58,201 nucleotides of DNA from an uncultured Bacteroidota bacterium (GTDB lineage: Bacteria; Bacteroidota; Bacteroidia; Chitinophagales; Chitinophagaceae), in contig CAIUZK010000145.1 in assembly GCA_903903635.1 (NCBI GenBank), forward strand, positions 1-58,201, given 5' to 3'. Position numbers and translations under genes: made by a program. The notes beneath the pieces are model-generated. The model did not search any database and was not told the DNA's origin. It saw nothing but the letters and a program-made list of their open reading frames with translations. This document shows, piece by piece, positions 1-58,201 of the stretch (positions are counted from its first letter, which is position 1; every line of letters begins with the position of its first letter).

Positions 1-239
1 CAATTAAAATGACCGCATATAGCAGTCTGAGATTATTTTGTTTTATCGAACGAAAAACCTAATTTTATGTGATATTAATCCCACATATCGGCACTACGCT
101 TTTCTACATAGCAGTCTTTAAATAGCGCACTATTCGCAGATTTTACGCCTCGTATAAAAGAAATAAAACTTCGCAATATGGTGTACTTTATTTAATCAAC
201 GTCACTATGGCATCCCCTGTAATTTCTAATCTGAAAGTA

Positions 240-1325
240 TTATTTCTTATAGACCTTCACCGAGAATGTGTACGCCTCCAGTTTTTCAATCTGTTGCTCA
301 CGGTTCAGGTTACGAAGTTTATTGGTCTTGTTCAGATGTATGTGATTATCGCCCAGTTGCTCATGAATCAGGCTAACAAGCGCTTTTGATGTTACCGCAT
401 AGGTATTGGCTTCCGATTCGCCGCCCATAGCTGTCAATATTCCGATTACATTGCCATTTTCATCCAGTACCGGAGATCCGCTCTGTCCATGACCTACAGG
501 CAATTCAAGAGTGTACTGTTGATCGTTACCTTCAAAACCATTCCTTGAACTGATCATTCCTGAACCGCATACCAGATCATTTTTAGGATATCCGATTGTA
601 TACACATTGGCGCCCAGACCAGTTTTGCCTGTCGCAAATGTATAAGGTACTTCGCCCTTTGAAAAGCGGAAATTCTTTTTGGCAATTTTAAGCACTGCCA
701 GATCAGATGCCGGATCATTGGCAAGTTTAATTGCTTTAAAATAATCACCGTTCCTGTCTTGTATATATATAGAGTCAGCTCCCTCAATAACGTGGTTACT
801 GGTAACAAAAACACCTTCATTATTAATTGCAAATCCGGTACCGGTATATCTTACATGTGCCGCTGGCGGAGGATTCAATTTCTTGATATCTGTCTCCAGT
901 TGCTTTTGCGATTGATTCAATTTTTTCTGAGACTCCCTGATCACATCTACTTCCCTTCTTATAGTCGTATACTTGGCATCTGTATTTTTGATGGAGGGAT
1001 TCAGAAAAGAATAAGTGAGCGTAGAGGTAAGTATAGCTACACTGGCTGCCACTGCTGCGGTGCGCCAGAAATGAGCCGGTAAATGTATTTGTCTGGATTT
1101 TTTTGTGGCAACTTCAGATTCATGAATATCGTGCAAAAGCGTACGGAAACGTTTTTGCTTACCATTGCCTTCCATCGAACGGATCAGGTTGGTAGTTTCG
1201 TAAAATTCATTAGCAAATTCTTTATCCGTAGCTAACCTGCTTCTCAGTTCCTTTAAATCTGATTCAGGTAACGTACCTGCCATATAGGCTTCAGCAGCTC
1301 CCCAAATATTATTGTTTATAGACAT
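240..1325 (-). CDS. Membrane-anchored anti-sigma-like / trypsin-like (S1C) serine protease fusion
   Basis: 361 aa. Residues 1-80 are charged and helical and resemble the cytoplasmic part of a zinc-less anti-sigma factor. One membrane segment follows at about 88-108, a predicted coiled coil at 112-150, and then a DegP/HtrA-type protease domain in the periplasm. The catalytic triad is visible: His178 in TSNHVIEGADS, Asp208 in DPASDLAVLKI, Ser282 in GQSGSP. No PDZ domain follows. The gene lies 53 bp downstream of an ECF sigma factor gene on the same strand, the usual place for an anti-sigma gene, so sigma control is the likely role of the N-terminal part (inference). The joining of a sigma partner to an intact protease is unusual. 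The start is ATG. The protease assignment is firm; the anti-sigma role is a guess from position and architecture. Confidence 0.8.
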   Translation of the reverse strand: MSINNNIWGAAEAYMAGTLPESDLKELRSRLATDKEFANEFYETTNLIRSMEGNGKQKRFRTLLHDIHESEVATKKSRQIHLPAHFWRTAAVAASVAILTSTLTYSFLNPSIKNTDAKYTTIRREVDVIRESQKKLNQSQKQLETDIKKLNPPPAAHVRYTGTGFAINNEGVFVTSNHVIEGADSIYIQDRNGDYFKAIKLANDPASDLAVLKIAKKNFRFSKGEVPYTFATGKTGLGANVYTIGYPKNDLVCGSGMISSRNGFEGNDQQYTLELPVGHGQSGSPVLDENGNVIGILTAMGGESEANTYAVTSKALVSLIHEQLGDNHIHLNKTNKLRNLNREQQIEKLEAYTFSVKVYKK

Positions 1326-1378
1326 CGCTCAAAAAAACTTTTTACTAATACTTTAAAATCTTTTGCCTCCTTGTAGTT

Positions 1379-1978
1379 CTACTCGTTCATTTCATAAAAC
1401 AACTTCCTTAATCTGGCCAGACATTTATATTTCTGGTTTTTGGCATTATCCGGGTTCGTATACCCGAAAGCAGCCGTAATCTCCTGCATGCTCTTATCGT
1501 GATGATAATATGCTTTTAGCAATGATTTGCAGGGTTCTCCAATCTTTTCCAGAGCTTCATCCAGCAATTCGTAATGTGTTTCCCGCTCCATATGCACCTT
1601 CACATCATCTTCATATCCTATGCCACCCTCATCTTCATCAGTCCCAATATTTTCCTTCAAAAAAACAGGATCGCGGCTTTGCTTCTGCAGCCTTTTATAC
1701 CACAAATGCTTACTTATTGCCATAAGGTAAGTACCTATACTGCAGGTAAGCCTGAACTCTTTTTCCTGTGCCTTGCCAAATAAAACAACCATGGCTTCCT
1801 GAAACAAATCTGCTGCATCTGATTGTGAACCACCGTTTTTTACTAACCAACCACTTATAATATGAAAGTGTTGTTTGTAAATCTGGCTGGTGGCTTTATG
1901 ATCGCCTGCTGCAAGATGTGTTAAAAGTTGTTGCTCGATATTTATTAAGCCTTGCACTATTAATACTGATTTGTTCAA
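1379..1978 (-). CDS. ECF-type RNA polymerase sigma factor
   Basis: 199 aa. A region-2-like segment is visible around DAADLFQEAMVVLF, where sigma contacts core polymerase and the -10 element. A region-4 helix-turn-helix is near the C terminus, in ITAAFGYTNPDNAKNQKYKC. The acidic stretch between them is a typical sigma2-sigma4 linker. No ATG precedes region 2: the longest frame begins at TTG, and a GTG lies seven codons in (about 1957), so the start is uncertain. It is the first gene of a two-gene unit with the membrane protease fusion at 240-1325. Target genes cannot be read from the window, though the three TonB-domain genes next door lie on the same strand. Confidence 0.85.
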   Translation of the reverse strand: MNKSVLIVQGLINIEQQLLTHLAAGDHKATSQIYKQHFHIISGWLVKNGGSQSDAADLFQEAMVVLFGKAQEKEFRLTCSIGTYLMAISKHLWYKRLQKQSRDPVFLKENIGTDEDEGGIGYEDDVKVHMERETHYELLDEALEKIGEPCKSLLKAYYHHDKSMQEITAAFGYTNPDNAKNQKYKCLARLRKLFYEMNE

Positions 1979-2158
1979 AAAGTAACCCGTTTTTTATGAA
2001 TATTTTTCTATCTCTCGTGTCCGAAAGATCAGGGAATAAAGGTAAATAAAATTGTAAGGCAGGATGATAAAATAAAACTTTTGATCCGGCTTAAAGACTG
2101 CTAATTATATTATATATTTTTATGGTCTCAGGATATTTATAACGAAAACTATATGTTG

Positions 2159-2545
2159 CTATTGAATGCAGATATAAACCGGCAATGTAAACCAGGTCTC
2201 TATTGGTTTCCCATGACTCAATGCCGGTTTCCATGGTGGCATACTTTTAATCCTACTAAGCACAGCCTGGTCCACTTGCTCACATACCCCTTTAATAATC
2301 ATACTATTAGTGATATGCCCATCCTTATTTACCAGAAATTTGACAAGTAATTTTCCTGATAAATTACAAGCACTGTCTGATAAAGTCAGATTATGCAATA
2401 GGTAACTATCCACATCATCTCCAGCAACAGGCATTTGCTCCGATGATTGGCTAGCCTGTATCTTACCACTCTGCCCATAAACATTGATTGAGCTTAATGA
2501 AAATATCAAGCACATATATTGGGCTAAAACTCTAAATTGATTCAT
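2159..2545 (-). CDS. Secreted single TonB-C-terminal-domain protein (paralogue 1 of 3)
   Basis: 128 aa with an N-terminal signal peptide ending near NVYG, then one TonB C-terminal-like domain. The domain shows the typical features: LSGKLLVKFLVNKDGHITN followed by a helix ending in MPPWKPALSHGKPIETWFTLPV. There is no N-terminal anchor or proline-rich spacer as in true TonB, so it is unlikely to energise an outer membrane receptor alone. Such stand-alone domains are common in Bacteroidota, and their role is not known to me. It is the most divergent of three tandem copies (see 2602 and 3067). Confidence 0.75.
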   Translation of the reverse strand: MNQFRVLAQYMCLIFSLSSINVYGQSGKIQASQSSEQMPVAGDDVDSYLLHNLTLSDSACNLSGKLLVKFLVNKDGHITNSMIIKGVCEQVDQAVLSRIKSMPPWKPALSHGKPIETWFTLPVYICIQ

Positions 2546-2601
2546 ATAATTCTGAAAACAACCTCTAATAATGGGACATTTTTAAACTAGTTAATCTCAA
2601 T

Positions 2602-2997
2602 TTAATCCATTTTGAAAATTACAGTTTGCACAAATGATGCTTTTACCGGCTTACCATCGTATATGCCGGGATGCCAGGCGGGCATTGCCCTGATTAATCT
2701 TAGTGCTTCCTCATCACAATCCTTACTAAGGCTTGTTGTCACTTTACAGTCACTTATACTACCATCTGCATTTACTGCAAATTTCACCACTACACGACCT
2801 GCGGTTTTAGTTTTTCTTGCACTTTCAGGATAATTTAGCCTATCTATTAAATACTGGTTAAGATCATAACCGGGCGAAGGAAATTTGTCGAGATAGGTAT
2901 AAACAACCCCATCTTTTACAGTTTCATTGGCGGGCCGCTCCTGCCCATACATAACTGTACTTACCAGTATAAGTGAGGTAAGAAGAAAACTCCTCAT
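2602..2997 (-). CDS. Secreted single TonB-C-terminal-domain protein (paralogue 2 of 3)
   Basis: 131 aa from the ATG at 2997, which directly precedes a good signal peptide (MRSFLLTSLILVSTVMYGQ). An in-frame GTG at 3018 would add seven lysine/asparagine-rich residues and is less likely. The TonB-C-like domain carries the YPESARKTKTAGRVVVKFAV core and the C-terminal motif RAMPAWHPGIYDGKPVKASF. It is closely related to the protein at 3067-3465. The three genes lie in tandem on one strand with 50-120 bp gaps, so they probably arose by local duplication. Confidence 0.75.
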   Translation of the reverse strand: MRSFLLTSLILVSTVMYGQERPANETVKDGVVYTYLDKFPSPGYDLNQYLIDRLNYPESARKTKTAGRVVVKFAVNADGSISDCKVTTSLSKDCDEEALRLIRAMPAWHPGIYDGKPVKASFVQTVIFKMD

Positions 2998-3066
2998 GTT
3001 ATTTTTCTTTGGTTTCACGTATAGATGAAAAATCCACCCGATTCCATAAAAAAGAAAAACAAATCC

Positions 3067-3465
3067 TCAATCTGTGAGTTTAAAAGATATTGGCAGGGTA
3101 AAATACACTTTAACTGCTTTACCATTCTGAATTCCCGGTTTCCATCGTGGCATGTTTTTTACTACTCTGATTGCTTCTTCATCGCACTCCTTGTTTACAT
3201 TTTTTACTACCTCAACATCCGTAACAGAGCCATCTTCGCTCACAACAAATTTCACTACAACACGGCCTTCAATATTATGCACTCTGGCACTATCGGGATA
3301 GTGAATATTATCTGCCAGATAGTGTTTCACATCATAATCTGTCGATGGCATATTTTCAACATAACCAGATGGGCTTGGCTGCTTCTTTGTATCTTCAGGG
3401 GGTAAACTTTGTGCCTTAACCGAAACAGTTGCCAGCAGGCCTATAGCTAATATAAATGCTCTCAT
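3067..3465 (-). CDS. Secreted single TonB-C-terminal-domain protein (paralogue 3 of 3)
   Basis: 132 aa. A signal peptide (MRAFILAIGLLATVSVKAQ) is followed by one TonB-C-like domain, with YPDSARVHNIEGRVVVKFVV and, near the end, MPRWKPGIQNGKAVKVYFTL. There is no membrane anchor after cleavage, so the mature protein is predicted to be periplasmic. It is the first of the three tandem copies in transcription order. Its function is unknown; a partner or receptor cannot be named from sequence. Confidence 0.78.
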   Translation of the reverse strand: MRAFILAIGLLATVSVKAQSLPPEDTKKQPSPSGYVENMPSTDYDVKHYLADNIHYPDSARVHNIEGRVVVKFVVSEDGSVTDVEVVKNVNKECDEEAIRVVKNMPRWKPGIQNGKAVKVYFTLPISFKLTD

Positions 3466-3531
3466 TTTAATTGGTATTGCTTTTTTTAAAAATAGTCTTT
3501 TATAAACTGGTAAAAGAAATTAAGGTAACCC

Positions 3532-4785
3532 CTAAGGAGCAAAGAAAATGTAACCCACAACTATTGCTGCGATCAAACCAATAAGATCGGCAATTAGCCC
3601 GCAAGCAAGTGCCTGGCGTGTGTTTTTTATTCCCACACTGCCAAAATAAACAGCCACCACATAGAAGGTGGTTTCAGTTGATCCTTGTATAATAGCCGCC
3701 AGCTTTCCCTGAAATGAGGCAACACCATAATGCCGCATCACATCAACCATCAATCCCCGTGCGCCACTGCCGCTAAGGGGTTTCATCAGCGCGATGGGTA
3801 AAGTGGGTACAAACTCAGTTCGCAATCCACAGAGTGCTACCAGTTTGCCTATGCCGTTCACTACATAATCCATACAACCTGAGGTGCGGAAAACACTTAT
3901 TGCCATGAGCATAGCCACCAGGTAGGGCACTATCTTCACCGCTACCCACAGCCCCTTCCTTGCCCCTGAAATAAAGTCGTTGTACACATGCTGCTTTCTG
4001 ATCATCCCCGCTGTAACAAATAAAATAATAATGCTTAAAATAACGGTGCTGCCTATGGCCCCAATCGTCTGGTTCATTTTATCAGCCGGCATACCCGAAA
4101 GGGCATAATGCAGCAGTGCAATTAGCCCCATAAATCCACATACAAACAATATTACCGGTAGTCTCAGCAGATTAATACGCTGCACTGTAGCCACTATGAT
4201 CATGCCCGAGAGGAATGCGATAAATGTAGCTATCAGTGTCGGCAGGAAAATATCAGCCGCATTAAAATTCTGAACATGCTGTTCCATGGCAATGGTTTGC
4301 CGCATGGCAATAACAGAAGTAGGTATTAACGTAAGCCCTGCGGTATTCAACACCAGAAACATTACCTGGGCATCTGTTGCCTTGTCCTTTTCCGGGTTAA
4401 TATCCTGAAGCTGGCTCATAGCTTTCAGTCCAAGTGGAGTAGCTGCATTATCCAGCCCCAGCATAGTCGCCGAGAGGTTCATGATCACACTGCCATATGC
4501 CGGGCTTTCTTTGGGTATACCCCTGAACAAGGTTTTAAATAACGGAGATACCGCCCTGGCAAAAAGGCCTAATACACCAGCCCGCTCTCCAATATTCATG
4601 ATACCCAGCCAAAGGGACATGATGCCAGCAAGCCCGATAGATATTTCAAACCCATTTTTGGCTGCATCAAAAAGCGCTGTCAGCATTTCAGACAATAAAC
4701 CAGTCTGACCAAGCACAAATGCTTTGAATACACCTACCACAAAACCAATAAGCAGGAACCCGATCCAAACGTAATTTAATGTCAT
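3532..4785 (-). CDS. Nucleoside-recognition (Gate) domain membrane protein, SpmA/SpmB fusion type
   Basis: 417 aa polytopic inner membrane protein. The first half matches the spore maturation protein A-like Gate domain: IMSLWLGIMNIGERAGVLGLFAR, then GSVIMNLSATMLGLDNAATPLG. The second half matches the SpmB-like Gate domain: ISGARKGLWVAVKIVPYLVAMLMAI..., then ALMKPLSGSGARG and GSTETTFYVVAVYFG. In Bacillus these are two proteins; in many Bacteroidota they are one chain, as here. The organism shows no sign of sporulation, so the name is historical; a transport role is presumed from the Gate fold. The gene stands alone, and a terminator at 4803-4826 separates it from the gene upstream. Confidence 0.85.
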   Translation of the reverse strand: MTLNYVWIGFLLIGFVVGVFKAFVLGQTGLLSEMLTALFDAAKNGFEISIGLAGIMSLWLGIMNIGERAGVLGLFARAVSPLFKTLFRGIPKESPAYGSVIMNLSATMLGLDNAATPLGLKAMSQLQDINPEKDKATDAQVMFLVLNTAGLTLIPTSVIAMRQTIAMEQHVQNFNAADIFLPTLIATFIAFLSGMIIVATVQRINLLRLPVILFVCGFMGLIALLHYALSGMPADKMNQTIGAIGSTVILSIIILFVTAGMIRKQHVYNDFISGARKGLWVAVKIVPYLVAMLMAISVFRTSGCMDYVVNGIGKLVALCGLRTEFVPTLPIALMKPLSGSGARGLMVDVMRHYGVASFQGKLAAIIQGSTETTFYVVAVYFGSVGIKNTRQALACGLIADLIGLIAAIVVGYIFFAP

Positions 4786-4802
4786 GTGGCATAAAGATAA
4801 AA

Positions 4803-4826
4803 AAAGGCTGCCATTTGGCAGCCTTT
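4803..4826 (-). terminator. Intrinsic terminator after the lipoprotein gene 4883-5368
   Basis: A perfect hairpin: AAAGGCTGCCA pairs with TGGCAGCCTTT around a two-base centre. On the minus strand a T-run follows it directly. It lies 57 bp past the stop of the lipoprotein gene and just before the start of the Gate-domain gene. The core arms are identical to those of the terminator at 54593-54636. Confidence 0.8.
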
Positions 4827-4882
4827 AGCAGGTAATAATACTTTAGTTCCTTTTCGCAGTTCCCGGTATGCCTTAAATCCTG

Positions 4883-5368
4883 TTAGTCAGCATTTTTTGC
4901 CGGTTCAGTTGCATTGGTATCAACCGGTGTAATGTTTATTGTCGTTGAGTCAGGTCCTGTTGGCTGCTCAGGCACATAGTCGGCACTGTTAAAACTATCA
5001 TTCTTCGTAAACAATACCAACCATTTGCCATTGATTTTCACCAGTGTAATATTTTGCTCCCTTGGGTTGTCTGAAACAATATAGGTTGCAATGGCAGTGT
5101 CTCCCTTTTCTTTTACATCCTTTACAGTGACAACCAGTTTCTTCAATTCCTTTTTATTCGAATCGGTCACATAACTGGCAAGATTGGCGAATTGATCCAG
5201 TTGCTTCCTGGTCAGATCCGTTGAATAGGGAATTGCAGCTTCGTAATCAGTATGGTAAAAATCATTGAGCCATGTGGTGGCTACAAATTTTGCCGAATTT
5301 TTATTGCAACCCACCAGCAAAACGCCCGCAATAATCAACACAGAAACAGAACGCAGGACTTTTTTCAT
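4883..5368 (-). CDS. Lipoprotein with a DUF4878-like fold
   Basis: 161 aa. The signal peptide ends in a lipobox (LLVGC), so the protein should be a lipid-anchored envelope protein. Residues about 25-120 resemble the cystatin/NTF2-like small lipoproteins grouped as DUF4878: a helix AKFVATTWLNDFYHTDYEAA followed by strands ending in LVKINGKWLVLF. The C-terminal 35 residues are Pro/Thr/Asp-rich and probably disordered. The next gene upstream (YiiX-like) is 28 bp away on the same strand, so the two may be cotranscribed. No specific function can be named. Confidence 0.7.
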   Translation of the reverse strand: MKKVLRSVSVLIIAGVLLVGCNKNSAKFVATTWLNDFYHTDYEAAIPYSTDLTRKQLDQFANLASYVTDSNKKELKKLVVTVKDVKEKGDTAIATYIVSDNPREQNITLVKINGKWLVLFTKNDSFNSADYVPEQPTGPDSTTINITPVDTNATEPAKNAD

Positions 5369-5396
5369 TGAAAAATTAATTTAGGCGGCAAAGGTA

Positions 5397-6080
5397 TTAC
5401 ATAAATTTCAACCTCCAAACCATGTGTGCATGCTCATTGGTGAAAAGGTCGTCTATACCTACAAAAGTTTTGCCCAATGCCCTGGTGGTTTTGATATATG
5501 CAGTATCACCCACAGCTCTGTTCAGTGCCTTGTAGACAAATTCAGAACAGTAAAGCGCATCGTCTGTTTTCAGATCAAAATTCATATCGAATTTAGGCCG
5601 GGCCTTATAAAATTCCTTTACCACCTCACCCAGGTTATGAACCTCATCATTATTAAACTCAAATGCTACAATTCCAAAACCTTCGTTGTGCAATGGTGAA
5701 AGAAAAACACTGGCAGAATCTCTTCTTAACCGCTGATCCGGATTATCTTCTCCACCTATAGCATGGTATACAAATGGATAGCCATTTTCGATTAACACAA
5801 TGCCACAATGTGAATAGGTCTTATCCTTCTGATTCATTTTGGCAAGCATATAGCTGTCGGCACCGAGTCCGGTACGCAGCAAAATATCACCCGATTTCAA
5901 TATTGAAACTGCTGAATCAATAGTATGCTGGTTAACCTTTGCCGGGTTACGGTCCTTTATTGGCGATTGAATAACTGACCGGCTGCCCCGGGTTTCAGAT
6001 AAAAAATAGCCCTTTACCCCGTAAGCGGATAGCAAAAGCAGCGTAACTACGCCCGAAACAACCCATGAGATTCTATTCAC
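5397..6080 (-). CDS. YiiX/YebB-like permuted NlpC/P60 cysteine hydrolase
   Basis: 227 aa with an N-terminal membrane anchor (residues about 5-25). The rest resembles the YiiX/YebB permuted papain-like fold. The His-containing motif comes first (KTYSHCGIVLIENG) and the Cys-containing motif later (ALYCSEFVYKALNRA), the reverse of classical NlpC/P60 order. Relatives hydrolyse peptide, amide or lipid ester bonds in the envelope; the substrate here is unknown. Its place between a lipoprotein gene and ychF gives little information. The fold and catalytic residues are clear, the substrate is not. Confidence 0.8.
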   Translation of the reverse strand: MNRISWVVSGVVTLLLLSAYGVKGYFLSETRGSRSVIQSPIKDRNPAKVNQHTIDSAVSILKSGDILLRTGLGADSYMLAKMNQKDKTYSHCGIVLIENGYPFVYHAIGGEDNPDQRLRRDSASVFLSPLHNEGFGIVAFEFNNDEVHNLGEVVKEFYKARPKFDMNFDLKTDDALYCSEFVYKALNRAVGDTAYIKTTRALGKTFVGIDDLFTNEHAHMVWRLKFM

Positions 6081-6108
6081 AAAAAGAAATCGTCTTCAAC
6101 GAAAAACC

Positions 6109-7209
6109 TTATACATTGAATCTGAAGTGCATCACATCGCCATCCTGCACTACATACTCCTTACCTTCAATACGCAAACGGCCATTTTCGCGGCAGGCAG
6201 CTTCACTTTTGTACTGCACAAAATCGTTGTAGCCTATTACTTCAGCTTTAATGAAACCCTTTTCAAAATCGGTATGAATAACACTTGCAGCCTGTGGCGC
6301 CTTCCATCCGCGGTGTATGGTCCATGCTCTTACCTCCTGCACGCCTGCTGTAAAATAGGTAGCAAGGTTAAGCAATTTGTATGCGCTCCTGATAAGGCGG
6401 TTAAGACCTGGTTCGGTAAGCCCGTATTCGGCAAAAAACAATTCTTTGTCTTCCTGGCTTTCCAGCTCCGATATCTGGGCCTCAATTGAGTTATTCATTA
6501 CTATCACCTGTGCGCCCTCTTCAGTGGCTACTTTCACCAGTGCATCCGAATATTTGTTGCCGGTAAGCAGTGCCGCTTCATCCACATTTGCAACATAAAG
6601 CACCGGCTTATCGGTCAGTAAAAATATGTCTGCTATAGCTTCCCTGTCTTCACCTTCAAGTTGCATGCCACGAATATTCTTGCCTTCTGATAAGTGTTTC
6701 AGGCAATCCTGCAACACCTCATAGGCATGCTTCACTTTAGGGTCGCCTGCCTTAAGCATTTTCTCCAGCCGCTGTATCTTTTTCTCTACACTCTCCAGGT
6801 CTTTCAGTTGCAGCTCGGTATCAATGATCTCCTTATCGCTGATGGGATTGATGTCTCCCTCATCACGCAGAATATTCTCATCTTCAAAACAACGGATCAC
6901 ATGCACAATGGCATCTACTTCCCTGATGTTGGCCAGGAACTTATTTCCAAGACCTTCCCCCTTGCTTGCGCCCTTTACAAGGCCGGCAATATCCACAAAT
7001 TCAATTGTAGTAGGTAATATCCTGTTTGGCTGAACCAGTTCGGCCAGTTTATTCAGTCGCTCATCCGGCACATCCACCTGGCCTATATTAGGCTCTATGG
7101 TACAGAAACGGTAATTGGATGCCTGCGCTTTGGCGCTATTGCTCACCGCATTAAATAATGTTGACTTTCCTACGTTGGGCAACCCCACAATACCTGCTTG
7201 TAATGCCAT
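6109..7209 (-). CDS. ychF: Redox-regulated P-loop ATPase YchF (OLA1/OBG family)
   Basis: 366 aa, the usual family length. The P-loop is GLPNVGKST at residues 8-16, the G3 region is DIAGLVKGASKGEGLGN, and the G4 position reads NVDE rather than NKxD, the change linked to ATP preference in this family. A coiled-coil insert follows G3, and the C-terminal TGS domain is complete (FTAGVQEVRAWTIHRG to DVMHFRFNV). YchF binds ribosomes and affects translation and oxidative stress responses in other bacteria. The gene is monocistronic here. Confidence 0.97.
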   Translation of the reverse strand: MALQAGIVGLPNVGKSTLFNAVSNSAKAQASNYRFCTIEPNIGQVDVPDERLNKLAELVQPNRILPTTIEFVDIAGLVKGASKGEGLGNKFLANIREVDAIVHVIRCFEDENILRDEGDINPISDKEIIDTELQLKDLESVEKKIQRLEKMLKAGDPKVKHAYEVLQDCLKHLSEGKNIRGMQLEGEDREAIADIFLLTDKPVLYVANVDEAALLTGNKYSDALVKVATEEGAQVIVMNNSIEAQISELESQEDKELFFAEYGLTEPGLNRLIRSAYKLLNLATYFTAGVQEVRAWTIHRGWKAPQAASVIHTDFEKGFIKAEVIGYNDFVQYKSEAACRENGRLRIEGKEYVVQDGDVMHFRFNV

Positions 7210-7364
7210 TTTGTTTTTGAAAATTTGCGCAAAGGTAAGGGTAATGTGCTAATATGGGGAATGTGGGAGAAATGTGGCAGTTTATTGCCTGTAAATTTAT
7301 TACTTGCTACTACTTAGAGGCTTTTTTTATTATAATATACCTAACTTCGCAGAAAGCGGTTTTT

Positions 7365-7601
7365 ATGGATGCGGTTATAAAAGTTAAGATTTCAGAATTA
7401 AATGTTTCATTATTGGAACGTCTGAAATTTTTGTTTCAGGGAGATGATGAAGCGGAATTGACCATAACCTATGATGATAAAAAGCAAAAATATAAAGAAG
7501 CATTGGATCGCTCTAAAAAACAACTGGAACTTGGAACCGATCTTATAACATTCCAATCCATTGATGAACTAGAGGCTTATGCCAATAGCAAGAGAGCATG
7601 A
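7365..7601 (+). CDS. Antitoxin-like protein of a YoeB-type toxin-antitoxin pair
   Basis: 78 aa from the ATG at 7365; the longer open frame from 7254 runs through AT-rich, non-coding-looking sequence. The N-terminal half (MDAVIKVKISELNVSLLERL) may form the DNA-binding dimer; the C-terminal half is charged and helical, as in antitoxins that wrap a toxin. Its stop overlaps the start of the next frame (ATGA, 7598-7601), the coupled arrangement typical of toxin-antitoxin operons. The toxin partner is truncated. Family assignment rests mostly on size, overlap and the neighbour. Confidence 0.6.
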   Translation: MDAVIKVKISELNVSLLERLKFLFQGDDEAELTITYDDKKQKYKEALDRSKKQLELGTDLITFQSIDELEAYANSKRA

Positions 7602-7705
7602 GAAAAATAACTTTCACCCCGGATGCTTTCAAGGAATATAATCAATGGGTAATTGAAGATTTTGAAGTCGTTCAAAAAATAGGTCTTATACTTAGAGAAA
7701 TATAA
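7598..7705 (+). pseudogene. Truncated YoeB/Txe-like toxin remnant
   Basis: 35 codons beginning MRKITFTPDAFKEYNQW, which matches the N terminus of YoeB/Txe-type mRNA interferases, then VIEDFEVVQKIGLILREI and a stop. Full-length relatives are about 85 residues with catalytic Glu, Arg and His in the missing part. Neither the same frame nor the others downstream restore the family sequence, so the rest appears deleted rather than only frameshifted. The product should be inactive as a ribonuclease. Confidence 0.6.
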
Positions 7706-7852
7706 AGTCATCAATCGCCCTTGACTCCGAAACGTACTTTAGTAAGTCCTTTCAATTGTTCATTAACTTGATAAACATCATGTATTGCACCCAATTATAC
7801 TGTTTACCAATTTTTGCTATTTTTACTCAAACAACAAACAAAAAACAATCTT

Positions 7853-8458
7853 ATGGACATCTCAAAACTAAAAGGCGCAGTGCCAGACATTATTTTCGGT
7901 CAATTAGCCGATGTAATGGCGAAATTTGAAATTAATACTGCGAACAGGCTGGCAAATTTCCTGGGATAGTGCGACCATGAAACAGGAGGTTTCAAAACAT
8001 TCTCCGAAAACCTGAACTATTCGGCTGATGGACTATTGGCCACATTTAAAAAGTACTTCCCTACTCCTGATTTGGCCAATCAGTATGCAAGACAACCTGA
8101 AAAAATTGCCAACCACGTATATGCCAGCCGCAATGGCAATGGCGATGAAGCAAGTGGCGATGGATGGCGATACAGGGGGCGCGGAGGTTTGCAGTTAACC
8201 GGCAAAACAAACTATACAGCTTTCTTTAAGTCTATTGGCCTGGATATTGCTACCGCAAATGCTGATCTGGTTGCCACAAATTACTCCATGTTATCAGCTG
8301 CATGGTACTGGAACAGCCGTAATCTTTCTGCAACAGCCGATGCGGGTGTAGATGAAAATACCATTACTAAAATAACTAAAGTTATCAACGGTGGTACAAA
8401 CGGATTACCTGACAGGATTACCAAAACGGGTAAGTACTCTAAATTACTCACCACCTGA
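7853..8458 (+). pseudogene. GH19 chitinase/endolysin interrupted by a single TAG codon
   Basis: Read through the stop, this frame gives about 201 residues matching glycoside hydrolase family 19 lysins found in phages and Bacteroidota. After MDISKLKGAVPDII and ANRLANFLG comes TAG at 7967-7969, then CDHETGGFKTFSENLNYS. The Glu of the HETGG motif is the expected catalytic acid; the later motif RYRGRGGLQLTGKTNY is also typical. The frame is otherwise uninterrupted to the TGA at 8456, so the lesion is one nonsense change, most simply CAG to TAG at a Gln usual there. Downstream starts would omit the catalytic Glu. It lies next to a decayed toxin-antitoxin pair. Confidence 0.8.
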
Positions 8459-8490
8459 TACTATTCTCAGGGAGTAAAATACCAATTGGA

Positions 8491-9012
8491 TTATCTTCTT
8501 TTGTCTGTATTGTCAAGGTCATTCAGCGTAATGTTTGTTGGGATACCCTGTGGAAATCTTGCAAACTTGCTTAGGTTTTCACGGCTTATCTCAGATGGAT
8601 ACCTGATAGTATAGGCAGAAGATGAGGCCGAAACAGCTATAGAAACACCTACTGCCAGGTTAACCGGTAATGAAAGCAACATCCCGAAACCATGTGCAAA
8701 AGAGGTTAATGGTAACAATGCCCCCCATGTCGATATTGCCTCCGGATGGTCGCTGGTTCGGGCAATGATCAGCTTTCCGGTGATAACATCTGAATCATCG
8801 TATGCCACAACCTTATGGTGGAGTACATACACTTTATTGTTCATTGCTGCAATAAGCTCTCCCGACCCGATTTGCTTGCCATTTCTGTTGTAAATATTAA
8901 TGATCGCGCCATAACTGTTCAGGTAGCTGTCCTTAGGCCTCGGTACATTATACCGGCCACAAGCCGAAAGCGTGATAAGAATAAACAATAAGCAATAGTG
9001 TATCTTTTTCAT
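8491..9012 (-). CDS. Lipoprotein of unknown function
   Basis: 173 aa. The signal sequence ends in a lipobox (LITLSAC), predicting an envelope lipoprotein. The mature part begins with an SH3-like strand pattern (INIYNRNGKQIGSGELIAAMNNKVYVLHHK), then has a glycine/serine-rich hydrophobic stretch (about 100-135) that may associate with the membrane. I recognise no named family. It starts 3 bp after the stop of the 530-aa lipoprotein gene upstream, so the two are almost certainly cotranscribed and may act together. Confidence 0.6.
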   Translation of the reverse strand: MKKIHYCLLFILITLSACGRYNVPRPKDSYLNSYGAIINIYNRNGKQIGSGELIAAMNNKVYVLHHKVVAYDDSDVITGKLIIARTSDHPEAISTWGALLPLTSFAHGFGMLLSLPVNLAVGVSIAVSASSSAYTIRYPSEISRENLSKFARFPQGIPTNITLNDLDNTDKRR

Positions 9013-9015
9013 TTG

Positions 9016-10608
9016 CTATTTTGTTACGGTACCCGAAATTTTACTTCCCCAGAAAGTTGATTCCATTTTCCCCTCTACCATTTTGAACTCAGTGGCAAGT
9101 GACCGCCAAACATCCTTATTATTGGTTATCATTCCCTTAAGCTTGGGCAGGTTCTTTTCTGCCAGCCACTCTTTGCGGATCCATTCCAGGTAATACCCTT
9201 TGGAATAAACAAACAACTCATAATCATCATTCTGCACCGGCAAATCAAAATACAACTGGTAACGGTCGCCGGGCACAGAAGCTTCATATTGTTTATCATC
9301 CGTCTGCATATTCGCAAGTGCATCTTTATCTGCTTGTCCGTTCTTTATAACCTTTGATGGCAACACTTCTGTTGGATCAATTTTACTGACACCTACACCG
9401 AGGGCAGCATAATCTATCCTCCAGCAACCTTTACACATCCTGAGCTGAATTTTGACATCTTTCTGTTTACTGACCTCGTCAGGAAGTGGTACAAACTGAA
9501 GATTCCTGGCAATTGGACCTGTTTCGTAAATGGTCTGAATCAATTGCCATTTTGCGGCTTTATTATTCCATGCCATAATATCTATGCCACCCAATATATT
9601 ATACGGATTGCTCAGTTTTTTGCGCAGCAGGCTACTTGTTTCTATATTGGCAAACATATCACCAGCTTCATCGCCCATATAGCCATATGCGCTGTACAGT
9701 AAAAAAGTAGTCAGCAAAGTTTGCCGGAAATTCAGAATAATACCCGCGCCATTTTCAGACCTGGTATTGGTAATGGAGATATTTACCGTTTCTTTTTCTG
9801 GCAGATTACTGGAGTCGGTGGCACTATAATATTCGCGGTCATCTATAAGCTGAAGATCATTAGTGATGTCTGTTCCCTGCGCCGATGCATTGGTCAAACC
9901 AACGATATCCCTGCAATCATAAAAATTATCATCGGTGCCGTTAAATATTCTGTGTCCTTTTTGCCTGGGCACCGCAAAAAGCTTCACCTGGTTTACAGCA
10001 TGAGTTTCAAGGGCTTCGTTCTTCATAGTGAGTACAAACTCACCCTTGGTTTGCTCCGTATTGTTCAATGCATCTATGTCTCCTGCCTCCAACGAAGGGC
10101 AAATAGAACTGGAAAAGCCTTCGGCATTGGCATAATTAATATTGTTGTCGCGCTGGTAATAAAAGGTAGGGCAGGAGCCAAAGCATGCTTTTGGATTGGT
10201 AATGCAATACAGATCGCCAATTAAGTCGGCACCGGTGAGGATAGCCAATGCTATTACACGTCCTGCATCTTTATTCTGAATAGGTTCATTGGTTTCAAAA
10301 ATGGCCACATCATTTATTGGAACCGAAAAATACTTCTCTGCAACAACAAGCCTTTTGAAATTATATTGGATAGCATCTCCGGCAACCATTGTTTTGGTTT
10401 CATCTATCTTCCAGTTATTGTTTTTGAAAACATAAACATCCCCATTTTTCATATGGGCCTTGAGATAGGACTGATGTATGGAGTCCTTATGCAGCAATGC
10501 ACCTGCTTCTTTATAATCCTGCCTGAACTTATGACCTATGAAATAATTACAACCAAATAGCCCCCCAATACATAAGAGCAGCAAAGAGTATCTTATTAAT
10601 TGCATCAT
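9016..10608 (-). CDS. Large lipoprotein of unknown function
   Basis: 530 aa with a lipobox signal peptide (LCIGGLFGC). Residues 50-130 contain alternating strands around KNGDVYVFKNNNWKIDETKTMVAG, a pattern seen in Bacteroidota surface lipoproteins that sense or display small beta domains. A cysteine cluster (CITNPKACFGSC at about 155-167, later SSICPS and CKGCW) suggests disulfides or metal binding. No catalytic motif is evident. It forms a tight two-gene unit with the lipoprotein at 8491-9012. I do not recognise the family. Confidence 0.6.
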   Translation of the reverse strand: MMQLIRYSLLLLCIGGLFGCNYFIGHKFRQDYKEAGALLHKDSIHQSYLKAHMKNGDVYVFKNNNWKIDETKTMVAGDAIQYNFKRLVVAEKYFSVPINDVAIFETNEPIQNKDAGRVIALAILTGADLIGDLYCITNPKACFGSCPTFYYQRDNNINYANAEGFSSSICPSLEAGDIDALNNTEQTKGEFVLTMKNEALETHAVNQVKLFAVPRQKGHRIFNGTDDNFYDCRDIVGLTNASAQGTDITNDLQLIDDREYYSATDSSNLPEKETVNISITNTRSENGAGIILNFRQTLLTTFLLYSAYGYMGDEAGDMFANIETSSLLRKKLSNPYNILGGIDIMAWNNKAAKWQLIQTIYETGPIARNLQFVPLPDEVSKQKDVKIQLRMCKGCWRIDYAALGVGVSKIDPTEVLPSKVIKNGQADKDALANMQTDDKQYEASVPGDRYQLYFDLPVQNDDYELFVYSKGYYLEWIRKEWLAEKNLPKLKGMITNNKDVWRSLATEFKMVEGKMESTFWGSKISGTVTK

Positions 10609-10731
10609 AGTTATGAGTGGTTATTCCTTTGAACAGAATATAATATTACTCATTTCATGTAACAAATTGCAACTTATACTACCTCCAAATTGGGAAAATT
10701 GTGTTAATTCAGGCCTTTCAGTTATTCAAAC

Positions 10732-10840
10732 GGATAGGCAACAAGTGACTTAAAGTACTTCTGGTTCGCGATGCGGTTAGGTCTTGAAACAAAAATAGCC
10801 GGCTCATCAACTTCCAACTCTTTGCATGGGTAATAAAGGC
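10732..10840 (-). other. Short coding-like stretch after the M16 gene
   Basis: In a frame different from the upstream M16 gene, about 35 codons run to a TAA at 10732-10734. They read KELEVDEPAIFVSRPN, then RIANQKYFKSLVAYPFE. The composition looks protein-like, but there is no ATG in a sensible place and no recognisable homologue. It could be the end of a decayed gene or a chance frame. Apart from this the 10609-10840 gap holds nothing I can support. Confidence 0.2.
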
Positions 10841-12124
10841 TTAAATAACTACTACCTGGTAGAAGTTATCAGGGCTATAATATTTCCGGGCAAGGAGTTG
10901 TAGTTCTGTGGCTGTAATGGACTTATAAATTTTTATGTTGTTGTAAAAATGTTCCTTGGTAAAGCCATTGAGAATAAGAGTGCGCCAACGCTGCAATATT
11001 GAAAACGGACCATCCAGATCAGCAAGCAGACCTCCAAGCAAATAATTTTTCACCAGTAGCAATTCGTCATCTGAAGCCAGATCATTGCAAAGGATTTCCA
11101 TTTCCGAGTAGATTTCCTTAATCGCAGGCTCAACTACCTGACGGCCGGTTTCAGTATGAATAATCATTGATCCGCCGTTTAGCTCAGGAGTAATGCTGCT
11201 GTATATACCATAGGTGAAGCCCTTATCTTCACGGATATTACTCATAAGCCTTGAACCAAAATACCCACCAAAAAGCGTATTAAGTACCACCATTGGCGCA
11301 TAATCAGGATGATGCCTGTTTGGGAATAATCTACCTATCCGTATTGCCCCCTGAACCCCATTCGGGTCATTATTGAATTCATGAATACGGCTACCCATCG
11401 GAGGCACAATAAAACTATCTCTTTTAGGTTCTGTTTTATTCAATGTTTGTTTACCGAAAATATCGTTCAGGTATTTCACCTCAGTATCACCAATTTTACC
11501 GGCCATAAAAATCTTCACATTAGCCAGGTTGTAATTAAGCGAATAAAATTGTACCAGGTCATCACGTGTAATGGAATCTATATTTTCCTTTTTAGAGTAC
11601 CGGCCATAGGGATGATTCTCCCCGTATAGCAGTGCATCTATCTGCTGGTTGGCAACAAACTCACATTGCCGCAGATTAACCAGCAATTTTTGAATCACAT
11701 TCCGCTTATGTATCTCTACCTCCTGTTCAGGAAAAACAGTATCAGTAATGATCTCATTTACCATAGGCAGTAATGAGGGCAGGTGTTTGGTGAGCGCATA
11801 AAGTGTGAGGGTAGCATAATCGTTTCCGGCAGTGGTTTTAAGCTGGGCACCATAAAATTCAAGCGCCTCGTTTATTTGTTCAGCGCTATGTTTGGAAGTG
11901 CCGCTCTTAAGCATACCTGCAGTTGCCTGTGCTACCGATGGTTTTTGCTCATACCATAAACCTGCAGGGAATATCCAGTCAATCTGTACAATATCCTGTA
12001 CACCTGCATCCAGCCAGTATAGTGGTATACCATTATCCAGTTGATGAGTATTGATCGGGGGCAGATTAAATTCAAAATCTATCGCATCATGTATTACTGG
12101 TGGTGAAGTACGGTCGAGTATCAT
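10841..12124 (-). CDS. M16 (insulinase/pitrilysin) family protein lacking the zinc-binding motif
   Basis: 427 aa with two M16-type halves. The N-terminal half begins DNGIPLYWLDAGVQDIVQIDWIFPAG, as in processing-peptidase-like proteins. At the place of the HxxEH zinc site it reads QATAGMLKSGTSKHS: both histidines and the glutamate are absent. The C-terminal half has the conserved GYFGSRLMSNIREDKGFTYGIYS segment. This is the pattern of the non-catalytic subunit of two-subunit M16 enzymes, which normally sits beside a catalytic partner; none is adjacent here. It is probably cytoplasmic or periplasmic, with no clear signal peptide. Confidence 0.85.
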   Translation of the reverse strand: MILDRTSPPVIHDAIDFEFNLPPINTHQLDNGIPLYWLDAGVQDIVQIDWIFPAGLWYEQKPSVAQATAGMLKSGTSKHSAEQINEALEFYGAQLKTTAGNDYATLTLYALTKHLPSLLPMVNEIITDTVFPEQEVEIHKRNVIQKLLVNLRQCEFVANQQIDALLYGENHPYGRYSKKENIDSITRDDLVQFYSLNYNLANVKIFMAGKIGDTEVKYLNDIFGKQTLNKTEPKRDSFIVPPMGSRIHEFNNDPNGVQGAIRIGRLFPNRHHPDYAPMVVLNTLFGGYFGSRLMSNIREDKGFTYGIYSSITPELNGGSMIIHTETGRQVVEPAIKEIYSEMEILCNDLASDDELLLVKNYLLGGLLADLDGPFSILQRWRTLILNGFTKEHFYNNIKIYKSITATELQLLARKYYSPDNFYQVVVI

Positions 12125-12179
12125 TTGGTTTTGTATTTATAAAAGTTAATTCAGGTTTCTTCTAATCAGTGATAACCGT

Positions 12180-12701
12180 TTAGTCCTCCTTAAAAAATAA
12201 GGCCCTTAATTCACCCGCTTCTTCAGTCTTCATCTTGCCGCCAAGAATAAGGCGCAACTGCCGGCGACGAAGTGCACCTTCGTGCATTTTCTTTTCGGCA
12301 TCAGTTTCAGGAACCAATTCAGGAACTACACGCGGCCTGCCGTTGGGGTCAAGTGCCACAAATGTCATATAGGCTTCATTGGAAAGATATTTGTACTGAG
12401 CGGAAAGGTCTTCACCCCACACCCTTAAATATACTTCCATTGAAGTATTGAATGACCGGGTAAGTTTCGATTCAATAGTGAGCAGGTTACCAAGTTTTAC
12501 CGGTTGGGTAAAAGACACATTATCTACTGAAACCGTAACTACCGGGCAATTGCAATGCTTTTGTGAAGAGATGGCAGCGGCAATATCCATCCAGTGCATC
12601 AACTTTCCACCCATAAGGTTACCCAGTGTATTGGTATCATTGGGCAATACGAGTTCAGACATTATTACAAAGCTATCCTGTGGCCGTTTTGTTTGCATCA
12701 T
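12180..12701 (-). CDS. Acyl-CoA thioesterase (hotdog fold, YciA/BFIT type)
   Basis: 173 aa with a single hotdog domain. The N-terminal signature (MSELVLPNDTNTLGNLMGG, then KLMHWMDIAAAISSQKH) contains the conserved Asn and Asp positions of acyl-CoA thioesterases, and the VDNVSFTQPVKLGNLLTIES strand follows. It hydrolyses acyl-CoA to free acid and CoA in the cytoplasm; chain-length preference cannot be read. The C terminus is a charged helical tail. It is flanked by short gaps on the same strand as its neighbours. Confidence 0.9.
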   Translation of the reverse strand: MMQTKRPQDSFVIMSELVLPNDTNTLGNLMGGKLMHWMDIAAAISSQKHCNCPVVTVSVDNVSFTQPVKLGNLLTIESKLTRSFNTSMEVYLRVWGEDLSAQYKYLSNEAYMTFVALDPNGRPRVVPELVPETDAEKKMHEGALRRRQLRLILGGKMKTEEAGELRALFFKED

Positions 12702-12742
12702 TAGTATTTTATAGCGGAAGGCAAATTTACTTATTAATTGGT

Positions 12743-14185
12743 CTAATCCTTCAAAAACTCTTCATAACTCATAACAGCAGCAGACCTGACAGTATCTGTG
12801 TTGAAATATTCATGATTGAGACTACTGGCCGATACTGCACCAAAAAGGGTATGAAAATTACCGGGAGCCAGCGCCTGAATTGCCGCCTTGTCATTACGGT
12901 TAATAAAGGAATAGATGAGCTGAGGACTATCCATGTCCATAGCCGAAGCTATCAGGCTTTCATAGGAGGCGCCCCAGTCCAGGATTATTTTGTTCCTTAT
13001 TTCAGGACTATCATCATACAGTACTAATTTGTTAATCCCTTTTCTTTTCATCTGGGCCAATATCTTTTCCTGCAAATGAATGCGCCAAGTGAACATTGAA
13101 GCAGAAGAACCTATGTAACACAACCTGACCAGGAAAACAAGCGCTATTGCAAAAACCGAAAACCGAACTTTTCTGCCAGGCAGAAATGAAAAAACAAAAG
13201 GAGTGCAGGCAATAATACCCAGACACTGCCATTCACTCTCTATGTGAAACAGTTGCGTCAGGCCTGAATCACTACCATAGATCAACCCCATAATACCCAG
13301 ATAACCCAGGCAGGAAAAAGAAACCCAGGCTACCAATTTCCAGTCTCTTTTTTTGATTAGGCTTACAAACCCAAGTATCAGTATGATTATGACCGGCCAA
13401 TAAATGGTCAGGCACCTATGGAGAAATACGGTAACAACGGGAGTTGAAAAGGATAGAAAAATATCTTTCAAAGATATGTGCATAAGCTCCCGAAGCTGAT
13501 AATTATCGTAAGAATGGTTATAGACACTGAATGCATACTTTAGTCCGATCATTGCTATCAGAATACTACCAAGTACCATTGAATTTACCGAGGAAAACGG
13601 CCAGTATTTTTTATCGAGCCAGAGATACACGCCAAGAAAAAACAGCGGAATAATAACGATAAAATGAGTGAATATCGTAAGGAAACCCAATACAATAAAG
13701 CCTGAGTAAAACAAAGGTTTGCTGGTTCCTTTTATACCACAATAAATCATAAACCCGAGGAATAGAAACATCCATGCAACTGCCTGTTGAATTTCATTGC
13801 TTATCCAGAACCAGGAATCGGTGACCAGCTCAACATAATAGAGCGCCATAAGAATAGCCAGTCCATACTGCCGGAACCGAAAAACAAGCAGGGTTGTAAC
13901 CAAAAAATAAAACAGGTTAAAACTGACTGCATACCCTATAACCAGGTACTTTACAGGCAAGTGCAATTTCAACCCCAGCAGCGGAACCATTTGGGTAATA
14001 AAGGAACCGTATCTGTGCTCTTGTATAGCCAGTGAATGGTTATTGATAATACTGTACAGGACATATGCAGCATCTGCAAACAAGCTTCTTTCCTTGTAGA
14101 AGACAATACCGGCCAATAATAATACCCCCATCGCGATGAGCGCAATCCTGGAAGGTAATTTTAATTCGCTGTTATCTATATTCAT
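12743..14185 (-). CDS. Polytopic membrane protein of unknown function
   Basis: 480 aa with about ten hydrophobic segments from residue 12 to about 370 and a C-terminal soluble tail of about 100 residues. The loop after the first segment (FYKERSLFADAAYVLYSII) and the general layout recall GT-C-like integral membrane glycosyltransferases, but I see no clear catalytic DxD at the expected place. Function is unassigned. It is on the same strand as the thioesterase (41 bp away) and the T9SS protein upstream. Confidence 0.65.
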   Translation of the reverse strand: MNIDNSELKLPSRIALIAMGVLLLAGIVFYKERSLFADAAYVLYSIINNHSLAIQEHRYGSFITQMVPLLGLKLHLPVKYLVIGYAVSFNLFYFLVTTLLVFRFRQYGLAILMALYYVELVTDSWFWISNEIQQAVAWMFLFLGFMIYCGIKGTSKPLFYSGFIVLGFLTIFTHFIVIIPLFFLGVYLWLDKKYWPFSSVNSMVLGSILIAMIGLKYAFSVYNHSYDNYQLRELMHISLKDIFLSFSTPVVTVFLHRCLTIYWPVIIILILGFVSLIKKRDWKLVAWVSFSCLGYLGIMGLIYGSDSGLTQLFHIESEWQCLGIIACTPFVFSFLPGRKVRFSVFAIALVFLVRLCYIGSSASMFTWRIHLQEKILAQMKRKGINKLVLYDDSPEIRNKIILDWGASYESLIASAMDMDSPQLIYSFINRNDKAAIQALAPGNFHTLFGAVSASSLNHEYFNTDTVRSAAVMSYEEFLKD

Positions 14186-14264
14186 ATAAAGAATAGCCGT
14201 ACCGTAAATTCAGGGCAGTAAGATAGTTAAAAATCAGGCCTCTGAATCTGAAACCGGGTAATAA

Positions 14265-15416
14265 TCAGTTACCGATTTCTAAAGGGGTTATATATTCCTG
14301 TGCTCCCTGTCGCAATATTTTCAGAAAGTAAATACCGGCAGATAGATTTGGCAGCGACAGGCAAGCTGAGCCAGACTGAAGTTTACCGGATTTGATCTTT
14401 TTCCCATTCATATCCATCAATTCATATTCCCCATCGGATGCACCTGGCGGCAGGTCAATATGGAGCAAGCCATTTGTTACAGGATTAGGATAAACTCGAA
14501 TTCCTTCCTCCTGCGTCTGTGTGGCAACACCCACATTTTGGAGTCTTTGCACATGCGTAGTGGCCTTATATGGCTGAGTATATGCCGCATCCCTGAATTC
14601 TACCTTAGCCAGTGGGGTTACCTCCTGCGAACGGTAATAGTTCTGCTCGTATATCGTGTCTTTCTGGCCCTGGCTTACGCCGAAAAATGTGAGCATGGTA
14701 TTTGTGAATGGCACTCCTTTCAGGAAATAACTATCTACCTGGGTTATTATTGTTTTTACCTGCAATACATTCAGGAATGGTGAGGGGCTTCCGCCGACAT
14801 CTTTTACACTCAGCTTACCCCATCCTACAACTGTGTCTTTTTCAATAGTATAGCTCCGGATAATACCCGGCGCCAGTGTGTCGCCACCTAACAAGTAAGT
14901 CAATTGAAAATTAAGATCTGATTGATAAGCCGAGGACCAGTTACTATTATACGTAGCCGGAAACGCAATTTTTATATGTGGAGCGGAATATGTCATTGTT
15001 TGCGCAGGAATTATGAAGCTATCGGAAGTTCCTAAGGTCCATGACATAATACTATTTGCAGATCTGCTAATTTTAACACTTTTTCCAGAAAAATTCACTG
15101 CTGAAACTGAAGATTGAATGTTACCTTGATAATTAAAAATGTTGAAAACGAAATTGTTACTATCAGCAAATTGAAAAGAATCAGTCGTTACCCGATAAGC
15201 AAATAATACAGGAACCGAATCAGTTACCGTGCTTAAATCCCACATGCCAGGTGTAGCAGGCGCTAATGATGGAAAAGCATAATTACTTGTGGTTACTTTC
15301 AGGCTGTCTTTACCTATTAACGATCCGGGATAGCTTGTACTATCAAGGCTTATCTGGGCAATGAGGCTGTGATTTACCAGCGTACAAAGTATCAATATCC
15401 AAAATACATTTCTCAT
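14265..15416 (-). CDS. Secreted protein with T9SS type A sorting domain
   Basis: 383 aa. A signal peptide (ILCTLVNHSLIAQ) is followed by about 280 residues of beta-rich sequence with no named domain. The C-terminal 80 residues are a typical T9SS type A domain: IRVYPNPVTNGLLHIDLP, YELMDMNGKKIKSGKL, LSAGIYFLKI. Such proteins cross the outer membrane by type IX secretion and are kept on the surface or released. The role of the cargo part is unknown. It is separated from carB by about 110 bp. Confidence 0.85.
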   Translation of the reverse strand: MRNVFWILILCTLVNHSLIAQISLDSTSYPGSLIGKDSLKVTTSNYAFPSLAPATPGMWDLSTVTDSVPVLFAYRVTTDSFQFADSNNFVFNIFNYQGNIQSSVSAVNFSGKSVKISRSANSIMSWTLGTSDSFIIPAQTMTYSAPHIKIAFPATYNSNWSSAYQSDLNFQLTYLLGGDTLAPGIIRSYTIEKDTVVGWGKLSVKDVGGSPSPFLNVLQVKTIITQVDSYFLKGVPFTNTMLTFFGVSQGQKDTIYEQNYYRSQEVTPLAKVEFRDAAYTQPYKATTHVQRLQNVGVATQTQEEGIRVYPNPVTNGLLHIDLPPGASDGEYELMDMNGKKIKSGKLQSGSACLSLPNLSAGIYFLKILRQGAQEYITPLEIGN

Positions 15417-15523
15417 GAAAAGCTATTTCATGCAAATATATTTAAAAGACTGAAATTCAATAGTAAACCCGGGAATTAAAATCATAGATTAATTGCTGCA
15501 ACCATTCCATTTCCCTGATCTCA

Positions 15524-18382
15524 TTATTTACTCAGGTGCATACTTCTTTCCTTGTACAACTGTCTGAACCAAGGGTCGCGCAGATTTTTAATAAACCTGA
15601 TGGCCTCGCCTGTACTCTTCATTTCAGGTCCCAGTTCCTTATTTACATTCGGGAATTTATTGAAACTGAATACCGGCTCCTTAACCGCAAAACCGTCCAG
15701 CTTCTGTACTATATTCAGATCCTTCAGTTTCACTTCACCCAACATTACCTTGGTAGCAATATTGAGGTAAGGAATTCCATATGCTTTTGCAATAAAAGGA
15801 GTGGTGCGACTTGCACGCGGATTAGCTTCGATCACAAATACCTTGCTGTCCTTTATTGCAAATTGGATATTTATCAGCCCTTTTACATTCAAACGAAGCG
15901 CAATTTTCCTTGCTATATCTGCCATCTCTTCTACTACCAGCGGCCCCAGGTTAAAAACGGGCAGCAGCGCATGACTGTCGCCACTGTGAATACCTGCCGG
16001 TTCAATGTGCTCCATGATACCCATTATATGCACATCTTCACCATCGCATATGGCATCAACCTCAGCTTCCTGGCATCTGTCGAGGAAATGATCTATAAGA
16101 ATCTTATTTCCCGGCAAATGTTTGAGCAAACTTACCACGCTCTTTTCCAGCTCATCATCATTGATCACGATGCGCATCCGCTGTCCGCCAAGAACATAAG
16201 AGGGGCGAACAAGCACCGGATATCCTACCTGTTTAGCCACCTCAATGGCCTCATCAGTAGTATAGGCCGTGCCGTAGTTTGGATAAGGAATACCCAGCTC
16301 CTTCAGCGTATCGCTGAAACGGCCACGGTCTTCGGCAATATCCATATTATCAAACGATGTGCCTATTATTTTAATTCCTTTTTCATGCAGCCTCTTAGCC
16401 AGTTTCAATGCGGTTTGTCCACCCAACTGAACAATAACGCCATCCGGCTTTTCGTGTTCAATTATCTCCCATAAATGCTCCCAGTAAACGGGTTCGAAGT
16501 ATAGCTTATCAGCAATATCGAAATCTGTTGATACAGTCTCCGGATTGCAATTAACCATTATCGATTCATACCCGCATTCGCGAATAGCAATCAACCCATG
16601 TGTACAGCAATAGTCAAACTCAATTCCCTGACCTATCCTGTTAGGGCCCGAACCCAATACAATCACTTTTTTCTTACCTGCCAGGTGACTTTCGTTGGAA
16701 ACAATTTCGCTTTCGGTTCCGGAATGAGGAATCGCTTTGTTTTCGAAAGTACTGTAATAGTAAGGGGTTTTTGCTTCAAACTCTGCGCTGCAGGTATCCA
16801 CCATTTTGAACACCCTTGTTATACCCAATGATTTCCTGTGTTCATAAACCTCTTCGGCTGTACAGTCTTTCACCAATTCGGCAATCTGCTCATCTCCAAA
16901 ACCCATTTGCTTGGCCTGTGCCAGCAAATCGTTAGGCAACTTTTCCAGATGCTTGTACTTGCGTATCTCATTTTCAAGATTTACAATATCCTGAATCTGG
17001 AATAAAAACCAACTATCAATATGGGTAAGTTCACGAATTGTTTTTATTGAAACACCTGCTGCCATAGCTTCCTTGATACGGAAGATGCGATCCCAGGTTG
17101 GCCTTTTCAATGTATTGATCAGCTCTTCCGGGCGAAGCCTGCTGGTGCTGATAAATGACAAACCGGTAGCATTATTCTCCAGGCTCTGACAAGCCTTTTG
17201 CAATGCCTCAGGAAAAGTACGGCCAATGGCCATTACCTCTCCTACCGATTTCATCTGCAGTCCTAAGGTATCATCGGCTCCTTTGAATTTATCAAAATTC
17301 CACCGGGGCATTTTTACTATTACATAATCAAGCGCCGGTTCAAAATAAGCAGATGTAGTAAGTGTAATCTGATTTTTAAGTTCATCGAGCGCATAGCCCA
17401 CAGCGAGTTTAGCAGCTATCTTGGCAATGGGGTATCCGGTGGCTTTTGATGCCAGTGCAGATGAACGGCTTACGCGTGGATTTATTTCAATAGCAATGAT
17501 CTCTTCTGTTTCAGGATTCAATGCAAACTGCACATTACAACCTCCGGCAAAGTTGCCCAGGTCGCGCATCATCTTTATTGCAGTATTACGCATCAGTTGA
17601 AATGCAGTATCGCTCAATGTCATTGCGGGAGCCACAGTAATGCTGTCGCCGGTATGAATTCCCATCGGATCGAAATTTTCTACTGTGCAAATGATCACCA
17701 CATTATCATTCATATCGCGCAGCAACTCGAGTTCGAATTCTTTCCAGCCCAGTACAGCTTTTTCCACGAGCACCTCATGCATCGGCGATGCGGTAAGTCC
17801 GCGCTCCAATGCACCGTCCAGTTCTTCCTTTTGCATAACAATACCGCCACCTGAGCCACCAAGAGTAAATGATGGCCTGATAACAATAGGCAAACCGATC
17901 TGCTGAGCAAACTCTTTACCTTCCAGCAGAGAATTAGCCGTTCTTGCTTCAGCCACCGGCACACCCAGTTCAATCATCCATTTTCTGAATAATTCACGGT
18001 CTTCGGCTTTGTCGATTGCTTTAATATCCACACCTATGAGGCGTATATTGAAGCGCTCCCATATTCCCAGTTCATCAGCTTCTTTAGCCAGGTTAAGTGC
18101 AGTCTGACCACCCATGGTAGGCAATACTGCATCGATATCATTTTCTTCCAGTATCTGCTCAATGCTTTCCACCGTAAGCGGCAACAGGTAAACCCTATCG
18201 GCCATAATCGGGTCGGTCATGATAGTGGCAGGATTGGAGTTGATAAGTATTACCTTAATCCCCTCTTCCCTCAGGCTTCTTGCCGCCTGGCTACCAGAAT
18301 AGTCGAATTCACAAGCCTGCCCGATGATAATGGGCCCGGAACCAATAATGAGAACACTTTTAATAGAAAGATCGCGCGGCAT
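15524..18382 (-). CDS. carB: Carbamoyl-phosphate synthase large subunit, without the C-terminal regulatory domain
   Basis: 952 aa. Two ATP-grasp halves are present: the first begins KSVLIIGSGPIIIGQACEFDYSG, the second after about residue 560 begins KKVIVLGSGPNRIGQGIEFDYC. Together they form carbamate and then carbamoyl phosphate from bicarbonate, ammonia from the CarA subunit, and 2 ATP, feeding pyrimidine and arginine synthesis. The chain ends soon after PEMKSTGEAIRFIKNLRDPW, so the roughly 120-residue MGS-like domain that binds UMP and ornithine in E. coli CarB (1073 aa) is missing. As I recall, Bacteroidota CarB proteins are often this short, so it is probably intact, not truncated. carA is not in the window. 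Confidence 0.96.
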   Translation of the reverse strand: MPRDLSIKSVLIIGSGPIIIGQACEFDYSGSQAARSLREEGIKVILINSNPATIMTDPIMADRVYLLPLTVESIEQILEENDIDAVLPTMGGQTALNLAKEADELGIWERFNIRLIGVDIKAIDKAEDRELFRKWMIELGVPVAEARTANSLLEGKEFAQQIGLPIVIRPSFTLGGSGGGIVMQKEELDGALERGLTASPMHEVLVEKAVLGWKEFELELLRDMNDNVVIICTVENFDPMGIHTGDSITVAPAMTLSDTAFQLMRNTAIKMMRDLGNFAGGCNVQFALNPETEEIIAIEINPRVSRSSALASKATGYPIAKIAAKLAVGYALDELKNQITLTTSAYFEPALDYVIVKMPRWNFDKFKGADDTLGLQMKSVGEVMAIGRTFPEALQKACQSLENNATGLSFISTSRLRPEELINTLKRPTWDRIFRIKEAMAAGVSIKTIRELTHIDSWFLFQIQDIVNLENEIRKYKHLEKLPNDLLAQAKQMGFGDEQIAELVKDCTAEEVYEHRKSLGITRVFKMVDTCSAEFEAKTPYYYSTFENKAIPHSGTESEIVSNESHLAGKKKVIVLGSGPNRIGQGIEFDYCCTHGLIAIRECGYESIMVNCNPETVSTDFDIADKLYFEPVYWEHLWEIIEHEKPDGVIVQLGGQTALKLAKRLHEKGIKIIGTSFDNMDIAEDRGRFSDTLKELGIPYPNYGTAYTTDEAIEVAKQVGYPVLVRPSYVLGGQRMRIVINDDELEKSVVSLLKHLPGNKILIDHFLDRCQEAEVDAICDGEDVHIMGIMEHIEPAGIHSGDSHALLPVFNLGPLVVEEMADIARKIALRLNVKGLINIQFAIKDSKVFVIEANPRASRTTPFIAKAYGIPYLNIATKVMLGEVKLKDLNIVQKLDGFAVKEPVFSFNKFPNVNKELGPEMKSTGEAIRFIKNLRDPWFRQLYKERSMHLSK

Positions 18383-18761
18383 TATATATACAATTCAGAA
18401 TTAAAATCAAAAAATCAAAAAAAGCGCGATGAGCAGATATAAAAATCGGGCTCAACGCCCGAGGTGCAAAAGTAGCAAAAAATGGCAATTAGCAGACATT
18501 AAATCTATTGTCATACATGTGCACTTAGTACCCGTGAAATGTATTTTTACGCTCTCTGATGCGCCGGCAAACGAAATTTATTAAACATATATATAATAAT
18601 ACAACAAAATAATTTCACAAATTCAGTAAATAATTGACAAGTAGCATAAATTACCACTTTGGGGATGATTATTTGCATAATTTTGTGTGATACGGATAAA
18701 TCAGTCCGAAACTCTATCAGTTTTTTCGCACTTTTGCGATTATTATAAAATTACCGCCATA
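18383..18761 (+). promoter_or_regulatory. Divergent carB / mreB intergenic region
   Basis: 379 bp without a gene. It must hold promoters for carB (minus) and mreBCD (plus). On the plus strand TAATTTTG at 18678-18685 fits the Bacteroidota -7 element TAnnTTTG; a TTTG at 18658-18661 could serve as the -33 element, though the 16-nt spacing is short. A small hairpin (CGGGC/GCCCG) lies near 18446. No riboswitch or RNA gene was recognised. Confidence 0.4.
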
Positions 18762-19793
18762 ATGAGTTTTTTAGGCTTTTTTAAATTTCTTACACAGGAA
18801 ATCGCAATAGATCTTGGCACAGCCAATACATTAATCATACATAATGACCAGGTGGTTGTTGACGAACCATCAATTGTGGCTATAGACCGCACTACAAATA
18901 AAATTGTAGCAGTGGGCAAAAAGGCCATGATGATGCACGAAAAAACACATGAGAACCTGAAAACCATTCGGCCACTGAGAGACGGCGTAATAGCCGATTT
19001 CAATGCAGCCGAAGGTATGCTGCGTGAAATGATCAAACTGGTTTACCCAAAGAAACCAATGTTTCCGCCCAGTTGGCGCATGGTAATCTGTATTCCATCC
19101 AGTATCACAGAAGTTGAAAAACGTGCTGTGCGCGATTCTGCCGAACAGGCAGGCGCCAAGGAGGTATACATGATACACGAGCCTATGGCTGCCGCACTGG
19201 GTATTGGTATTGACGTGGAAGAACCAACCGGCAATATGATCATCGACATTGGTGGTGGTACTACAGGTATCTCTGTGATCGCGCTTGCGGGCATCGTATG
19301 CGATCAATCTATCAGGATTGCAGGTGATGAATTCACAAGTGATATCATGGAAACTATGCGCAGGTATCATAGCCTTATGATAGGTGAGCGTACCGCGGAG
19401 CAGATAAAGATACATGTAGGCTCAGCGCTTAAGGAACTTGATAATCCACCCGATGATATCGCGGTAAATGGCCGCGACCTTGTAACCGGTATTCCAAAGC
19501 AGATCATGGTGACCTATCAGGAAGTAGCGGAAGCATTGGATAAATCAATTTTCAAAATTGAGGAGGCCATTCTGAAAGCACTTGAAAGCACGCCACCTGA
19601 GCTTGCTGCTGATATTTACCGCCGTGGATTATATCTGACAGGCGGTGGAGCTCTGCTACGCGGATTGGATAAACGCATTTCGCATAAGATCAAACTACCG
19701 GTACATGTAGCTGATGATCCGTTGCGTGCAGTAGTAAGGGGAACCGGCATGGCTTTGAAGAATATTGCAAGAATGCCATTCCTAATGAAATAA
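18762..19793 (+). CDS. mreB: Rod-shape-determining actin homologue MreB
   Basis: 343 aa from the ATG at 18762 (MSFLGFFKFLTQEIAIDLG). The in-frame start at 18687 would put 25 atypical residues before it and overlaps the probable promoter, so it was not chosen. The actin-fold motifs are present: phosphate-1 IAIDLGTANTLI, phosphate-2 NMIIDIGGGTTGISVIAL, adenosine YLTGGGALLRGLDKRI. The N-terminal amphipathic segment FLGFFKFL should bind the membrane. It polymerises under the inner membrane and guides the elongasome. First gene of mreBCD. Confidence 0.98.
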   Translation: MSFLGFFKFLTQEIAIDLGTANTLIIHNDQVVVDEPSIVAIDRTTNKIVAVGKKAMMMHEKTHENLKTIRPLRDGVIADFNAAEGMLREMIKLVYPKKPMFPPSWRMVICIPSSITEVEKRAVRDSAEQAGAKEVYMIHEPMAAALGIGIDVEEPTGNMIIDIGGGTTGISVIALAGIVCDQSIRIAGDEFTSDIMETMRRYHSLMIGERTAEQIKIHVGSALKELDNPPDDIAVNGRDLVTGIPKQIMVTYQEVAEALDKSIFKIEEAILKALESTPPELAADIYRRGLYLTGGGALLRGLDKRISHKIKLPVHVADDPLRAVVRGTGMALKNIARMPFLMK

Positions 19794-19987
19794 ACCCCTT
19801 GCCTGTAAAGGGGATCCGTGAATTTAGTGTTGGTTCCTGTTTGAGGCAGTTGGTAAATAATGGGTTTTATTTTATTGACCTTTAATAAATGTGCGCAAGC
19901 ACAAAATGGCTTTAATATGGGATCTGGGAAATTGTTGTTATAATGCAATGATTTTTGTTATAGTGAATTCCAAATTCTGAAATACGA

Positions 19988-20842
19988 GTGCGCAATTTCA
20001 TATTATTCATACGCCGCTTTTTCAATCTCATACTATTTCTATCGCTGGAAATTGTGTGCATCATGCTAATTGAGCGGACGAACAGCCTGCAGGGAAATGA
20101 TATTGTCAGTTCGGCCAACACGGTTTCGGGACTCGTTTATAAAAAACAAAACGATGTAGTCTATTACTTCGGGCTAAGAAAAATGAATGACAGCCTGCTG
20201 AACGAAAATGCGGCATTGCGCAAAAAGATTGACCAGTGGCATAGTATTGATACACTTAAGGACAGCCTGGTTCAGATTAAGATCTTACCCACAGATACAT
20301 CGGTGCATATAGTGAAATATGCGGACTACCTGTACCGGACAGCCCGTGTTATCAATAACTCCATTAATGCCAGCGATAACTATATTACGCTTAACCGCGG
20401 ATCGAAAGATGGAATAACCAAAAACATGGCAGTCATTTCGGGCACGGGGGTTGTGGGTCGGGTGGAGCACGTATCCGCACATTACTCGAGTGTTTTTTCA
20501 ATTCTGAGCGGCAAGCAGAAAGTGAGCGCCAAGCTGAAAGGCGGAACTACCGGATTTGTGGTATGGGATGAGAAAAGCCCTGATGTACTTACCATGGTAG
20601 AAGTGCCCAAGCATGTAGAGGTAAAGAAGGGCGATTCGGTATTTACCACAAGCTTTTCTTACTTTCCTCCCGATATATTGTTTGGTACCGTAATAAAAAC
20701 CGAGATCGAACAAAAAAAGGGAATTAAGCTCATTTACTTACAATCATCCACCAATTTTCATAACCTGCAATACGTGTATGTAATTGAAAATAAAATGGCA
20801 TTTGAAAAGAAAATGCTTGAAGACTCTGCTAAGAAAAAATAG
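19988..20842 (+). CDS. mreC: Rod-shape-determining protein MreC
   Basis: 284 aa beginning at GTG (MRNFILFIRRFFNLILFLSL). There is one N-terminal transmembrane segment, a short coiled coil at about 55-85, and the periplasmic beta-rich MreC domain (ARVINNSINASDNYITLNRG; GTGVVGRVEHVSAHYSSVFS). MreC links MreB and MreD to the PBP2/RodA synthase. The 194 bp gap after mreB includes a weak CCCCTT/AAGGGG hairpin at 19795-19813 that may tune mRNA levels. mreD follows 52 bp downstream. Confidence 0.95.
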   Translation: MRNFILFIRRFFNLILFLSLEIVCIMLIERTNSLQGNDIVSSANTVSGLVYKKQNDVVYYFGLRKMNDSLLNENAALRKKIDQWHSIDTLKDSLVQIKILPTDTSVHIVKYADYLYRTARVINNSINASDNYITLNRGSKDGITKNMAVISGTGVVGRVEHVSAHYSSVFSILSGKQKVSAKLKGGTTGFVVWDEKSPDVLTMVEVPKHVEVKKGDSVFTTSFSYFPPDILFGTVIKTEIEQKKGIKLIYLQSSTNFHNLQYVYVIENKMAFEKKMLEDSAKKK

Positions 20843-20894
20843 AGTTTATGGCGTTGGCAGATTTAAGAGTAAGGTTAAAAGTCAATAAGGTAGT

Positions 20895-21440
20895 ATGAAC
20901 GTTTATATTAAAAACATCTTACGCTTTTGCATTATCATCCTGCTACAGGTGCTGATCCTGAATAAGATCACACTGCGCTGGTGGAGTGAGCCTTCCGGCT
21001 TCCCTATCTTTATTCCATATGTCTATCCGCTTTTTATTTTACTGCTTCCATTTGAGACTCCGGTCTGGGCGCTGCTTATAATGGGATTTATACTGGGCAC
21101 AACCGTTGATACATTTATGAACACTGCAGGAATGCATGCCTGCGCTACCATACTTATTGCCTACCTGCGCACCAATGTGCTCAGTGCGTTATTGCCCCGC
21201 AATTTATCGGAATATACCGGTCAGCATCCCAATATTAAAACAATGGGCTGGATGCCGTTCCTGGTTTACAGCGCCTTTCTCATCATACTCCATCATTTTG
21301 TATTCTTCACTATTGAATTGTGGAACCTTTCGAATATTGGTTTCTTACTGCTCAAAGTGGCAGCCTCAGCCATTACATCAATGCTGTTTATTATTGTATA
21401 CCTATTGCTGTTTACACGACAAGGGACTGCAAGAATCTAG
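20895..21440 (+). CDS. mreD: Rod-shape-determining protein MreD
   Basis: 181 aa, five predicted transmembrane segments, matching the poorly conserved MreD family: PIFIPYVYPLFILLLPFETP, then ALLIMGFILGTTVDTFMN. It is the third elongasome gene of the cluster. In most Bacteroidota I would expect mrdA (PBP2) and rodA next; here the stop is followed after only 3 bp by the stop of a convergent phage-type tail fibre gene. Confidence 0.92.
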   Translation: MNVYIKNILRFCIIILLQVLILNKITLRWWSEPSGFPIFIPYVYPLFILLLPFETPVWALLIMGFILGTTVDTFMNTAGMHACATILIAYLRTNVLSALLPRNLSEYTGQHPNIKTMGWMPFLVYSAFLIILHHFVFFTIELWNLSNIGFLLLKVAASAITSMLFIIVYLLLFTRQGTARI

Positions 21441-21443
21441 CGA

Positions 21444-22268
21444 TTAATCTAGTGGAATGATTGTGTTAAATTCAATTCCATAACCACCAATCAGCACATC
21501 TGGCCGTATCCAATTAATTGAAATTTGGCCTAAAGTATTAACGCCACAATTCACCTGCTTTATCCAACCAATACCAAGATCATCTTTTATTAATCCCGCT
21601 ACAAAATACTGGGCTGTGAAATAAGCTGTATTGGCAGGAATATATCCGGCAGGCAGTGAACCCATATTATAGAAAAGAGCAGCAGGCGATGCAGCAAAAT
21701 TCTGGGCGTAGTTGGCTGTCAGAAGTCCTCTGATCTGTAAAGTATTAGCCAGTACATCCTTCTTGTAATAAACAGTCCCGGTGACACCTCCACTCAAAAC
21801 CGGCGTACTAACAGCCAGCGAGCTCCATGCAGTATCCCGTCCATTCTGCCCGAATACAACTTGGTAAGGCTGAAGCGCTGATAATGGAAATTGTGTAGAT
21901 GTGGTAGCTGTTGGTCCTGCAAGCAGTGTAGCTGTCTTATTCAATATAGCTCCGTAGCTGCTGCCGTCATTGTATATAAGACTGCCCGATGATGGTGTTA
22001 TATTTACCAGTATTACATCACCGGGAGGTACAACTGAGTAAGAACCTGAAATGAATTTTATCATTTCTCCATTATAAAAAAACCATCCAACGGCAACAGT
22101 GGTAGTACCTCCGGAAACTGTTGTTTCCATACCAGATATCAGGGTCGGGCCACTACCACCCATAAGCGCCAATGCATTGATGCACTCGGTATAAGCCTGT
22201 TGCAGGTAATCCAGTTCGTCCTGGGTAAGTGGGAATCCACCGGCATGTGTAAAATCAATTGCTTTCAT
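21444..22268 (-). CDS. Putative tail fibre / receptor-binding protein
   Basis: 274 aa, the last gene of the tail module. The N terminus (MKAIDFTHAGGFPLTQDELDYLQQAY) resembles baseplate-attachment ends of short Bacteroidota phage fibres. The rest is Gly/Ser/Thr-rich beta sequence, ending in a compact domain with GSLPAGYIPANTAYFTAQYF, typical of trimeric fibre tips. It would select the recipient cell surface. Its stop is 3 bp from the convergent mreD stop. Assigned by position, composition and N terminus; no specific receptor can be named. Confidence 0.65.
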   Translation of the reverse strand: MKAIDFTHAGGFPLTQDELDYLQQAYTECINALALMGGSGPTLISGMETTVSGGTTTVAVGWFFYNGEMIKFISGSYSVVPPGDVILVNITPSSGSLIYNDGSSYGAILNKTATLLAGPTATTSTQFPLSALQPYQVVFGQNGRDTAWSSLAVSTPVLSGGVTGTVYYKKDVLANTLQIRGLLTANYAQNFAASPAALFYNMGSLPAGYIPANTAYFTAQYFVAGLIKDDLGIGWIKQVNCGVNTLGQISINWIRPDVLIGGYGIEFNTIIPLD

Positions 22269-22290
22269 TATTATGTACTTTTTATCATTC

Positions 22291-22806
22291 TTAATAAGTC
22301 ACCACACTGTAATTCTTCCTGCCCGGCAAACGGTAATGATCGACCAGTGCCCTGAGCCTTAGAACATCATATCCGGAGCCACCGGCCACAACTACCGGTA
22401 CCTTAACAATAAAACTGATACCCAACAAAGCGGTTTCAGAATCCATATAAAGCACTTCCGGATCGGGATATGATGTTGTTCCCTCCTCACTGACCAGACC
22501 CAGCCATAGTGGCTTGCTTTCAGGCACCAGATACAGGTAAAGGGGATCTTTAAAAGGCCCGTCTTCAATTAATATCCCCCTGGAAACAGGATCAAAAAGA
22601 TCATTCAGGGCAGCCCGGAGATAACAGACCTGGCTGTTATGGCTGAGATCGTAGAGATGATCATCTCTGTTTGCCTTAAACAAATTATACAGCCAGACAA
22701 CAGGACTTACCAATACCGCCAACCATGCCAGCATAATATTATTCCTAAGTCTCACGGGCACTATAGTTCGCACCAGTACTCCAAAATCAACATCATAGAA
22801 TCCCAT
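22291..22806 (-). CDS. gpI-like baseplate/tail protein
   Basis: 171 aa. It lies between the gpJ-like wedge gene and the fibre gene, exactly where P2 gpI / Mu gp48-type proteins are found. The N-terminal part (LRNNIMLAWLAVLVSPVVWLYNLFKANRD) and the segment YDLSHNSQVCYLRAALNDLFDP fit Bacteroidota Mu-like relatives that join the fibre to the wedge. The length is close to that of P2 gpI. Identity rests on order more than on strong motifs. Confidence 0.6.
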   Translation of the reverse strand: MGFYDVDFGVLVRTIVPVRLRNNIMLAWLAVLVSPVVWLYNLFKANRDDHLYDLSHNSQVCYLRAALNDLFDPVSRGILIEDGPFKDPLYLYLVPESKPLWLGLVSEEGTTSYPDPEVLYMDSETALLGISFIVKVPVVVAGGSGYDVLRLRALVDHYRLPGRKNYSVVTY

Positions 22807-22865
22807 AAAAATTAAGCCAAATTTGAGTCATCAACATTTTAAATAAATAAACATCCTGAAAGGAA

Positions 22866-23693
22866 TTAAATGGCATATGCCACATAGCTAACATGAGCAG
22901 TAAACCATCCGTTATCCAAAGCCATATAGCCGGCATCGGGAATATAGCGCGCTGAAATCGCAACAGGTGGAACCAAACCATAAAACGCCTGAACTGAAAC
23001 CTCATCTGCTATTACAACACCAGGCACCGACTGCATAGCAGCAATAAAACTATTCAGAATAAATACTCCGTTAAATGGCAGACTGTCGAGAAATGCATTT
23101 ACTGCATCTTTAACAGGTGTTGAAGACGTACCATCCAGTCGTGCGCCGGTTGCATCCAGTAACAACGGATCATAGTAAATGATCATTGTTGGTTGAAAAG
23201 TATCGGGATTACCGCTGGTGCACTGCAGGCGAACACCGGCATCTTTTAACCTGCCCATATAATTTGCAAAGGCTGTTAATTGCAACGAGGTCAAAGGTGA
23301 AAGAACTCCTCCCGCCAGTTTGGCTACCTTTATCCTTACCAGGTTTGTTAGTTCTACAGCAGCAGCAAATTTTACCACCAAAGTTGTAAGATCCACAGGA
23401 GGAACAACCGTATAGACATCGCTATCATCAGGTAATGCCACTCCAAATTGAAATGCCTTGGCTTTGTTTACATACCATTGAAGGGTATGAGGCTTTTGGG
23501 AAGCAATAATATCTGATACTTCAGCTTTATGTGCATCAAACAAATTTTCCAAAACCCATTGGCATGTAGCCACTATATAGGTCCACAGTAACCAGACTGC
23601 GGTCATGCTGGTGCTGCTCAGACTACTTAAAGTGCTGTCGGCGGCTTTGGCTGTCACCATTGATGCCTGAATTTGTGCTATACTTCTTGCCAT
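22866..23693 (-). CDS. gpJ-like baseplate wedge protein
   Basis: 275 aa. It begins MARSIAQIQASMVTAKAAD and continues with SLSSTSMTAVWLLWTYIVA, like the shorter Bacteroidota counterparts of P2 gpJ / Mu gp47. The second half (ELTNLVRIKVAKLAGGVLSPLT and the strand region that follows) matches the wedge beta domain. In contractile tails these proteins form the wedges that trigger sheath contraction. It sits directly before the gpI-like gene. Homologues are sometimes mislabelled as nucleotidyltransferases; nothing here supports that. Confidence 0.6.
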   Translation of the reverse strand: MARSIAQIQASMVTAKAADSTLSSLSSTSMTAVWLLWTYIVATCQWVLENLFDAHKAEVSDIIASQKPHTLQWYVNKAKAFQFGVALPDDSDVYTVVPPVDLTTLVVKFAAAVELTNLVRIKVAKLAGGVLSPLTSLQLTAFANYMGRLKDAGVRLQCTSGNPDTFQPTMIIYYDPLLLDATGARLDGTSSTPVKDAVNAFLDSLPFNGVFILNSFIAAMQSVPGVVIADEVSVQAFYGLVPPVAISARYIPDAGYMALDNGWFTAHVSYVAYAI

Positions 23694-23790
23694 AGATAAG
23701 TGTTCCCTTTCGGGGAGAATAAAGACTGTTATAAATTAAATAGAAAAACGGAAATAACCCGGTAAGAATCAATATACGCTGACAGAAGCG

Positions 23791-24756
23791 CTAACTAACT
23801 TTTACGACCATGCTAAAAGAACTGGCAGGATATGTAGTTGTGCCATTGATGTAAATAGTACCCACTCCAAAAGAATATGTACCCGCCACAAGTGTAACTA
23901 TTGTTTTATCAGGATTTCCCGGATCCAGCGGATCAGGAGTGCCGCCGGCTGCATCGTGCAGCCAACTCATACTATGCGTAATAAAATCGATATGGCCAAT
24001 TGGTGAATGACTCCTTGTGAGCCTTAGTGTAACTGAATTACGACCGGCACTTACCAACCCGACAGCCAGGTCAGCAATAAGGTATTCTTCTACTGTCTGC
24101 GTAACATTATCCAATACAATTAATGGACTTACATAAGCCTTATAACCTGCATCATCAACAAAAGTCGCTGTCTTTTCAGTTGAGCTGAGATCGCTCCAAA
24201 TCATCATAAAACCTCGTCCTGAAATCCATGGTATGTTATAGGATAACTGCTTATAACTCATTAGCAAGGTAGTAGGGTTCTGCGCTCTTGTATCAGGAGA
24301 AAGACCTGCAATAAACCTTTCTTCAGTTTCATAGCAAACAATATTATCCAGAGAAGGATATGGCAATGAAGCAATTGGGTTTACGTTGATAAATGCCCCA
24401 GGATCAGCAATAAGATCATAAACATAATATCCGGATACCGAAGGAGGATCAGGAACTGTCGGGACAGCGTGCATTACAGGCTTTAACATGATAGAATATC
24501 CCAAATCAGGAACACTACCTAAAGTACCTATTACAATGTTATTCTGAGCCAGGTATTGTAAAACACCGGGGTCTCCCGCTGCTAATGCAGTCTGGCTGGC
24601 AGTATATACTGTACCTATATCAGGATATTGAGCAATAGAAATATCATTATCCCTGCAAAACTGCATACCGGCTTCCAGTGAACCACAGCCTTGCAGTATT
24701 ATATCCGGAATACTTTGATTAGGCATTACTACAATTTTATTCATACGCGGTATCAT
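23791..24756 (-). CDS. Tail/baseplate protein with an N-terminal LysM-like segment
   Basis: 321 aa (or 317 from the ATG at 24744, MNKIVVMPNQS). Residues about 10-60 resemble the LysM-like segment of Mu-like baseplate proteins: NQSIPDIILQGCGSLEAGM, then FCRDNDISIAQYPDIGTVY. The remainder is beta-rich without a named family and has a Gly/Pro/Asp linker (GGTPDPLDPGNPDK) before a small terminal domain. It lies between the gp25-like and gpJ-like genes. A structural role in the baseplate is inferred from this location. Confidence 0.5.
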   Translation of the reverse strand: MIPRMNKIVVMPNQSIPDIILQGCGSLEAGMQFCRDNDISIAQYPDIGTVYTASQTALAAGDPGVLQYLAQNNIVIGTLGSVPDLGYSIMLKPVMHAVPTVPDPPSVSGYYVYDLIADPGAFINVNPIASLPYPSLDNIVCYETEERFIAGLSPDTRAQNPTTLLMSYKQLSYNIPWISGRGFMMIWSDLSSTEKTATFVDDAGYKAYVSPLIVLDNVTQTVEEYLIADLAVGLVSAGRNSVTLRLTRSHSPIGHIDFITHSMSWLHDAAGGTPDPLDPGNPDKTIVTLVAGTYSFGVGTIYINGTTTYPASSFSMVVKVS

Positions 24757-24804
24757 TCCATTTTATAAATCAGGTTACAATTTGATTACGGGATATAAAG
24801 CAGG

Positions 24805-25104
24805 TCAGGAATAATACGCGTCTGATTTAATCACCCCATCCTGCATTATTTTTACTGCAATTACATCCATTCCATCGCGTGTAAACTCAACACTGATATT
24901 CCGGGTCAATTCCTGGAAATTCTCATCATCCATATAGTCAAATACGCCTACTCCTATTGTTGGGTTTTGCTTGAAATCACCTTTGTTATTTAATATTAAC
25001 TGCTTTTGGTGCTGGGCAGTACTTTCCTTTATAACAAAATCTCCGGCTTCAATTATAAGATCATATCCCCCATCAAGCCCTATATCTATCATATCCTGTG
25101 CCAT
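24805..25104 (-). CDS. gp25/gpW-like baseplate wedge protein
   Basis: 99 aa, the usual size for T4 gp25 / P2 gpW relatives. The domain order fits: an N-terminal strand GGYDLIIEAGDFVIKESTAQ, then HQKQLILNNKGDFKQNPTIG with the conserved loop before VGVFDYMDDE, then the C-terminal strands (ISVEFTRDGMDVIAVKI). gp25 binds the innermost sheath ring and starts its assembly. It stands before the other wedge proteins, as expected for a contractile tail. Confidence 0.75.
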   Translation of the reverse strand: MAQDMIDIGLDGGYDLIIEAGDFVIKESTAQHQKQLILNNKGDFKQNPTIGVGVFDYMDDENFQELTRNISVEFTRDGMDVIAVKIMQDGVIKSDAYYS

Positions 25105-25143
25105 GTAAATCCGTAGTTTAAAAGTGATAAGAAAGCTTCGATT

Positions 25144-25371
25144 TTAAGTAATAGTGTTACCAAAAACACCAGTGACGGGACCGCCTCCTCCCGGAGCAAT
25201 TAATCCTGCGGTATTGGTTACTGTTGCGCCTTCTACAAATATCCGTATTGCATCTGCTATTGCTGTAGACATAGCATCAACCTGAGCTATCTGTGTCATA
25301 TCCGGTACCGGCAGATTGGCCAGGTAGGCAGATTTTATAGAGTTCTTCAATGTAATAGTATCCAGTGGCAT
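25144..25371 (-). CDS. Small conserved tail-module protein
   Basis: 75 aa. The helical N-terminal half (VDAMSTAIADAIRIFVEGATV) recalls a small protein often found between spike and gp25 genes in Bacteroidota Mu-like prophages. A glycine-rich tail (APGGGGPVTGVFGNTIT) follows. It starts 40 bp downstream of no other gene on the opposite strand and is tightly packed with its neighbours, which supports a real gene. The exact role is unknown. Confidence 0.6.
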   Translation of the reverse strand: MPLDTITLKNSIKSAYLANLPVPDMTQIAQVDAMSTAIADAIRIFVEGATVTNTAGLIAPGGGGPVTGVFGNTIT

Positions 25372-25380
25372 AGTATGATA

Positions 25381-25932
25381 TTAAGCCGACAACAAATTAT
25401 TTAGCCTTGTAAGTAAATTATTAAAATCAGCCACATTCACCGGGATACTGCTTGTACCTGATGGGGTTGGAACTGTTAATTCGGTAATGTAAGTGAAACA
25501 ATCTTTCAGCAACTGAAATAAACTCTCGGTAGCGGAATTCAACTTAAATACGCTGTCAGAAATGTTCAGAACTACACTGCCATTTTGAATAGTTACCTGC
25601 GAGTTATCCATTTCAAAAACGACATCGCCGATTTTTATTTTTGCCCTTTCCAGATCATTAGCCAGAAGCAAAGCCCATTGTCCAGGTCCATCCACACTGC
25701 CTATTATCACATTACTACCGTCTTTAGGATAGAGAATCATACCAGACTGGTTGTCTGTGATTACATTTAGCAGTACACCCTCAATTGAATCAGCGCCATC
25801 GCTTGTCTGCACATCCATCGTGCCTGAAACAATATTTACACTACCCGCAACAACTGTCCCGCTTACTATCTCATAAGGCCTTTCTGCAAGATGCCTGATC
25901 CCATCCCTGATTTTTATGGTGTTTTTTTTCAT
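25381..25932 (-). CDS. Baseplate spike-like protein (P2 gpV / Mu gp45 position)
   Basis: 183 aa. An OB-fold-like N-terminal half (EIVSGTVVAGSVNIVSGTMD; VIIGSVDGPGQWALLLANDL) leads into short repeated strands (VVFEMDNSQVTIQNGSVVLN), the form of a trimeric beta-helix. A C-terminal helix follows. It overlaps the stop of the hub gene by 4 bp (ATGA), so translation is coupled. Such spikes tip the tail tube and pierce the recipient envelope. No apex metal-binding HxH motif was seen. Confidence 0.6.
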   Translation of the reverse strand: MKKNTIKIRDGIRHLAERPYEIVSGTVVAGSVNIVSGTMDVQTSDGADSIEGVLLNVITDNQSGMILYPKDGSNVIIGSVDGPGQWALLLANDLERAKIKIGDVVFEMDNSQVTIQNGSVVLNISDSVFKLNSATESLFQLLKDCFTYITELTVPTPSGTSSIPVNVADFNNLLTRLNNLLSA

Positions 25933-26969
25933 TGCGCATTATTTGAGAATCCAAAACGTGGGCCTATATCCAAAATTCTCCTGGCTCCCTTTATGCCATA
26001 AGAAACTTCCACACTTTCAATCAAATAAGTTCCATTCCGTTCAGGAAACCGATCGTCGGTAATAAATGCCTCATAACCAGGTTCTGCAAAAGGTTGTAGA
26101 AATGCAGTTAAACTTCCTTCATATCCATCATAACCCACTTGAAATGCTTTTTCATCTGCCAACTGTTTCAGGTATGATTGTTCCGAAATGTGATTCAGTA
26201 TTTTACTACGTGAAATTGTGTGAGTAAGGAAAACATCTGAAACCGCAGTGAGTATTCTTCCATCCGGTAGTTTCTTATGATAATGAACTTCCGCTTTTTC
26301 ATTCTTTATACTCCTTAATTTAAGACTGTTTCCTTTTAAAGTATTATAACCTAACCGGTAGTTTACAGTCCCCAGATCGAATACTTTGTTGCCATTTGCA
26401 TAGGGTGTATAAATCAGCCCACACCATAAAACATCCGGCCTGATGAAAAAGCAACTAAGACATCTGTCTGTATTCTTCAGAATATTATTAATGATATCAA
26501 ACCCGCTTGCCTGGTTAACTTTCACATTATACAAGGTTATCGGAACATCACACAGAACACTGATTGAGGCTCCATTTTCAAGATGTGATACCGCTATTTC
26601 CAATAATCTCTTAACAGTTATCGACTCCCAGAATCCGAAAATTGAAAGCCTTCTTAATAGCCAGCTATACCCTTCACAAACTATCTCCATTGGCATATCC
26701 AGGTTTTGGTGTTTCACAAATCCCCGGAACTCAGTCCTGAGGTCTGAGTTGTACCCAAGTTTTATAGTAACAGGATCACCTTCACTAAACTGCTGACCCG
26801 TAATCACCTTTGCAGGCTGTACTTTACCATCAGTTTCTATTCTTGCTATGGAAGGCAATTTTATTATAGCCTTCTCTTCGATATCATGAATACTTCTTGA
26901 AATCTGAACCTGATTTACACCACTGAATCTGAACTTACCAATCGTAATTTCGCTACATAATACAAACAT
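25929..26969 (-). CDS. Baseplate hub protein (P2 gpD / Mu gp44-like)
   Basis: 346 aa. The order of parts fits the late-control gpD/gp27 hub family: an N-terminal beta domain (EITIGKFRFSGVNQVQISRS), then PVTIKLGYNSDLRTEFRGFV, the typical strand for tail-tube-like hub domains. Next comes a helical part (VKRLLEIAVSHL) and a C-terminal beta domain ending YLIESVEVSYGIKGARRIL. The hub joins the tube to the spike. It is translationally coupled to the spike gene. Confidence 0.7.
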   Translation of the reverse strand: MFVLCSEITIGKFRFSGVNQVQISRSIHDIEEKAIIKLPSIARIETDGKVQPAKVITGQQFSEGDPVTIKLGYNSDLRTEFRGFVKHQNLDMPMEIVCEGYSWLLRRLSIFGFWESITVKRLLEIAVSHLENGASISVLCDVPITLYNVKVNQASGFDIINNILKNTDRCLSCFFIRPDVLWCGLIYTPYANGNKVFDLGTVNYRLGYNTLKGNSLKLRSIKNEKAEVHYHKKLPDGRILTAVSDVFLTHTISRSKILNHISEQSYLKQLADEKAFQVGYDGYEGSLTAFLQPFAEPGYEAFITDDRFPERNGTYLIESVEVSYGIKGARRILDIGPRFGFSNNAQ

Positions 26970-26985
26970 ATCTTTTCGTTATTGC

Positions 26986-27633
26986 TTAGGAAATGGAAAC
27001 CAAATTAAAGGGAGCATCGCTTATCATGCTTAACTCATAGGGACGAACATTTTTAATACCACTCACCGCAGGAAATTTCAAGTCTGTGATCACAACCTGA
27101 TCGCTTCCGCTTCTATCGGGCCGGAGTAAAAAAATATCAGTAATCGGACATTGAATAGATAATGCCTGGTTTTGTTCATAAATATTGCGCAAAGTCGAAA
27201 CATCACTTTCTGGAAATTCATTTGCCTGATTGATAATAAATCCCCTGATTTTTATTTCATAATCCTGAATGTTAACAAGTTCCTTAACTGAGCCTCTGCG
27301 TTCTGTTAAATGTGTCTCCACTATCGTCTTACGGCTGGTAATTGATACAACAGGATATGGCAGGTTCCATTTCTTCAATTGCCCGGTGGATGCACTCAAT
27401 TCAGTGCTATTGCTGTTTGTCTTTCCCTTTTCCTGATAGCTAATGGTAACTGGCAAAAAATACTCATTGCCTAGCGCATCAGCAGCATAATATGGTGATC
27501 CATAAAACCCTTGCTCCGTCCGATAGGGAGATGTATCTCCCTGAACTGTGGAAAATTCGGGATGAAACGCCTGGCTTTTATAACCAAATGCCCGCTCAAA
27601 TAATTCAGCTAAGCTGAACGAAATTTCTGCCAT
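26986..27633 (-). CDS. DUF6046-type tail protein
   Basis: 215 aa. It matches the DUF6046 family seen in Bacteroidota Mu-like prophages: after YPVVSITSRKTIVETHLTER the conserved stretch YEIKIRGFIINQANEFPESD and SIQCPITDIFLLRPDR follow. The protein lies between the tape measure and the hub and probably forms part of the distal tube or hub. It starts 2 bp from the stop of the tape-measure-like gene, so the two are cotranscribed. Confidence 0.7.
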   Translation of the reverse strand: MAEISFSLAELFERAFGYKSQAFHPEFSTVQGDTSPYRTEQGFYGSPYYAADALGNEYFLPVTISYQEKGKTNSNSTELSASTGQLKKWNLPYPVVSITSRKTIVETHLTERRGSVKELVNIQDYEIKIRGFIINQANEFPESDVSTLRNIYEQNQALSIQCPITDIFLLRPDRSGSDQVVITDLKFPAVSGIKNVRPYELSMISDAPFNLVSIS

Positions 27634-27635
27634 GA

Positions 27636-29120
27636 TTAGTAATTTGTTTTTGCACTGTTTATTATGTCTAATAATACGCCTTCAACCCTTTGCCTGAAAT
27701 CACTCAATCCTTCATCAACATCCCTGGCATTAATAATTACACGCTCAATCATAGGTTTGTTTAAGCAAATGGTAATCCCCGGCTTGCTTTCCCCTTCACC
27801 GCTTTCCCTTTTCATAGGTCTACTATTAAATAAATCAGATGGAGATCTGCCGGTTGTGTTTTGAGAATCCGGATCCTTGTCTTTTGATTGCATTATAGAA
27901 ATGAAATCTGTCTTAAATAGCCGCTCAAGATTTGCCGGCAGATAATCCCAGTTTGCACCACCCCTATTTTCCACACCAATGAAGAAATAACCTTCATCCA
28001 AATTGGACAGTTGTGAATTACCAATTATCTGATCATTTAATCCACTCTTTCTGAAAAGAATATTTTCATTAAAACCATAAGGTAGTTTACTGAAATCTCT
28101 GTCAACGTTTTGATAATAGCCAGATGAAAACAAATCAGCATCGTTAGAAACAGGTTTCCATTGATTTATAAATGGCGTGCCGGCATTTGTTGGCAATTGC
28201 ATCCCGATTCCATAATTTAATCGTAGTTCAACATTACTATCCTTACTGGGTTGATCCATCAACTCATAATTTACCAGTCTTAAATTGCTAAGTTTAGAGT
28301 AGATATATTCCGGCAAGTATTTCATCAAATCATCAGGACTTTTACTTGTTGATGCAACTATTTGACCCTTGCCCAAATACGAACTATCCAATGCTTCAAG
28401 AAATTTGTCGATCGTTGCGATTACATATGTCTCCGACTGATCAGAACTGTTGTTTAAGGCTGGACCATTTGGGACAATTCTGTAATCTTTGTATCCTGCA
28501 CTTTGAGTTGCTATGCCTAGGTTCCTTTCTGGAAACAGGTGCTTTTCAGCATTTAGATCACAGACTGAAAATTTACCAGCCATATTCTCTGAAAAAGAGC
28601 TATCTTCTTCTGAAAATAATTCACTCTTTTTGGCAACAGATGGTAACCCTTCCAGAACTTTGAAATCCATTCCCCTCCCTGCATTCAATCCCACATCATT
28701 ACCTGGAGTTTGATGAATTATCCCCACAATATCCAGCCATTTATCAATCTTTGTCAGCACTTGCTTATTGCTCTCTACATAAGCACTTAAAGCAAAATCG
28801 TTTTGAGCAATTTCTCTTAATGAATCTGCAATTTCAGGATCTTCATCGATCAGATAATTCTGCTTTATACTGTGATGATCAATGCTAAAATTCAGGTAGC
28901 CTATTGAATCGAAAGCTAGGTTATGGTTTATAGCATTATCAAACTGAAAATTCAGATTCTGAACTGCTGATAATTTACCTATTCCATCATCGATTTCCAG
29001 TCCTGTTTGGTGTAACAAGGTCACATCTTTCATCATCCCACTTAAAATGGTTTCTATCCCGTTTATAGTAGTATCCAAACTGCTGATCTGAGATTTATTT
29101 GTTGCCATTTCATTTATCAT
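27636..29120 (-). CDS. Tape-measure-like tail protein (short)
   Basis: 494 aa (or 490 from the ATG at 29108, MATNKSQ). The position, after the tail chaperone and before the hub region, is that of a tape measure. The N-terminal third is helical (SSLDTTINGIETILSGMMKD). The C-terminal end (MIERVIINARDVDEGLSDFR, then QRVEGVLLDIINSAK) resembles the end of Bacteroidota Mu-like tape measures. The middle is polar and predicted less helical than usual, with no long hydrophobic region. At about 0.15 nm per residue, 494 residues would set a tail of roughly 70 nm if the whole chain spans it. Assigned mainly by position. Confidence 0.55.
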   Translation of the reverse strand: MINEMATNKSQISSLDTTINGIETILSGMMKDVTLLHQTGLEIDDGIGKLSAVQNLNFQFDNAINHNLAFDSIGYLNFSIDHHSIKQNYLIDEDPEIADSLREIAQNDFALSAYVESNKQVLTKIDKWLDIVGIIHQTPGNDVGLNAGRGMDFKVLEGLPSVAKKSELFSEEDSSFSENMAGKFSVCDLNAEKHLFPERNLGIATQSAGYKDYRIVPNGPALNNSSDQSETYVIATIDKFLEALDSSYLGKGQIVASTSKSPDDLMKYLPEYIYSKLSNLRLVNYELMDQPSKDSNVELRLNYGIGMQLPTNAGTPFINQWKPVSNDADLFSSGYYQNVDRDFSKLPYGFNENILFRKSGLNDQIIGNSQLSNLDEGYFFIGVENRGGANWDYLPANLERLFKTDFISIMQSKDKDPDSQNTTGRSPSDLFNSRPMKRESGEGESKPGITICLNKPMIERVIINARDVDEGLSDFRQRVEGVLLDIINSAKTNY

Positions 29121-29268
29121 ATATCATTGAGTCAATTTGTGAACTATTACTATCCCAATACAACATCATTGGAATTTGCAGAATCGCATTGAAAATAATA
29201 GGAACCTTAAACAAAAATTGAAAGGACATTTTGAAAATATACTTTAAGGTATCAACACATTAAGCCTA

Positions 29269-29451
29269 TCATTCCGGATTGTTATTCCTTATGTATTGTA
29301 AATGCGCAATCTTTTGTGCAAATGCTTCATCACTAAGTGATTTGTGATCAAGGCCCGGCAAATAATATTCAAGAAGTGTTTCGAGATATCCTAAGGAGTC
29401 GTGCGCCGGTCCACCACGCGACTCCTCTATAAGTTTACCAGTCTGGCTTTC
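29269..29451 (-). CDS. Frameshifted C-terminal (T) extension of the tail assembly chaperone
   Basis: In the -1 frame relative to the chaperone, a frame opens after the TAA at 29452-29454 and runs through the chaperone's own stop to TGA at 29269-29271. Beyond that stop it encodes about 52 residues including YLETLLEYYLPGLDH and SLSDEAFAQKIAHLQYIR, the pattern of T-type extensions in Mu-like phages. There is no ATG, GTG or reasonable TTG at its beginning. It should therefore be made by ribosomal frameshifting in 29451-29430, giving a G-GT fusion, as in many phage tails. I found no textbook slippery heptamer, so the slip mechanism is open. Confidence 0.6.
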   Translation of the reverse strand, partial: ESQTGKLIEESRGGPAHDSLGYLETLLEYYLPGLDHKSLSDEAFAQKIAHLQYIRNNNPE

Positions 29452-29747
29452 TTACCTTCCAGCTTCACTTTCAGCTCCTGGCTTACACCAATGAACATCT
29501 GGTCATCTTTTAGCAATTCCTCACTCCCACCAATAAACGTAATATTGGCCAGCTCTTCAAAAATGTGCAGTGCCTTATCTCTGTCTGCCTTACTCATTGC
29601 ACAGTTTAACTCATTCCTGCCCGGGTTCTTAAAATACCCTATGTGCCCATCTACTTCAACAGAATAAATGCCTTGTTTATATTTCTGCTTCCAGCTATTT
29701 ATCTGCTCATCTGAAGCTTTGCCAATCAGTTCAATTTCAATATTCAT
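29427..29747 (-). CDS. Tail assembly chaperone (G-type)
   Basis: 106 aa from the ATG at 29747 (MNIEIELIGKASDEQINSWK). A longer frame from 29819 adds 24 residues in AT-rich leader sequence and is less likely. The gene lies between the tube and the tape measure, the fixed place for this function, and the small acidic/helical C-terminal half (FIGGSEELLKDDQMFIGVSQ) fits. The product should coat the tape measure during assembly and leave the finished tail. Its end overlaps the frameshifted extension at 29269-29451. Confidence 0.6.
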   Translation of the reverse strand: MNIEIELIGKASDEQINSWKQKYKQGIYSVEVDGHIGYFKNPGRNELNCAMSKADRDKALHIFEELANITFIGGSEELLKDDQMFIGVSQELKVKLEGKKARLVNL

Positions 29748-29853
29748 TTTTGCATTTTTATGGAAGAGATGATAGTTCATCTCTTCCAGGTTTAAAATCA
29801 TTCTATTTTCTTCTATCAATTATGTACAACAGAATTATTATAGCATTTAAAGA

Positions 29854-30285
29854 TTACTCCGAGAAAAGCCTCATGAATACTATTGGCAGATTTACATCCA
29901 TATTCTTTGCACCCTGGTCCCAACCTTTTTCAAAATCCTTAACTTCTACATTTACCAGGGTGTCGGTTTGCAATGGTCTTGTTCCACCAGGTTTATAAGT
30001 GATCACAATATCAAATTGCATATCCAGTATATCTTCACCACCGGCTGCAATAGCGGCTCTGTTCATATCATCTATTGCTCCTTTCAACACTTTAATCTGC
30101 CCTTCATAGGTCCGGTTCCCACTCTGAATACTAATGGGCTCATCGCCGGCGGCATGCAGCAGTTGCTTCTCCTTTGCTGCTTTGTACTTTACTCCGCGAA
30201 TTTTTGTAAATGGGGATCCGGCAAACATGACAGTCATATCTGCCCACTCACAATCTTTACTATCAAAAAAAACTATTGATGGCAT
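29854..30285 (-). CDS. Tail tube protein
   Basis: 143 aa. Beta-rich with a central helix, as in contractile-tail tube proteins: MTVMFAGSPFTKIRGVKYKA at the start, then RTYEGQIKVLKGAIDDMNRA, then DILDMQFDIVITYKP and a final beta strand pair. It directly follows the sheath gene, the usual order. The tube forms the inner channel for DNA. The identity is supported by order and by similarity to Bacteroidota Mu-like tube proteins. Confidence 0.7.
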   Translation of the reverse strand: MPSIVFFDSKDCEWADMTVMFAGSPFTKIRGVKYKAAKEKQLLHAAGDEPISIQSGNRTYEGQIKVLKGAIDDMNRAAIAAGGEDILDMQFDIVITYKPGGTRPLQTDTLVNVEVKDFEKGWDQGAKNMDVNLPIVFMRLFSE

Positions 30286-30425
30286 ATTTCAAATTTAATT
30301 CGTTAAAAAATGTATTTCATTTAAACCTCTTTCCTTTAGCCTGAATAATTTCTTGCCCATCCCTACAAGGTGGGGTTAAGAATATAAGGCCTTATGAATT
30401 CAATATTTGGTGATTGAACTAATTA

Positions 30426-31601
30426 TCAGGGATTTGAGAAACCTAATGTTATTTCAATATCTGTTGCATAACCTACAGGAGTAACTTTTAAAACAACCGC
30501 CAGCGTATTTGTAGCAAGAATATTTTGCGCCGGATCGATATAGCAACTTACGCCACTAATTTCCTTATTGGCTGTCATTGTGATATTTACCTGATTTACT
30601 ATCTGCTGACTCAACCATTTGCAAAATCCCGAATCAAGAGTACCATCAGTATTCACCGGTACTTCATCATCAACTTCTTGCACAAATGTGGAATACGCCA
30701 GAATATGTGCCTTATCAATTACCCTGCCTCTGGCCAACATACTATAATCGTCAGTTGTGGCAGTCATCATCGGATCTCCGCTGAAGAAATATCCGCTTAC
30801 GTTAGGATAGGTTATAAAGGTTATAAATCCTCTTCCTGCTATTACAGATGCATCTCCCCCTGTAGATTCCAGCGCTATAGTGCTGAGGTATGCTTCCAGA
30901 TTAGTCAGCGCTCCACTTCTTACCCGGCTAATCTTCCTCTGTACCGGTATCGATGATACAACCCCCAGCAACAGTCCCAGGCAGGCCGAAACGCCGCTTA
31001 TTGTATCTCCAATCAAAATAGCAGTACGATTGTTGGTAGTGCCGCTTGTTTCATCAGTCAAACCAGATGGAACTCCCGAATAGCTTGAACCTCCAATTAT
31101 GCATCTGAAAGGCTTTTCGGCCAAAAAACAGGCTTCTGCCATTACTTTCATATTACTGGCCGCGGTATAAACATCAGTGTTAAGCGAATTTGCTACTGTG
31201 ATTGTTCCACCTCCCGCCGCTATTGCAGCATCATCACTTAATAGCCCCAAAACTTTTATCTGCCCGTTGGCAAAATCCAATAACTTTTTCGCGCCATTTG
31301 TATTCGCATTATCAGCCATTTGCGCCACAGTCATTGTGGGTGGCACAAGCATCAGATAAAGCTTGGCGCCATTGCCAGCCTGATTATAAAATTCCTGAAG
31401 CTGCTTTGTCGCAAACGGATTTCCTGTTTCAGTTATTCCAATAGTTGCAACATCGGTCATACTGATTACAAGTACCGGCGTCCCCTGGATGTAGCCACCG
31501 GGTTCTGTAATTCCCGTCAGCAAAATCCCTGTAATACCATCGTTTGTCTGGAGCGAGGCTCCGATCTGGCCATTGGCCAGTGTTATATTTACACTTCCCA
31601 T
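30426..31601 (-). CDS. Contractile tail sheath protein (DUF2586-like)
   Basis: 391 aa. It resembles the shorter sheath proteins of Bacteroidota Mu-like phages. The N terminus (GSVNITLANGQIGASLQTND, then ITGILLTGITEPGGYIQGTP) forms the inner arm. The central domain includes PFATKQLQEFYNQAGNGAKL and LLSDDAAIAAGGGTIT. The C-terminal domain includes ARGRVIDKAHILAYSTFVQE and KWLSQQIVNQVNITMTANKE, the helix-plus-strand that knits neighbouring subunits. It makes this a myovirus-type particle. The frame is complete. Confidence 0.8.
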   Translation of the reverse strand: MGSVNITLANGQIGASLQTNDGITGILLTGITEPGGYIQGTPVLVISMTDVATIGITETGNPFATKQLQEFYNQAGNGAKLYLMLVPPTMTVAQMADNANTNGAKKLLDFANGQIKVLGLLSDDAAIAAGGGTITVANSLNTDVYTAASNMKVMAEACFLAEKPFRCIIGGSSYSGVPSGLTDETSGTTNNRTAILIGDTISGVSACLGLLLGVVSSIPVQRKISRVRSGALTNLEAYLSTIALESTGGDASVIAGRGFITFITYPNVSGYFFSGDPMMTATTDDYSMLARGRVIDKAHILAYSTFVQEVDDEVPVNTDGTLDSGFCKWLSQQIVNQVNITMTANKEISGVSCYIDPAQNILATNTLAVVLKVTPVGYATDIEITLGFSNP

Positions 31602-31696
31602 TTTATGATTTGTAGTTAATTATTGATTTGTGTCTTGCATTTTTACTTTATTGAACAATTGCCTGAGTATTAATTTGTGAAAATCACTGACAATAC

Positions 31697-31921
31697 CTAA
31701 TCCTCATTAAATTGATCATCTCCATCATTAACCATTTCATTGAATAATGTTGCAGCCTCCGCTTCAACGTCCTCTTTTGTTTTTATGGTTATGCTTTTAT
31801 CTGTCAGCCTTTTTGAGTGATTTATTGCATTTTGCTCTTCAAAGAATGCCAGATTATCACTTGTGAAATATAATTTCTGAGATTCCTCAATATTGCCTGA
31901 TGCCTGATTGATTGTACACAT
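31697..31921 (-). CDS. Small acidic protein between capsid and sheath genes
   Basis: 74 aa, strongly acidic at the C terminus (EAEAATLFNEMVNDGDDQFN). It lies in the head-tail joining part of the module, where phages usually code small connector or completion proteins, but I see no specific family. It has an ATG start and reasonable spacing to the sheath gene (95 bp). It may be a connector protein or a host-derived insert. Confidence 0.45.
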   Translation of the reverse strand: MCTINQASGNIEESQKLYFTSDNLAFFEEQNAINHSKRLTDKSITIKTKEDVEAEAATLFNEMVNDGDDQFNED

Positions 31922-32029
31922 ATACTTCAGGTTGATTTTATTTAGTGATTATGCTTTCAATTACTTTTTCCGAAAACTGAAAAAGTGTTATTCTGATACG
32001 GTTAGAGGGGCTGATCGTATAATACCAGG

Positions 32030-32479
32030 TTAATGATTATTCTGTTCTTCCGGATATTGTACACTATATTTTGCCTGAGTGTACAAATCATACAGACTTT
32101 GCTTTAAGCGAAAACCATCAAGAAAACCTGCGAGAAAACTTGCCAGCTTCTGCAATACCGCATCCTGTAACAAAGGATCACGTAATTGCATCTGCTGAAT
32201 AAAGCACTTCAATTTTTCATTGGTGTCTGTGAATTGTTTACACTTTTCAGCTATTGTTAGCGCTTCAATGCCTTTATCCAATGCGTTGACCAATTGTTCC
32301 CTTATCCTATTGTCGGTACCGGAAGGAATAATGGCTACCAAAATATCCGCCGCAGGAGATACCAGTAGCTTCTTTAGTTCTGTTGTTATCTTAAGAGCAG
32401 TGTCTACATGCTTTTCCACATAGTTATCAAATTCCTGTAGCATTGACTTAAGTTTGATCTTCAATTTTATAAGTATCAT
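32030..32479 (-). CDS. Helical protein of unknown function in the head module
   Basis: 149 aa (137 from the second ATG, MLQEFDNYVEKHVDTALKIT, which is the better start). It is almost wholly helical with heptad-like runs (ALKITTELKKLLVSPAADIL; VLQKLASFLAGFLDGFRL). Similar small helical proteins follow the major capsid gene in some Bacteroidota prophages. A role in head assembly or decoration is possible but unproven. The 296 bp gap upstream holds an imperfect 13-bp inverted repeat (AGGCGGTTTGAAT 32560-32572 / ATTCAAACCACCT 32693-32705). Confidence 0.5.
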   Translation of the reverse strand: MILIKLKIKLKSMLQEFDNYVEKHVDTALKITTELKKLLVSPAADILVAIIPSGTDNRIREQLVNALDKGIEALTIAEKCKQFTDTNEKLKCFIQQMQLRDPLLQDAVLQKLASFLAGFLDGFRLKQSLYDLYTQAKYSVQYPEEQNNH

Positions 32480-32775
32480 AGGTTGAATTTTGTTTAAAAA
32501 AAATATTCTGTTTTTAACCTTGCCAACATTTACAATTCATTCCCAACCGGTATTCTTTCAGGCGGTTTGAATCCTGACATATTGATACACGTCTCATTTC
32601 CTATCCTATACCTATTCCGGTCTTACATAGAACATTCTTGTGAAAATCAGGTAACATTCTATCCTCATCTTTGTATCCGCCATGCCATTACAATTCAAAC
32701 CACCTTAAAGAAGCCGGTACTAATTACCAGGTAATCATTTTATATGAATCAGTATTTAGAATTCACAAAATGGAA

Positions 32776-33690
32776 TTAGGCCGCTGCCTGAACAATTGAC
32801 ACAATTCCCAACGCATCCTGGCGACGTATTCTTGCACCCATACGCACACTCACACTGTATACATCACCATAGTAGGTTGGATCACCAATGCGTTCAAAAA
32901 ATGTTATCTGACCGACAGCGCGCTCTACTGCACTTATTTGCCAACAAAGAATTCCATCATTATCTGTGCTCATAGCTGATACGCCATATGCGTTTACTGA
33001 AGGTGTTGCATCGTTGTTATAAGTTACCACCCCGCTGCGCATCATGATGTTAAAACCAAACAACCTTCCTAAAACACCATCTTTGACATCATAAGCAGCA
33101 CTGAAATCCCGGTATTGGGTAGCCGACATATCATCAGTCAGTTGCTGAAACATATCAGCGCTCACAAGTGCATAGCGCCCTTCCATCGGTACATTTTGTT
33201 TATTCAGTTGCAGTTGCGCATTCTTAAGATCGTTTACCGTAAACTTCTTCCGGTTTCCCGATGTTCCGTCCAGGGTTGTTGCAGTTGGTACACCTGTTGT
33301 GCGCAGCACCAGACCTGTTCCACCGGTAGGCGCCCAATCAATGAGCAAATTATCTGCTATTGTCTGACGTAGCGATGATTCATATTCGGCTAAAACACTT
33401 TCGCGTTTGTTGTAACTGAGCTCGAAGGTTTCCGCGTTGGGAATCAGTATCGGATCTGTCGTAAACTCATCGAGCGTATAGGTAATATCGGTGTCGGCAC
33501 GCTGCACCACTGTTGCTGGCAGACTGCTACGGTTTTTTACGATAGTTGGAGTGGCTCCGGCCTGCGGTATGTGTACCACCTTGCCCTGAAGAACATACTG
33601 TCCTGCATCAGTTGATGCCAGTAAAAATTCATTGTTCTTAAAAAGGTTGCCCTCTATATGGTCTTGCCATATTTCTTTTTGAATTGCCAT
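32776..33690 (-). CDS. Major capsid protein (HK97 fold)
   Basis: 304 aa. The order fits an HK97-fold capsid subunit: N-terminal arm (AIQKEIWQDHIEGNLFKNNE), E-loop region with TLDEFTTDPILIPNAETFEL, spine helix (NKRESVLAEYESSLRQTIAD), P domain (FTVNDLKNAQLQLNKQNVPM, EGRYALVSADMFQQL) and A domain ending in YGDVYSVSVRMGARIRRQDA. It follows the protease/scaffold gene, as in Mu. It is shorter than many phage capsid proteins but has no internal damage. An intact capsid gene argues against a tailocin. Confidence 0.8.
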   Translation of the reverse strand: MAIQKEIWQDHIEGNLFKNNEFLLASTDAGQYVLQGKVVHIPQAGATPTIVKNRSSLPATVVQRADTDITYTLDEFTTDPILIPNAETFELSYNKRESVLAEYESSLRQTIADNLLIDWAPTGGTGLVLRTTGVPTATTLDGTSGNRKKFTVNDLKNAQLQLNKQNVPMEGRYALVSADMFQQLTDDMSATQYRDFSAAYDVKDGVLGRLFGFNIMMRSGVVTYNNDATPSVNAYGVSAMSTDNDGILCWQISAVERAVGQITFFERIGDPTYYGDVYSVSVRMGARIRRQDALGIVSIVQAAA

Positions 33691-34019
33691 TGGTTAAATT
33701 GTTGTTTTTAGATTAAAGATTTATTGTGTGATTATGTTCTTAAAACTCTATCAGGCAGGAAATTGCAGCAGTGATTTTTTGTGTTTACATCTGTTCACAC
33801 AGGCATTGTGAACATAACTGACTGCCAAAGAAAGTACCAGGAAACAGGCAGTGAAACCTAACAACCAGCCTTAAGAATAAAGCAAAAAAGCTGCCTGCTC
33901 CTGGCAAATAATTTATCGTGTTATTGTATTCTTTATTCCCGGAAAATGGAAATAACTTCATGGTAAACTTCAGCAAAGTATTTATGCTGCATGCTACCTT
34001 AGATTAAGAATAGAGATGG
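33691..34019 (-). promoter_or_regulatory. Gap between protease/scaffold and capsid genes
   Basis: 329 bp with no convincing gene. A perfect 8-bp dyad TGTTCACA (33792-33799) / TGTGAACA (33807-33814) with a 7-nt loop could be an operator or an RNA hairpin; no U-run follows on the minus strand. A 63-codon frame (33785-33976) has an unlikely composition. Strong expression of the capsid gene may rely on a promoter here, but none could be fixed. Confidence 0.35.
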
Positions 34020-35012
34020 CTATTGATTAAACTTTAAGTCAAATAATTCTTTATAGCGCACCGGATCATTGGCCCGCAGATCTTTCAGCTTTTTTCCGGT
34101 CGGATCGTTTTTTTCATAATCATCCCACAACCAGAGCGCCTCTGTTTTGTCCTGACTTTTATTTTTAAGTAATTCTGAAATGGAACGGTAAGCCGGCATA
34201 GCCGACAAAAGCGATCTGAGTGCTTGTGGGTTATTCGCATAATCCACAGCGAGTCTATCTTTCAACTCTATCGTTAGCTTTTTATCCTCAATAGCACGCT
34301 CCAGCATACCACTGATTTCAAACCGGTTTTGCTCACTGGTCAGGTTTCCTATCTTTTCCTGAAGCGTTTCATTTTCATTCATGAGTGTCTCTATATTTTC
34401 CTTCATTGTGCTCAAAGCAGATACCAGATTTTGCACTGAACTGAGCAACAATTTTTCATCACCCGGCTCATCAACTTTCAATAGGTCACTCAGTTCTTTA
34501 ACCAGGTTTTGATGCATAATTTTTATTACAGGAGATATAATCTGAAGGTCAACAAGATTGAGTTCATTTTCCTGTTCGTCATAAAGCATGGTAAGCGCAT
34601 TGCAATTCCCCGGTATGTCTACAAGGCTGCATTCCTTATTATACCATTTTGTTATTGTTGGTCCTGTTTGCCCCGGCAACATCAGCTCCGGTTCAGTACT
34701 ATACTCAAGCACTACTATATGCCCAACCGAAGCGGCATTCAGAAACCCATTCTCTGCTTCATCACATGTTTGTACTCCTCTCTCATTCGATAGATTGATA
34801 ACAGGTCTTCCAAGAACTTTATCTTCCTCAACACACAGGTCTTCCCACTTCAATACTATTCCGTCTTCCCGACGATGCATATAATAGCCAATAGGATTTT
34901 TCTGGAAAGCTTCCATCTGGTAACCTGATGTCAGCAGGCGGAAACCATATTCATTTACCGAACTATCTGATAGTATATATTGACGGTCTATTTTCTTTTG
35001 AATTTGCTTCAT
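34020..35012 (-). CDS. Prohead protease / scaffold fusion (Mu gpI-like)
   Basis: 330 aa from the ATG at 35012. The longer open frame begins at a TTG (35069) that is actually the -33 element of the promoter described at 35028-35140, so it is not the start. Residues 1-165 match the prohead protease fold, with likely catalytic His46 (NPIGYYMHRRED) and Ser95 (GFLNAASVGHIVVLEYS). Residues 185-330 are helical scaffold, with a coiled coil (LMNENETLQEKIGNLTSEQN) and a conserved end WDDYEKNDPTGKKLKDLRAN. First gene of the minus-strand module. It should shape the capsid and then cleave itself. Confidence 0.8.
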   Translation of the reverse strand: MKQIQKKIDRQYILSDSSVNEYGFRLLTSGYQMEAFQKNPIGYYMHRREDGIVLKWEDLCVEEDKVLGRPVINLSNERGVQTCDEAENGFLNAASVGHIVVLEYSTEPELMLPGQTGPTITKWYNKECSLVDIPGNCNALTMLYDEQENELNLVDLQIISPVIKIMHQNLVKELSDLLKVDEPGDEKLLLSSVQNLVSALSTMKENIETLMNENETLQEKIGNLTSEQNRFEISGMLERAIEDKKLTIELKDRLAVDYANNPQALRSLLSAMPAYRSISELLKNKSQDKTEALWLWDDYEKNDPTGKKLKDLRANDPVRYKELFDLKFNQ

Positions 35013-35027
35013 GACAGGGATATCGTT

Positions 35028-35140
35028 GTTTTGTGGCACAAAGTTGAATCTGATTTTGCAGATGGGCAAAAAATGAATCTATGACAGTGCGTTTTTTGAT
35101 CTATGATAGACCGTATACGGTCTGTCATAGATTTTTTTTT
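35028..35140 (-). promoter_or_regulatory. Three-box regulated promoter of the capsid/tail module
   Basis: Read toward the gene: an A9 tract (35140-35132); box 1 CTATGACAG (35130-35122); box 2 CTATCATAG (35109-35101); box 3 CTGTCATAG (35087-35079); then 30 nt containing TTG (35069-35067); then TTCAACTTTGTGCC ending CAAAAC (35048-35028). Boxes 1 and 2 with their spacer form a 34-bp near-perfect palindrome (35099-35132, one mismatch). TTG and CAACTTTG are 20 nt apart, matching the Bacteroidota -33/-7 promoter. The boxes lie upstream of -33, which favours an activator. The same layout occurs at 37701-37812. Confidence 0.85.
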
Positions 35141-35177
35141 GAGCCCAATCCATTGATTTACTGTCTACTAAACATTA

Positions 35178-35294
35178 TTACCCCCTTGCCATTTTTACAA
35201 GTCCCCGTTTTACATAATTTCTTAATGCATTTTGCCACACATTAATCTTATTTACCGTGTATTTTAAGCGCTTTGCAGTAATGCTACTTAGCAC
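35178..35294 (-). CDS. Candidate small basic ORF upstream of the three-box promoter
   Basis: 38 codons from a GTG at 35294, too short for routine gene finding: VLSSITAKRLKYTVNKIN, then VWQNALRNYVKRGLVKMARG and TAA. Nine or so Lys/Arg residues and the winged-helix-like run LRNYVKRGLVK suggest a nucleic-acid-binding remnant or a tiny protein. It starts about 20 bp past the stop of the GNAT gene and ends about 37 bp before the A-tract of the promoter. It may be chance; no homologue is recognised. Confidence 0.25.
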   Translation of the reverse strand: MLSSITAKRLKYTVNKINVWQNALRNYVKRGLVKMARG

Positions 35295-35313
35295 AAACAA
35301 TAGAGAAGAGTCA

Positions 35314-35835
35314 TCATTTCAACTTCTTTCTCATCAACACATCTGTCTGCATATCATCGCCAAGAAGGAAAGGATGTGATCCACATAATTCAAATCCCCG
35401 GCTCTTATAGAATTTTACAGCCTTATGGTTCAATTCCCAAACACCCAGCCACAATACATCATGATTGTTTGCCCTTGCAAAGTCGAGGCAATATTCCATC
35501 AATGCGGCTCCTGCTTTTAAACCTTGATATTGTTCAAGTACATATATCCGCTCCAGCTCTATTGGATGGATCGCCACTATATCCGGCTCACTATTTACGC
35601 GCATCTTACTATAGCCAACCAACTTGCCATTATAATGTACTATAAAAAAATAGTTAGCCTCATTTTTCAATTCATCAGTTAATTTCTCCAGGCTCATTTC
35701 TCCAGCCACATATTTATCCATATCCTCCTTTCGGTTTTGCATCCCGAATGTATCAACAAAGGTTTTTATAGCCAGTTGATGTATCTCAACCGCATCTGAT
35801 GCATTTGCTCTGGAAATCTCAATATTACCCGCCAT
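35314..35835 (-). CDS. GNAT family N-acetyltransferase
   Basis: 173 aa with a complete GNAT fold: N-terminal strand/helix (ISRANASDAVEIHQLAIKTF), central strands YFFIVHYNGKLVGYSKMRVN, then the acetyl-CoA-binding motif A ERIYVLEQYQGLKAGAALME with the Q-x-x-G-x-G/A pattern. Motif B, WLGVWELNHKAVKFYKSRGF, follows. The acceptor is unknown. This is an ordinary chromosomal gene lying between the two virion modules. Confidence 0.88.
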   Translation of the reverse strand: MAGNIEISRANASDAVEIHQLAIKTFVDTFGMQNRKEDMDKYVAGEMSLEKLTDELKNEANYFFIVHYNGKLVGYSKMRVNSEPDIVAIHPIELERIYVLEQYQGLKAGAALMEYCLDFARANNHDVLWLGVWELNHKAVKFYKSRGFELCGSHPFLLGDDMQTDVLMRKKLK

Positions 35836-35990
35836 CCAATAAAATTAAACAAGTTGAAACAAATATATCAGACTACATAACCACACTTGTCATAAGGTTA
35901 TGGCTATTACGTTAAAGTACTTATAAAAACAACACGGTCGAAATCCGGTTTGAACTTTGCTTCGTTTATAATCATGAACCATAATAATTC

Positions 35991-36518
35991 ATGATCATGC
36001 TTAAATTCCATATTATTGCAGCCATATGCTGCAGCCTGTTATTCTCACAATGCAGCAATGCTCAAAACACTAATCCGATGGCTGATCAAAAAAACAATCC
36101 ACACTACTCCCGCACAGATAGTGCACATCTGCATGTTTCAAATGAAGAATGGAAGAAGATCTTGTCCAAAGAAGTTTACAATATAGCCCGCGAAAAGGGC
36201 ACTGAATGGGCCTTTTCGGGTAAATACTACAAAACTGATGAACGCGGTCATTACTACTGCGCCGTATGTGGTAATCCGCTTTTTATTTCAGGAGCAAAAT
36301 TTGCAAGTAGCTGTGGCTGGCCCAGCTTTTTCGAATCAATTAAACCCAACAGCGTGCGCTATATAGAAGATAACAGCCATGGCATGAACCGGACCGAGGT
36401 CGTCTGCGGCCGATGTGATTCGCACCTGGGTCATATATTCGACGATGGCCCGGCTCCCACTTACAAACGCTTCTGTATGAATTCTGCTGTACTGGATTTT
36501 GAACCGGATAATAAATAG
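35991..36518 (+). CDS. msrB: Peptide-methionine (R)-S-oxide reductase MsrB, exported
   Basis: 175 aa. A signal peptide or lipobox (CCSLLFSQC) precedes the MsrB domain. The four zinc cysteines are present in CAVCGNPL and VVCGRCDSHLGHIFDDGPAP; CGWPSF and the catalytic Cys in KRFCMNSAVLDFEP follow. It reduces methionine-R-sulfoxide in proteins, here in the envelope. Starts at 35991 or at the ATG six bases on. Also a chromosomal gene between the virion modules; it is convergent with the peptidase gene downstream. Confidence 0.93.
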   Translation: MIMLKFHIIAAICCSLLFSQCSNAQNTNPMADQKNNPHYSRTDSAHLHVSNEEWKKILSKEVYNIAREKGTEWAFSGKYYKTDERGHYYCAVCGNPLFISGAKFASSCGWPSFFESIKPNSVRYIEDNSHGMNRTEVVCGRCDSHLGHIFDDGPAPTYKRFCMNSAVLDFEPDNK

Positions 36519-36528
36519 TTTATAAAAC

Positions 36529-37467
36529 TCAGGGAGTGCTGGTTTTATAGATCAGCACTTCATTCCGTCCCCGGCTGTCTCTGCATGCCCTGTACATACC
36601 CTCGCTATTGAATGGCATTTCAATATTGCCATACTTATCTATTGCTATCAGTCCCCCTTCACCACCTATCTTCACCAGTTTATCATGCACAACCAACTGG
36701 CATGCATCCTTCAGCGACAGGCCTTTATACTCTATCAGGCAGGATATATCATAGGACACTACCGATCTGATAAATAATTCACCAACACCCGTGCAGGAGA
36801 TGGCACAGGTATTATTGTTGGCATAAGTTCCCGCACCAGGTATCGGACTATCGCCCACCCGGCCATACTTTTTATTGGTCAAGCCACCGGTACTTGTAGC
36901 TGCCGCAAGATTGCCTGCTTTATCCAGGGCCACAGCACCTACTGTGCCGTACTTTTTATCAGTATGATCCAGTTGCACCACATCCTCCTTTAGTGCCTCC
37001 TGCCATTGCTTATAGCGCTGTTCTGTGTAGAAATAAGCATCGTCTTCCATTGGCAGGTGCTGCAATCGTGCAAATTCCTCAGCTCCCTGCCCCGCAAGAA
37101 GCACATGTCCGCTATGCTGCATAACAGCCCTTGCCAGCTTTACGGGATTGCGAACATGGCTGATGCCACAAACACCACCTGCCTCAAGCGTTTTACCATA
37201 CATTATTGCGGCATCCATCTCATGCCCACCCTTATTATTGAATACGGCGCCACATCCTGCATTAAACAAAGGAAAATCTTCCAGGCTTGCCACTGCTGCT
37301 TCTACCGCATCCAGGCTACTCCCTCCTGCTTGCAATATAGCATATCCTGTATCCAATGCGGACCTAAGCCCCTGCTCATACTGTGCCTGAAGTTCAGCAG
37401 TCATGCTGCTGCGTAAAATAGTCCCTGCTCCGCCATGTATGGCTATCGAAAAATGGTTATTGCTCAC
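36529..37467 (-). CDS. Isoaspartyl peptidase / L-asparaginase (Ntn-hydrolase, threonine type)
   Basis: 312 aa from a GTG at 37467 (MSNNHFSIAIHGGAGTILRS); the frame extends upstream to a TTG at 37500 but those residues lack family similarity. The HGGAG motif near the N terminus and the autocleavage site KKYGTVGAVALDKAG (nucleophile Thr at about 175) are clear; TSTGGLTNKKYGRVGDSPIP and the GTYANN loop complete the active site. It removes isoaspartyl dipeptides and asparagine. Self-cleavage gives alpha and beta chains. No signal peptide, so cytoplasmic. Confidence 0.93.
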   Translation of the reverse strand: MSNNHFSIAIHGGAGTILRSSMTAELQAQYEQGLRSALDTGYAILQAGGSSLDAVEAAVASLEDFPLFNAGCGAVFNNKGGHEMDAAIMYGKTLEAGGVCGISHVRNPVKLARAVMQHSGHVLLAGQGAEEFARLQHLPMEDDAYFYTEQRYKQWQEALKEDVVQLDHTDKKYGTVGAVALDKAGNLAAATSTGGLTNKKYGRVGDSPIPGAGTYANNNTCAISCTGVGELFIRSVVSYDISCLIEYKGLSLKDACQLVVHDKLVKIGGEGGLIAIDKYGNIEMPFNSEGMYRACRDSRGRNEVLIYKTSTP

Positions 37468-37700
37468 TATAAAATTGATTTTTTTACAAACTCGGTACAA
37501 AGCAAGTAAAAAGTTATCTGGAGACCCTGATTTATTTTGGTATTCCGGAATGGTAATGCCTGTTTTTCACATGAAGAATATTTATTGTGAATGCACTTTT
37601 TGTAATTTATTTCACTCCACTTTTGGGCTATTCCACAAAATGCAGATTCAATAATGTCTATACTCCTGTATTTCTTTTATCTGTCACGCGTTATCCACAG

Positions 37701-37812
37701 AAAAAAAATCTATGATAGTACAGTAAGCGATCTGTCATATCCCGCCAGCGATCTGTCATGTAATTCAAAATTGTTGTTCCCGATATTACATTTCACCTTT
37801 GTCCTGCAAAAC
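37701..37812 (+). promoter_or_regulatory. Three-box regulated promoter of the terminase module
   Basis: A8 tract (37701-37708); box 1 CTATGATAG (37710-37718); box 2 CTGTCATAT (37732-37740); box 3 CTGTCATGT (37753-37761); 30 nt with TTG at 37771-37773; then TTCACCTTTGTCC ending CAAAAC (37792-37812). Box order and orientation, the 21-22 bp box spacing, the 30-nt gap and the 82-bp distance from box 1 to the core all equal those at 35028-35140. The 21-bp cores match at 17 positions. The start codon is 29 nt further on. Confidence 0.85.
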
Positions 37813-37840
37813 CCCGTATATCACCTATCAATTCGATCAC

Positions 37841-38284
37841 ATGAAAGAAGTACAATCCAATAATCGCTTTAAGAACTGGGCAAAGGATTTATATATCCAT
37901 CTTGAGAAAAGTCAGAAAGACATTGCCATTACCTTAGACATTGATGAATCTACAGTAAGAAACTGGATTACTGCCGGAAAATGGGATGGCATAAAGGAAT
38001 CTTTGCTGATCTCAAAAAAAACTCAGTTGAACCGTTTCTACAAATTGCTTGAAGAATTAAGCAGTAAGATAAAAAATGAAGATGGTAGCCTTTGCACAAA
38101 AAATATAGATACAATTACCAAGGTCACCGCTGCCATAAATAGCCTTGAAAACGAGGACTCCATGTGCCACATAATTGAAGTAGCTGAGCAATTCACCAAT
38201 TGGCTTATGCGAAAAGACATTGATTTCGCCCGCCAGGTTGCGCTTCAGTTCGACGCGTATATTGAACAGAAGCTTGCTGATTGA
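37841..38284 (+). CDS. Terminase small subunit-like protein (Mu gp27-type)
   Basis: 147 aa from the ATG at 37841. The frame upstream (from 37799) overlaps the promoter core and is excluded. The N-terminal part is a helix-turn-helix (KSQKDIAITLDIDESTVRNW), followed by ITAGKWDGIKESLLISKKTQ, the typical linker, then a helical oligomerisation region. Small terminases bind the substrate DNA and regulate the large subunit. First gene of the plus-strand module, 57 bp before the large subunit. Confidence 0.75.
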   Translation: MKEVQSNNRFKNWAKDLYIHLEKSQKDIAITLDIDESTVRNWITAGKWDGIKESLLISKKTQLNRFYKLLEELSSKIKNEDGSLCTKNIDTITKVTAAINSLENEDSMCHIIEVAEQFTNWLMRKDIDFARQVALQFDAYIEQKLAD

Positions 38285-38341
38285 CCCATCCGGAATAACG
38301 AGTAAGGATATTAGATTTTAGAACAGCATGAGTTTTATATA

Positions 38342-39970
38342 ATGAAGAACAGGAGTCAATACGCAAAACAATGGAAGCAGCATATAAAGACCATACTCGC
38401 GGCAACATACATCAAAGAAGATGAAAGTAATGAAGACAAAATAAAACGAATAATAAGCCTGGAAGCTCAGCCCGAAGAATGGTTCCGGTATTATTTCCCG
38501 CGCTACACCTTTGCACTGCCTGCAAAATTCCATACAGAAGCCACCAACCGCATTCTTGGAAACAGTGAATGGTACGAAGTCAGGCTGTGGAGCAGAGAGC
38601 TGGCTAAAAGTACAAGAACCATGATGGAAGTATTGTACCTGGTGCAGGTAGGCCATATTCCTTCCAAAACAAAAAATAAAACTATGCTCATAGACCTTAC
38701 AGCTTATGCCAAAGCAAACGATAATAGTCCGGAAGTACCTTCCCCTGACACCTCAATACCTTCAGGCAATGAGCATGGCAGGAAAAATATCCCTAAACGA
38801 TATGTACTGCTCATAAGTAACAGTGAAGATAATGCTATAAGACTCCTGTTGCCTTACAAGGCCAATCTGGAATTTAATAACCGCATCATCCAGGACTATG
38901 GCCTGCAGGAAAGTGCCGGAAACTGGCAGATGGGTGAATTTACGACCTTGAAGGGGGTAGCCTTTCGTGCACTGGGAGCCGGGCAAAGTCCGCGAGGTAC
39001 AAGAAATGAAGAGGCCAGGCCCGACATTATTTTGTTTGATGATATCGATACAGATGCCGATTGCCGGAACCCCGAAATAATTGCTAAAAAATGGCGCTGG
39101 ATAGAGGAAGCCGCCATTGGCACAAGATCCGTATCTCAACCTACTACAATTATATTTTGTGGTAACAGAATTGCCGCTGATTGCTGCATTGAACGTGCCA
39201 CTAAACTGGCCGACCACGTTGATGTGATCAACATACGCGATGCTCAGGGGAATTCCTCATGGCCAGAGAAAAATAGTAAGGCTGACATTGATCGTGTACT
39301 GAGTCAGAAAAGCTATGCTGCCGTGCAAAAAGAATATTTCAATAATCCGCTTACCGAAGGGTCGGTGTTTAAACAAATGGCATACAAGCCCGCCAGGCCG
39401 CTCGTGGACTACAAAATCCTGGTATGCTACACCGACCCTTCTTACAAAAACACCAACGACTACAAGGCCACAGTACTGGTTGGTCAATGGCAAAATGAGT
39501 TTCACATTATAAAAGCATTTGTAGCTCAAACCACTACTGCCGAAATGATCGACTGGCATTACCAGATAATGAACATGGTGGCCGGATGCAATTGTTATTA
39601 CATTATGGAACAGGTGTTTATGCAGGATGTGATTGTTAAAGAAGTAAGTGATGCAGGATTGAGAACCGGCAGAACAATTCCGGTAAAAGGGGATACACGC
39701 AAGAAACCAGACAAATTCATGCGGATCGAAAGCCTGCTGGAACCGATTCATCGCAATGGCCAGTTATACCTCAATGAGAACGAACGATACAACCCGCACA
39801 TGGAACGGCTGGCCGACCAATTCAAAAACTTTGCCCCCGGTAGCCGTGCACATGATGATGGCCCCGATGCGGTAGAAGGCGCTGTCTGGATAATAAATGA
39901 TATACTTGGCAGAGGATTAAAAGGAGGAATTGTAACCTTCGCAAAAACATCTAACGAATACCGATACTAA
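38342..39970 (+). CDS. Terminase large subunit (Mu gp28-like)
   Basis: 542 aa. ATPase: Walker A-like SRELAKST (84-91), Walker B IILFDDID (229-236), then TIIFCGNRIAADC as the coupling motif. Nuclease: first Asp in VCYTDPSYKNTNDYKATVLV, and the last acidic motif in AHDDGPDAVEGAVW (503-516). All expected catalytic residues are present, so DNA packaging and cutting should work. Residues about 108-150 are a hydrophilic insert between Walker A and the next motif. If the particle is a gene transfer agent, this enzyme fills it with chromosomal DNA. Confidence 0.92.
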   Translation: MKNRSQYAKQWKQHIKTILAATYIKEDESNEDKIKRIISLEAQPEEWFRYYFPRYTFALPAKFHTEATNRILGNSEWYEVRLWSRELAKSTRTMMEVLYLVQVGHIPSKTKNKTMLIDLTAYAKANDNSPEVPSPDTSIPSGNEHGRKNIPKRYVLLISNSEDNAIRLLLPYKANLEFNNRIIQDYGLQESAGNWQMGEFTTLKGVAFRALGAGQSPRGTRNEEARPDIILFDDIDTDADCRNPEIIAKKWRWIEEAAIGTRSVSQPTTIIFCGNRIAADCCIERATKLADHVDVINIRDAQGNSSWPEKNSKADIDRVLSQKSYAAVQKEYFNNPLTEGSVFKQMAYKPARPLVDYKILVCYTDPSYKNTNDYKATVLVGQWQNEFHIIKAFVAQTTTAEMIDWHYQIMNMVAGCNCYYIMEQVFMQDVIVKEVSDAGLRTGRTIPVKGDTRKKPDKFMRIESLLEPIHRNGQLYLNENERYNPHMERLADQFKNFAPGSRAHDDGPDAVEGAVWIINDILGRGLKGGIVTFAKTSNEYRY

Positions 39971-40177
39971 CGACTAATTATATGTGAGGCTTAACCGGGA
40001 ATCAACCATAGTGAAAGCTCCTATAGATTTCAATTGCCAGTCAAAGATCATTCCTACCAGGTAAGCTAATTTGTAAATGATCAGATAAATATTATTATCC
40101 GGTGGGATACTGAATTAGGTTGTGTCTCATTTCAAAATTTTGCAGACCTTTGCCGGGTGCATCATATGTTTTAGCTC

Positions 40178-40744
40178 ATGAAAAACAAAACTTTATTATT
40201 GCTTTTTAGCCTGCTGCTTTCACTTACCTCATTCGCCCAGAAAGAAAAAATGTCGCGTGAGGACAAAGACGAAAAGAATGCAGCCCGTATGGCGCGAATT
40301 AATAGTAAAAACGATTATGGCCTGTTCCGTAAACAGATTCAGGCTCTGAGAGAGTTTGAAGCCGAACGTCAGAAAATTCCGGCTCTGCGCAAATCCAGCA
40401 AAATGCCTGTAAAAGTGGTGGCATTTATTGATTCAAATGATAATGATGCAGAGGGCACAACCAAAACACTCATTGGCTATATCAGGCAGGATGTCGGAGA
40501 TAATTCCACCAATATGTATGAGATCATTTACGACCGCGCGCAACGCACCATTGTAAGTGTCAGACATACCCCCGAAGCTATTGAGGCAGACAGGGAATTT
40601 ATGGAAGAACAACAGGAAAAAGCATCCCCTGAGAAAAGACAACCTAAAAAAGTAATCCAGAAAAAAGCGCCTGCCGAAGATGATGACGATGAAGATGGCA
40701 AACCTGTAAAAGGAAAGAAGAAAGCCAAAGATGATGACGACTAA
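40178..40744 (+). CDS. Secreted highly charged protein of unknown function
   Basis: 188 aa. Signal peptide (MKNKTLLLLFSLLLSLTSFA), then a Lys/Asp/Glu-rich helical part, a small beta region (PVKVVAFIDSNDNDAEGTTK; YEIIYDRAQRTIVSVRH) and a very charged tail ending in KKKAKDDDD. It is not a phage protein by type; it looks like a host envelope protein set between the terminase and gp36-like genes. Own promoter likely in the 207 bp gap before it. Confidence 0.6.
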   Translation: MKNKTLLLLFSLLLSLTSFAQKEKMSREDKDEKNAARMARINSKNDYGLFRKQIQALREFEAERQKIPALRKSSKMPVKVVAFIDSNDNDAEGTTKTLIGYIRQDVGDNSTNMYEIIYDRAQRTIVSVRHTPEAIEADREFMEEQQEKASPEKRQPKKVIQKKAPAEDDDDEDGKPVKGKKKAKDDDD

Positions 40745-40857
40745 GTAATTCCTTTTATACCCGATTTTTGCTTTTATAACAACTATCCTATTCAGCTCAA
40801 CTCCTGATCTGTTATACAGTTTTAATGCCTGTACTATAATTCAAATCCCCAATAAAC

Positions 40858-41292
40858 ATGCCTATCATTACACAAACAGATCTTGCTACAAATATTTATG
40901 CAGAGATCATAAACGAAATTACCCGCTCAGATGCTTCAATAGCCGAAAAAGCAATTTCAGCAGCAGAATCTGAAGCAAAAATGTACTTAACCCGCTACGA
41001 CCTGGTACAATTATTTGGCACAAATACAGTAGCGCCGGTAATCAATGATGAGTTGCTGAAAGCCCTCGTCAAAGATCTTGCCTGCTGGCATCTTATAAGG
41101 CTATCCAATACAGGTGTCGATTATGGGGCATTCAGAACTGCTTACCTGGATGCGATTGCTGTATTGAAAAATATTCAGAGCGGCCAGGCTCAGCCACAAA
41201 ATTGGCCATATCCGGATAGTTCTGTCAATAGTATTCCTCAGGGAGACTCTGTTGCCTGGAACAGCAACCCGAAACGGGAAAATTATTATTAG
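40858..41292 (+). CDS. Mu gp36-like head-tail connector protein (DUF1320)
   Basis: 144 aa. It matches the Mu gp36/DUF1320 family: MPIITQTDLATNIYAEIINE, then SIAEKAISAAESEAKMYLTR, YDLVQLFGT and LLKALVKDLACWHLIRL. These proteins act at the head-tail joint. In Mu the gene follows the capsid gene; here it lies on the opposite strand, 16 kb from the sheath. The frame is intact. Confidence 0.8.
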   Translation: MPIITQTDLATNIYAEIINEITRSDASIAEKAISAAESEAKMYLTRYDLVQLFGTNTVAPVINDELLKALVKDLACWHLIRLSNTGVDYGAFRTAYLDAIAVLKNIQSGQAQPQNWPYPDSSVNSIPQGDSVAWNSNPKRENYY

Positions 41293-41516
41293 GTGTCTGC
41301 GCCGTATTTGTATTTTCCCAATTTTCTTCAACTGCACTTTATTACCATGTACTTTTCATACTTCGAAAAAGGCAGGGGCATTCTATATTTTCAGGCTCTT
41401 GTAAGTCCATTTCAACTGTTCTTCAGCGTAGACCTTCCTGATGTGCTTTTATTATGCCTCAACTAAGTAAATACATCTAATCAAGCTAAATAATACAATA
41501 TCCCAAAATACCCAGG

Positions 41517-41879
41517 CTATCCCATTATTTTATCACCATATCGGGCATAAAGGAAAAGCAATATTGATGCAAACGAAAAAACAAGAATTGGCGCAAGTTT
41601 GTATGGCCGGTTTTTATCTTTCGACAAGTTTTGCAGCGGTAGCATCATTAAAAAATCAATTCCAAATACAAGTAGGATAGGAAGTAAAATATAGCGGGCT
41701 CTAAATAAAATAGCCAACATAGAAATATGGGGAACCAATCCCACTAATATATAAGACAATCCGTATAAAATAAAGAGATTAAGTACCGATATGTAAGACA
41801 CAGCGAATGAAAAAGAAAATAATTTTTTCCCCGTTAATCTATATAAAATTTTATAAACATCTGCGATTAAACTTCTCAT
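41517..41879 (-). CDS. Small membrane protein of unknown function
   Basis: 120 aa from the ATG at 41879 (MRSLIADVYKILYRLTGKKL). It has three or four hydrophobic segments (about 20-40, 45-70, 100-116) and a basic loop (SKDKNRPYK). It is on the opposite strand between gp36-like and portal genes, and looks like a chromosomal gene. A holin role was considered, but the topology and strand give no support. Confidence 0.5.
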   Translation of the reverse strand: MRSLIADVYKILYRLTGKKLFSFSFAVSYISVLNLFILYGLSYILVGLVPHISMLAILFRARYILLPILLVFGIDFLMMLPLQNLSKDKNRPYKLAPILVFSFASILLFLYARYGDKIMG

Positions 41880-41975
41880 AGTCAACTTGTTAATCCAAAA
41901 TTTAGCGTGATGCAATTTAGTGATTACTTTTTAAACACAATAGCAATTTATTAACTTTTTTGAATAAAACGCCAT

Positions 41976-43103
41976 ATGATAAAATCACATAAAAATCCAG
42001 CCAGGGATAAAGACATAATAATCAACGAACTTAATATACGATCTGTAGACAGAAGCAGGAAAGATATAGCAGCATGGAGAGGTGCATTGCTTAATGCCGA
42101 ATCTGTATATTACCCTAACAGGTCCCGGTTGTACGATCTCTATGAGGATATAATTTTAGATGGACATCTGTCTGGTGTTATTTCAAAGAGAATTGATGCC
42201 GTGTTGAATAAAGAAATTTGTTTCGAAACTTCCGGCAAAAAAAACCGTGAAATGGATTCCCTCATACAGTCGACTGCCTTTCGTGAAATTATGCGAACAA
42301 TTATGGAGACTCAATTATGGGGAATTTCCGGCCTGGAGTTCATTCCTAGTAAAGAATTAACCATTGAAAGAATACCCCGGAAACATATAAAACCAGACTT
42401 AGGCATAATTGCATTCGAGCAATCAGGGCAGGAGGGCATACCCTATGCCGGCATTGATAATATCTGGGTACTTGGAGATGCAAAAGATTTAGGACTGCTT
42501 GTAAAGTGTGCACCTTACTGTCTTTATAAAAGAGGAGGAATATCCGACTGGGCTCAGTATATCGAACTATTTGGACAGCCTGTCCGTATCATAAAATATG
42601 ATTCTTATGATGAACAGACAAAAATGGAACTTAAGAAAATACTCGACGAAAGTGGAAGCTCTTTGTCTATCATGATTCCCCGGCAGGCCGATTTTGAAAT
42701 AAAAGACGGCAAACAAACTAATTGCGATGGCAACCTGCAGTTATCTTTTATTAAGGCTTTGAATGAAGAGATCTCTATAACTATACTCGGCAATACCGAG
42801 ACAACTACCAGCAGTTACAGCACCGGTTACGCACAAAGCAAAGTACACCTTGACCAGCAGTACGAAATAACCAAAAGCGACCTGGTATACACGGCATCTA
42901 TGCTCAATAATTCCCGGTTCATCAATATGCTTCAGGGCTATGGGTATCCTGTTCAGAATGGCCGTTTTGCTTTTTCAAAAGATCTGGATGTTGAATACCT
43001 TAAAACAAGGGTGGCAATTGATAAAGAAGTGGCGCAGATAATACCTATACCCGAAACCTACTGGTACGATACCTATGGCATACCTCAGGGAAATAATGCC
43101 TGA
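41976..43103 (+). CDS. Portal protein (DUF935, Mu gp29-like)
   Basis: 375 aa, shorter than Mu gp29 (about 510 aa). Portal features: DGHLSGVISKRIDAVLNKEI near the N terminus, the wing region RIPRKHIKPD, GISDWAQYIELFGQPVRIIK, and the conserved ILGNTETTTSSYSTGYAQSK followed by VHLDQQYEI. The C terminus ends soon after the clip/crown helices (PIPETYWYDTYGIPQ). A 12-mer of this protein forms the DNA gate of the head. It starts 96 bp from the divergent membrane protein gene and has its own promoter region. Confidence 0.85.
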   Translation: MIKSHKNPARDKDIIINELNIRSVDRSRKDIAAWRGALLNAESVYYPNRSRLYDLYEDIILDGHLSGVISKRIDAVLNKEICFETSGKKNREMDSLIQSTAFREIMRTIMETQLWGISGLEFIPSKELTIERIPRKHIKPDLGIIAFEQSGQEGIPYAGIDNIWVLGDAKDLGLLVKCAPYCLYKRGGISDWAQYIELFGQPVRIIKYDSYDEQTKMELKKILDESGSSLSIMIPRQADFEIKDGKQTNCDGNLQLSFIKALNEEISITILGNTETTTSSYSTGYAQSKVHLDQQYEITKSDLVYTASMLNNSRFINMLQGYGYPVQNGRFAFSKDLDVEYLKTRVAIDKEVAQIIPIPETYWYDTYGIPQGNNA

Positions 43104-43161
43104 AACCAACATTCAAATACTATACAATAGTCTTAATACGCTGTTACCTTAAATTTTCCAT

Positions 43162-43668
43162 ATGAACTCACCATTTGCCAATATCTTTCTGGCGCTGCAG
43201 CAGTACATACAAACTAACCTACCTGCCATCAAGTATATAGATCAGGATCTTGGTCAGCTTAAAAGTGGTTCACGCCCACCGGTAGCCTGGCCATGCCTGC
43301 TCATTGATTTCGAAGATTTTAATTTTGAAAATCTCTCCGAAAATGTACAGACAGCAAAAGGAGTGATAATGTTCCGGCTTGGTTTTGCACCCTACAGCAG
43401 CAGTGCCCAAACCACGCCAACGCCTTTTTTGCAACAGGCTATAAGCTACTATGATATAGAGTGGGAATTGCATAAGGCAATCCAGGGATATTCGCCCGGC
43501 GCCGACTATGGCCGGTTCATCAGGATTAGCTCCTCCACCCAAAAACGCTCAGATAGTTACCGCGTCCGCGAACTCCGCTACTCAATAGCATTCGAAGATT
43601 TCAGTACGAAAACCCAAAGGCAGTATGTTACACCTACACTAACAATTACTGATCAGATGCATTTGTAA
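43162..43668 (+). CDS. Mu gp37-like tail terminator/connector (DUF1834)
   Basis: 168 aa. It matches Mu gp37-like proteins: MNSPFANIFLALQQYIQTNL at the start, then VAWPCLLIDFEDFNFENLSE and SYRVRELRYSIAFEDFST. It probably caps the tail or joins it to the head. It lies 58 bp after the portal gene on the same strand and is the last virion gene recognised in the plus-strand module. Confidence 0.7.
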   Translation: MNSPFANIFLALQQYIQTNLPAIKYIDQDLGQLKSGSRPPVAWPCLLIDFEDFNFENLSENVQTAKGVIMFRLGFAPYSSSAQTTPTPFLQQAISYYDIEWELHKAIQGYSPGADYGRFIRISSSTQKRSDSYRVRELRYSIAFEDFSTKTQRQYVTPTLTITDQMHL

Positions 43669-43718
43669 CAGATGGCAACCTGAAAAATTCCGGTTTGCCA
43701 CCTGGGTAGAACGTATCT

Positions 43719-44027
43719 CTACCACCTTAAATGCGGCCATTTGTGCTGAAAATAATAGGTTACATGCGCTCGTTGCCTGACTGTCTGAAGCAAATCTGTA
43801 TTGTCCTGTAAAATGTGTACAATGGTATTAGGCGAAAGGAAAAATTCTGACACAAGTGTCCTGATTATTTCTTCATAGCAAATGTCCTTTTTAAGCCCGA
43901 AATATACATACCTGGCCAGCAGACATTCATTGCGTTTGTTTACCAGTTTATCATTACGGCCTTTACGTTTTACGATGCATGGCTTGTCTCCTTTTATGAT
44001 CTCATTATATATCCTTTGTCCGCGCAT
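43719..44027 (-). CDS. Small helix-turn-helix protein, possible regulator
   Basis: 102 aa from the ATG at 44027 (MRGQRIYNEIIKGDKPCIVK); a longer frame to 44093 is less likely. The basic N-terminal half (KRKGRNDKLVNKRNECLLAR) is followed by a helix-turn-helix-like segment (YEEIIRTLVSEFFLSPNTIV). Similar short proteins are widespread in Bacteroidota, and the layout recalls Mor/C-type regulators of Mu, although I see no strict match. It is convergent with the gp37-like gene, 50 bp apart. It could be the regulator of the cluster, or an unrelated chromosomal gene. Confidence 0.55.
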   Translation of the reverse strand: MRGQRIYNEIIKGDKPCIVKRKGRNDKLVNKRNECLLARYVYFGLKKDICYEEIIRTLVSEFFLSPNTIVHILQDNTDLLQTVRQRAHVTYYFQHKWPHLRW

Positions 44028-44192
44028 GGGTGATGGTATTTTGGCACAAACATAAATTGCGCTGCAATAGCATTTCACAAAAGATATCAACAAAACTTAT
44101 AGCATACAGGTATTGAATGCCTCACCCACATAAGGTTTCAGCCACTAAAATTCAGAGTGGATATTTATTTTCAATCAAAAAATATTTGAAAC

Positions 44193-45233
44193 TTATCCTG
44201 CTACTTTTTCAGGTTTGCTGGCAGCATACGCCTCTTCCCAGTTCCATGCGGTTGCCATCATCTCATCAAGGCTATATTTTGGTTCCCAACCCAGCATGGC
44301 ACAGGCCTTGTTATTGTTGGCATAAACTCCCACCACATCGCCTGGTCGGCGCTTATCAATTTTATAATTGAGTTTCTGACCTGATACCCTCTCGAATGCA
44401 TCAATTAGTTCCAGAACAGTTACGCCGGTTCCGGTACCCAGGTTGAACACTTCACAATTAGATTTGTTGCGGTCTTCAATTATATATTGCAATGCCCTTG
44501 TATGCGCGTGGGCAATATCACAAACATGCACATAGTCGCGTACACATGATCCATCTCTGGTAGGATAGTCATTGCCAAAAACACTCATTTCTTTGCGCTT
44601 GCCGATTGCAGTTTTAGTAATAACCGGTACCAGGTTTTCAGTCATATCCTGAAACTCACCTATCAGGCCCGATGGATGGGCGCCTACCGGATTAAAGTAC
44701 CTGAGCAATATGGTATTAAAGTCTTTATGGAACGTAGTGAAATCGCGGCATATGCCTTCACCCATTTGTTTGGTACGTGCATAAGGCGACTCAGGTTCAG
44801 CAAAAGGTGCATTTTCCGAAACAGGCAACTCGCTCGGGTTACCATATACGGCACATGAAGATGAAAACACAAAATTGTCTACGTCAAAATCTTCAGCGCA
44901 CTGCAATATATTGATCAGCGAATTGAGGTTGTTCTTAAAATACATCAACGGTTCGCGCACAGATTCAGGTACACTCTTAAATGCGGCAAAATGTATGACA
45001 CCTACCAGATCCGGATTTTCCAGGAATATCGCTTCTGTATCATCCAGGTTGCAAAGATCTACCTTGTAATTCTTAATCGGCCGACCAACAATCTTCTCTA
45101 TACCCTGCAGCATTTTTATAGACCCCCTCGATAAATCATCAACACAAATCACATCAAATCCGTTCTGTATCAGATCTACTATTGTATGTCCGCCAATATA
45201 GCCGCAACCGCCTGTAACCAGTATTTTGCTCAT
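44193..45233 (-). CDS. galE: UDP-glucose 4-epimerase
   Basis: 346 aa. Extended short-chain dehydrogenase fold: NAD-binding GGCGYIGGHT at 7-16, catalytic Ser region SSSCAVYGNP, and the Tyr-x-x-x-Lys pair in SPYARTKQMGE. DYPTRDGSCVRDYVHVCDIA is the typical substrate region of GalE. It interconverts UDP-glucose and UDP-galactose for polysaccharide synthesis. It stands alone, with a 229 bp gap upstream in which nothing else was recognised. Confidence 0.95.
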   Translation of the reverse strand: MSKILVTGGCGYIGGHTIVDLIQNGFDVICVDDLSRGSIKMLQGIEKIVGRPIKNYKVDLCNLDDTEAIFLENPDLVGVIHFAAFKSVPESVREPLMYFKNNLNSLINILQCAEDFDVDNFVFSSSCAVYGNPSELPVSENAPFAEPESPYARTKQMGEGICRDFTTFHKDFNTILLRYFNPVGAHPSGLIGEFQDMTENLVPVITKTAIGKRKEMSVFGNDYPTRDGSCVRDYVHVCDIAHAHTRALQYIIEDRNKSNCEVFNLGTGTGVTVLELIDAFERVSGQKLNYKIDKRRPGDVVGVYANNNKACAMLGWEPKYSLDEMMATAWNWEEAYAASKPEKVAG

Positions 45234-45462
45234 GTATCAATTATTAAAAGTGAAACCCTTGAAGAGGCAACCTCAATGCTCTATATGCAAATATATGGGT
45301 TGGGCAAATCCAGATAAATTTTTTTTATTCGGGATTTATCGGTATTAATAATACATCAGGATCAGCTATTCAGGCTCTTCTTTAAGAAAACTGAAGTCGC
45401 GTAAGATAGCTGCTACAACTCTTATATTGGCCTGAATTTGCGGAACTATAAAATGTGCCTGA

Positions 45463-47283
45463 TCATTTTACCTGCTGCATTTCTACGAGTCTTTTATAGA
45501 TGCCATCCCTGGTCATTAACCCGGCATGAGTACCCCGCTCTGCAATTCTACCCTTCTCCATAACAATGATCTCATCTGCATGCTGCACGGTTGAAAGGCG
45601 GTGAGCAATTACAATACAGGTTCGGTTTTGCATCAGCTTATTGATAGCATCCTGCACTATACGTTCACTCTCTGTATCCAGCGATGATGTAGCCTCATCC
45701 AATATGAGTATTGGTGGATTTTTAAGAACGGCCCTGGCTATGGTTATACGCTGGCGTTCTCCGCCGCTCAATCTGGCGCCACGGTCACCTGCTACTGTTT
45801 GGTAACCTTCTGCCTTTTGCAATATAAAGTTGTGGGCATTCGCTATGCCTGCGGCGGCTTCTACCCGATCCTGTGTAGCGCCACCTGTACCTAAGGTAAT
45901 GTTGTTATAGATGGTGTCATTGAAGAGTATTGGGTCCTGGCTCACCACTCCCATCAGGCGGCGCAGGTCGTCCAGTTTGCAATCTTTAATATTGATGCCA
46001 TCTAGCAGTATCTCACCTCCGCTTACGTCATGAAACCTCGGTATCATATCCGCAAATGTTGACTTACCGGCACCCGATGCACCCACTAGTGCAACTGTTT
46101 TACCTTTTTCTATTACAAGGTCTATGCCGCTGAGAATTTGCTTTTCGCCATAGGCAAAACTTACATTCTTGAAAGTAATGTTACTATTGAATGCCGGCAG
46201 GGGCTTAGGATCTTTTATCTCCTTTATGGTGTTTTCTACCATAAGCAGATGCTCAATCCGGTCTAGCGCCGATGAGCCTTTTTGTACGTTGTAAAATGCC
46301 GATGACAGGCTTTTGAACGGATTGATGATCATGGCAAAAAGCCCGATGTAACCCAGAAAAGTAGCAGCTTCAAATCCATTGCCCTCAAACACCATTCTGC
46401 CGCCATACCACAATATTATGCTCACCACGATTATCCCCATTGTTTCCGACATGGGCGATGCCAACTCTCTGCGGGCAGCAATCCGGTTGCGGGTCCTGAA
46501 GAGCAGATTATTTAACTTCATGAATCTCAGGTGCTGATGATTCTCGGCATTGAATGCCTTTAATACCCTCATACCCACCAGGGTTTCATCTATTACACCC
46601 AGTATGCCACCCAGTTGTTCCTGTGCCAGATTAGATGATTTACGCAACGACTTACTGATTCGTCCAATTATAAAACCCGCCACAGGAAGAAAAATGAAAA
46701 GTATAATGGTGAGCTTGAAATTGAGATAAATCATCGCACCGAGATAAAATGTAATGGTGAGTGGCTCTCTGATAAATACCTCAAGTACACTCATTATAGA
46801 CAATTCTACCTCATTGATATCATTCGTCATCCGGGAGATAAGATCTCCTTTCTTCTCTTCTGTAAAAAACCCTATGGGCAGGGAAAGGGTTTTGGTAAAC
46901 AATTCATCCCTGAGCCTGCGAAGCACTGCATTGCGCAGCGGATTGAGAATATATAAAGCCAGGTAAAGAAAAAGATTTTTTAGCATCGTGAATACCACTA
47001 CAGCTATACATATGTAGGCCAGGGCAGTAAGCTTATCCTGTTGCAGTATCAGGTTTTTAAAATAGTCGGTAGCTTGCTGCACCATACCAACAGATGCCGG
47101 TTTTACAACGGTTATCTGTGCATCTTTTGCAGTCTTGGTATTGAACAATACATTCAACACAGGTATCATCATGGTAAATGATACCAGGCCAAAAACAATA
47201 CTCAACAAATTAAAGACAAAATAGAGGCCTATTTTGCCTTTATATTCTGCGAGGTATTTTAAGAGCCTTGATATTTTTTTCAT
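45463..47283 (-). CDS. ABC transporter, fused membrane and ATPase domains (MsbA-like)
   Basis: 606 aa. Six transmembrane helices (about 20-340) form an exporter domain; the ATPase domain has Walker A (GASGAGKST), Q-loop (GVVSQDPILFNDT), signature (LSGGERQR), Walker B (ILILDEATSSLDTESE) and H-loop (IVIAHRLS). It works as a homodimer in the inner membrane, pumping lipids (for example lipid A core) or hydrophobic compounds outwards. I cannot separate MsbA from related multidrug exporters, so no symbol is given. Confidence 0.9.
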   Translation of the reverse strand: MKKISRLLKYLAEYKGKIGLYFVFNLLSIVFGLVSFTMMIPVLNVLFNTKTAKDAQITVVKPASVGMVQQATDYFKNLILQQDKLTALAYICIAVVVFTMLKNLFLYLALYILNPLRNAVLRRLRDELFTKTLSLPIGFFTEEKKGDLISRMTNDINEVELSIMSVLEVFIREPLTITFYLGAMIYLNFKLTIILFIFLPVAGFIIGRISKSLRKSSNLAQEQLGGILGVIDETLVGMRVLKAFNAENHQHLRFMKLNNLLFRTRNRIAARRELASPMSETMGIIVVSIILWYGGRMVFEGNGFEAATFLGYIGLFAMIINPFKSLSSAFYNVQKGSSALDRIEHLLMVENTIKEIKDPKPLPAFNSNITFKNVSFAYGEKQILSGIDLVIEKGKTVALVGASGAGKSTFADMIPRFHDVSGGEILLDGINIKDCKLDDLRRLMGVVSQDPILFNDTIYNNITLGTGGATQDRVEAAAGIANAHNFILQKAEGYQTVAGDRGARLSGGERQRITIARAVLKNPPILILDEATSSLDTESERIVQDAINKLMQNRTCIVIAHRLSTVQHADEIIVMEKGRIAERGTHAGLMTRDGIYKRLVEMQQVK

Positions 47284-47485
47284 TATTTGTCTACTGATTA
47301 TGCAGCAAAGTTGATTGTTGAATTACCTGTTTTAAAACCGCTATTATCAGAAATGCATTCCCGAAATTCCATATTCCGGGCGTTCACCCATAAGTTATGA
47401 AAAGCTAATAAAACATTGCCAAGATAACTGTTTTGTTTATGGATGACTAATAAGTTAATAATTCCTACATTCAACTTTAACATTA

Positions 47486-48979
47486 TTATTCTACGGTATA
47501 ACTCACTTTGCCATCCTTTTCATCTTTCAGCAAGATACCCGCTTCGGCCAGTTTATTCCTAATCAGGTCGCTGGCGGCAAAATCTTTCCTTTTCTTGGCA
47601 TCTTTACGCATATCAATCAGCAGCGCAAGCACATTATCCAGTTTACCGCTTTGTGAGGCCTGTAATGGTTTAAGGCCAAGGATATCTTCCAGGAATATCT
47701 TAAACGTACTTTTTAGCAAATCCATTGTTTGTGCTGAAATTGCGCCTGCCGAAACCTGGCCGCCCTTTATTCCATTTATAACAGGAGCCAGTTCAAAGAA
47801 ATTGGCAATAACCTTAGCTGTATTGAAATCATCATTCAAAAAGTCGGTGCATTCATTCAGCCAGTTTATTACTTTGTTGTCCAGATCTTTATCCTCAGCT
47901 TCCGCATTACCCTTGTGTGTAAGCTTCTTCAATATTTCATAAGCCTCCCACAGGCGCTTCAAAGCCCGCTCCGATGCCTGAAGCGCTTCATTCGAAAAAT
48001 CAAGTGTGCTGCGGTAGTGGGTCTGGAGTATATAAAACCTCACTACCATGGGATGATACGCCTGCTCCAGTATAGGATGGTTGCCGCTGAACAATTCTGA
48101 AAGCTTAATCACATTGTTATAGCTTTTACCCATCTTCTTACCGTTGATGGTGATCATGTTATTGTGCATCCAGTAGCGCACCGGCGGGTGTCCATGAGCT
48201 ATAGTACTCTGTGCTATTTCACTTTCATGATGCGGAAACTGAAGGTCCATTCCCCCGCCATGAATATCGAAGGTTTCACCCAGGTACTTGCTGCTCATAG
48301 CCGAGCACTCAATGTGCCATCCCGGAAAACCTTCGCCCCATGGGCTGTTCCAGCGCTGTATGTGCTCTGGTGGCGCTTTCTTCCATAATGCAAAATCTAC
48401 CTTATTACGTTTTTCATCCTGTCCGTCCAGCTCACGGGTCGTCTCCAGTTGGTCTTCTATGATCCTGCCCGAAAGCTTGCCATAAGGATAAGTTTCAGCA
48501 TATTTCTTCACATCAAAATATACCGATCCATCTACCTCATAGGCATACCCCTTTTCCATAATAGTCTGTATCATGGTTATCTGCTCTATAATGTGGCCGG
48601 TAGCAGTTGGCTCAATGGCGGGTTCCTCGCAATTAAACAAGTGCATACCATTATGGAACATGCTGGTGTATTTGTGCACCATCTCCATCGGCTCCATTTT
48701 CTCCAGTTTAGCCTTTTCACCCACCTTATCTATAGCTTCCCTGCCTTCTTCCTCAAAGTGTCCTGCATCGGTAATATTCCGCACATAGCGCACTTTATAG
48801 CCCAGATGTTTCAGGTATCGTTGCACAATATCAAAAGTGATATATGGCCTGGCATGCCCCAGATGCGATTCGCCCGATACCGTAGGACCGCACACGTATA
48901 GCCCGGCATAGCCCTGAGTTATAGGTTCAAACTTTTCTTTCTGGCGTGTATATGAATTATAAAAGTGGAGTTCCGACAT
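47486..48979 (-). CDS. cysS: Cysteinyl-tRNA synthetase
   Basis: 497 aa class I synthetase. HIGH motif variant ([13 protein letters not shown]), KMGKS motif ([12 protein letters not shown]), and zinc ligands Cys at [15 protein letters not shown], and His in [15 protein letters not shown]. The C-terminal anticodon-binding helical domain is complete. It charges tRNA-Cys. Standard length and no anomalies. Confidence 0.97.
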
Positions 48980-49334
48980 AAAAATCAGGTGTTGTGCCTA
49001 TACCATAATCCGAAGGGATAGGAATAAAGCGGTGGCAAAAATAAGTTAAAAAGATATAGATTAGTGAAATTTTCAAAATAACTTCCGCATCTTTTGTATT
49101 GAAATGAGAGCTGTTTTGTGGAAGTTATTTTGAAAGTCTTACTTAGGAACGATGACGAAATAAGTAACCTTTTATTGCACACAATCTTTTTGAAAATGAC
49201 ATTGTGGGATAACTGAAATTCACATAGATTGTGCCGCATAAAGTGTCATTGGTAGAATTAGCCTCCGTAAACAGACCGGCTAATTTACTAATCCGTACTT
49301 TTGATTTTTAGATGATCAATCCTGATATGTTAAA
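48980..49334. repeat. Divergent gap with a long perfect inverted repeat
   Basis: 355 bp between cysS (minus) and the histidine kinase gene (plus). A 16-bp perfect inverted repeat, TTTCAAAATAACTTCC (49071-49086) and its complement (49120-49135), encloses a 33-nt loop. A second dyad, CACAATCT (about 49179) / AGATTGTG (about 49226), lies beside it. No U-run follows, so it is not a simple terminator. It could be a stable RNA structure, a regulatory site or the remnant of a small transposable repeat. An 84-codon frame here (48985-49239) is not convincing. Confidence 0.45.
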
Positions 49335-50306
49335 ATGAGATTCTTTACAACTGTCCATTTGCTGCTGCTGATTTATATTATTGCTGCCATGGTGTTTTGG
49401 GAATTAAGCTTGCAAAAGCAAAGCGGCAGAATTTATGAGCAGGAAATCATTACGCTTAAAAGCCGTGTCGACAGCGCTCAAAATCCGGTGCTGTACAACG
49501 AACAGGTGGCTGTACTCAAGCGAACCCATGCAGGCCGTACCAAGCAATACCTTGGCGAAGGATCGGCTTTCCTTATTGTCATCCTGATAGGCGCGGTTGT
49601 GGTATATTCCTCATTTCTGCGCAGTATACGGCTATCGCGGCAGCAGAACAATTTTATGCTCTCTGTTACCCATGAGCTTAAGTCGCCGATTGCAGCTATG
49701 AAGCTGAACCTGCAAACCCTGGAGAAGCATCAACTCAATGAAGATAAACGAAAGCAACTATTGGATCGCTGTATCAAAGAATCGAACAGGCTTAACGACC
49801 TTTGCAATAATATGCTTTTTGCCTCCCAACTGGAAGGCAGGCAGTACAAACCGGCCAGCGAAAAATTTGATCTGTCGGAACTGGTAGAAGATGCCATAAC
49901 AGAGTACGCAATAAGGTATCCCCGCAATTTTGAACAGGATATTATACCTGGTCTGCACCTTACAGGTGATAAAATAATGCTTCAGATGGCTGTTAATAAT
50001 CTGCTGGAGAATGCAGTAAAGTATACACCTGCTGATAAGCCAATAGAAATTACACTAGAGAAAAAAGAGGGACAGGCTGTAATAAGTGTAAAAGACAGGG
50101 GTATTGGTATCACAGATAATGAAAAGAAAAAGATCTTCAACAAGTTCTATAGGGTAGGCAATGAGGAGAGCCGCAAATCGAAAGGTACCGGGTTGGGTCT
50201 TTACCTTACCAACAAGATAGTGATGCAACATAAAGGGCGCATTACCATTAAGGATAATACGCCCTCGGGATCTGTATTTGAAATCAGCTTGCCCGTAAGC
50301 AGTTAA
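49335..50306 (+). CDS. Sensor histidine kinase (orphan)
   Basis: 323 aa. Two transmembrane segments (6-23 and 78-96) enclose a small 55-residue periplasmic part, so the sensor region is minimal. The kinase core is complete: H box SVTHELKSPIAAMKLNLQTL with His113, N box NNLLENAVKYTP, G1 DRGIGI, and G2 KGTGLGLYL. No response regulator gene is adjacent; the partner must be elsewhere. It is convergent with the MoxR gene (17 bp between stops). Confidence 0.93.
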   Translation: MRFFTTVHLLLLIYIIAAMVFWELSLQKQSGRIYEQEIITLKSRVDSAQNPVLYNEQVAVLKRTHAGRTKQYLGEGSAFLIVILIGAVVVYSSFLRSIRLSRQQNNFMLSVTHELKSPIAAMKLNLQTLEKHQLNEDKRKQLLDRCIKESNRLNDLCNNMLFASQLEGRQYKPASEKFDLSELVEDAITEYAIRYPRNFEQDIIPGLHLTGDKIMLQMAVNNLLENAVKYTPADKPIEITLEKKEGQAVISVKDRGIGITDNEKKKIFNKFYRVGNEESRKSKGTGLGLYLTNKIVMQHKGRITIKDNTPSGSVFEISLPVSS

Positions 50307-50323
50307 TGTAAACAGCTAACTGA

Positions 50324-51328
50324 TCAAGGTACTTCTACCACATTCAATATTTCATTCAGTATCATTTCGCTGGTAATGTTTTCTGCTTCCGCTTCATAAG
50401 TTAGGCCTATACGATGTCGCATAACATCGTGGCATATAGCACGAATGTCTTCCGGAATAACATAGCCCCTGCGTTTGATGAATGCATAGGCTTTGGCTGC
50501 CAGTGCAAGGTTGATACTGGCACGTGGCGAACCCCCATAGCTGATGTATGGCTTTAGTTTAGCCAGTTTGTATTCTTCAGGAAAACGTGTAGCAAATACA
50601 ATATCAAGTATGTATTGCTCAATTTTTTCGTCCATATACACTTCGCGAACCAGGCGGCGGGCATTCATTATTGCTTCAGTGCTTACCACCGGATTTATTT
50701 TTGCCATGCCTGCGGGATTCAGGTTGGTGCGGATGATATTGCGCTCTTCTTCCTTTTTAGGATAAGTGATCACAATCTTCAGCATAAACCTGTCTACCTG
50801 TGCTTCGGGCAATTCGTATGTGCCTTCCTGCTCAATAGGGTTTTGGGTAGCCAGTACCAGAAACGGTTCTTCCAGGCTGTAGGTTTGATCGCTGATTGTT
50901 ACCTGCCGCTCCTGCATAGCCTCCAGCAGTGCGCTCTGCACTTTTGCAGGTGCGCGGTTGATCTCATCTGCAAGGATAAAATTGGCGAAAATCGGTCCTT
51001 TACGCACTGCAAATTCATGAGACTGTGGATTATAAACCATGGTGCCCAGTACATCGGCAGGCAAAAGATCGGGGGTGAACTGTATGCGGGCAAAGCGGGC
51101 ATGTATAGCCGCGGCCAGCGATTTTATCGCCAGTGTTTTAGCCAGTCCCGGCACACCTTCAAGTAATACATGGCCATTGGCCAGCAGCCCTATCATCAGG
51201 CGTTCTACCATGATCTTCTGGCCTACTACCGTTTTGTTCAGTTCCATGGTCAGCAAATCAATAAAAGCGCTTTGCTGGTGGATGCGGTCATTCAATTCGC
51301 GGATGTCGACAGATGAAGTTGGTTCCAT
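50324..51328 (-). CDS. MoxR family AAA+ ATPase
   Basis: 334 aa. Walker A GVPGLAKTLAIKS, Walker B NFILADEINRAPAKVQ, sensor/arginine-finger region ATQNPIEQEGTYELPEAQVD and RFMLKI, and the C-terminal lid (GGSPRASINLALAAKAYAFI). MoxR proteins act as chaperones that mature or activate partner complexes, often with VWA-domain proteins; such partners usually lie downstream but none follows here. Standard length. Confidence 0.93.
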   Translation of the reverse strand: MEPTSSVDIRELNDRIHQQSAFIDLLTMELNKTVVGQKIMVERLMIGLLANGHVLLEGVPGLAKTLAIKSLAAAIHARFARIQFTPDLLPADVLGTMVYNPQSHEFAVRKGPIFANFILADEINRAPAKVQSALLEAMQERQVTISDQTYSLEEPFLVLATQNPIEQEGTYELPEAQVDRFMLKIVITYPKKEEERNIIRTNLNPAGMAKINPVVSTEAIMNARRLVREVYMDEKIEQYILDIVFATRFPEEYKLAKLKPYISYGGSPRASINLALAAKAYAFIKRRGYVIPEDIRAICHDVMRHRIGLTYEAEAENITSEMILNEILNVVEVP

Positions 51329-51639
51329 ACTATTTTCTTGCAGTTTTTAAATTAACGATTTCAGGCTGATAACTTTTTTAAGAATATCAAAAGTAAAAAG
51401 GGAAATGTAAATAAAGGTACGTTGGAAATAGTTTTAACTTTTTTTAAAAATATAAAATGAAATGGGTACAGCCTTTTATTTGGTATGAAGTCAAATTAAA
51501 ATCAGCCATTTATTTTTCTTTCCCGTTTTTACTTCATTGCAAAAGCAGTTTTTGAATTGTTCTCTGGCAGCAGGCCGATAACTTCGCAATATGGTTGAAA
51601 TTATTTCACCAACGTTCCTTAACTTGCTTTGAACTGCAA
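51329..51639. other. Gap between moxR and the arylsulfotransferase-like gene
   Basis: 311 bp of AT-rich sequence. It must hold promoters for both divergent genes. I see no RNA gene, repeat or clear operator in it. Confidence 0.5.
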
Positions 51640-53166
51640 ATGGTGATAAAATATTTTGTCATACTGGTTATTTCGCTTTTATGGCCATGCTGGCTCCATA
51701 GCCAGGAATTGCCATCAGAAGGGGCGGTATTAAATTACCGGCTTATCCCGTTTCAATTTTCACAAGCAGGAAATGGATCACTCGAAATTGCCCCAGGTTA
51801 TTTTAATAATGAAGACTCATTTAGTAGTAAAATAATAAAAAGAATTCCATTTAGCGGCAAAAAACTGATAGGGGAGGTTCCTCAGTTTGGTGGTGTGTAT
51901 ACCTGGAGGGTTGTGTATAAGTACAGCGGTAAGAAAGCAGATCATCAAGCTATAACTGGCGGTAAATTACATCATTTCAGTACTGCGTCTTTCCCCTTGA
52001 TAAATAGGGCAAAAAGCAGGTTAAGGATACTACAACCTGGGAAGCGATTAAAAGACGAATATGTGCTGATGGATGGGTGCAGCGCTATGTATGATATGGA
52101 TGGCAACCCGGTATGGTTTCTGCCTGATATGGGCGGTACAATCACTGATGCTACAGTGATAAGGGATATGAAAATGACGCCTCAGGGTACCATTACATTC
52201 CTGCGCATTAATCCGGATGAAACAAAGGTATATGAAATAGATATTGATGGTCGAATACTCTGGCAGGGGCCCGACGATGGAAGTGTGAGTGGCGAAAATT
52301 CGGAGCATTACCATCATGAGTTTACCCGTCTGGCCAACGGGCATTATATGATTATGGGCAACGAACAGGTAGCTTATCAGGTTCTTTCCACAAGGGATAG
52401 TATACAACTATACTGGGAAGATAAGAAACGACCTGGAACAGATCATTTGCCATTTGGAACACTAATAGAATATGATAATAAAGGGAAGGTGGTATGGTCC
52501 TGGCATTCCACCAGCTATTTCAAGAATTCAGACATCCTCTATCACACCAGGGCATTTTACCAGAGTGATATTGATGTGCATGACAATTCCTTCTTTTTTG
52601 ATGCAAAGGATAATGCAATATATATTAGCTTCCGGAACATCAGCCGGATCATTAAAATAGCTTATCCCGAAGGCAGGGTATTATGCGATTATGGTGAAAG
52701 GTATCTGCCTGGCAGGGATGAAATAAGGAATGAGTTATATACAGGGCAGCATAGTCTCAGTAAATCTGCCAATGGCATGCTTTACCTGTTTAATAACAAT
52801 ACAGGATCAGGGAGTATGCCACGAATTATAAAGATGAAAGAATGGCCGGGGCTACCCGGATACCTGATAAAAGTCTGGGAATATGAATGCAAGACCGATA
52901 CATTGAACTCCGCATATGCCGATAAGTATCCTTTTCTGTCTGGCGGTAATGTAATTGAAATGCCGGGCGGCGACGTTTTTGTATCTATGGCGGGTATCAG
53001 CAAGGTTTTTATTGTAAATGAGAATAAAAAAATAAAGTGGAGCGCCATTCCTGAAAAATGGAATGAAGCGGTAAAAAAGTGGGAGGTCATTGCTCAATAC
53101 CGTGCCAGTATTATCATTGGCAATGCAGCATTGGAGCGGTTATTGTTCGGTAGCCGGATAGAATAA
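51640..53166 (+). CDS. Arylsulfotransferase (ASST)-like secreted protein
   Basis: 508 aa from the ATG at 51640, which starts a clear signal peptide (MVIKYFVILVISLLWPCWLH); a TTG at 51595 gives 15 extra non-signal-like residues. The body matches the ASST/aryl-sulfate sulfotransferase beta-propeller family: EYVLMDGCSAMYDMDGNPVW, SEHYHHEFTRLANGHYMIMG, then GTLIEYDNKGKVVWSWHS and DVHDNSFFFDAKDNAIYISF. The His-rich motifs (YHHE, DVHDN) fit the family active site. Substrate unknown; mature protein probably periplasmic. Confidence 0.75.
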   Translation: MVIKYFVILVISLLWPCWLHSQELPSEGAVLNYRLIPFQFSQAGNGSLEIAPGYFNNEDSFSSKIIKRIPFSGKKLIGEVPQFGGVYTWRVVYKYSGKKADHQAITGGKLHHFSTASFPLINRAKSRLRILQPGKRLKDEYVLMDGCSAMYDMDGNPVWFLPDMGGTITDATVIRDMKMTPQGTITFLRINPDETKVYEIDIDGRILWQGPDDGSVSGENSEHYHHEFTRLANGHYMIMGNEQVAYQVLSTRDSIQLYWEDKKRPGTDHLPFGTLIEYDNKGKVVWSWHSTSYFKNSDILYHTRAFYQSDIDVHDNSFFFDAKDNAIYISFRNISRIIKIAYPEGRVLCDYGERYLPGRDEIRNELYTGQHSLSKSANGMLYLFNNNTGSGSMPRIIKMKEWPGLPGYLIKVWEYECKTDTLNSAYADKYPFLSGGNVIEMPGGDVFVSMAGISKVFIVNENKKIKWSAIPEKWNEAVKKWEVIAQYRASIIIGNAALERLLFGSRIE

Positions 53167-53270
53167 TACAATATCGAAACAGCCTGCTATATGCTATCTT
53201 TGGTAAACTGAAAATCTGTGCCTAAACTGAGTATTGGATTTTTTCATGATAACAATCTACTAAATACAAA

Positions 53271-53597
53271 ATGGAACAATTTGAACAAAGGTGGCTGGAG
53301 ACCGAGGAATTATTAAGAACGCGGTTTGGCAAACTGCCGGATATGGAGGGTATATTGTTTTTGATAGGTGTAAATGAACTGGGAAAACTACCCAGGAAGA
53401 ATTTCTCGAAAGAGCAAAAGCAGGATCTGATGCACATTGCGGTTTGCACACTGTTATGCCAGCTAGGCTATTATGAATATGCCGGACGCGATGAGGAAGG
53501 TTGGCCGCACTTTCATGAGCTGAAATCGGTAACTGCGGCAGGAATAAAGGATCAGGAGCAAATGCTGAAAGAGTGTATGATCAGATATTTTGAATAA
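53271..53597 (+). CDS. Conserved Bacteroidota protein of unknown function
   Basis: 108 aa, soluble, helical. Sequence such as LPDMEGILFLIGVNELGKLP and MHIAVCTLLCQLGYYEYAGR resembles a small protein I recall as common in Bacteroidota genomes without a named domain. ATG start, convergent with the T9SS gene downstream, with a shared terminator hairpin between them. Confidence 0.65.
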   Translation: MEQFEQRWLETEELLRTRFGKLPDMEGILFLIGVNELGKLPRKNFSKEQKQDLMHIAVCTLLCQLGYYEYAGRDEEGWPHFHELKSVTAAGIKDQEQMLKECMIRYFE

Positions 53598-53601
53598 AAA
53601 A

Positions 53602-53621
53602 CAGGGGCCAAATGGCCCCTG
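53602..53621 (-). terminator. Intrinsic terminator after the T9SS gene 53662-54411
   Basis: Stem CAGGGGCC/GGCCCCTG with a 4-nt loop. On the minus strand it is followed by a T6 run, so it ends transcription of the gene at 53662. It is also just past the stop of the plus-strand gene at 53597. Confidence 0.75.
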
Positions 53622-53661
53622 AAAAATTGTTATGAATATCAGTTTATTCAATCAATAATGC

Positions 53662-54411
53662 TTATTGCTTTGTAAACTTCTTTGTTGATAAGATATTGCC
53701 ATTAGAGTTGTACAACCTTACGAAATAAATACCGGAAGGAATATTCTCCATATTCAGGTTGGCGCTGGAACCAGAAACCTTGTATACAGCCATAACCTTT
53801 CCAATGATGTTGTATATAGCTATGTTTTTCACGTCAGAGTTGGCATCAAAAACCACATTCAGCTCATCGTGGGCCGGATTAGGATAAAGTACAACCTCGC
53901 TTACACCTGTTGGAACTGATGGAACACTTGTAGGGATCTTGGTAATGAGGAAGGTAATATTCTTGGAATAATTACCAGTGCCCATGTCAGTAAGATTGAT
54001 GGTAACATAGTGAGTACCCGGATTGGTAGAGGTCATCAGGTTGAGCGTAAGGTCGAACAACATTGTGCTGTCATGAGCTGCATTGGCATAATAAGTGGCA
54101 TTATAGAAACTGCCTGAAGTGGTAGAAAGATTCCATAATCCATTTGTCCCATTATCACGGCAGGTTTGCGCATCGCAAATTCCAAAAGCTGAAGCCGTAA
54201 GCCAGTCGGCAGGGAAATCAGTAGCAATAACATGCCAGCGTATAGTTAAGTTGTTACCGGTAATATTCGTGATATTATCGGTAGGAGCAGCAGAATTGCT
54301 GAATGGAGGAACAATCACAGTGTCGTAAGGAACTGTAAAAGTTTGCGCATCCAGCATAAAACCGGATAACAAGCTGAACAATCCTATTAAGGCAGGTAAT
54401 AACTTTTTCAT
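53662..54411 (-). CDS. Small secreted protein with T9SS type A sorting domain
   Basis: 249 aa. Signal peptide (LPALIGLFSLLSGFMLDAQ), one beta-sandwich-like domain of about 145 residues with a single Cys pair region (FGICDAQTCRDNGTNG), then a T9SS domain (VVLYPNPAHDELNVVFDANS; IENIPSGIYFVRLYNSN-like end). The cargo domain is not named. Surface-exposed or released by type IX secretion. Confidence 0.85.
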   Translation of the reverse strand: MKKLLPALIGLFSLLSGFMLDAQTFTVPYDTVIVPPFSNSAAPTDNITNITGNNLTIRWHVIATDFPADWLTASAFGICDAQTCRDNGTNGLWNLSTTSGSFYNATYYANAAHDSTMLFDLTLNLMTSTNPGTHYVTINLTDMGTGNYSKNITFLITKIPTSVPSVPTGVSEVVLYPNPAHDELNVVFDANSDVKNIAIYNIIGKVMAVYKVSGSSANLNMENIPSGIYFVRLYNSNGNILSTKKFTKQ

Positions 54412-54592
54412 TGGAGTTTATTTTTGCTACTGCAAATTAAAGGATTTTATTGGTAACAGCAATAAAAATATGTTAAAACGGCATTTTTGGGCAATAAAAA
54501 CCACGTAAAAGGGTTGTAAACGGTAAAAAAGCCTATTGATGCCTTGGGGCACAATTGATGGAGGGGTAAACCAGGTAAGGCGAAGCGCATTT

Positions 54593-54636
54593 TTATAATA
54601 ATAAAGGCTGCCATCAGGCAGCCTTTATTATTATAA
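54593..54636 (-). terminator. Long perfect hairpin terminator after 54654-56651
   Basis: A 20-bp perfect stem with an ATCA loop. The arms contain the core AAAGGCTGCC / GGCAGCCTTT, the same as at 4803-4826, extended by an AT-only part. It lies 18 bp past the stop of the T9SS gene. It could work in both directions. Confidence 0.8.
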
Positions 54637-54653
54637 AAAGTTGGACTAATGAA

Positions 54654-56651
54654 TTATTTCACAATAGAAAGGTGTTGTGAAATTTTACCATTTTCAGTAG
54701 TAATAACAACATTATAAACACCAGAAGACAAAGTCTCGGTAGAGAAATTGATCTGCTGTCCGCCTGCTGTCATTTCTTCTGCAGCATGGTTCATCACTTC
54801 ACGACCTAACATGTCGTAAACTGAGAAACTAACTGTAGAAGTATTGCTGAGCATGAACTTAGCGCTTGCAAAATTTGAAGCCGGGTTAGGATAAACAGTC
54901 AGGTTTTCAACACCTGCATGAATATCAGAAACACCAACATAAATACCACGGCTGGAAATACTGTTCAATACATGACCGAAACTAGCGCTACCTGTAGTAT
55001 TATCAATCAGCAATGCAATAACGCGTAATTTGCTTGCATTCCATGCTGGATCAATAGCGATTGCAGGAGCAGTATAGTCATAAAAAGTACTTACAGCCAT
55101 AGTTCCCGGAAGGCTACTGGCAATACCATTAGTTGTGTTGATATTGGCAGGAAGCGTAGTGCGAGCAACGAATGGGTATGCCATTGTAGTAATGTCTGTA
55201 GGCAGGTTATTAAAGTCCCAGCCTATAGTCTTCATTATTGTAGAATGACCAGAACCACCTACTGCATAATAATTGTGTTGTTTCCAGCCATTTGAACCAA
55301 GGGCACCACCGCCGCTAGTTACATTGTCTTCTTCAACAACCAACTCAATACGGTAATCACCGGTAAGAGTAGTTGCTGGGTTGATTCTTACAGTAGCATT
55401 AACGTTGCCACCTGTTGTAGTTGCCTTTAAGCCCATATCTGCAAATCCAAATACTGAATTTTCGGCAGAATAAACATCAAATGCACTTGATGGGTCGGTT
55501 GATTCGCGCCTGTCGATAACCATAGTAGGATATCCGGAAATCATAGTACCCAGCTTTGAATCATAAGCAGTAGTAGATGCATTCATATTCGCCATAGGAT
55601 CGTTGTTGTGTACTGATACGATGTTTACGCGGTTAGAATCAGCCCTCCACAATGAATCCATGTATACTATACCACGAACGCACCATCCGCACCATGTACC
55701 GGTAGCCTCTTCAAAAAGCAACCTTTTAACAGGCATGAATGCCACACCGATAACGGCAGTGTTCATTGAATCATTGTTCAGGTTAGTTTCACCAGTGCAA
55801 GTAACCCAGATTTTAACTGGAACCTGTGATGCAGTTGCAACAGTGTAAGGAGTAGTAAATGAAAAAGGTGCAGTACCTAAAGCAGGAACAGAAACAGAAA
55901 TAGTGTTGGTTACAACTGAACCTGAACCAACCTGGTAATTTGCTGTGAATGATGTAATGGCTGTAGTTGCATTATAATTAGTAACATTACCGGAGAAAGT
56001 TACGCCTGTACCTACAGCAAAATAATCGGCAGCAGAACCTGCAACAGGTGATACTGAAGTAAGCCCGATGTCGGTAGCAGATGCACCGTATACCATAATG
56101 TTATCAACAGCAATACCAATGATATGACCACCGTGGTCGGTATAGGTAAAACGAAGAACGCATGTAGCGCTGGTATAAGTAGAAAGGCTGATAAAGCGTG
56201 TATTCCAGATATCAGTACCTGTAGAATAAACAATACTGTCAACCAGGCCAAATGTTGTACCGCCATCTGTAGACATTTCGATATAAGCAGCCTCATGAGT
56301 GTAAGGAGAAGCGCTTAACCATGCCTGATAATACAACCAGTCGAACACGAGGTAAGGGCTACTAACGCCGGCAAGACTGAAAACAGGACTTGTCATTGTT
56401 GTAGGGTTATTATACGATGTTGAACCAAGCACACCTTCATTAACTACAGCATACCTGGTATGTGCCGGAATAGTACCCAATTGAGTAGCTGTGGCAGTAT
56501 TTGTTAAAGTCCAACCAGCACCGCCTCCTGTGGTAGCAACGGTCCAGGGAGCAAAACCGCTTTCGAAATTCTGCGAGATCACTGTCTGTGCTGAACTGCT
56601 GAATGCAAGCCCAAAACATGAAAGCGCTAAACTGAGTAAAGTCTTCTTCAT
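54654..56651 (-). CDS. Large T9SS-sorted protein with choice-of-anchor/MAM-like and Omp28-like domains
   Basis: 665 aa. Signal peptide to about residue 21; a jelly-roll domain typical of choice-of-anchor J/MAM-like modules (VISQNFESGFAPWTVATTGG; LVFDWLYYQAWL; AYIEMSTDGGTTFG). A beta-sandwich linker follows, then an Omp28-like domain with the thioredoxin-type motif FEEATGTWCGWCVRGIVYMD. The chain ends with a T9SS type A domain (NLTVYPNPASNFASAKFML). The CGWC pair may act in redox or disulfide chemistry on the surface. It is related in its Omp28 part to the protein at 56873. Confidence 0.85.
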   Translation of the reverse strand: MKKTLLSLALSCFGLAFSSSAQTVISQNFESGFAPWTVATTGGGAGWTLTNTATATQLGTIPAHTRYAVVNEGVLGSTSYNNPTTMTSPVFSLAGVSSPYLVFDWLYYQAWLSASPYTHEAAYIEMSTDGGTTFGLVDSIVYSTGTDIWNTRFISLSTYTSATCVLRFTYTDHGGHIIGIAVDNIMVYGASATDIGLTSVSPVAGSAADYFAVGTGVTFSGNVTNYNATTAITSFTANYQVGSGSVVTNTISVSVPALGTAPFSFTTPYTVATASQVPVKIWVTCTGETNLNNDSMNTAVIGVAFMPVKRLLFEEATGTWCGWCVRGIVYMDSLWRADSNRVNIVSVHNNDPMANMNASTTAYDSKLGTMISGYPTMVIDRRESTDPSSAFDVYSAENSVFGFADMGLKATTTGGNVNATVRINPATTLTGDYRIELVVEEDNVTSGGGALGSNGWKQHNYYAVGGSGHSTIMKTIGWDFNNLPTDITTMAYPFVARTTLPANINTTNGIASSLPGTMAVSTFYDYTAPAIAIDPAWNASKLRVIALLIDNTTGSASFGHVLNSISSRGIYVGVSDIHAGVENLTVYPNPASNFASAKFMLSNTSTVSFSVYDMLGREVMNHAAEEMTAGGQQINFSTETLSSGVYNVVITTENGKISQHLSIVK

Positions 56652-56820
56652 TTTTTTGATTTTTTGTTTATAATGTATAAGAGGAAATTTAAGGAAACGA
56701 AATTAGGAAAAATTAATGTTATCTGCCAAAATATTTTTTATAGGTTAAACATGATTACATAAATACGAAAATGCATTTAAAAATCAAACCTGAATGGATT
56801 AGAATAAAACCTGATCAAAA

Positions 56821-56858
56821 AAGAGAAAAGGAAGGCCAGACAGCCTTCCTTTTCTCTT
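56821..56858 (-). terminator. Intrinsic terminator after 56873-58060
   Basis: A 16-bp perfect stem (56821-56836 with 56843-56858) around a 6-nt loop, 15 bp past the stop codon of the gene on the minus strand. The stem is purine-rich on one arm. Also just upstream of the T9SS gene 54654-56651, which it insulates. Confidence 0.75.
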
Positions 56859-56872
56859 TAATGTATAATTAA

Positions 56873-58060
56873 TTATTTACTTACAACAAACTGTTTAGTT
56901 GTTTTTTCACCATTGCTGGTAAGCGTCATAAAGTAAGTACCATTGCTAAGATTGCCAATAGCAATATTCTCAGAGAAATTAGTACCGTTTGGTGTGAATG
57001 ACTGCTCAGAAATCACCTGACCGACAACACTGGCAATAGTAACTGTAGTGGCAGCAGGTGTAGCCAACATGCAGGAAACATTGATATAATTCCCGGCTGG
57101 GTTAGGATAAACAGCAAGTTCAGATAATGATGTAACTGACTGAGAAAGACCTAATGTGTTTTTCCACATTAATGGCACTTTTGCCTCAATGCAGTTTTCA
57201 ATTGCCCTGTCAGTATTATTAGAGCCATATTTCTGAACCAGACCTATAACCTTCACTTTTTGGTAGTTGGATGTGGTTGGAATGGTATAGGTATAGTTTT
57301 TGGTAAAAGTCGCGTTGACAGCAGGATTGGTGAACGCGATATCGCCCCATATATTACCACCGGAAGCCAAAACAGAGTTAACAACATTCATGTGGGAATA
57401 GCTTGTAGTTGGCAGATTGGCACAAACAGAACAAGTATAGCTGGGACAAGCTGATGCACACAAACCCACAAACCAGGAAAGGCTTCCGTTCGCACATGTA
57501 GTACCAGCAGGATACATATAACTATGCTGCGTATACCCGCTACCTGAGCTTGATATGCTATCCTCGGTAATAAACGCATTTATGCGCCAGTTACCGGTTA
57601 ATGCAGACAGCGCCTTACCTGTAACCGCAATTGTAATAACACGTGTGGTGTTATCATAGGTGCAAACCATAGACACATCGAACTTAGGCGTTGCAGATGA
57701 GTCTGCTGCACAATCCCCGGTCCACTGGCCCCTGTTTTGCTGAATAGCGCCACCCCAGTATGTGCGATTAACAGTACCGAGCGGGAAGCCTGTGATATAG
57801 CCAGAGCCAGAGCAAAATGGGTCGCCGGTAAGCTGCATGGCATCTCCATTATGCCAGGAAGCGATAATGGTACGTGGATAGTTTGGCTCAATGGTTTGCT
57901 CAATTACCTGAGCGCCATCCGGGCAGTAACCGCACCAATTACCTGTTGCCTCTTCAACCAGAGTATATTTTTTGCCATTGGTAGAGATATGTGTCTGGCT
58001 TTGTGCCTGTGCAAAAACCAGCATAGCAGACGATAGTAACAGAATAGATTTAAGATTCAT
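56873..58060 (-). CDS. Omp28-like T9SS-sorted protein
   Basis: 395 aa. Signal peptide (SILLLSSAMLVFAQAQSQ), then an Omp28-like thioredoxin-fold domain with YTLVEEATGNWCGYCPDGAQ (CGYC motif). A second cysteine-rich patch (VGLCASACPSYTCSVCANLP) is unusual and may bind metal or form disulfides. The C-terminal T9SS domain begins about LAVYPNPAGNYINVSC. Likely surface-exposed. Tandem with the related 665-aa protein, each with its own terminator. Confidence 0.85.
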   Translation of the reverse strand: MNLKSILLLSSAMLVFAQAQSQTHISTNGKKYTLVEEATGNWCGYCPDGAQVIEQTIEPNYPRTIIASWHNGDAMQLTGDPFCSGSGYITGFPLGTVNRTYWGGAIQQNRGQWTGDCAADSSATPKFDVSMVCTYDNTTRVITIAVTGKALSALTGNWRINAFITEDSISSSGSGYTQHSYMYPAGTTCANGSLSWFVGLCASACPSYTCSVCANLPTTSYSHMNVVNSVLASGGNIWGDIAFTNPAVNATFTKNYTYTIPTTSNYQKVKVIGLVQKYGSNNTDRAIENCIEAKVPLMWKNTLGLSQSVTSLSELAVYPNPAGNYINVSCMLATPAATTVTIASVVGQVISEQSFTPNGTNFSENIAIGNLSNGTYFMTLTSNGEKTTKQFVVSK

Positions 58061-58201
58061 GTTTATGGATATTTAAAAGTTAAAATTTTGAATGAAGCAA
58101 ATTAGTGAAAAAATCAATGCAAAGCAATCGGATTTAAATATATTTTTATTTTATAATTATATTGAGGTGGTAAAAATAAAATTATGATAATATCATTACA
58201 C

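What the first reader, a model, noticed from the sequence alone, without database searches (positions are those of the whole stretch)
21444..43668. Candidate gene transfer agent: a split, intact Mu-like virion gene set without replication, integration or lysis genes
Seen: intact frames for protease/scaffold, capsid, portal, both terminase subunits, gp36- and gp37-like joints and a full contractile tail. Not seen: integrase, MuA/MuB transposase, repressor, replication genes, holin or working lysin. Ordinary genes lie between and inside the modules. Known: gene transfer agents keep capsid, packaging and tail genes, lose self-replication, are scattered and depend on host regulation; tailocins lose head and packaging genes. 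Inference: this is a domesticated particle that packages host DNA. I know of no gene transfer agent reported in Bacteroidota.
Basis: partly seen in the sequence, partly recalled or inferred. Interest (0 to 1): 0.92.

Follow-up and report, generated by a model that had tools for sequence, protein, structure and literature searches.

The report
Domesticated phage: likely gene transfer agent
A freshwater Bacteroidota genus has apparently turned an ancient Mu-like virus into a permanent, host-controlled particle factory that probably carries pieces of bacterial DNA between cells, the first such system we could find evidence for in this phylum, and it sits in an unexpected genome-wide network of extra DNA-packaging genes.

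Summary
Window 21444-43668 encodes an intact contractile-tailed virion and packaging set related to Mu-like Bacteroidota phages; no transposase, replication, repressor or working lysis gene was found nearby. Relatives support domestication. A GTA-type portal occurs in 30 of 35 genus genomes (23 of 25 high-quality; two of the 30 broken). The modules sit in orthologous host loci (mreBCD; galE) and in two relatives lie about 86 and 124 kb apart. Portal and host CarB trees agree beyond chance; dN/dS is mostly 0.01-0.15 (highest 0.26). Prophage relatives differ: 9 of 11 loci carry MuA/MuB-, helicase-, repressor- or lysin-like genes (0 of 44 GTA-type loci do), a longer portal and an F-like head gene. 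Two relatives lost the element but kept its interleaved host genes. New: the two virion operons share one operator-promoter that co-varies within species, even when unlinked. It recurs 27 times in the genome, at 8 of 21 inspected outside sites before a TerS paralogue; two other species show such loci too. Known GTAs are reported to lack a TerS DNA-binding domain; this TerS keeps one. Best reading: an independent Bacteroidota GTA. Particles, DNA content, release and transfer are untested.

The parts
21444..22268 (-). distal tail protein, probable fibre/receptor-binding end of the tail operon; abuts mreD
   Evidence: no library hit; position and synteny; beside mreD in G000, G004, G011, G012, G020, G021, G048 and as a fragment in G001 and G045
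22291..22806 (-). baseplate protein, gp48-like by position
   Evidence: synteny with prophage-type copies
22866..23693 (-). baseplate J-like protein
   Evidence: phrog_38413 (unknown function) 2.8e-57; function by position
23791..24756 (-). baseplate-associated protein, function unknown
   Evidence: synteny
24805..25104 (-). gp25-like baseplate wedge
   Evidence: phrog_120 0.0017, position
25144..25371 (-). small tail-operon gene
   Evidence: position; also found in G020
25381..25932 (-). tail spike, gpV-like by position
   Evidence: position and synteny
25929..26969 (-). baseplate hub
   Evidence: phrog_4930 6e-42
26986..27633 (-). DUF6046 baseplate hub
   Evidence: PF19512 5.8e-29, phrog_5233
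27636..29120 (-). short tape measure protein (494 aa; 343-494 aa in 13 GTA-type loci; 545 and 619 aa in two compact prophages)
   Evidence: position and shared C-terminus
29427..29819 (-). tail assembly protein, role by position
   Evidence: phrog_19076 (unknown function) 1.1e-16
29854..30285 (-). tail tube
   Evidence: phrog_4579 tail protein 2.7e-08; also phrog_9206, labelled major head, 7.3e-24; position behind the sheath
30426..31601 (-). contractile tail sheath
   Evidence: PF10758 3.9e-48, phrog_907
31697..31921 (-). small conserved gene of the head-tail operon
   Evidence: synteny
32030..32479 (-). conserved gene between capsid and sheath, function unknown
   Evidence: synteny
32776..33690 (-). 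major capsid protein
   Evidence: phrog_267 3.5e-36, PF19821 1.9e-07; dN/dS 0.011-0.073 in 7 pairs
34020..35069 (-). prohead protease/scaffold (likely ATG at 35012)
   Evidence: phrog_11321 (unknown function) 2.2e-55, phrog_328 head maturation protease 0.0028; Mu-like_Pro 0.0027; position before the capsid
35080..35130 (-). operator upstream of the protease promoter: three half-sites TATGAYAG/CTRTCATA
37691..37760 (+). operator upstream of the TerS promoter (half-sites), preceded by a DnaA-box-like TTATCCACA at 37691-37699
37841..38284 (+). [quoted passage not shown]
   Evidence: PF10668 25.6 bits, cut-off 22; phrog_4151 5.7e-24
38342..39970 (+). large terminase, ATPase- and nuclease-like motifs intact
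   Evidence: phrog_38 6e-67; alignment, motif names recalled
40178..40744 (+). interleaved host gene (signal-peptide-like start), retained where the phage genes are lost
   Evidence: L310 in G043 and L275 in G049
40858..41292 (+). Mu Gp36-like head completion protein
   Evidence: PF07030 1.5e-06
41517..41915 (-). interleaved host membrane-type protein; also in genomes without the element
   Evidence: L310, L275
41976..43103 (+). Mu-type portal, ending near 370 aa without the C-terminal tail of prophage-type copies
   Evidence: PF06074 1.7e-64
43162..43668 (+). neck/tail-completion protein
   Evidence: phrog_6911 (unknown function) 3.6e-25; role from place in annotated phages
43719..44093 (-). 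small conserved protein, also in prophage relatives; candidate regulator (role inferred)
   Evidence: phrog_17154 (unknown function) 3.1e-09; no Pfam hit

Best explanation
This is a domesticated, vertically inherited gene transfer agent derived from a Mu-like contractile-tail phage of Bacteroidota. Shown by sequence: a complete virion and packaging gene set under purifying selection; no mobility, replication, repressor or working lysis gene found with it; orthologous host loci; and two separate virion operons with one shared, co-varying operator-promoter, so co-regulation replaces phage synteny. Inferred: under some host signal an activator binds the operators, heads and contractile tails assemble, TerS/TerL fill heads with host DNA, and particles are released by an unknown route and deliver DNA to kin. 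Inferred and bolder: the dispersed TerS paralogues with the same operator take part in, or exploit, DNA selection.
For: Retention: GTA-type portal in 30 of 35 genus genomes; of the other five, three are 57-65% complete and two are losses. Synteny in orthologous host loci. Modules about 124 kb apart in G002 and 86 kb in G044. Trees: 11 of 29 splits shared with CarB, permuted mean 0.26, max 2 in 1000; Mantel rho 0.78, 0 of 2000. dN/dS 0.011-0.088 for portal, TerL and capsid in close pairs, dS mostly in the range of carB. No hit to 17 phage early/lysis proteins in 44 GTA-type loci, versus 9 of 11 prophage-type loci. Shared portal truncation and absence of the F-like gene. TerL motifs intact. Shared operator: 0 of 10000 permutations, robust to leaving out the best genomes and within unlinked ones.
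Against: No particle, packaged DNA or transfer is shown. No lysis gene found. TerS keeps a DNA-binding domain, which known GTAs are reported to lack (PMC11841831). Losses and decay occur: G043 and G049 lost it, G001 and G045 are partial, G047's capsid match is split in two overlapping frames, G118 of another genus has a portal with three stops. Capsid matches in 28 of 35 genomes, two of them prophage-type (G024, G043). Eight prophage-type portals also correlate with host distances (rho 0.72, 37 of 2000), so the Mantel test alone does not discriminate. The 17 reference proteins also miss many phages (15 of 34 IMG/VR prophage-like loci hit), so their absence is weaker than it looks. Two hub genes in G004/G021 have low dS (0.18, 0.53 against 1.39 for carB), a hint of recombination. 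The genomes are drafts, many of them MAGs.
Confidence: 0.78

Rival explanations
1. A defective prophage, recently inactivated and decaying.
For: No replication or lysis genes found; a lysin-like frame with a stop lies 13 kb away; some relatives show partial deletion.
Against: Intact frames across the genus with dN/dS far below 1 at high dS, orthologous host position, congruent trees. Neutral relics would not stay intact that long.
Confidence: 0.04
2. A functional prophage or satellite whose early genes lie elsewhere and act in trans, so that it still propagates itself.
For: Modules lie at separate loci and share an operator; compact MuA/MuB-bearing prophages coexist in some genomes.
Against: Modules 86-124 kb apart could hardly be packaged together; vertical descent and orthologous loci; 26 of 30 carriers, own genome included, show no second portal copy.
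Confidence: 0.07
3. A domesticated headed particle with another job (killing, or DNA export without uptake by kin).
For: The contractile baseplate is complete; headless tailocins use the same tail machinery (recalled).
Against: Capsid, portal and both terminase genes are conserved and constrained, which a killing particle would not need.
Confidence: 0.11
4. The dispersed operator/TerS loci are an unrelated repeat family (small mobile repeats), not part of the system.
For: Copies often end at contig ends and are amplified species by species; 10 of 21 inspected sites in the own genome show no TerS-like frame; 5 of 9 inspected copies in G007 lack the operator.
Against: Same operator-promoter architecture as the virion operons, with species-matched half-sites, in three species; open TerS-family frames.
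Confidence: 0.3

Closest known systems
RcGTA-type gene transfer agents of Alphaproteobacteria
   Same: phage-derived virion and packaging genes kept by the host, no self-replication, a core cluster plus ectopic loci (passages of PMC11841831 and PMC6854486; vertical descent and purifying selection recalled)
   Different: apparently independent origin from a Mu-like contractile phage; TerS keeps a helix-turn-helix, whereas known GTA small terminases lack a detectable one (PMC11841831); activity untested
Winoviridae phages (Flavobacterium lotta8, FPSV)
   Same: virion gene order; capsid 38-41%; annotated sheath, DUF6046-type and hub genes in the same order
   Different: complete phages with helicases, VirE-like genes and an endolysin or peptidoglycan-domain gene; virion genes on one strand for the most part; F-like gene in lotta8
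Porphyromonas gingivalis Mu-like prophages (BK068089-96 and two others) and Hankyphage p00
   Same: capsid 45-48% (Porphyromonas), TerL 42% (Hankyphage), terminase/portal divergent from protease/capsid
   Different: carry MuA and MuB, endolysin, and in the Porphyromonas record repressor, Gam and holin; tape measures of over 1200 aa
[quoted passage not shown]
   Same: domesticated particles outside the RcGTA lineage (FpGTA from passages of PMC12946183; others named in PMC11841831)
   Different: other hosts and ancestor phages (partly recalled)

Membership tests
gene transfer agent | head, packaging and tail genes of phage origin, intact | tested here: met
gene transfer agent | no genes for own replication, integration or repression linked | tested here: met
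   0 of 38 genus GTA-type loci (788 kb, 19 genomes, some overlap) and 0 of 6 further GTA-type loci hit 17 reference proteins; 9 of 11 prophage-type loci (8 of 9 elements) do; sensitivity limited, 15 of 34 IMG/VR loci hit
gene transfer agent | vertical inheritance with the host | tested here: met
gene transfer agent | purifying selection on virion genes | tested here: met
gene transfer agent | genes at several loci under common host control | tested here: met
   separated modules with a shared operator; control itself is inferred
gene transfer agent | small terminase without DNA-binding domain (reported for known GTAs, PMC11841831) | tested here: not met
   PF10668 at residues 14-50. A correlated trait, not a definition
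gene transfer agent | particles contain host DNA without preference for own genes | not testable with these tools
   needs particle sequencing
gene transfer agent | transfers genes to recipient cells | not testable with these tools
   needs a transfer assay
RcGTA family | homology and synteny to the RcGTA head-tail cluster | not tested
   no RcGTA cluster was compared; best-scoring phages found are Bacteroidota Mu-like
functional Mu-like prophage | MuA/MuB transposition genes with the virion genes | tested here: not met
tailocin | tail without head and packaging genes | tested here: not met
   capsid, portal, TerL present and constrained

The most novel reading that the evidence does not exclude
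A gene transfer agent that did not lose packaging-site recognition but spread it: a genome-wide set of TerS paralogues, many with the agent's own operator (which may double as a packaging start site), either seeds packaging of host DNA from many chromosomal positions or is a family of selfish cassettes that ride the agent.
Probability: 0.3. Interest if true: 0.97.

Novelty: new variant of a known kind. Interest (0 to 1): 0.9.

Why it matters
No gene transfer agent in Bacteroidota was found in the paper searches made here (open-licence PMC papers only). This would be an independent domestication in a major environmental phylum, from a Mu-like contractile phage. Prophage relatives in the same family allow a before/after comparison. 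The shared operator gives a handle on control, and the dispersed TerS loci open a testable route to the question of how such agents choose host DNA.

Tried and rejected
Lysis: the GH19-like frame upstream of mreB was considered as a lysis gene and dropped (in-frame stop; 8 of 35 genomes). Genes 40178 and 41517 were considered as agent-specific parts (holin-like); both remain in the two loss lineages and 41517 occurs in genomes lacking the element, so they are treated as host genes. A relic search in G043 and G049 gave only chance-level matches in the part of the output that was shown. The portal in IMG/VR gave nothing. Capsid matches in IMG/VR of 74% identity or more (L108-L121, 14 of 50 loci) are all on contigs of 4-14 kb; contigs of 33-37 kb appear only at about 42-51%. 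A roughly 100-bp palindromic repeat near several operator sites was examined and looks like an unrelated dispersed repeat. Literature: (listings); passages read in PMC12946183, PMC11841831, PMC6854486, PMC7947584; no whole paper was read. Rows dropped: from the portal tree (45 rows) G045 (frameshift), G016 (split by contig ends), G118's decayed copy, partial G223 and G192, the second copies of G012, G023 and G024, G049's two distant matches, and eight family matches at 30% identity or less; from the CarB tree (49 rows) loci L231-L241 (split genes or other proteins); 32 of 34 GTA-type portal rows had a CarB sequence. 'stop' entries for the protease, 43719 and mreB in G004/G021 had no stop inside the match when rechecked; the 41517 'stop' in G020/G046 was not rechecked. 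The 68-aa tape measure of G004 was an extraction artefact (444 aa).
Full report
What is there. The window is one whole contig (C145) of a 5.27 Mb draft genome, 98.6% complete. Named contigs whose lengths equal those of genus-mates carry Flavipsychrobacter titles among others, so the genus is inferred to be Flavipsychrobacter (Chitinophagales). Two virion modules lie head to head. Protease, capsid and tail run on the minus strand from 35069 down to 21444, ending beside mreD. TerS, TerL, Gp36, portal and a neck-like gene run on the plus strand from 37841 to 43668. Between them sit GNAT, MsrB and asparaginase genes; inside the packaging operon sit two host-type genes, 40178 and 41517.

Ancestor. 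The best-matching annotated phages are Porphyromonas Mu-like prophages (capsid 45-48%, portal 34%), Hankyphage (TerL 42%) and Flavobacterium Winoviridae (capsid 38-41%). The Porphyromonas and Hankyphage records show the same divergent packaging/head arrangement, so that layout is probably inherited from the phage.

Distribution. TerL is found in 23 of 24 same-genus genomes besides the own one, and in 0 of 15 genomes of other families of the order. Any portal is found in 32 of 35 genus genomes. Removing two genomes with only prophage-type or very distant portals (G043, G049) leaves 30 of 35, and 23 of 25 high-quality genomes; two of the 30 are broken by a frameshift (G045) or by contig ends (G016). 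Capsid is found in 28 of 35, two of which (G024, G043) are prophage-type. In a family sample the portal occurs in 27 of 195 genomes; outside the genus I class six of these as GTA-type (G054, G082, G111, G128, G141, G214), plus a decayed copy in G118.

Orthologous loci, then scattering. The tail end abuts mreD in the window and in G004, G011, G012, G020, G021 and G048; G001 and G045 keep a fragment there. The packaging module lies next to galE in G000, G011, G012, G020, G046 and G048, among others. In G002 TerL and capsid are about 124 kb apart on one contig and in G044 about 86 kb. In G007 and G010 they lie on different contigs.

Vertical descent and selection. Portal and CarB trees share 11 of 29 splits over 32 genomes, seven of them pairs; permuted labels share 0.26 on average and at most 2 in 1000. 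The Mantel correlation is 0.78, 0 of 2000. Eight prophage-type copies also correlate (0.72, 37 of 2000), so this second test is weak evidence alone. For close pairs dN/dS of portal, TerL and capsid is 0.011-0.088 (NG86), and dS lies within about a factor of five of carB where both could be estimated. In G004/G021, 20 structural and packaging genes give 0.011-0.149, the highest being a tape-measure comparison spoiled by extraction; two hub genes have low dS (0.18, 0.53), hinting at recombination. In G020/G046, 11 such genes give 0.023-0.261. Several dS values are near saturation.

Contrast with prophages in the same family. Nine of 11 prophage-type loci (8 of 9 elements) carry homologues of MuA, MuB, Gam, repressor, helicase/ATPase or lysin; none of 38 genus GTA-type loci (19 genomes, 788 kb, some overlap) and none of 6 further GTA-type loci do. 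The probe set is not fully sensitive: 15 of 34 IMG/VR prophage-like loci were hit, mostly by lysins. All 34 GTA-type portals end within 5 residues after the matched region (one, G128, already at 353 aa; L041 likewise ends 3 residues after it). Ten of 11 prophage-type portals run on for 12-79 residues; the eleventh (G153) runs on by 1 but is 406 aa long. F-like minor head genes lie behind the portal in 5 of 5 prophage-type loci tested and in 0 of 7 GTA-type loci (6 genomes) with a gap there. Tape measures are 343-494 aa in 13 GTA-type loci against 545 and 619 aa in two prophages; G021 has two such frames.

Loss. G043 keeps MsrB, 40178, 41517 and galE in order without the packaging genes (L310); G049 keeps 41517 and 40178 between GNAT and mreD (L275). 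Both are nested among carriers in the CarB tree, so loss is the simpler reading. No remnant stood out in the shown part of a sensitive search.

Shared control. Upstream of TerS and of the protease lies the same kind of block: A-tract, half-sites TATGAYAG...CTRTCATA...CTRTCATA, then a CACCTTTGTG-type promoter (output partly cut). Across 18 genomes the two blocks of one genome match each other better than those of other genomes (mean score 24.8 versus 16.0; 0 of 10000 permutations), although own rank is 1 in only 5 of 18 and 12 or worse in 3. Leaving out G214 gives 0 of 10000; leaving out the three best genomes gives 4 of 10000; the 12 genomes whose modules are about 19 kb or more apart or on different contigs give 3 of 10000. 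In G214, from another genus, the two blocks are nearly identical to each other and differ from those of the window's genus. Related half-sites seem to lie between TerS and protease in three prophage-type copies (by eye), so the operator is probably inherited. A DnaA-box-like TTATCCACA occurs in 8 of 18 TerS upstreams, against 0.005 expected per stretch, and in no protease upstream. The promoter and DnaA-box names rest on recalled consensus motifs.

Dispersed TerS loci. The exact operator pattern occurs 27 times in the own genome; the reversed control pattern occurs 0 times. Of 25 sites outside the window, 21 were inspected: 8 precede a TerS-family frame (six of one family of about 300 aa, two cut off by contig ends; two of another, one of them a fragment), 3 sit too near a contig end to tell, and 10 have no such frame. 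Some sites at contig ends may be one collapsed repeat. These proteins match the same family as the agent's TerS (phrog_4151 3.2e-14 and 2.6e-21) and carry long C-terminal tails. A TerS profile finds 15 members in the own genome, the agent's own TerS included, and members in 34 of 35 genus genomes, up to 15 each, prophage TerS included; the loss lineages have 6 (G043) and 1 (G049). In G010, 9 of 10 inspected copies, and in G007, 4 of 9, carry a species-matched operator; the one copy inspected in G043 has no operator and a stop within the match. Nine copies in G010 are near identical over about 205 residues and lie in different contexts; no transposase search of their flanks was made.

How it probably works. 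Shown: constraint, vertical descent, a co-regulation signal. Inferred: an activator binds the operators and turns on both operons, and the dispersed TerS genes, together; particles fill with host DNA; release is by an unknown route. Whether the operator also serves as a packaging start is open.

Verdict. A strong genomic case for an independent GTA in Bacteroidota, with a network of TerS loci that has no counterpart in the passages read on known GTAs.

Noticed in passing
own genome sites outside the window, e.g. L347 6460-7542, L343 51-889, L354, L362; L393-L411 in two relatives: Dispersed TerS-family genes, many preceded by the same operator-promoter as the virion operons; up to 15 TerS-family genes per genome.
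   Followed up: partly
window 7853-8458: GH19-like lysin frame (recognised by eye) with one in-frame stop, about 10 kb upstream of mreB; relatives in 8 of 35 genus genomes.
   Followed up: partly
window 37691-37699: DnaA-box-like TTATCCACA just upstream of the TerS operator, the only copy in the window; present in 8 of 18 genomes.
   Followed up: partly
L347 7822-8345 and other own-genome loci: Roughly 100-bp palindromic repeat (TTGCACACT...AGTGTGCAATT), near several operator sites, function unknown.
   Followed up: no
L032 (a second contig of G020): A second TerS-TerL pair with no portal or capsid match in the 13.6 kb held, about 69% identical to the window TerL.
   Followed up: no
L314 13543-15651, L317 11536-13510, L319 5592-6861: Secreted-looking host proteins occupy the place behind the portal where prophages carry the F-like gene.
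   Followed up: partly
L308/L309 (G021), between the tail assembly gene and DUF6046 hub: Two tape-measure-like frames of 432 and 444 aa side by side.
   Followed up: no
L164-L167 (G009, G012), L173, L175-L177: Compact Mu-like prophages of the same family, some in genomes that also carry the domesticated element; useful living controls.
   Followed up: partly
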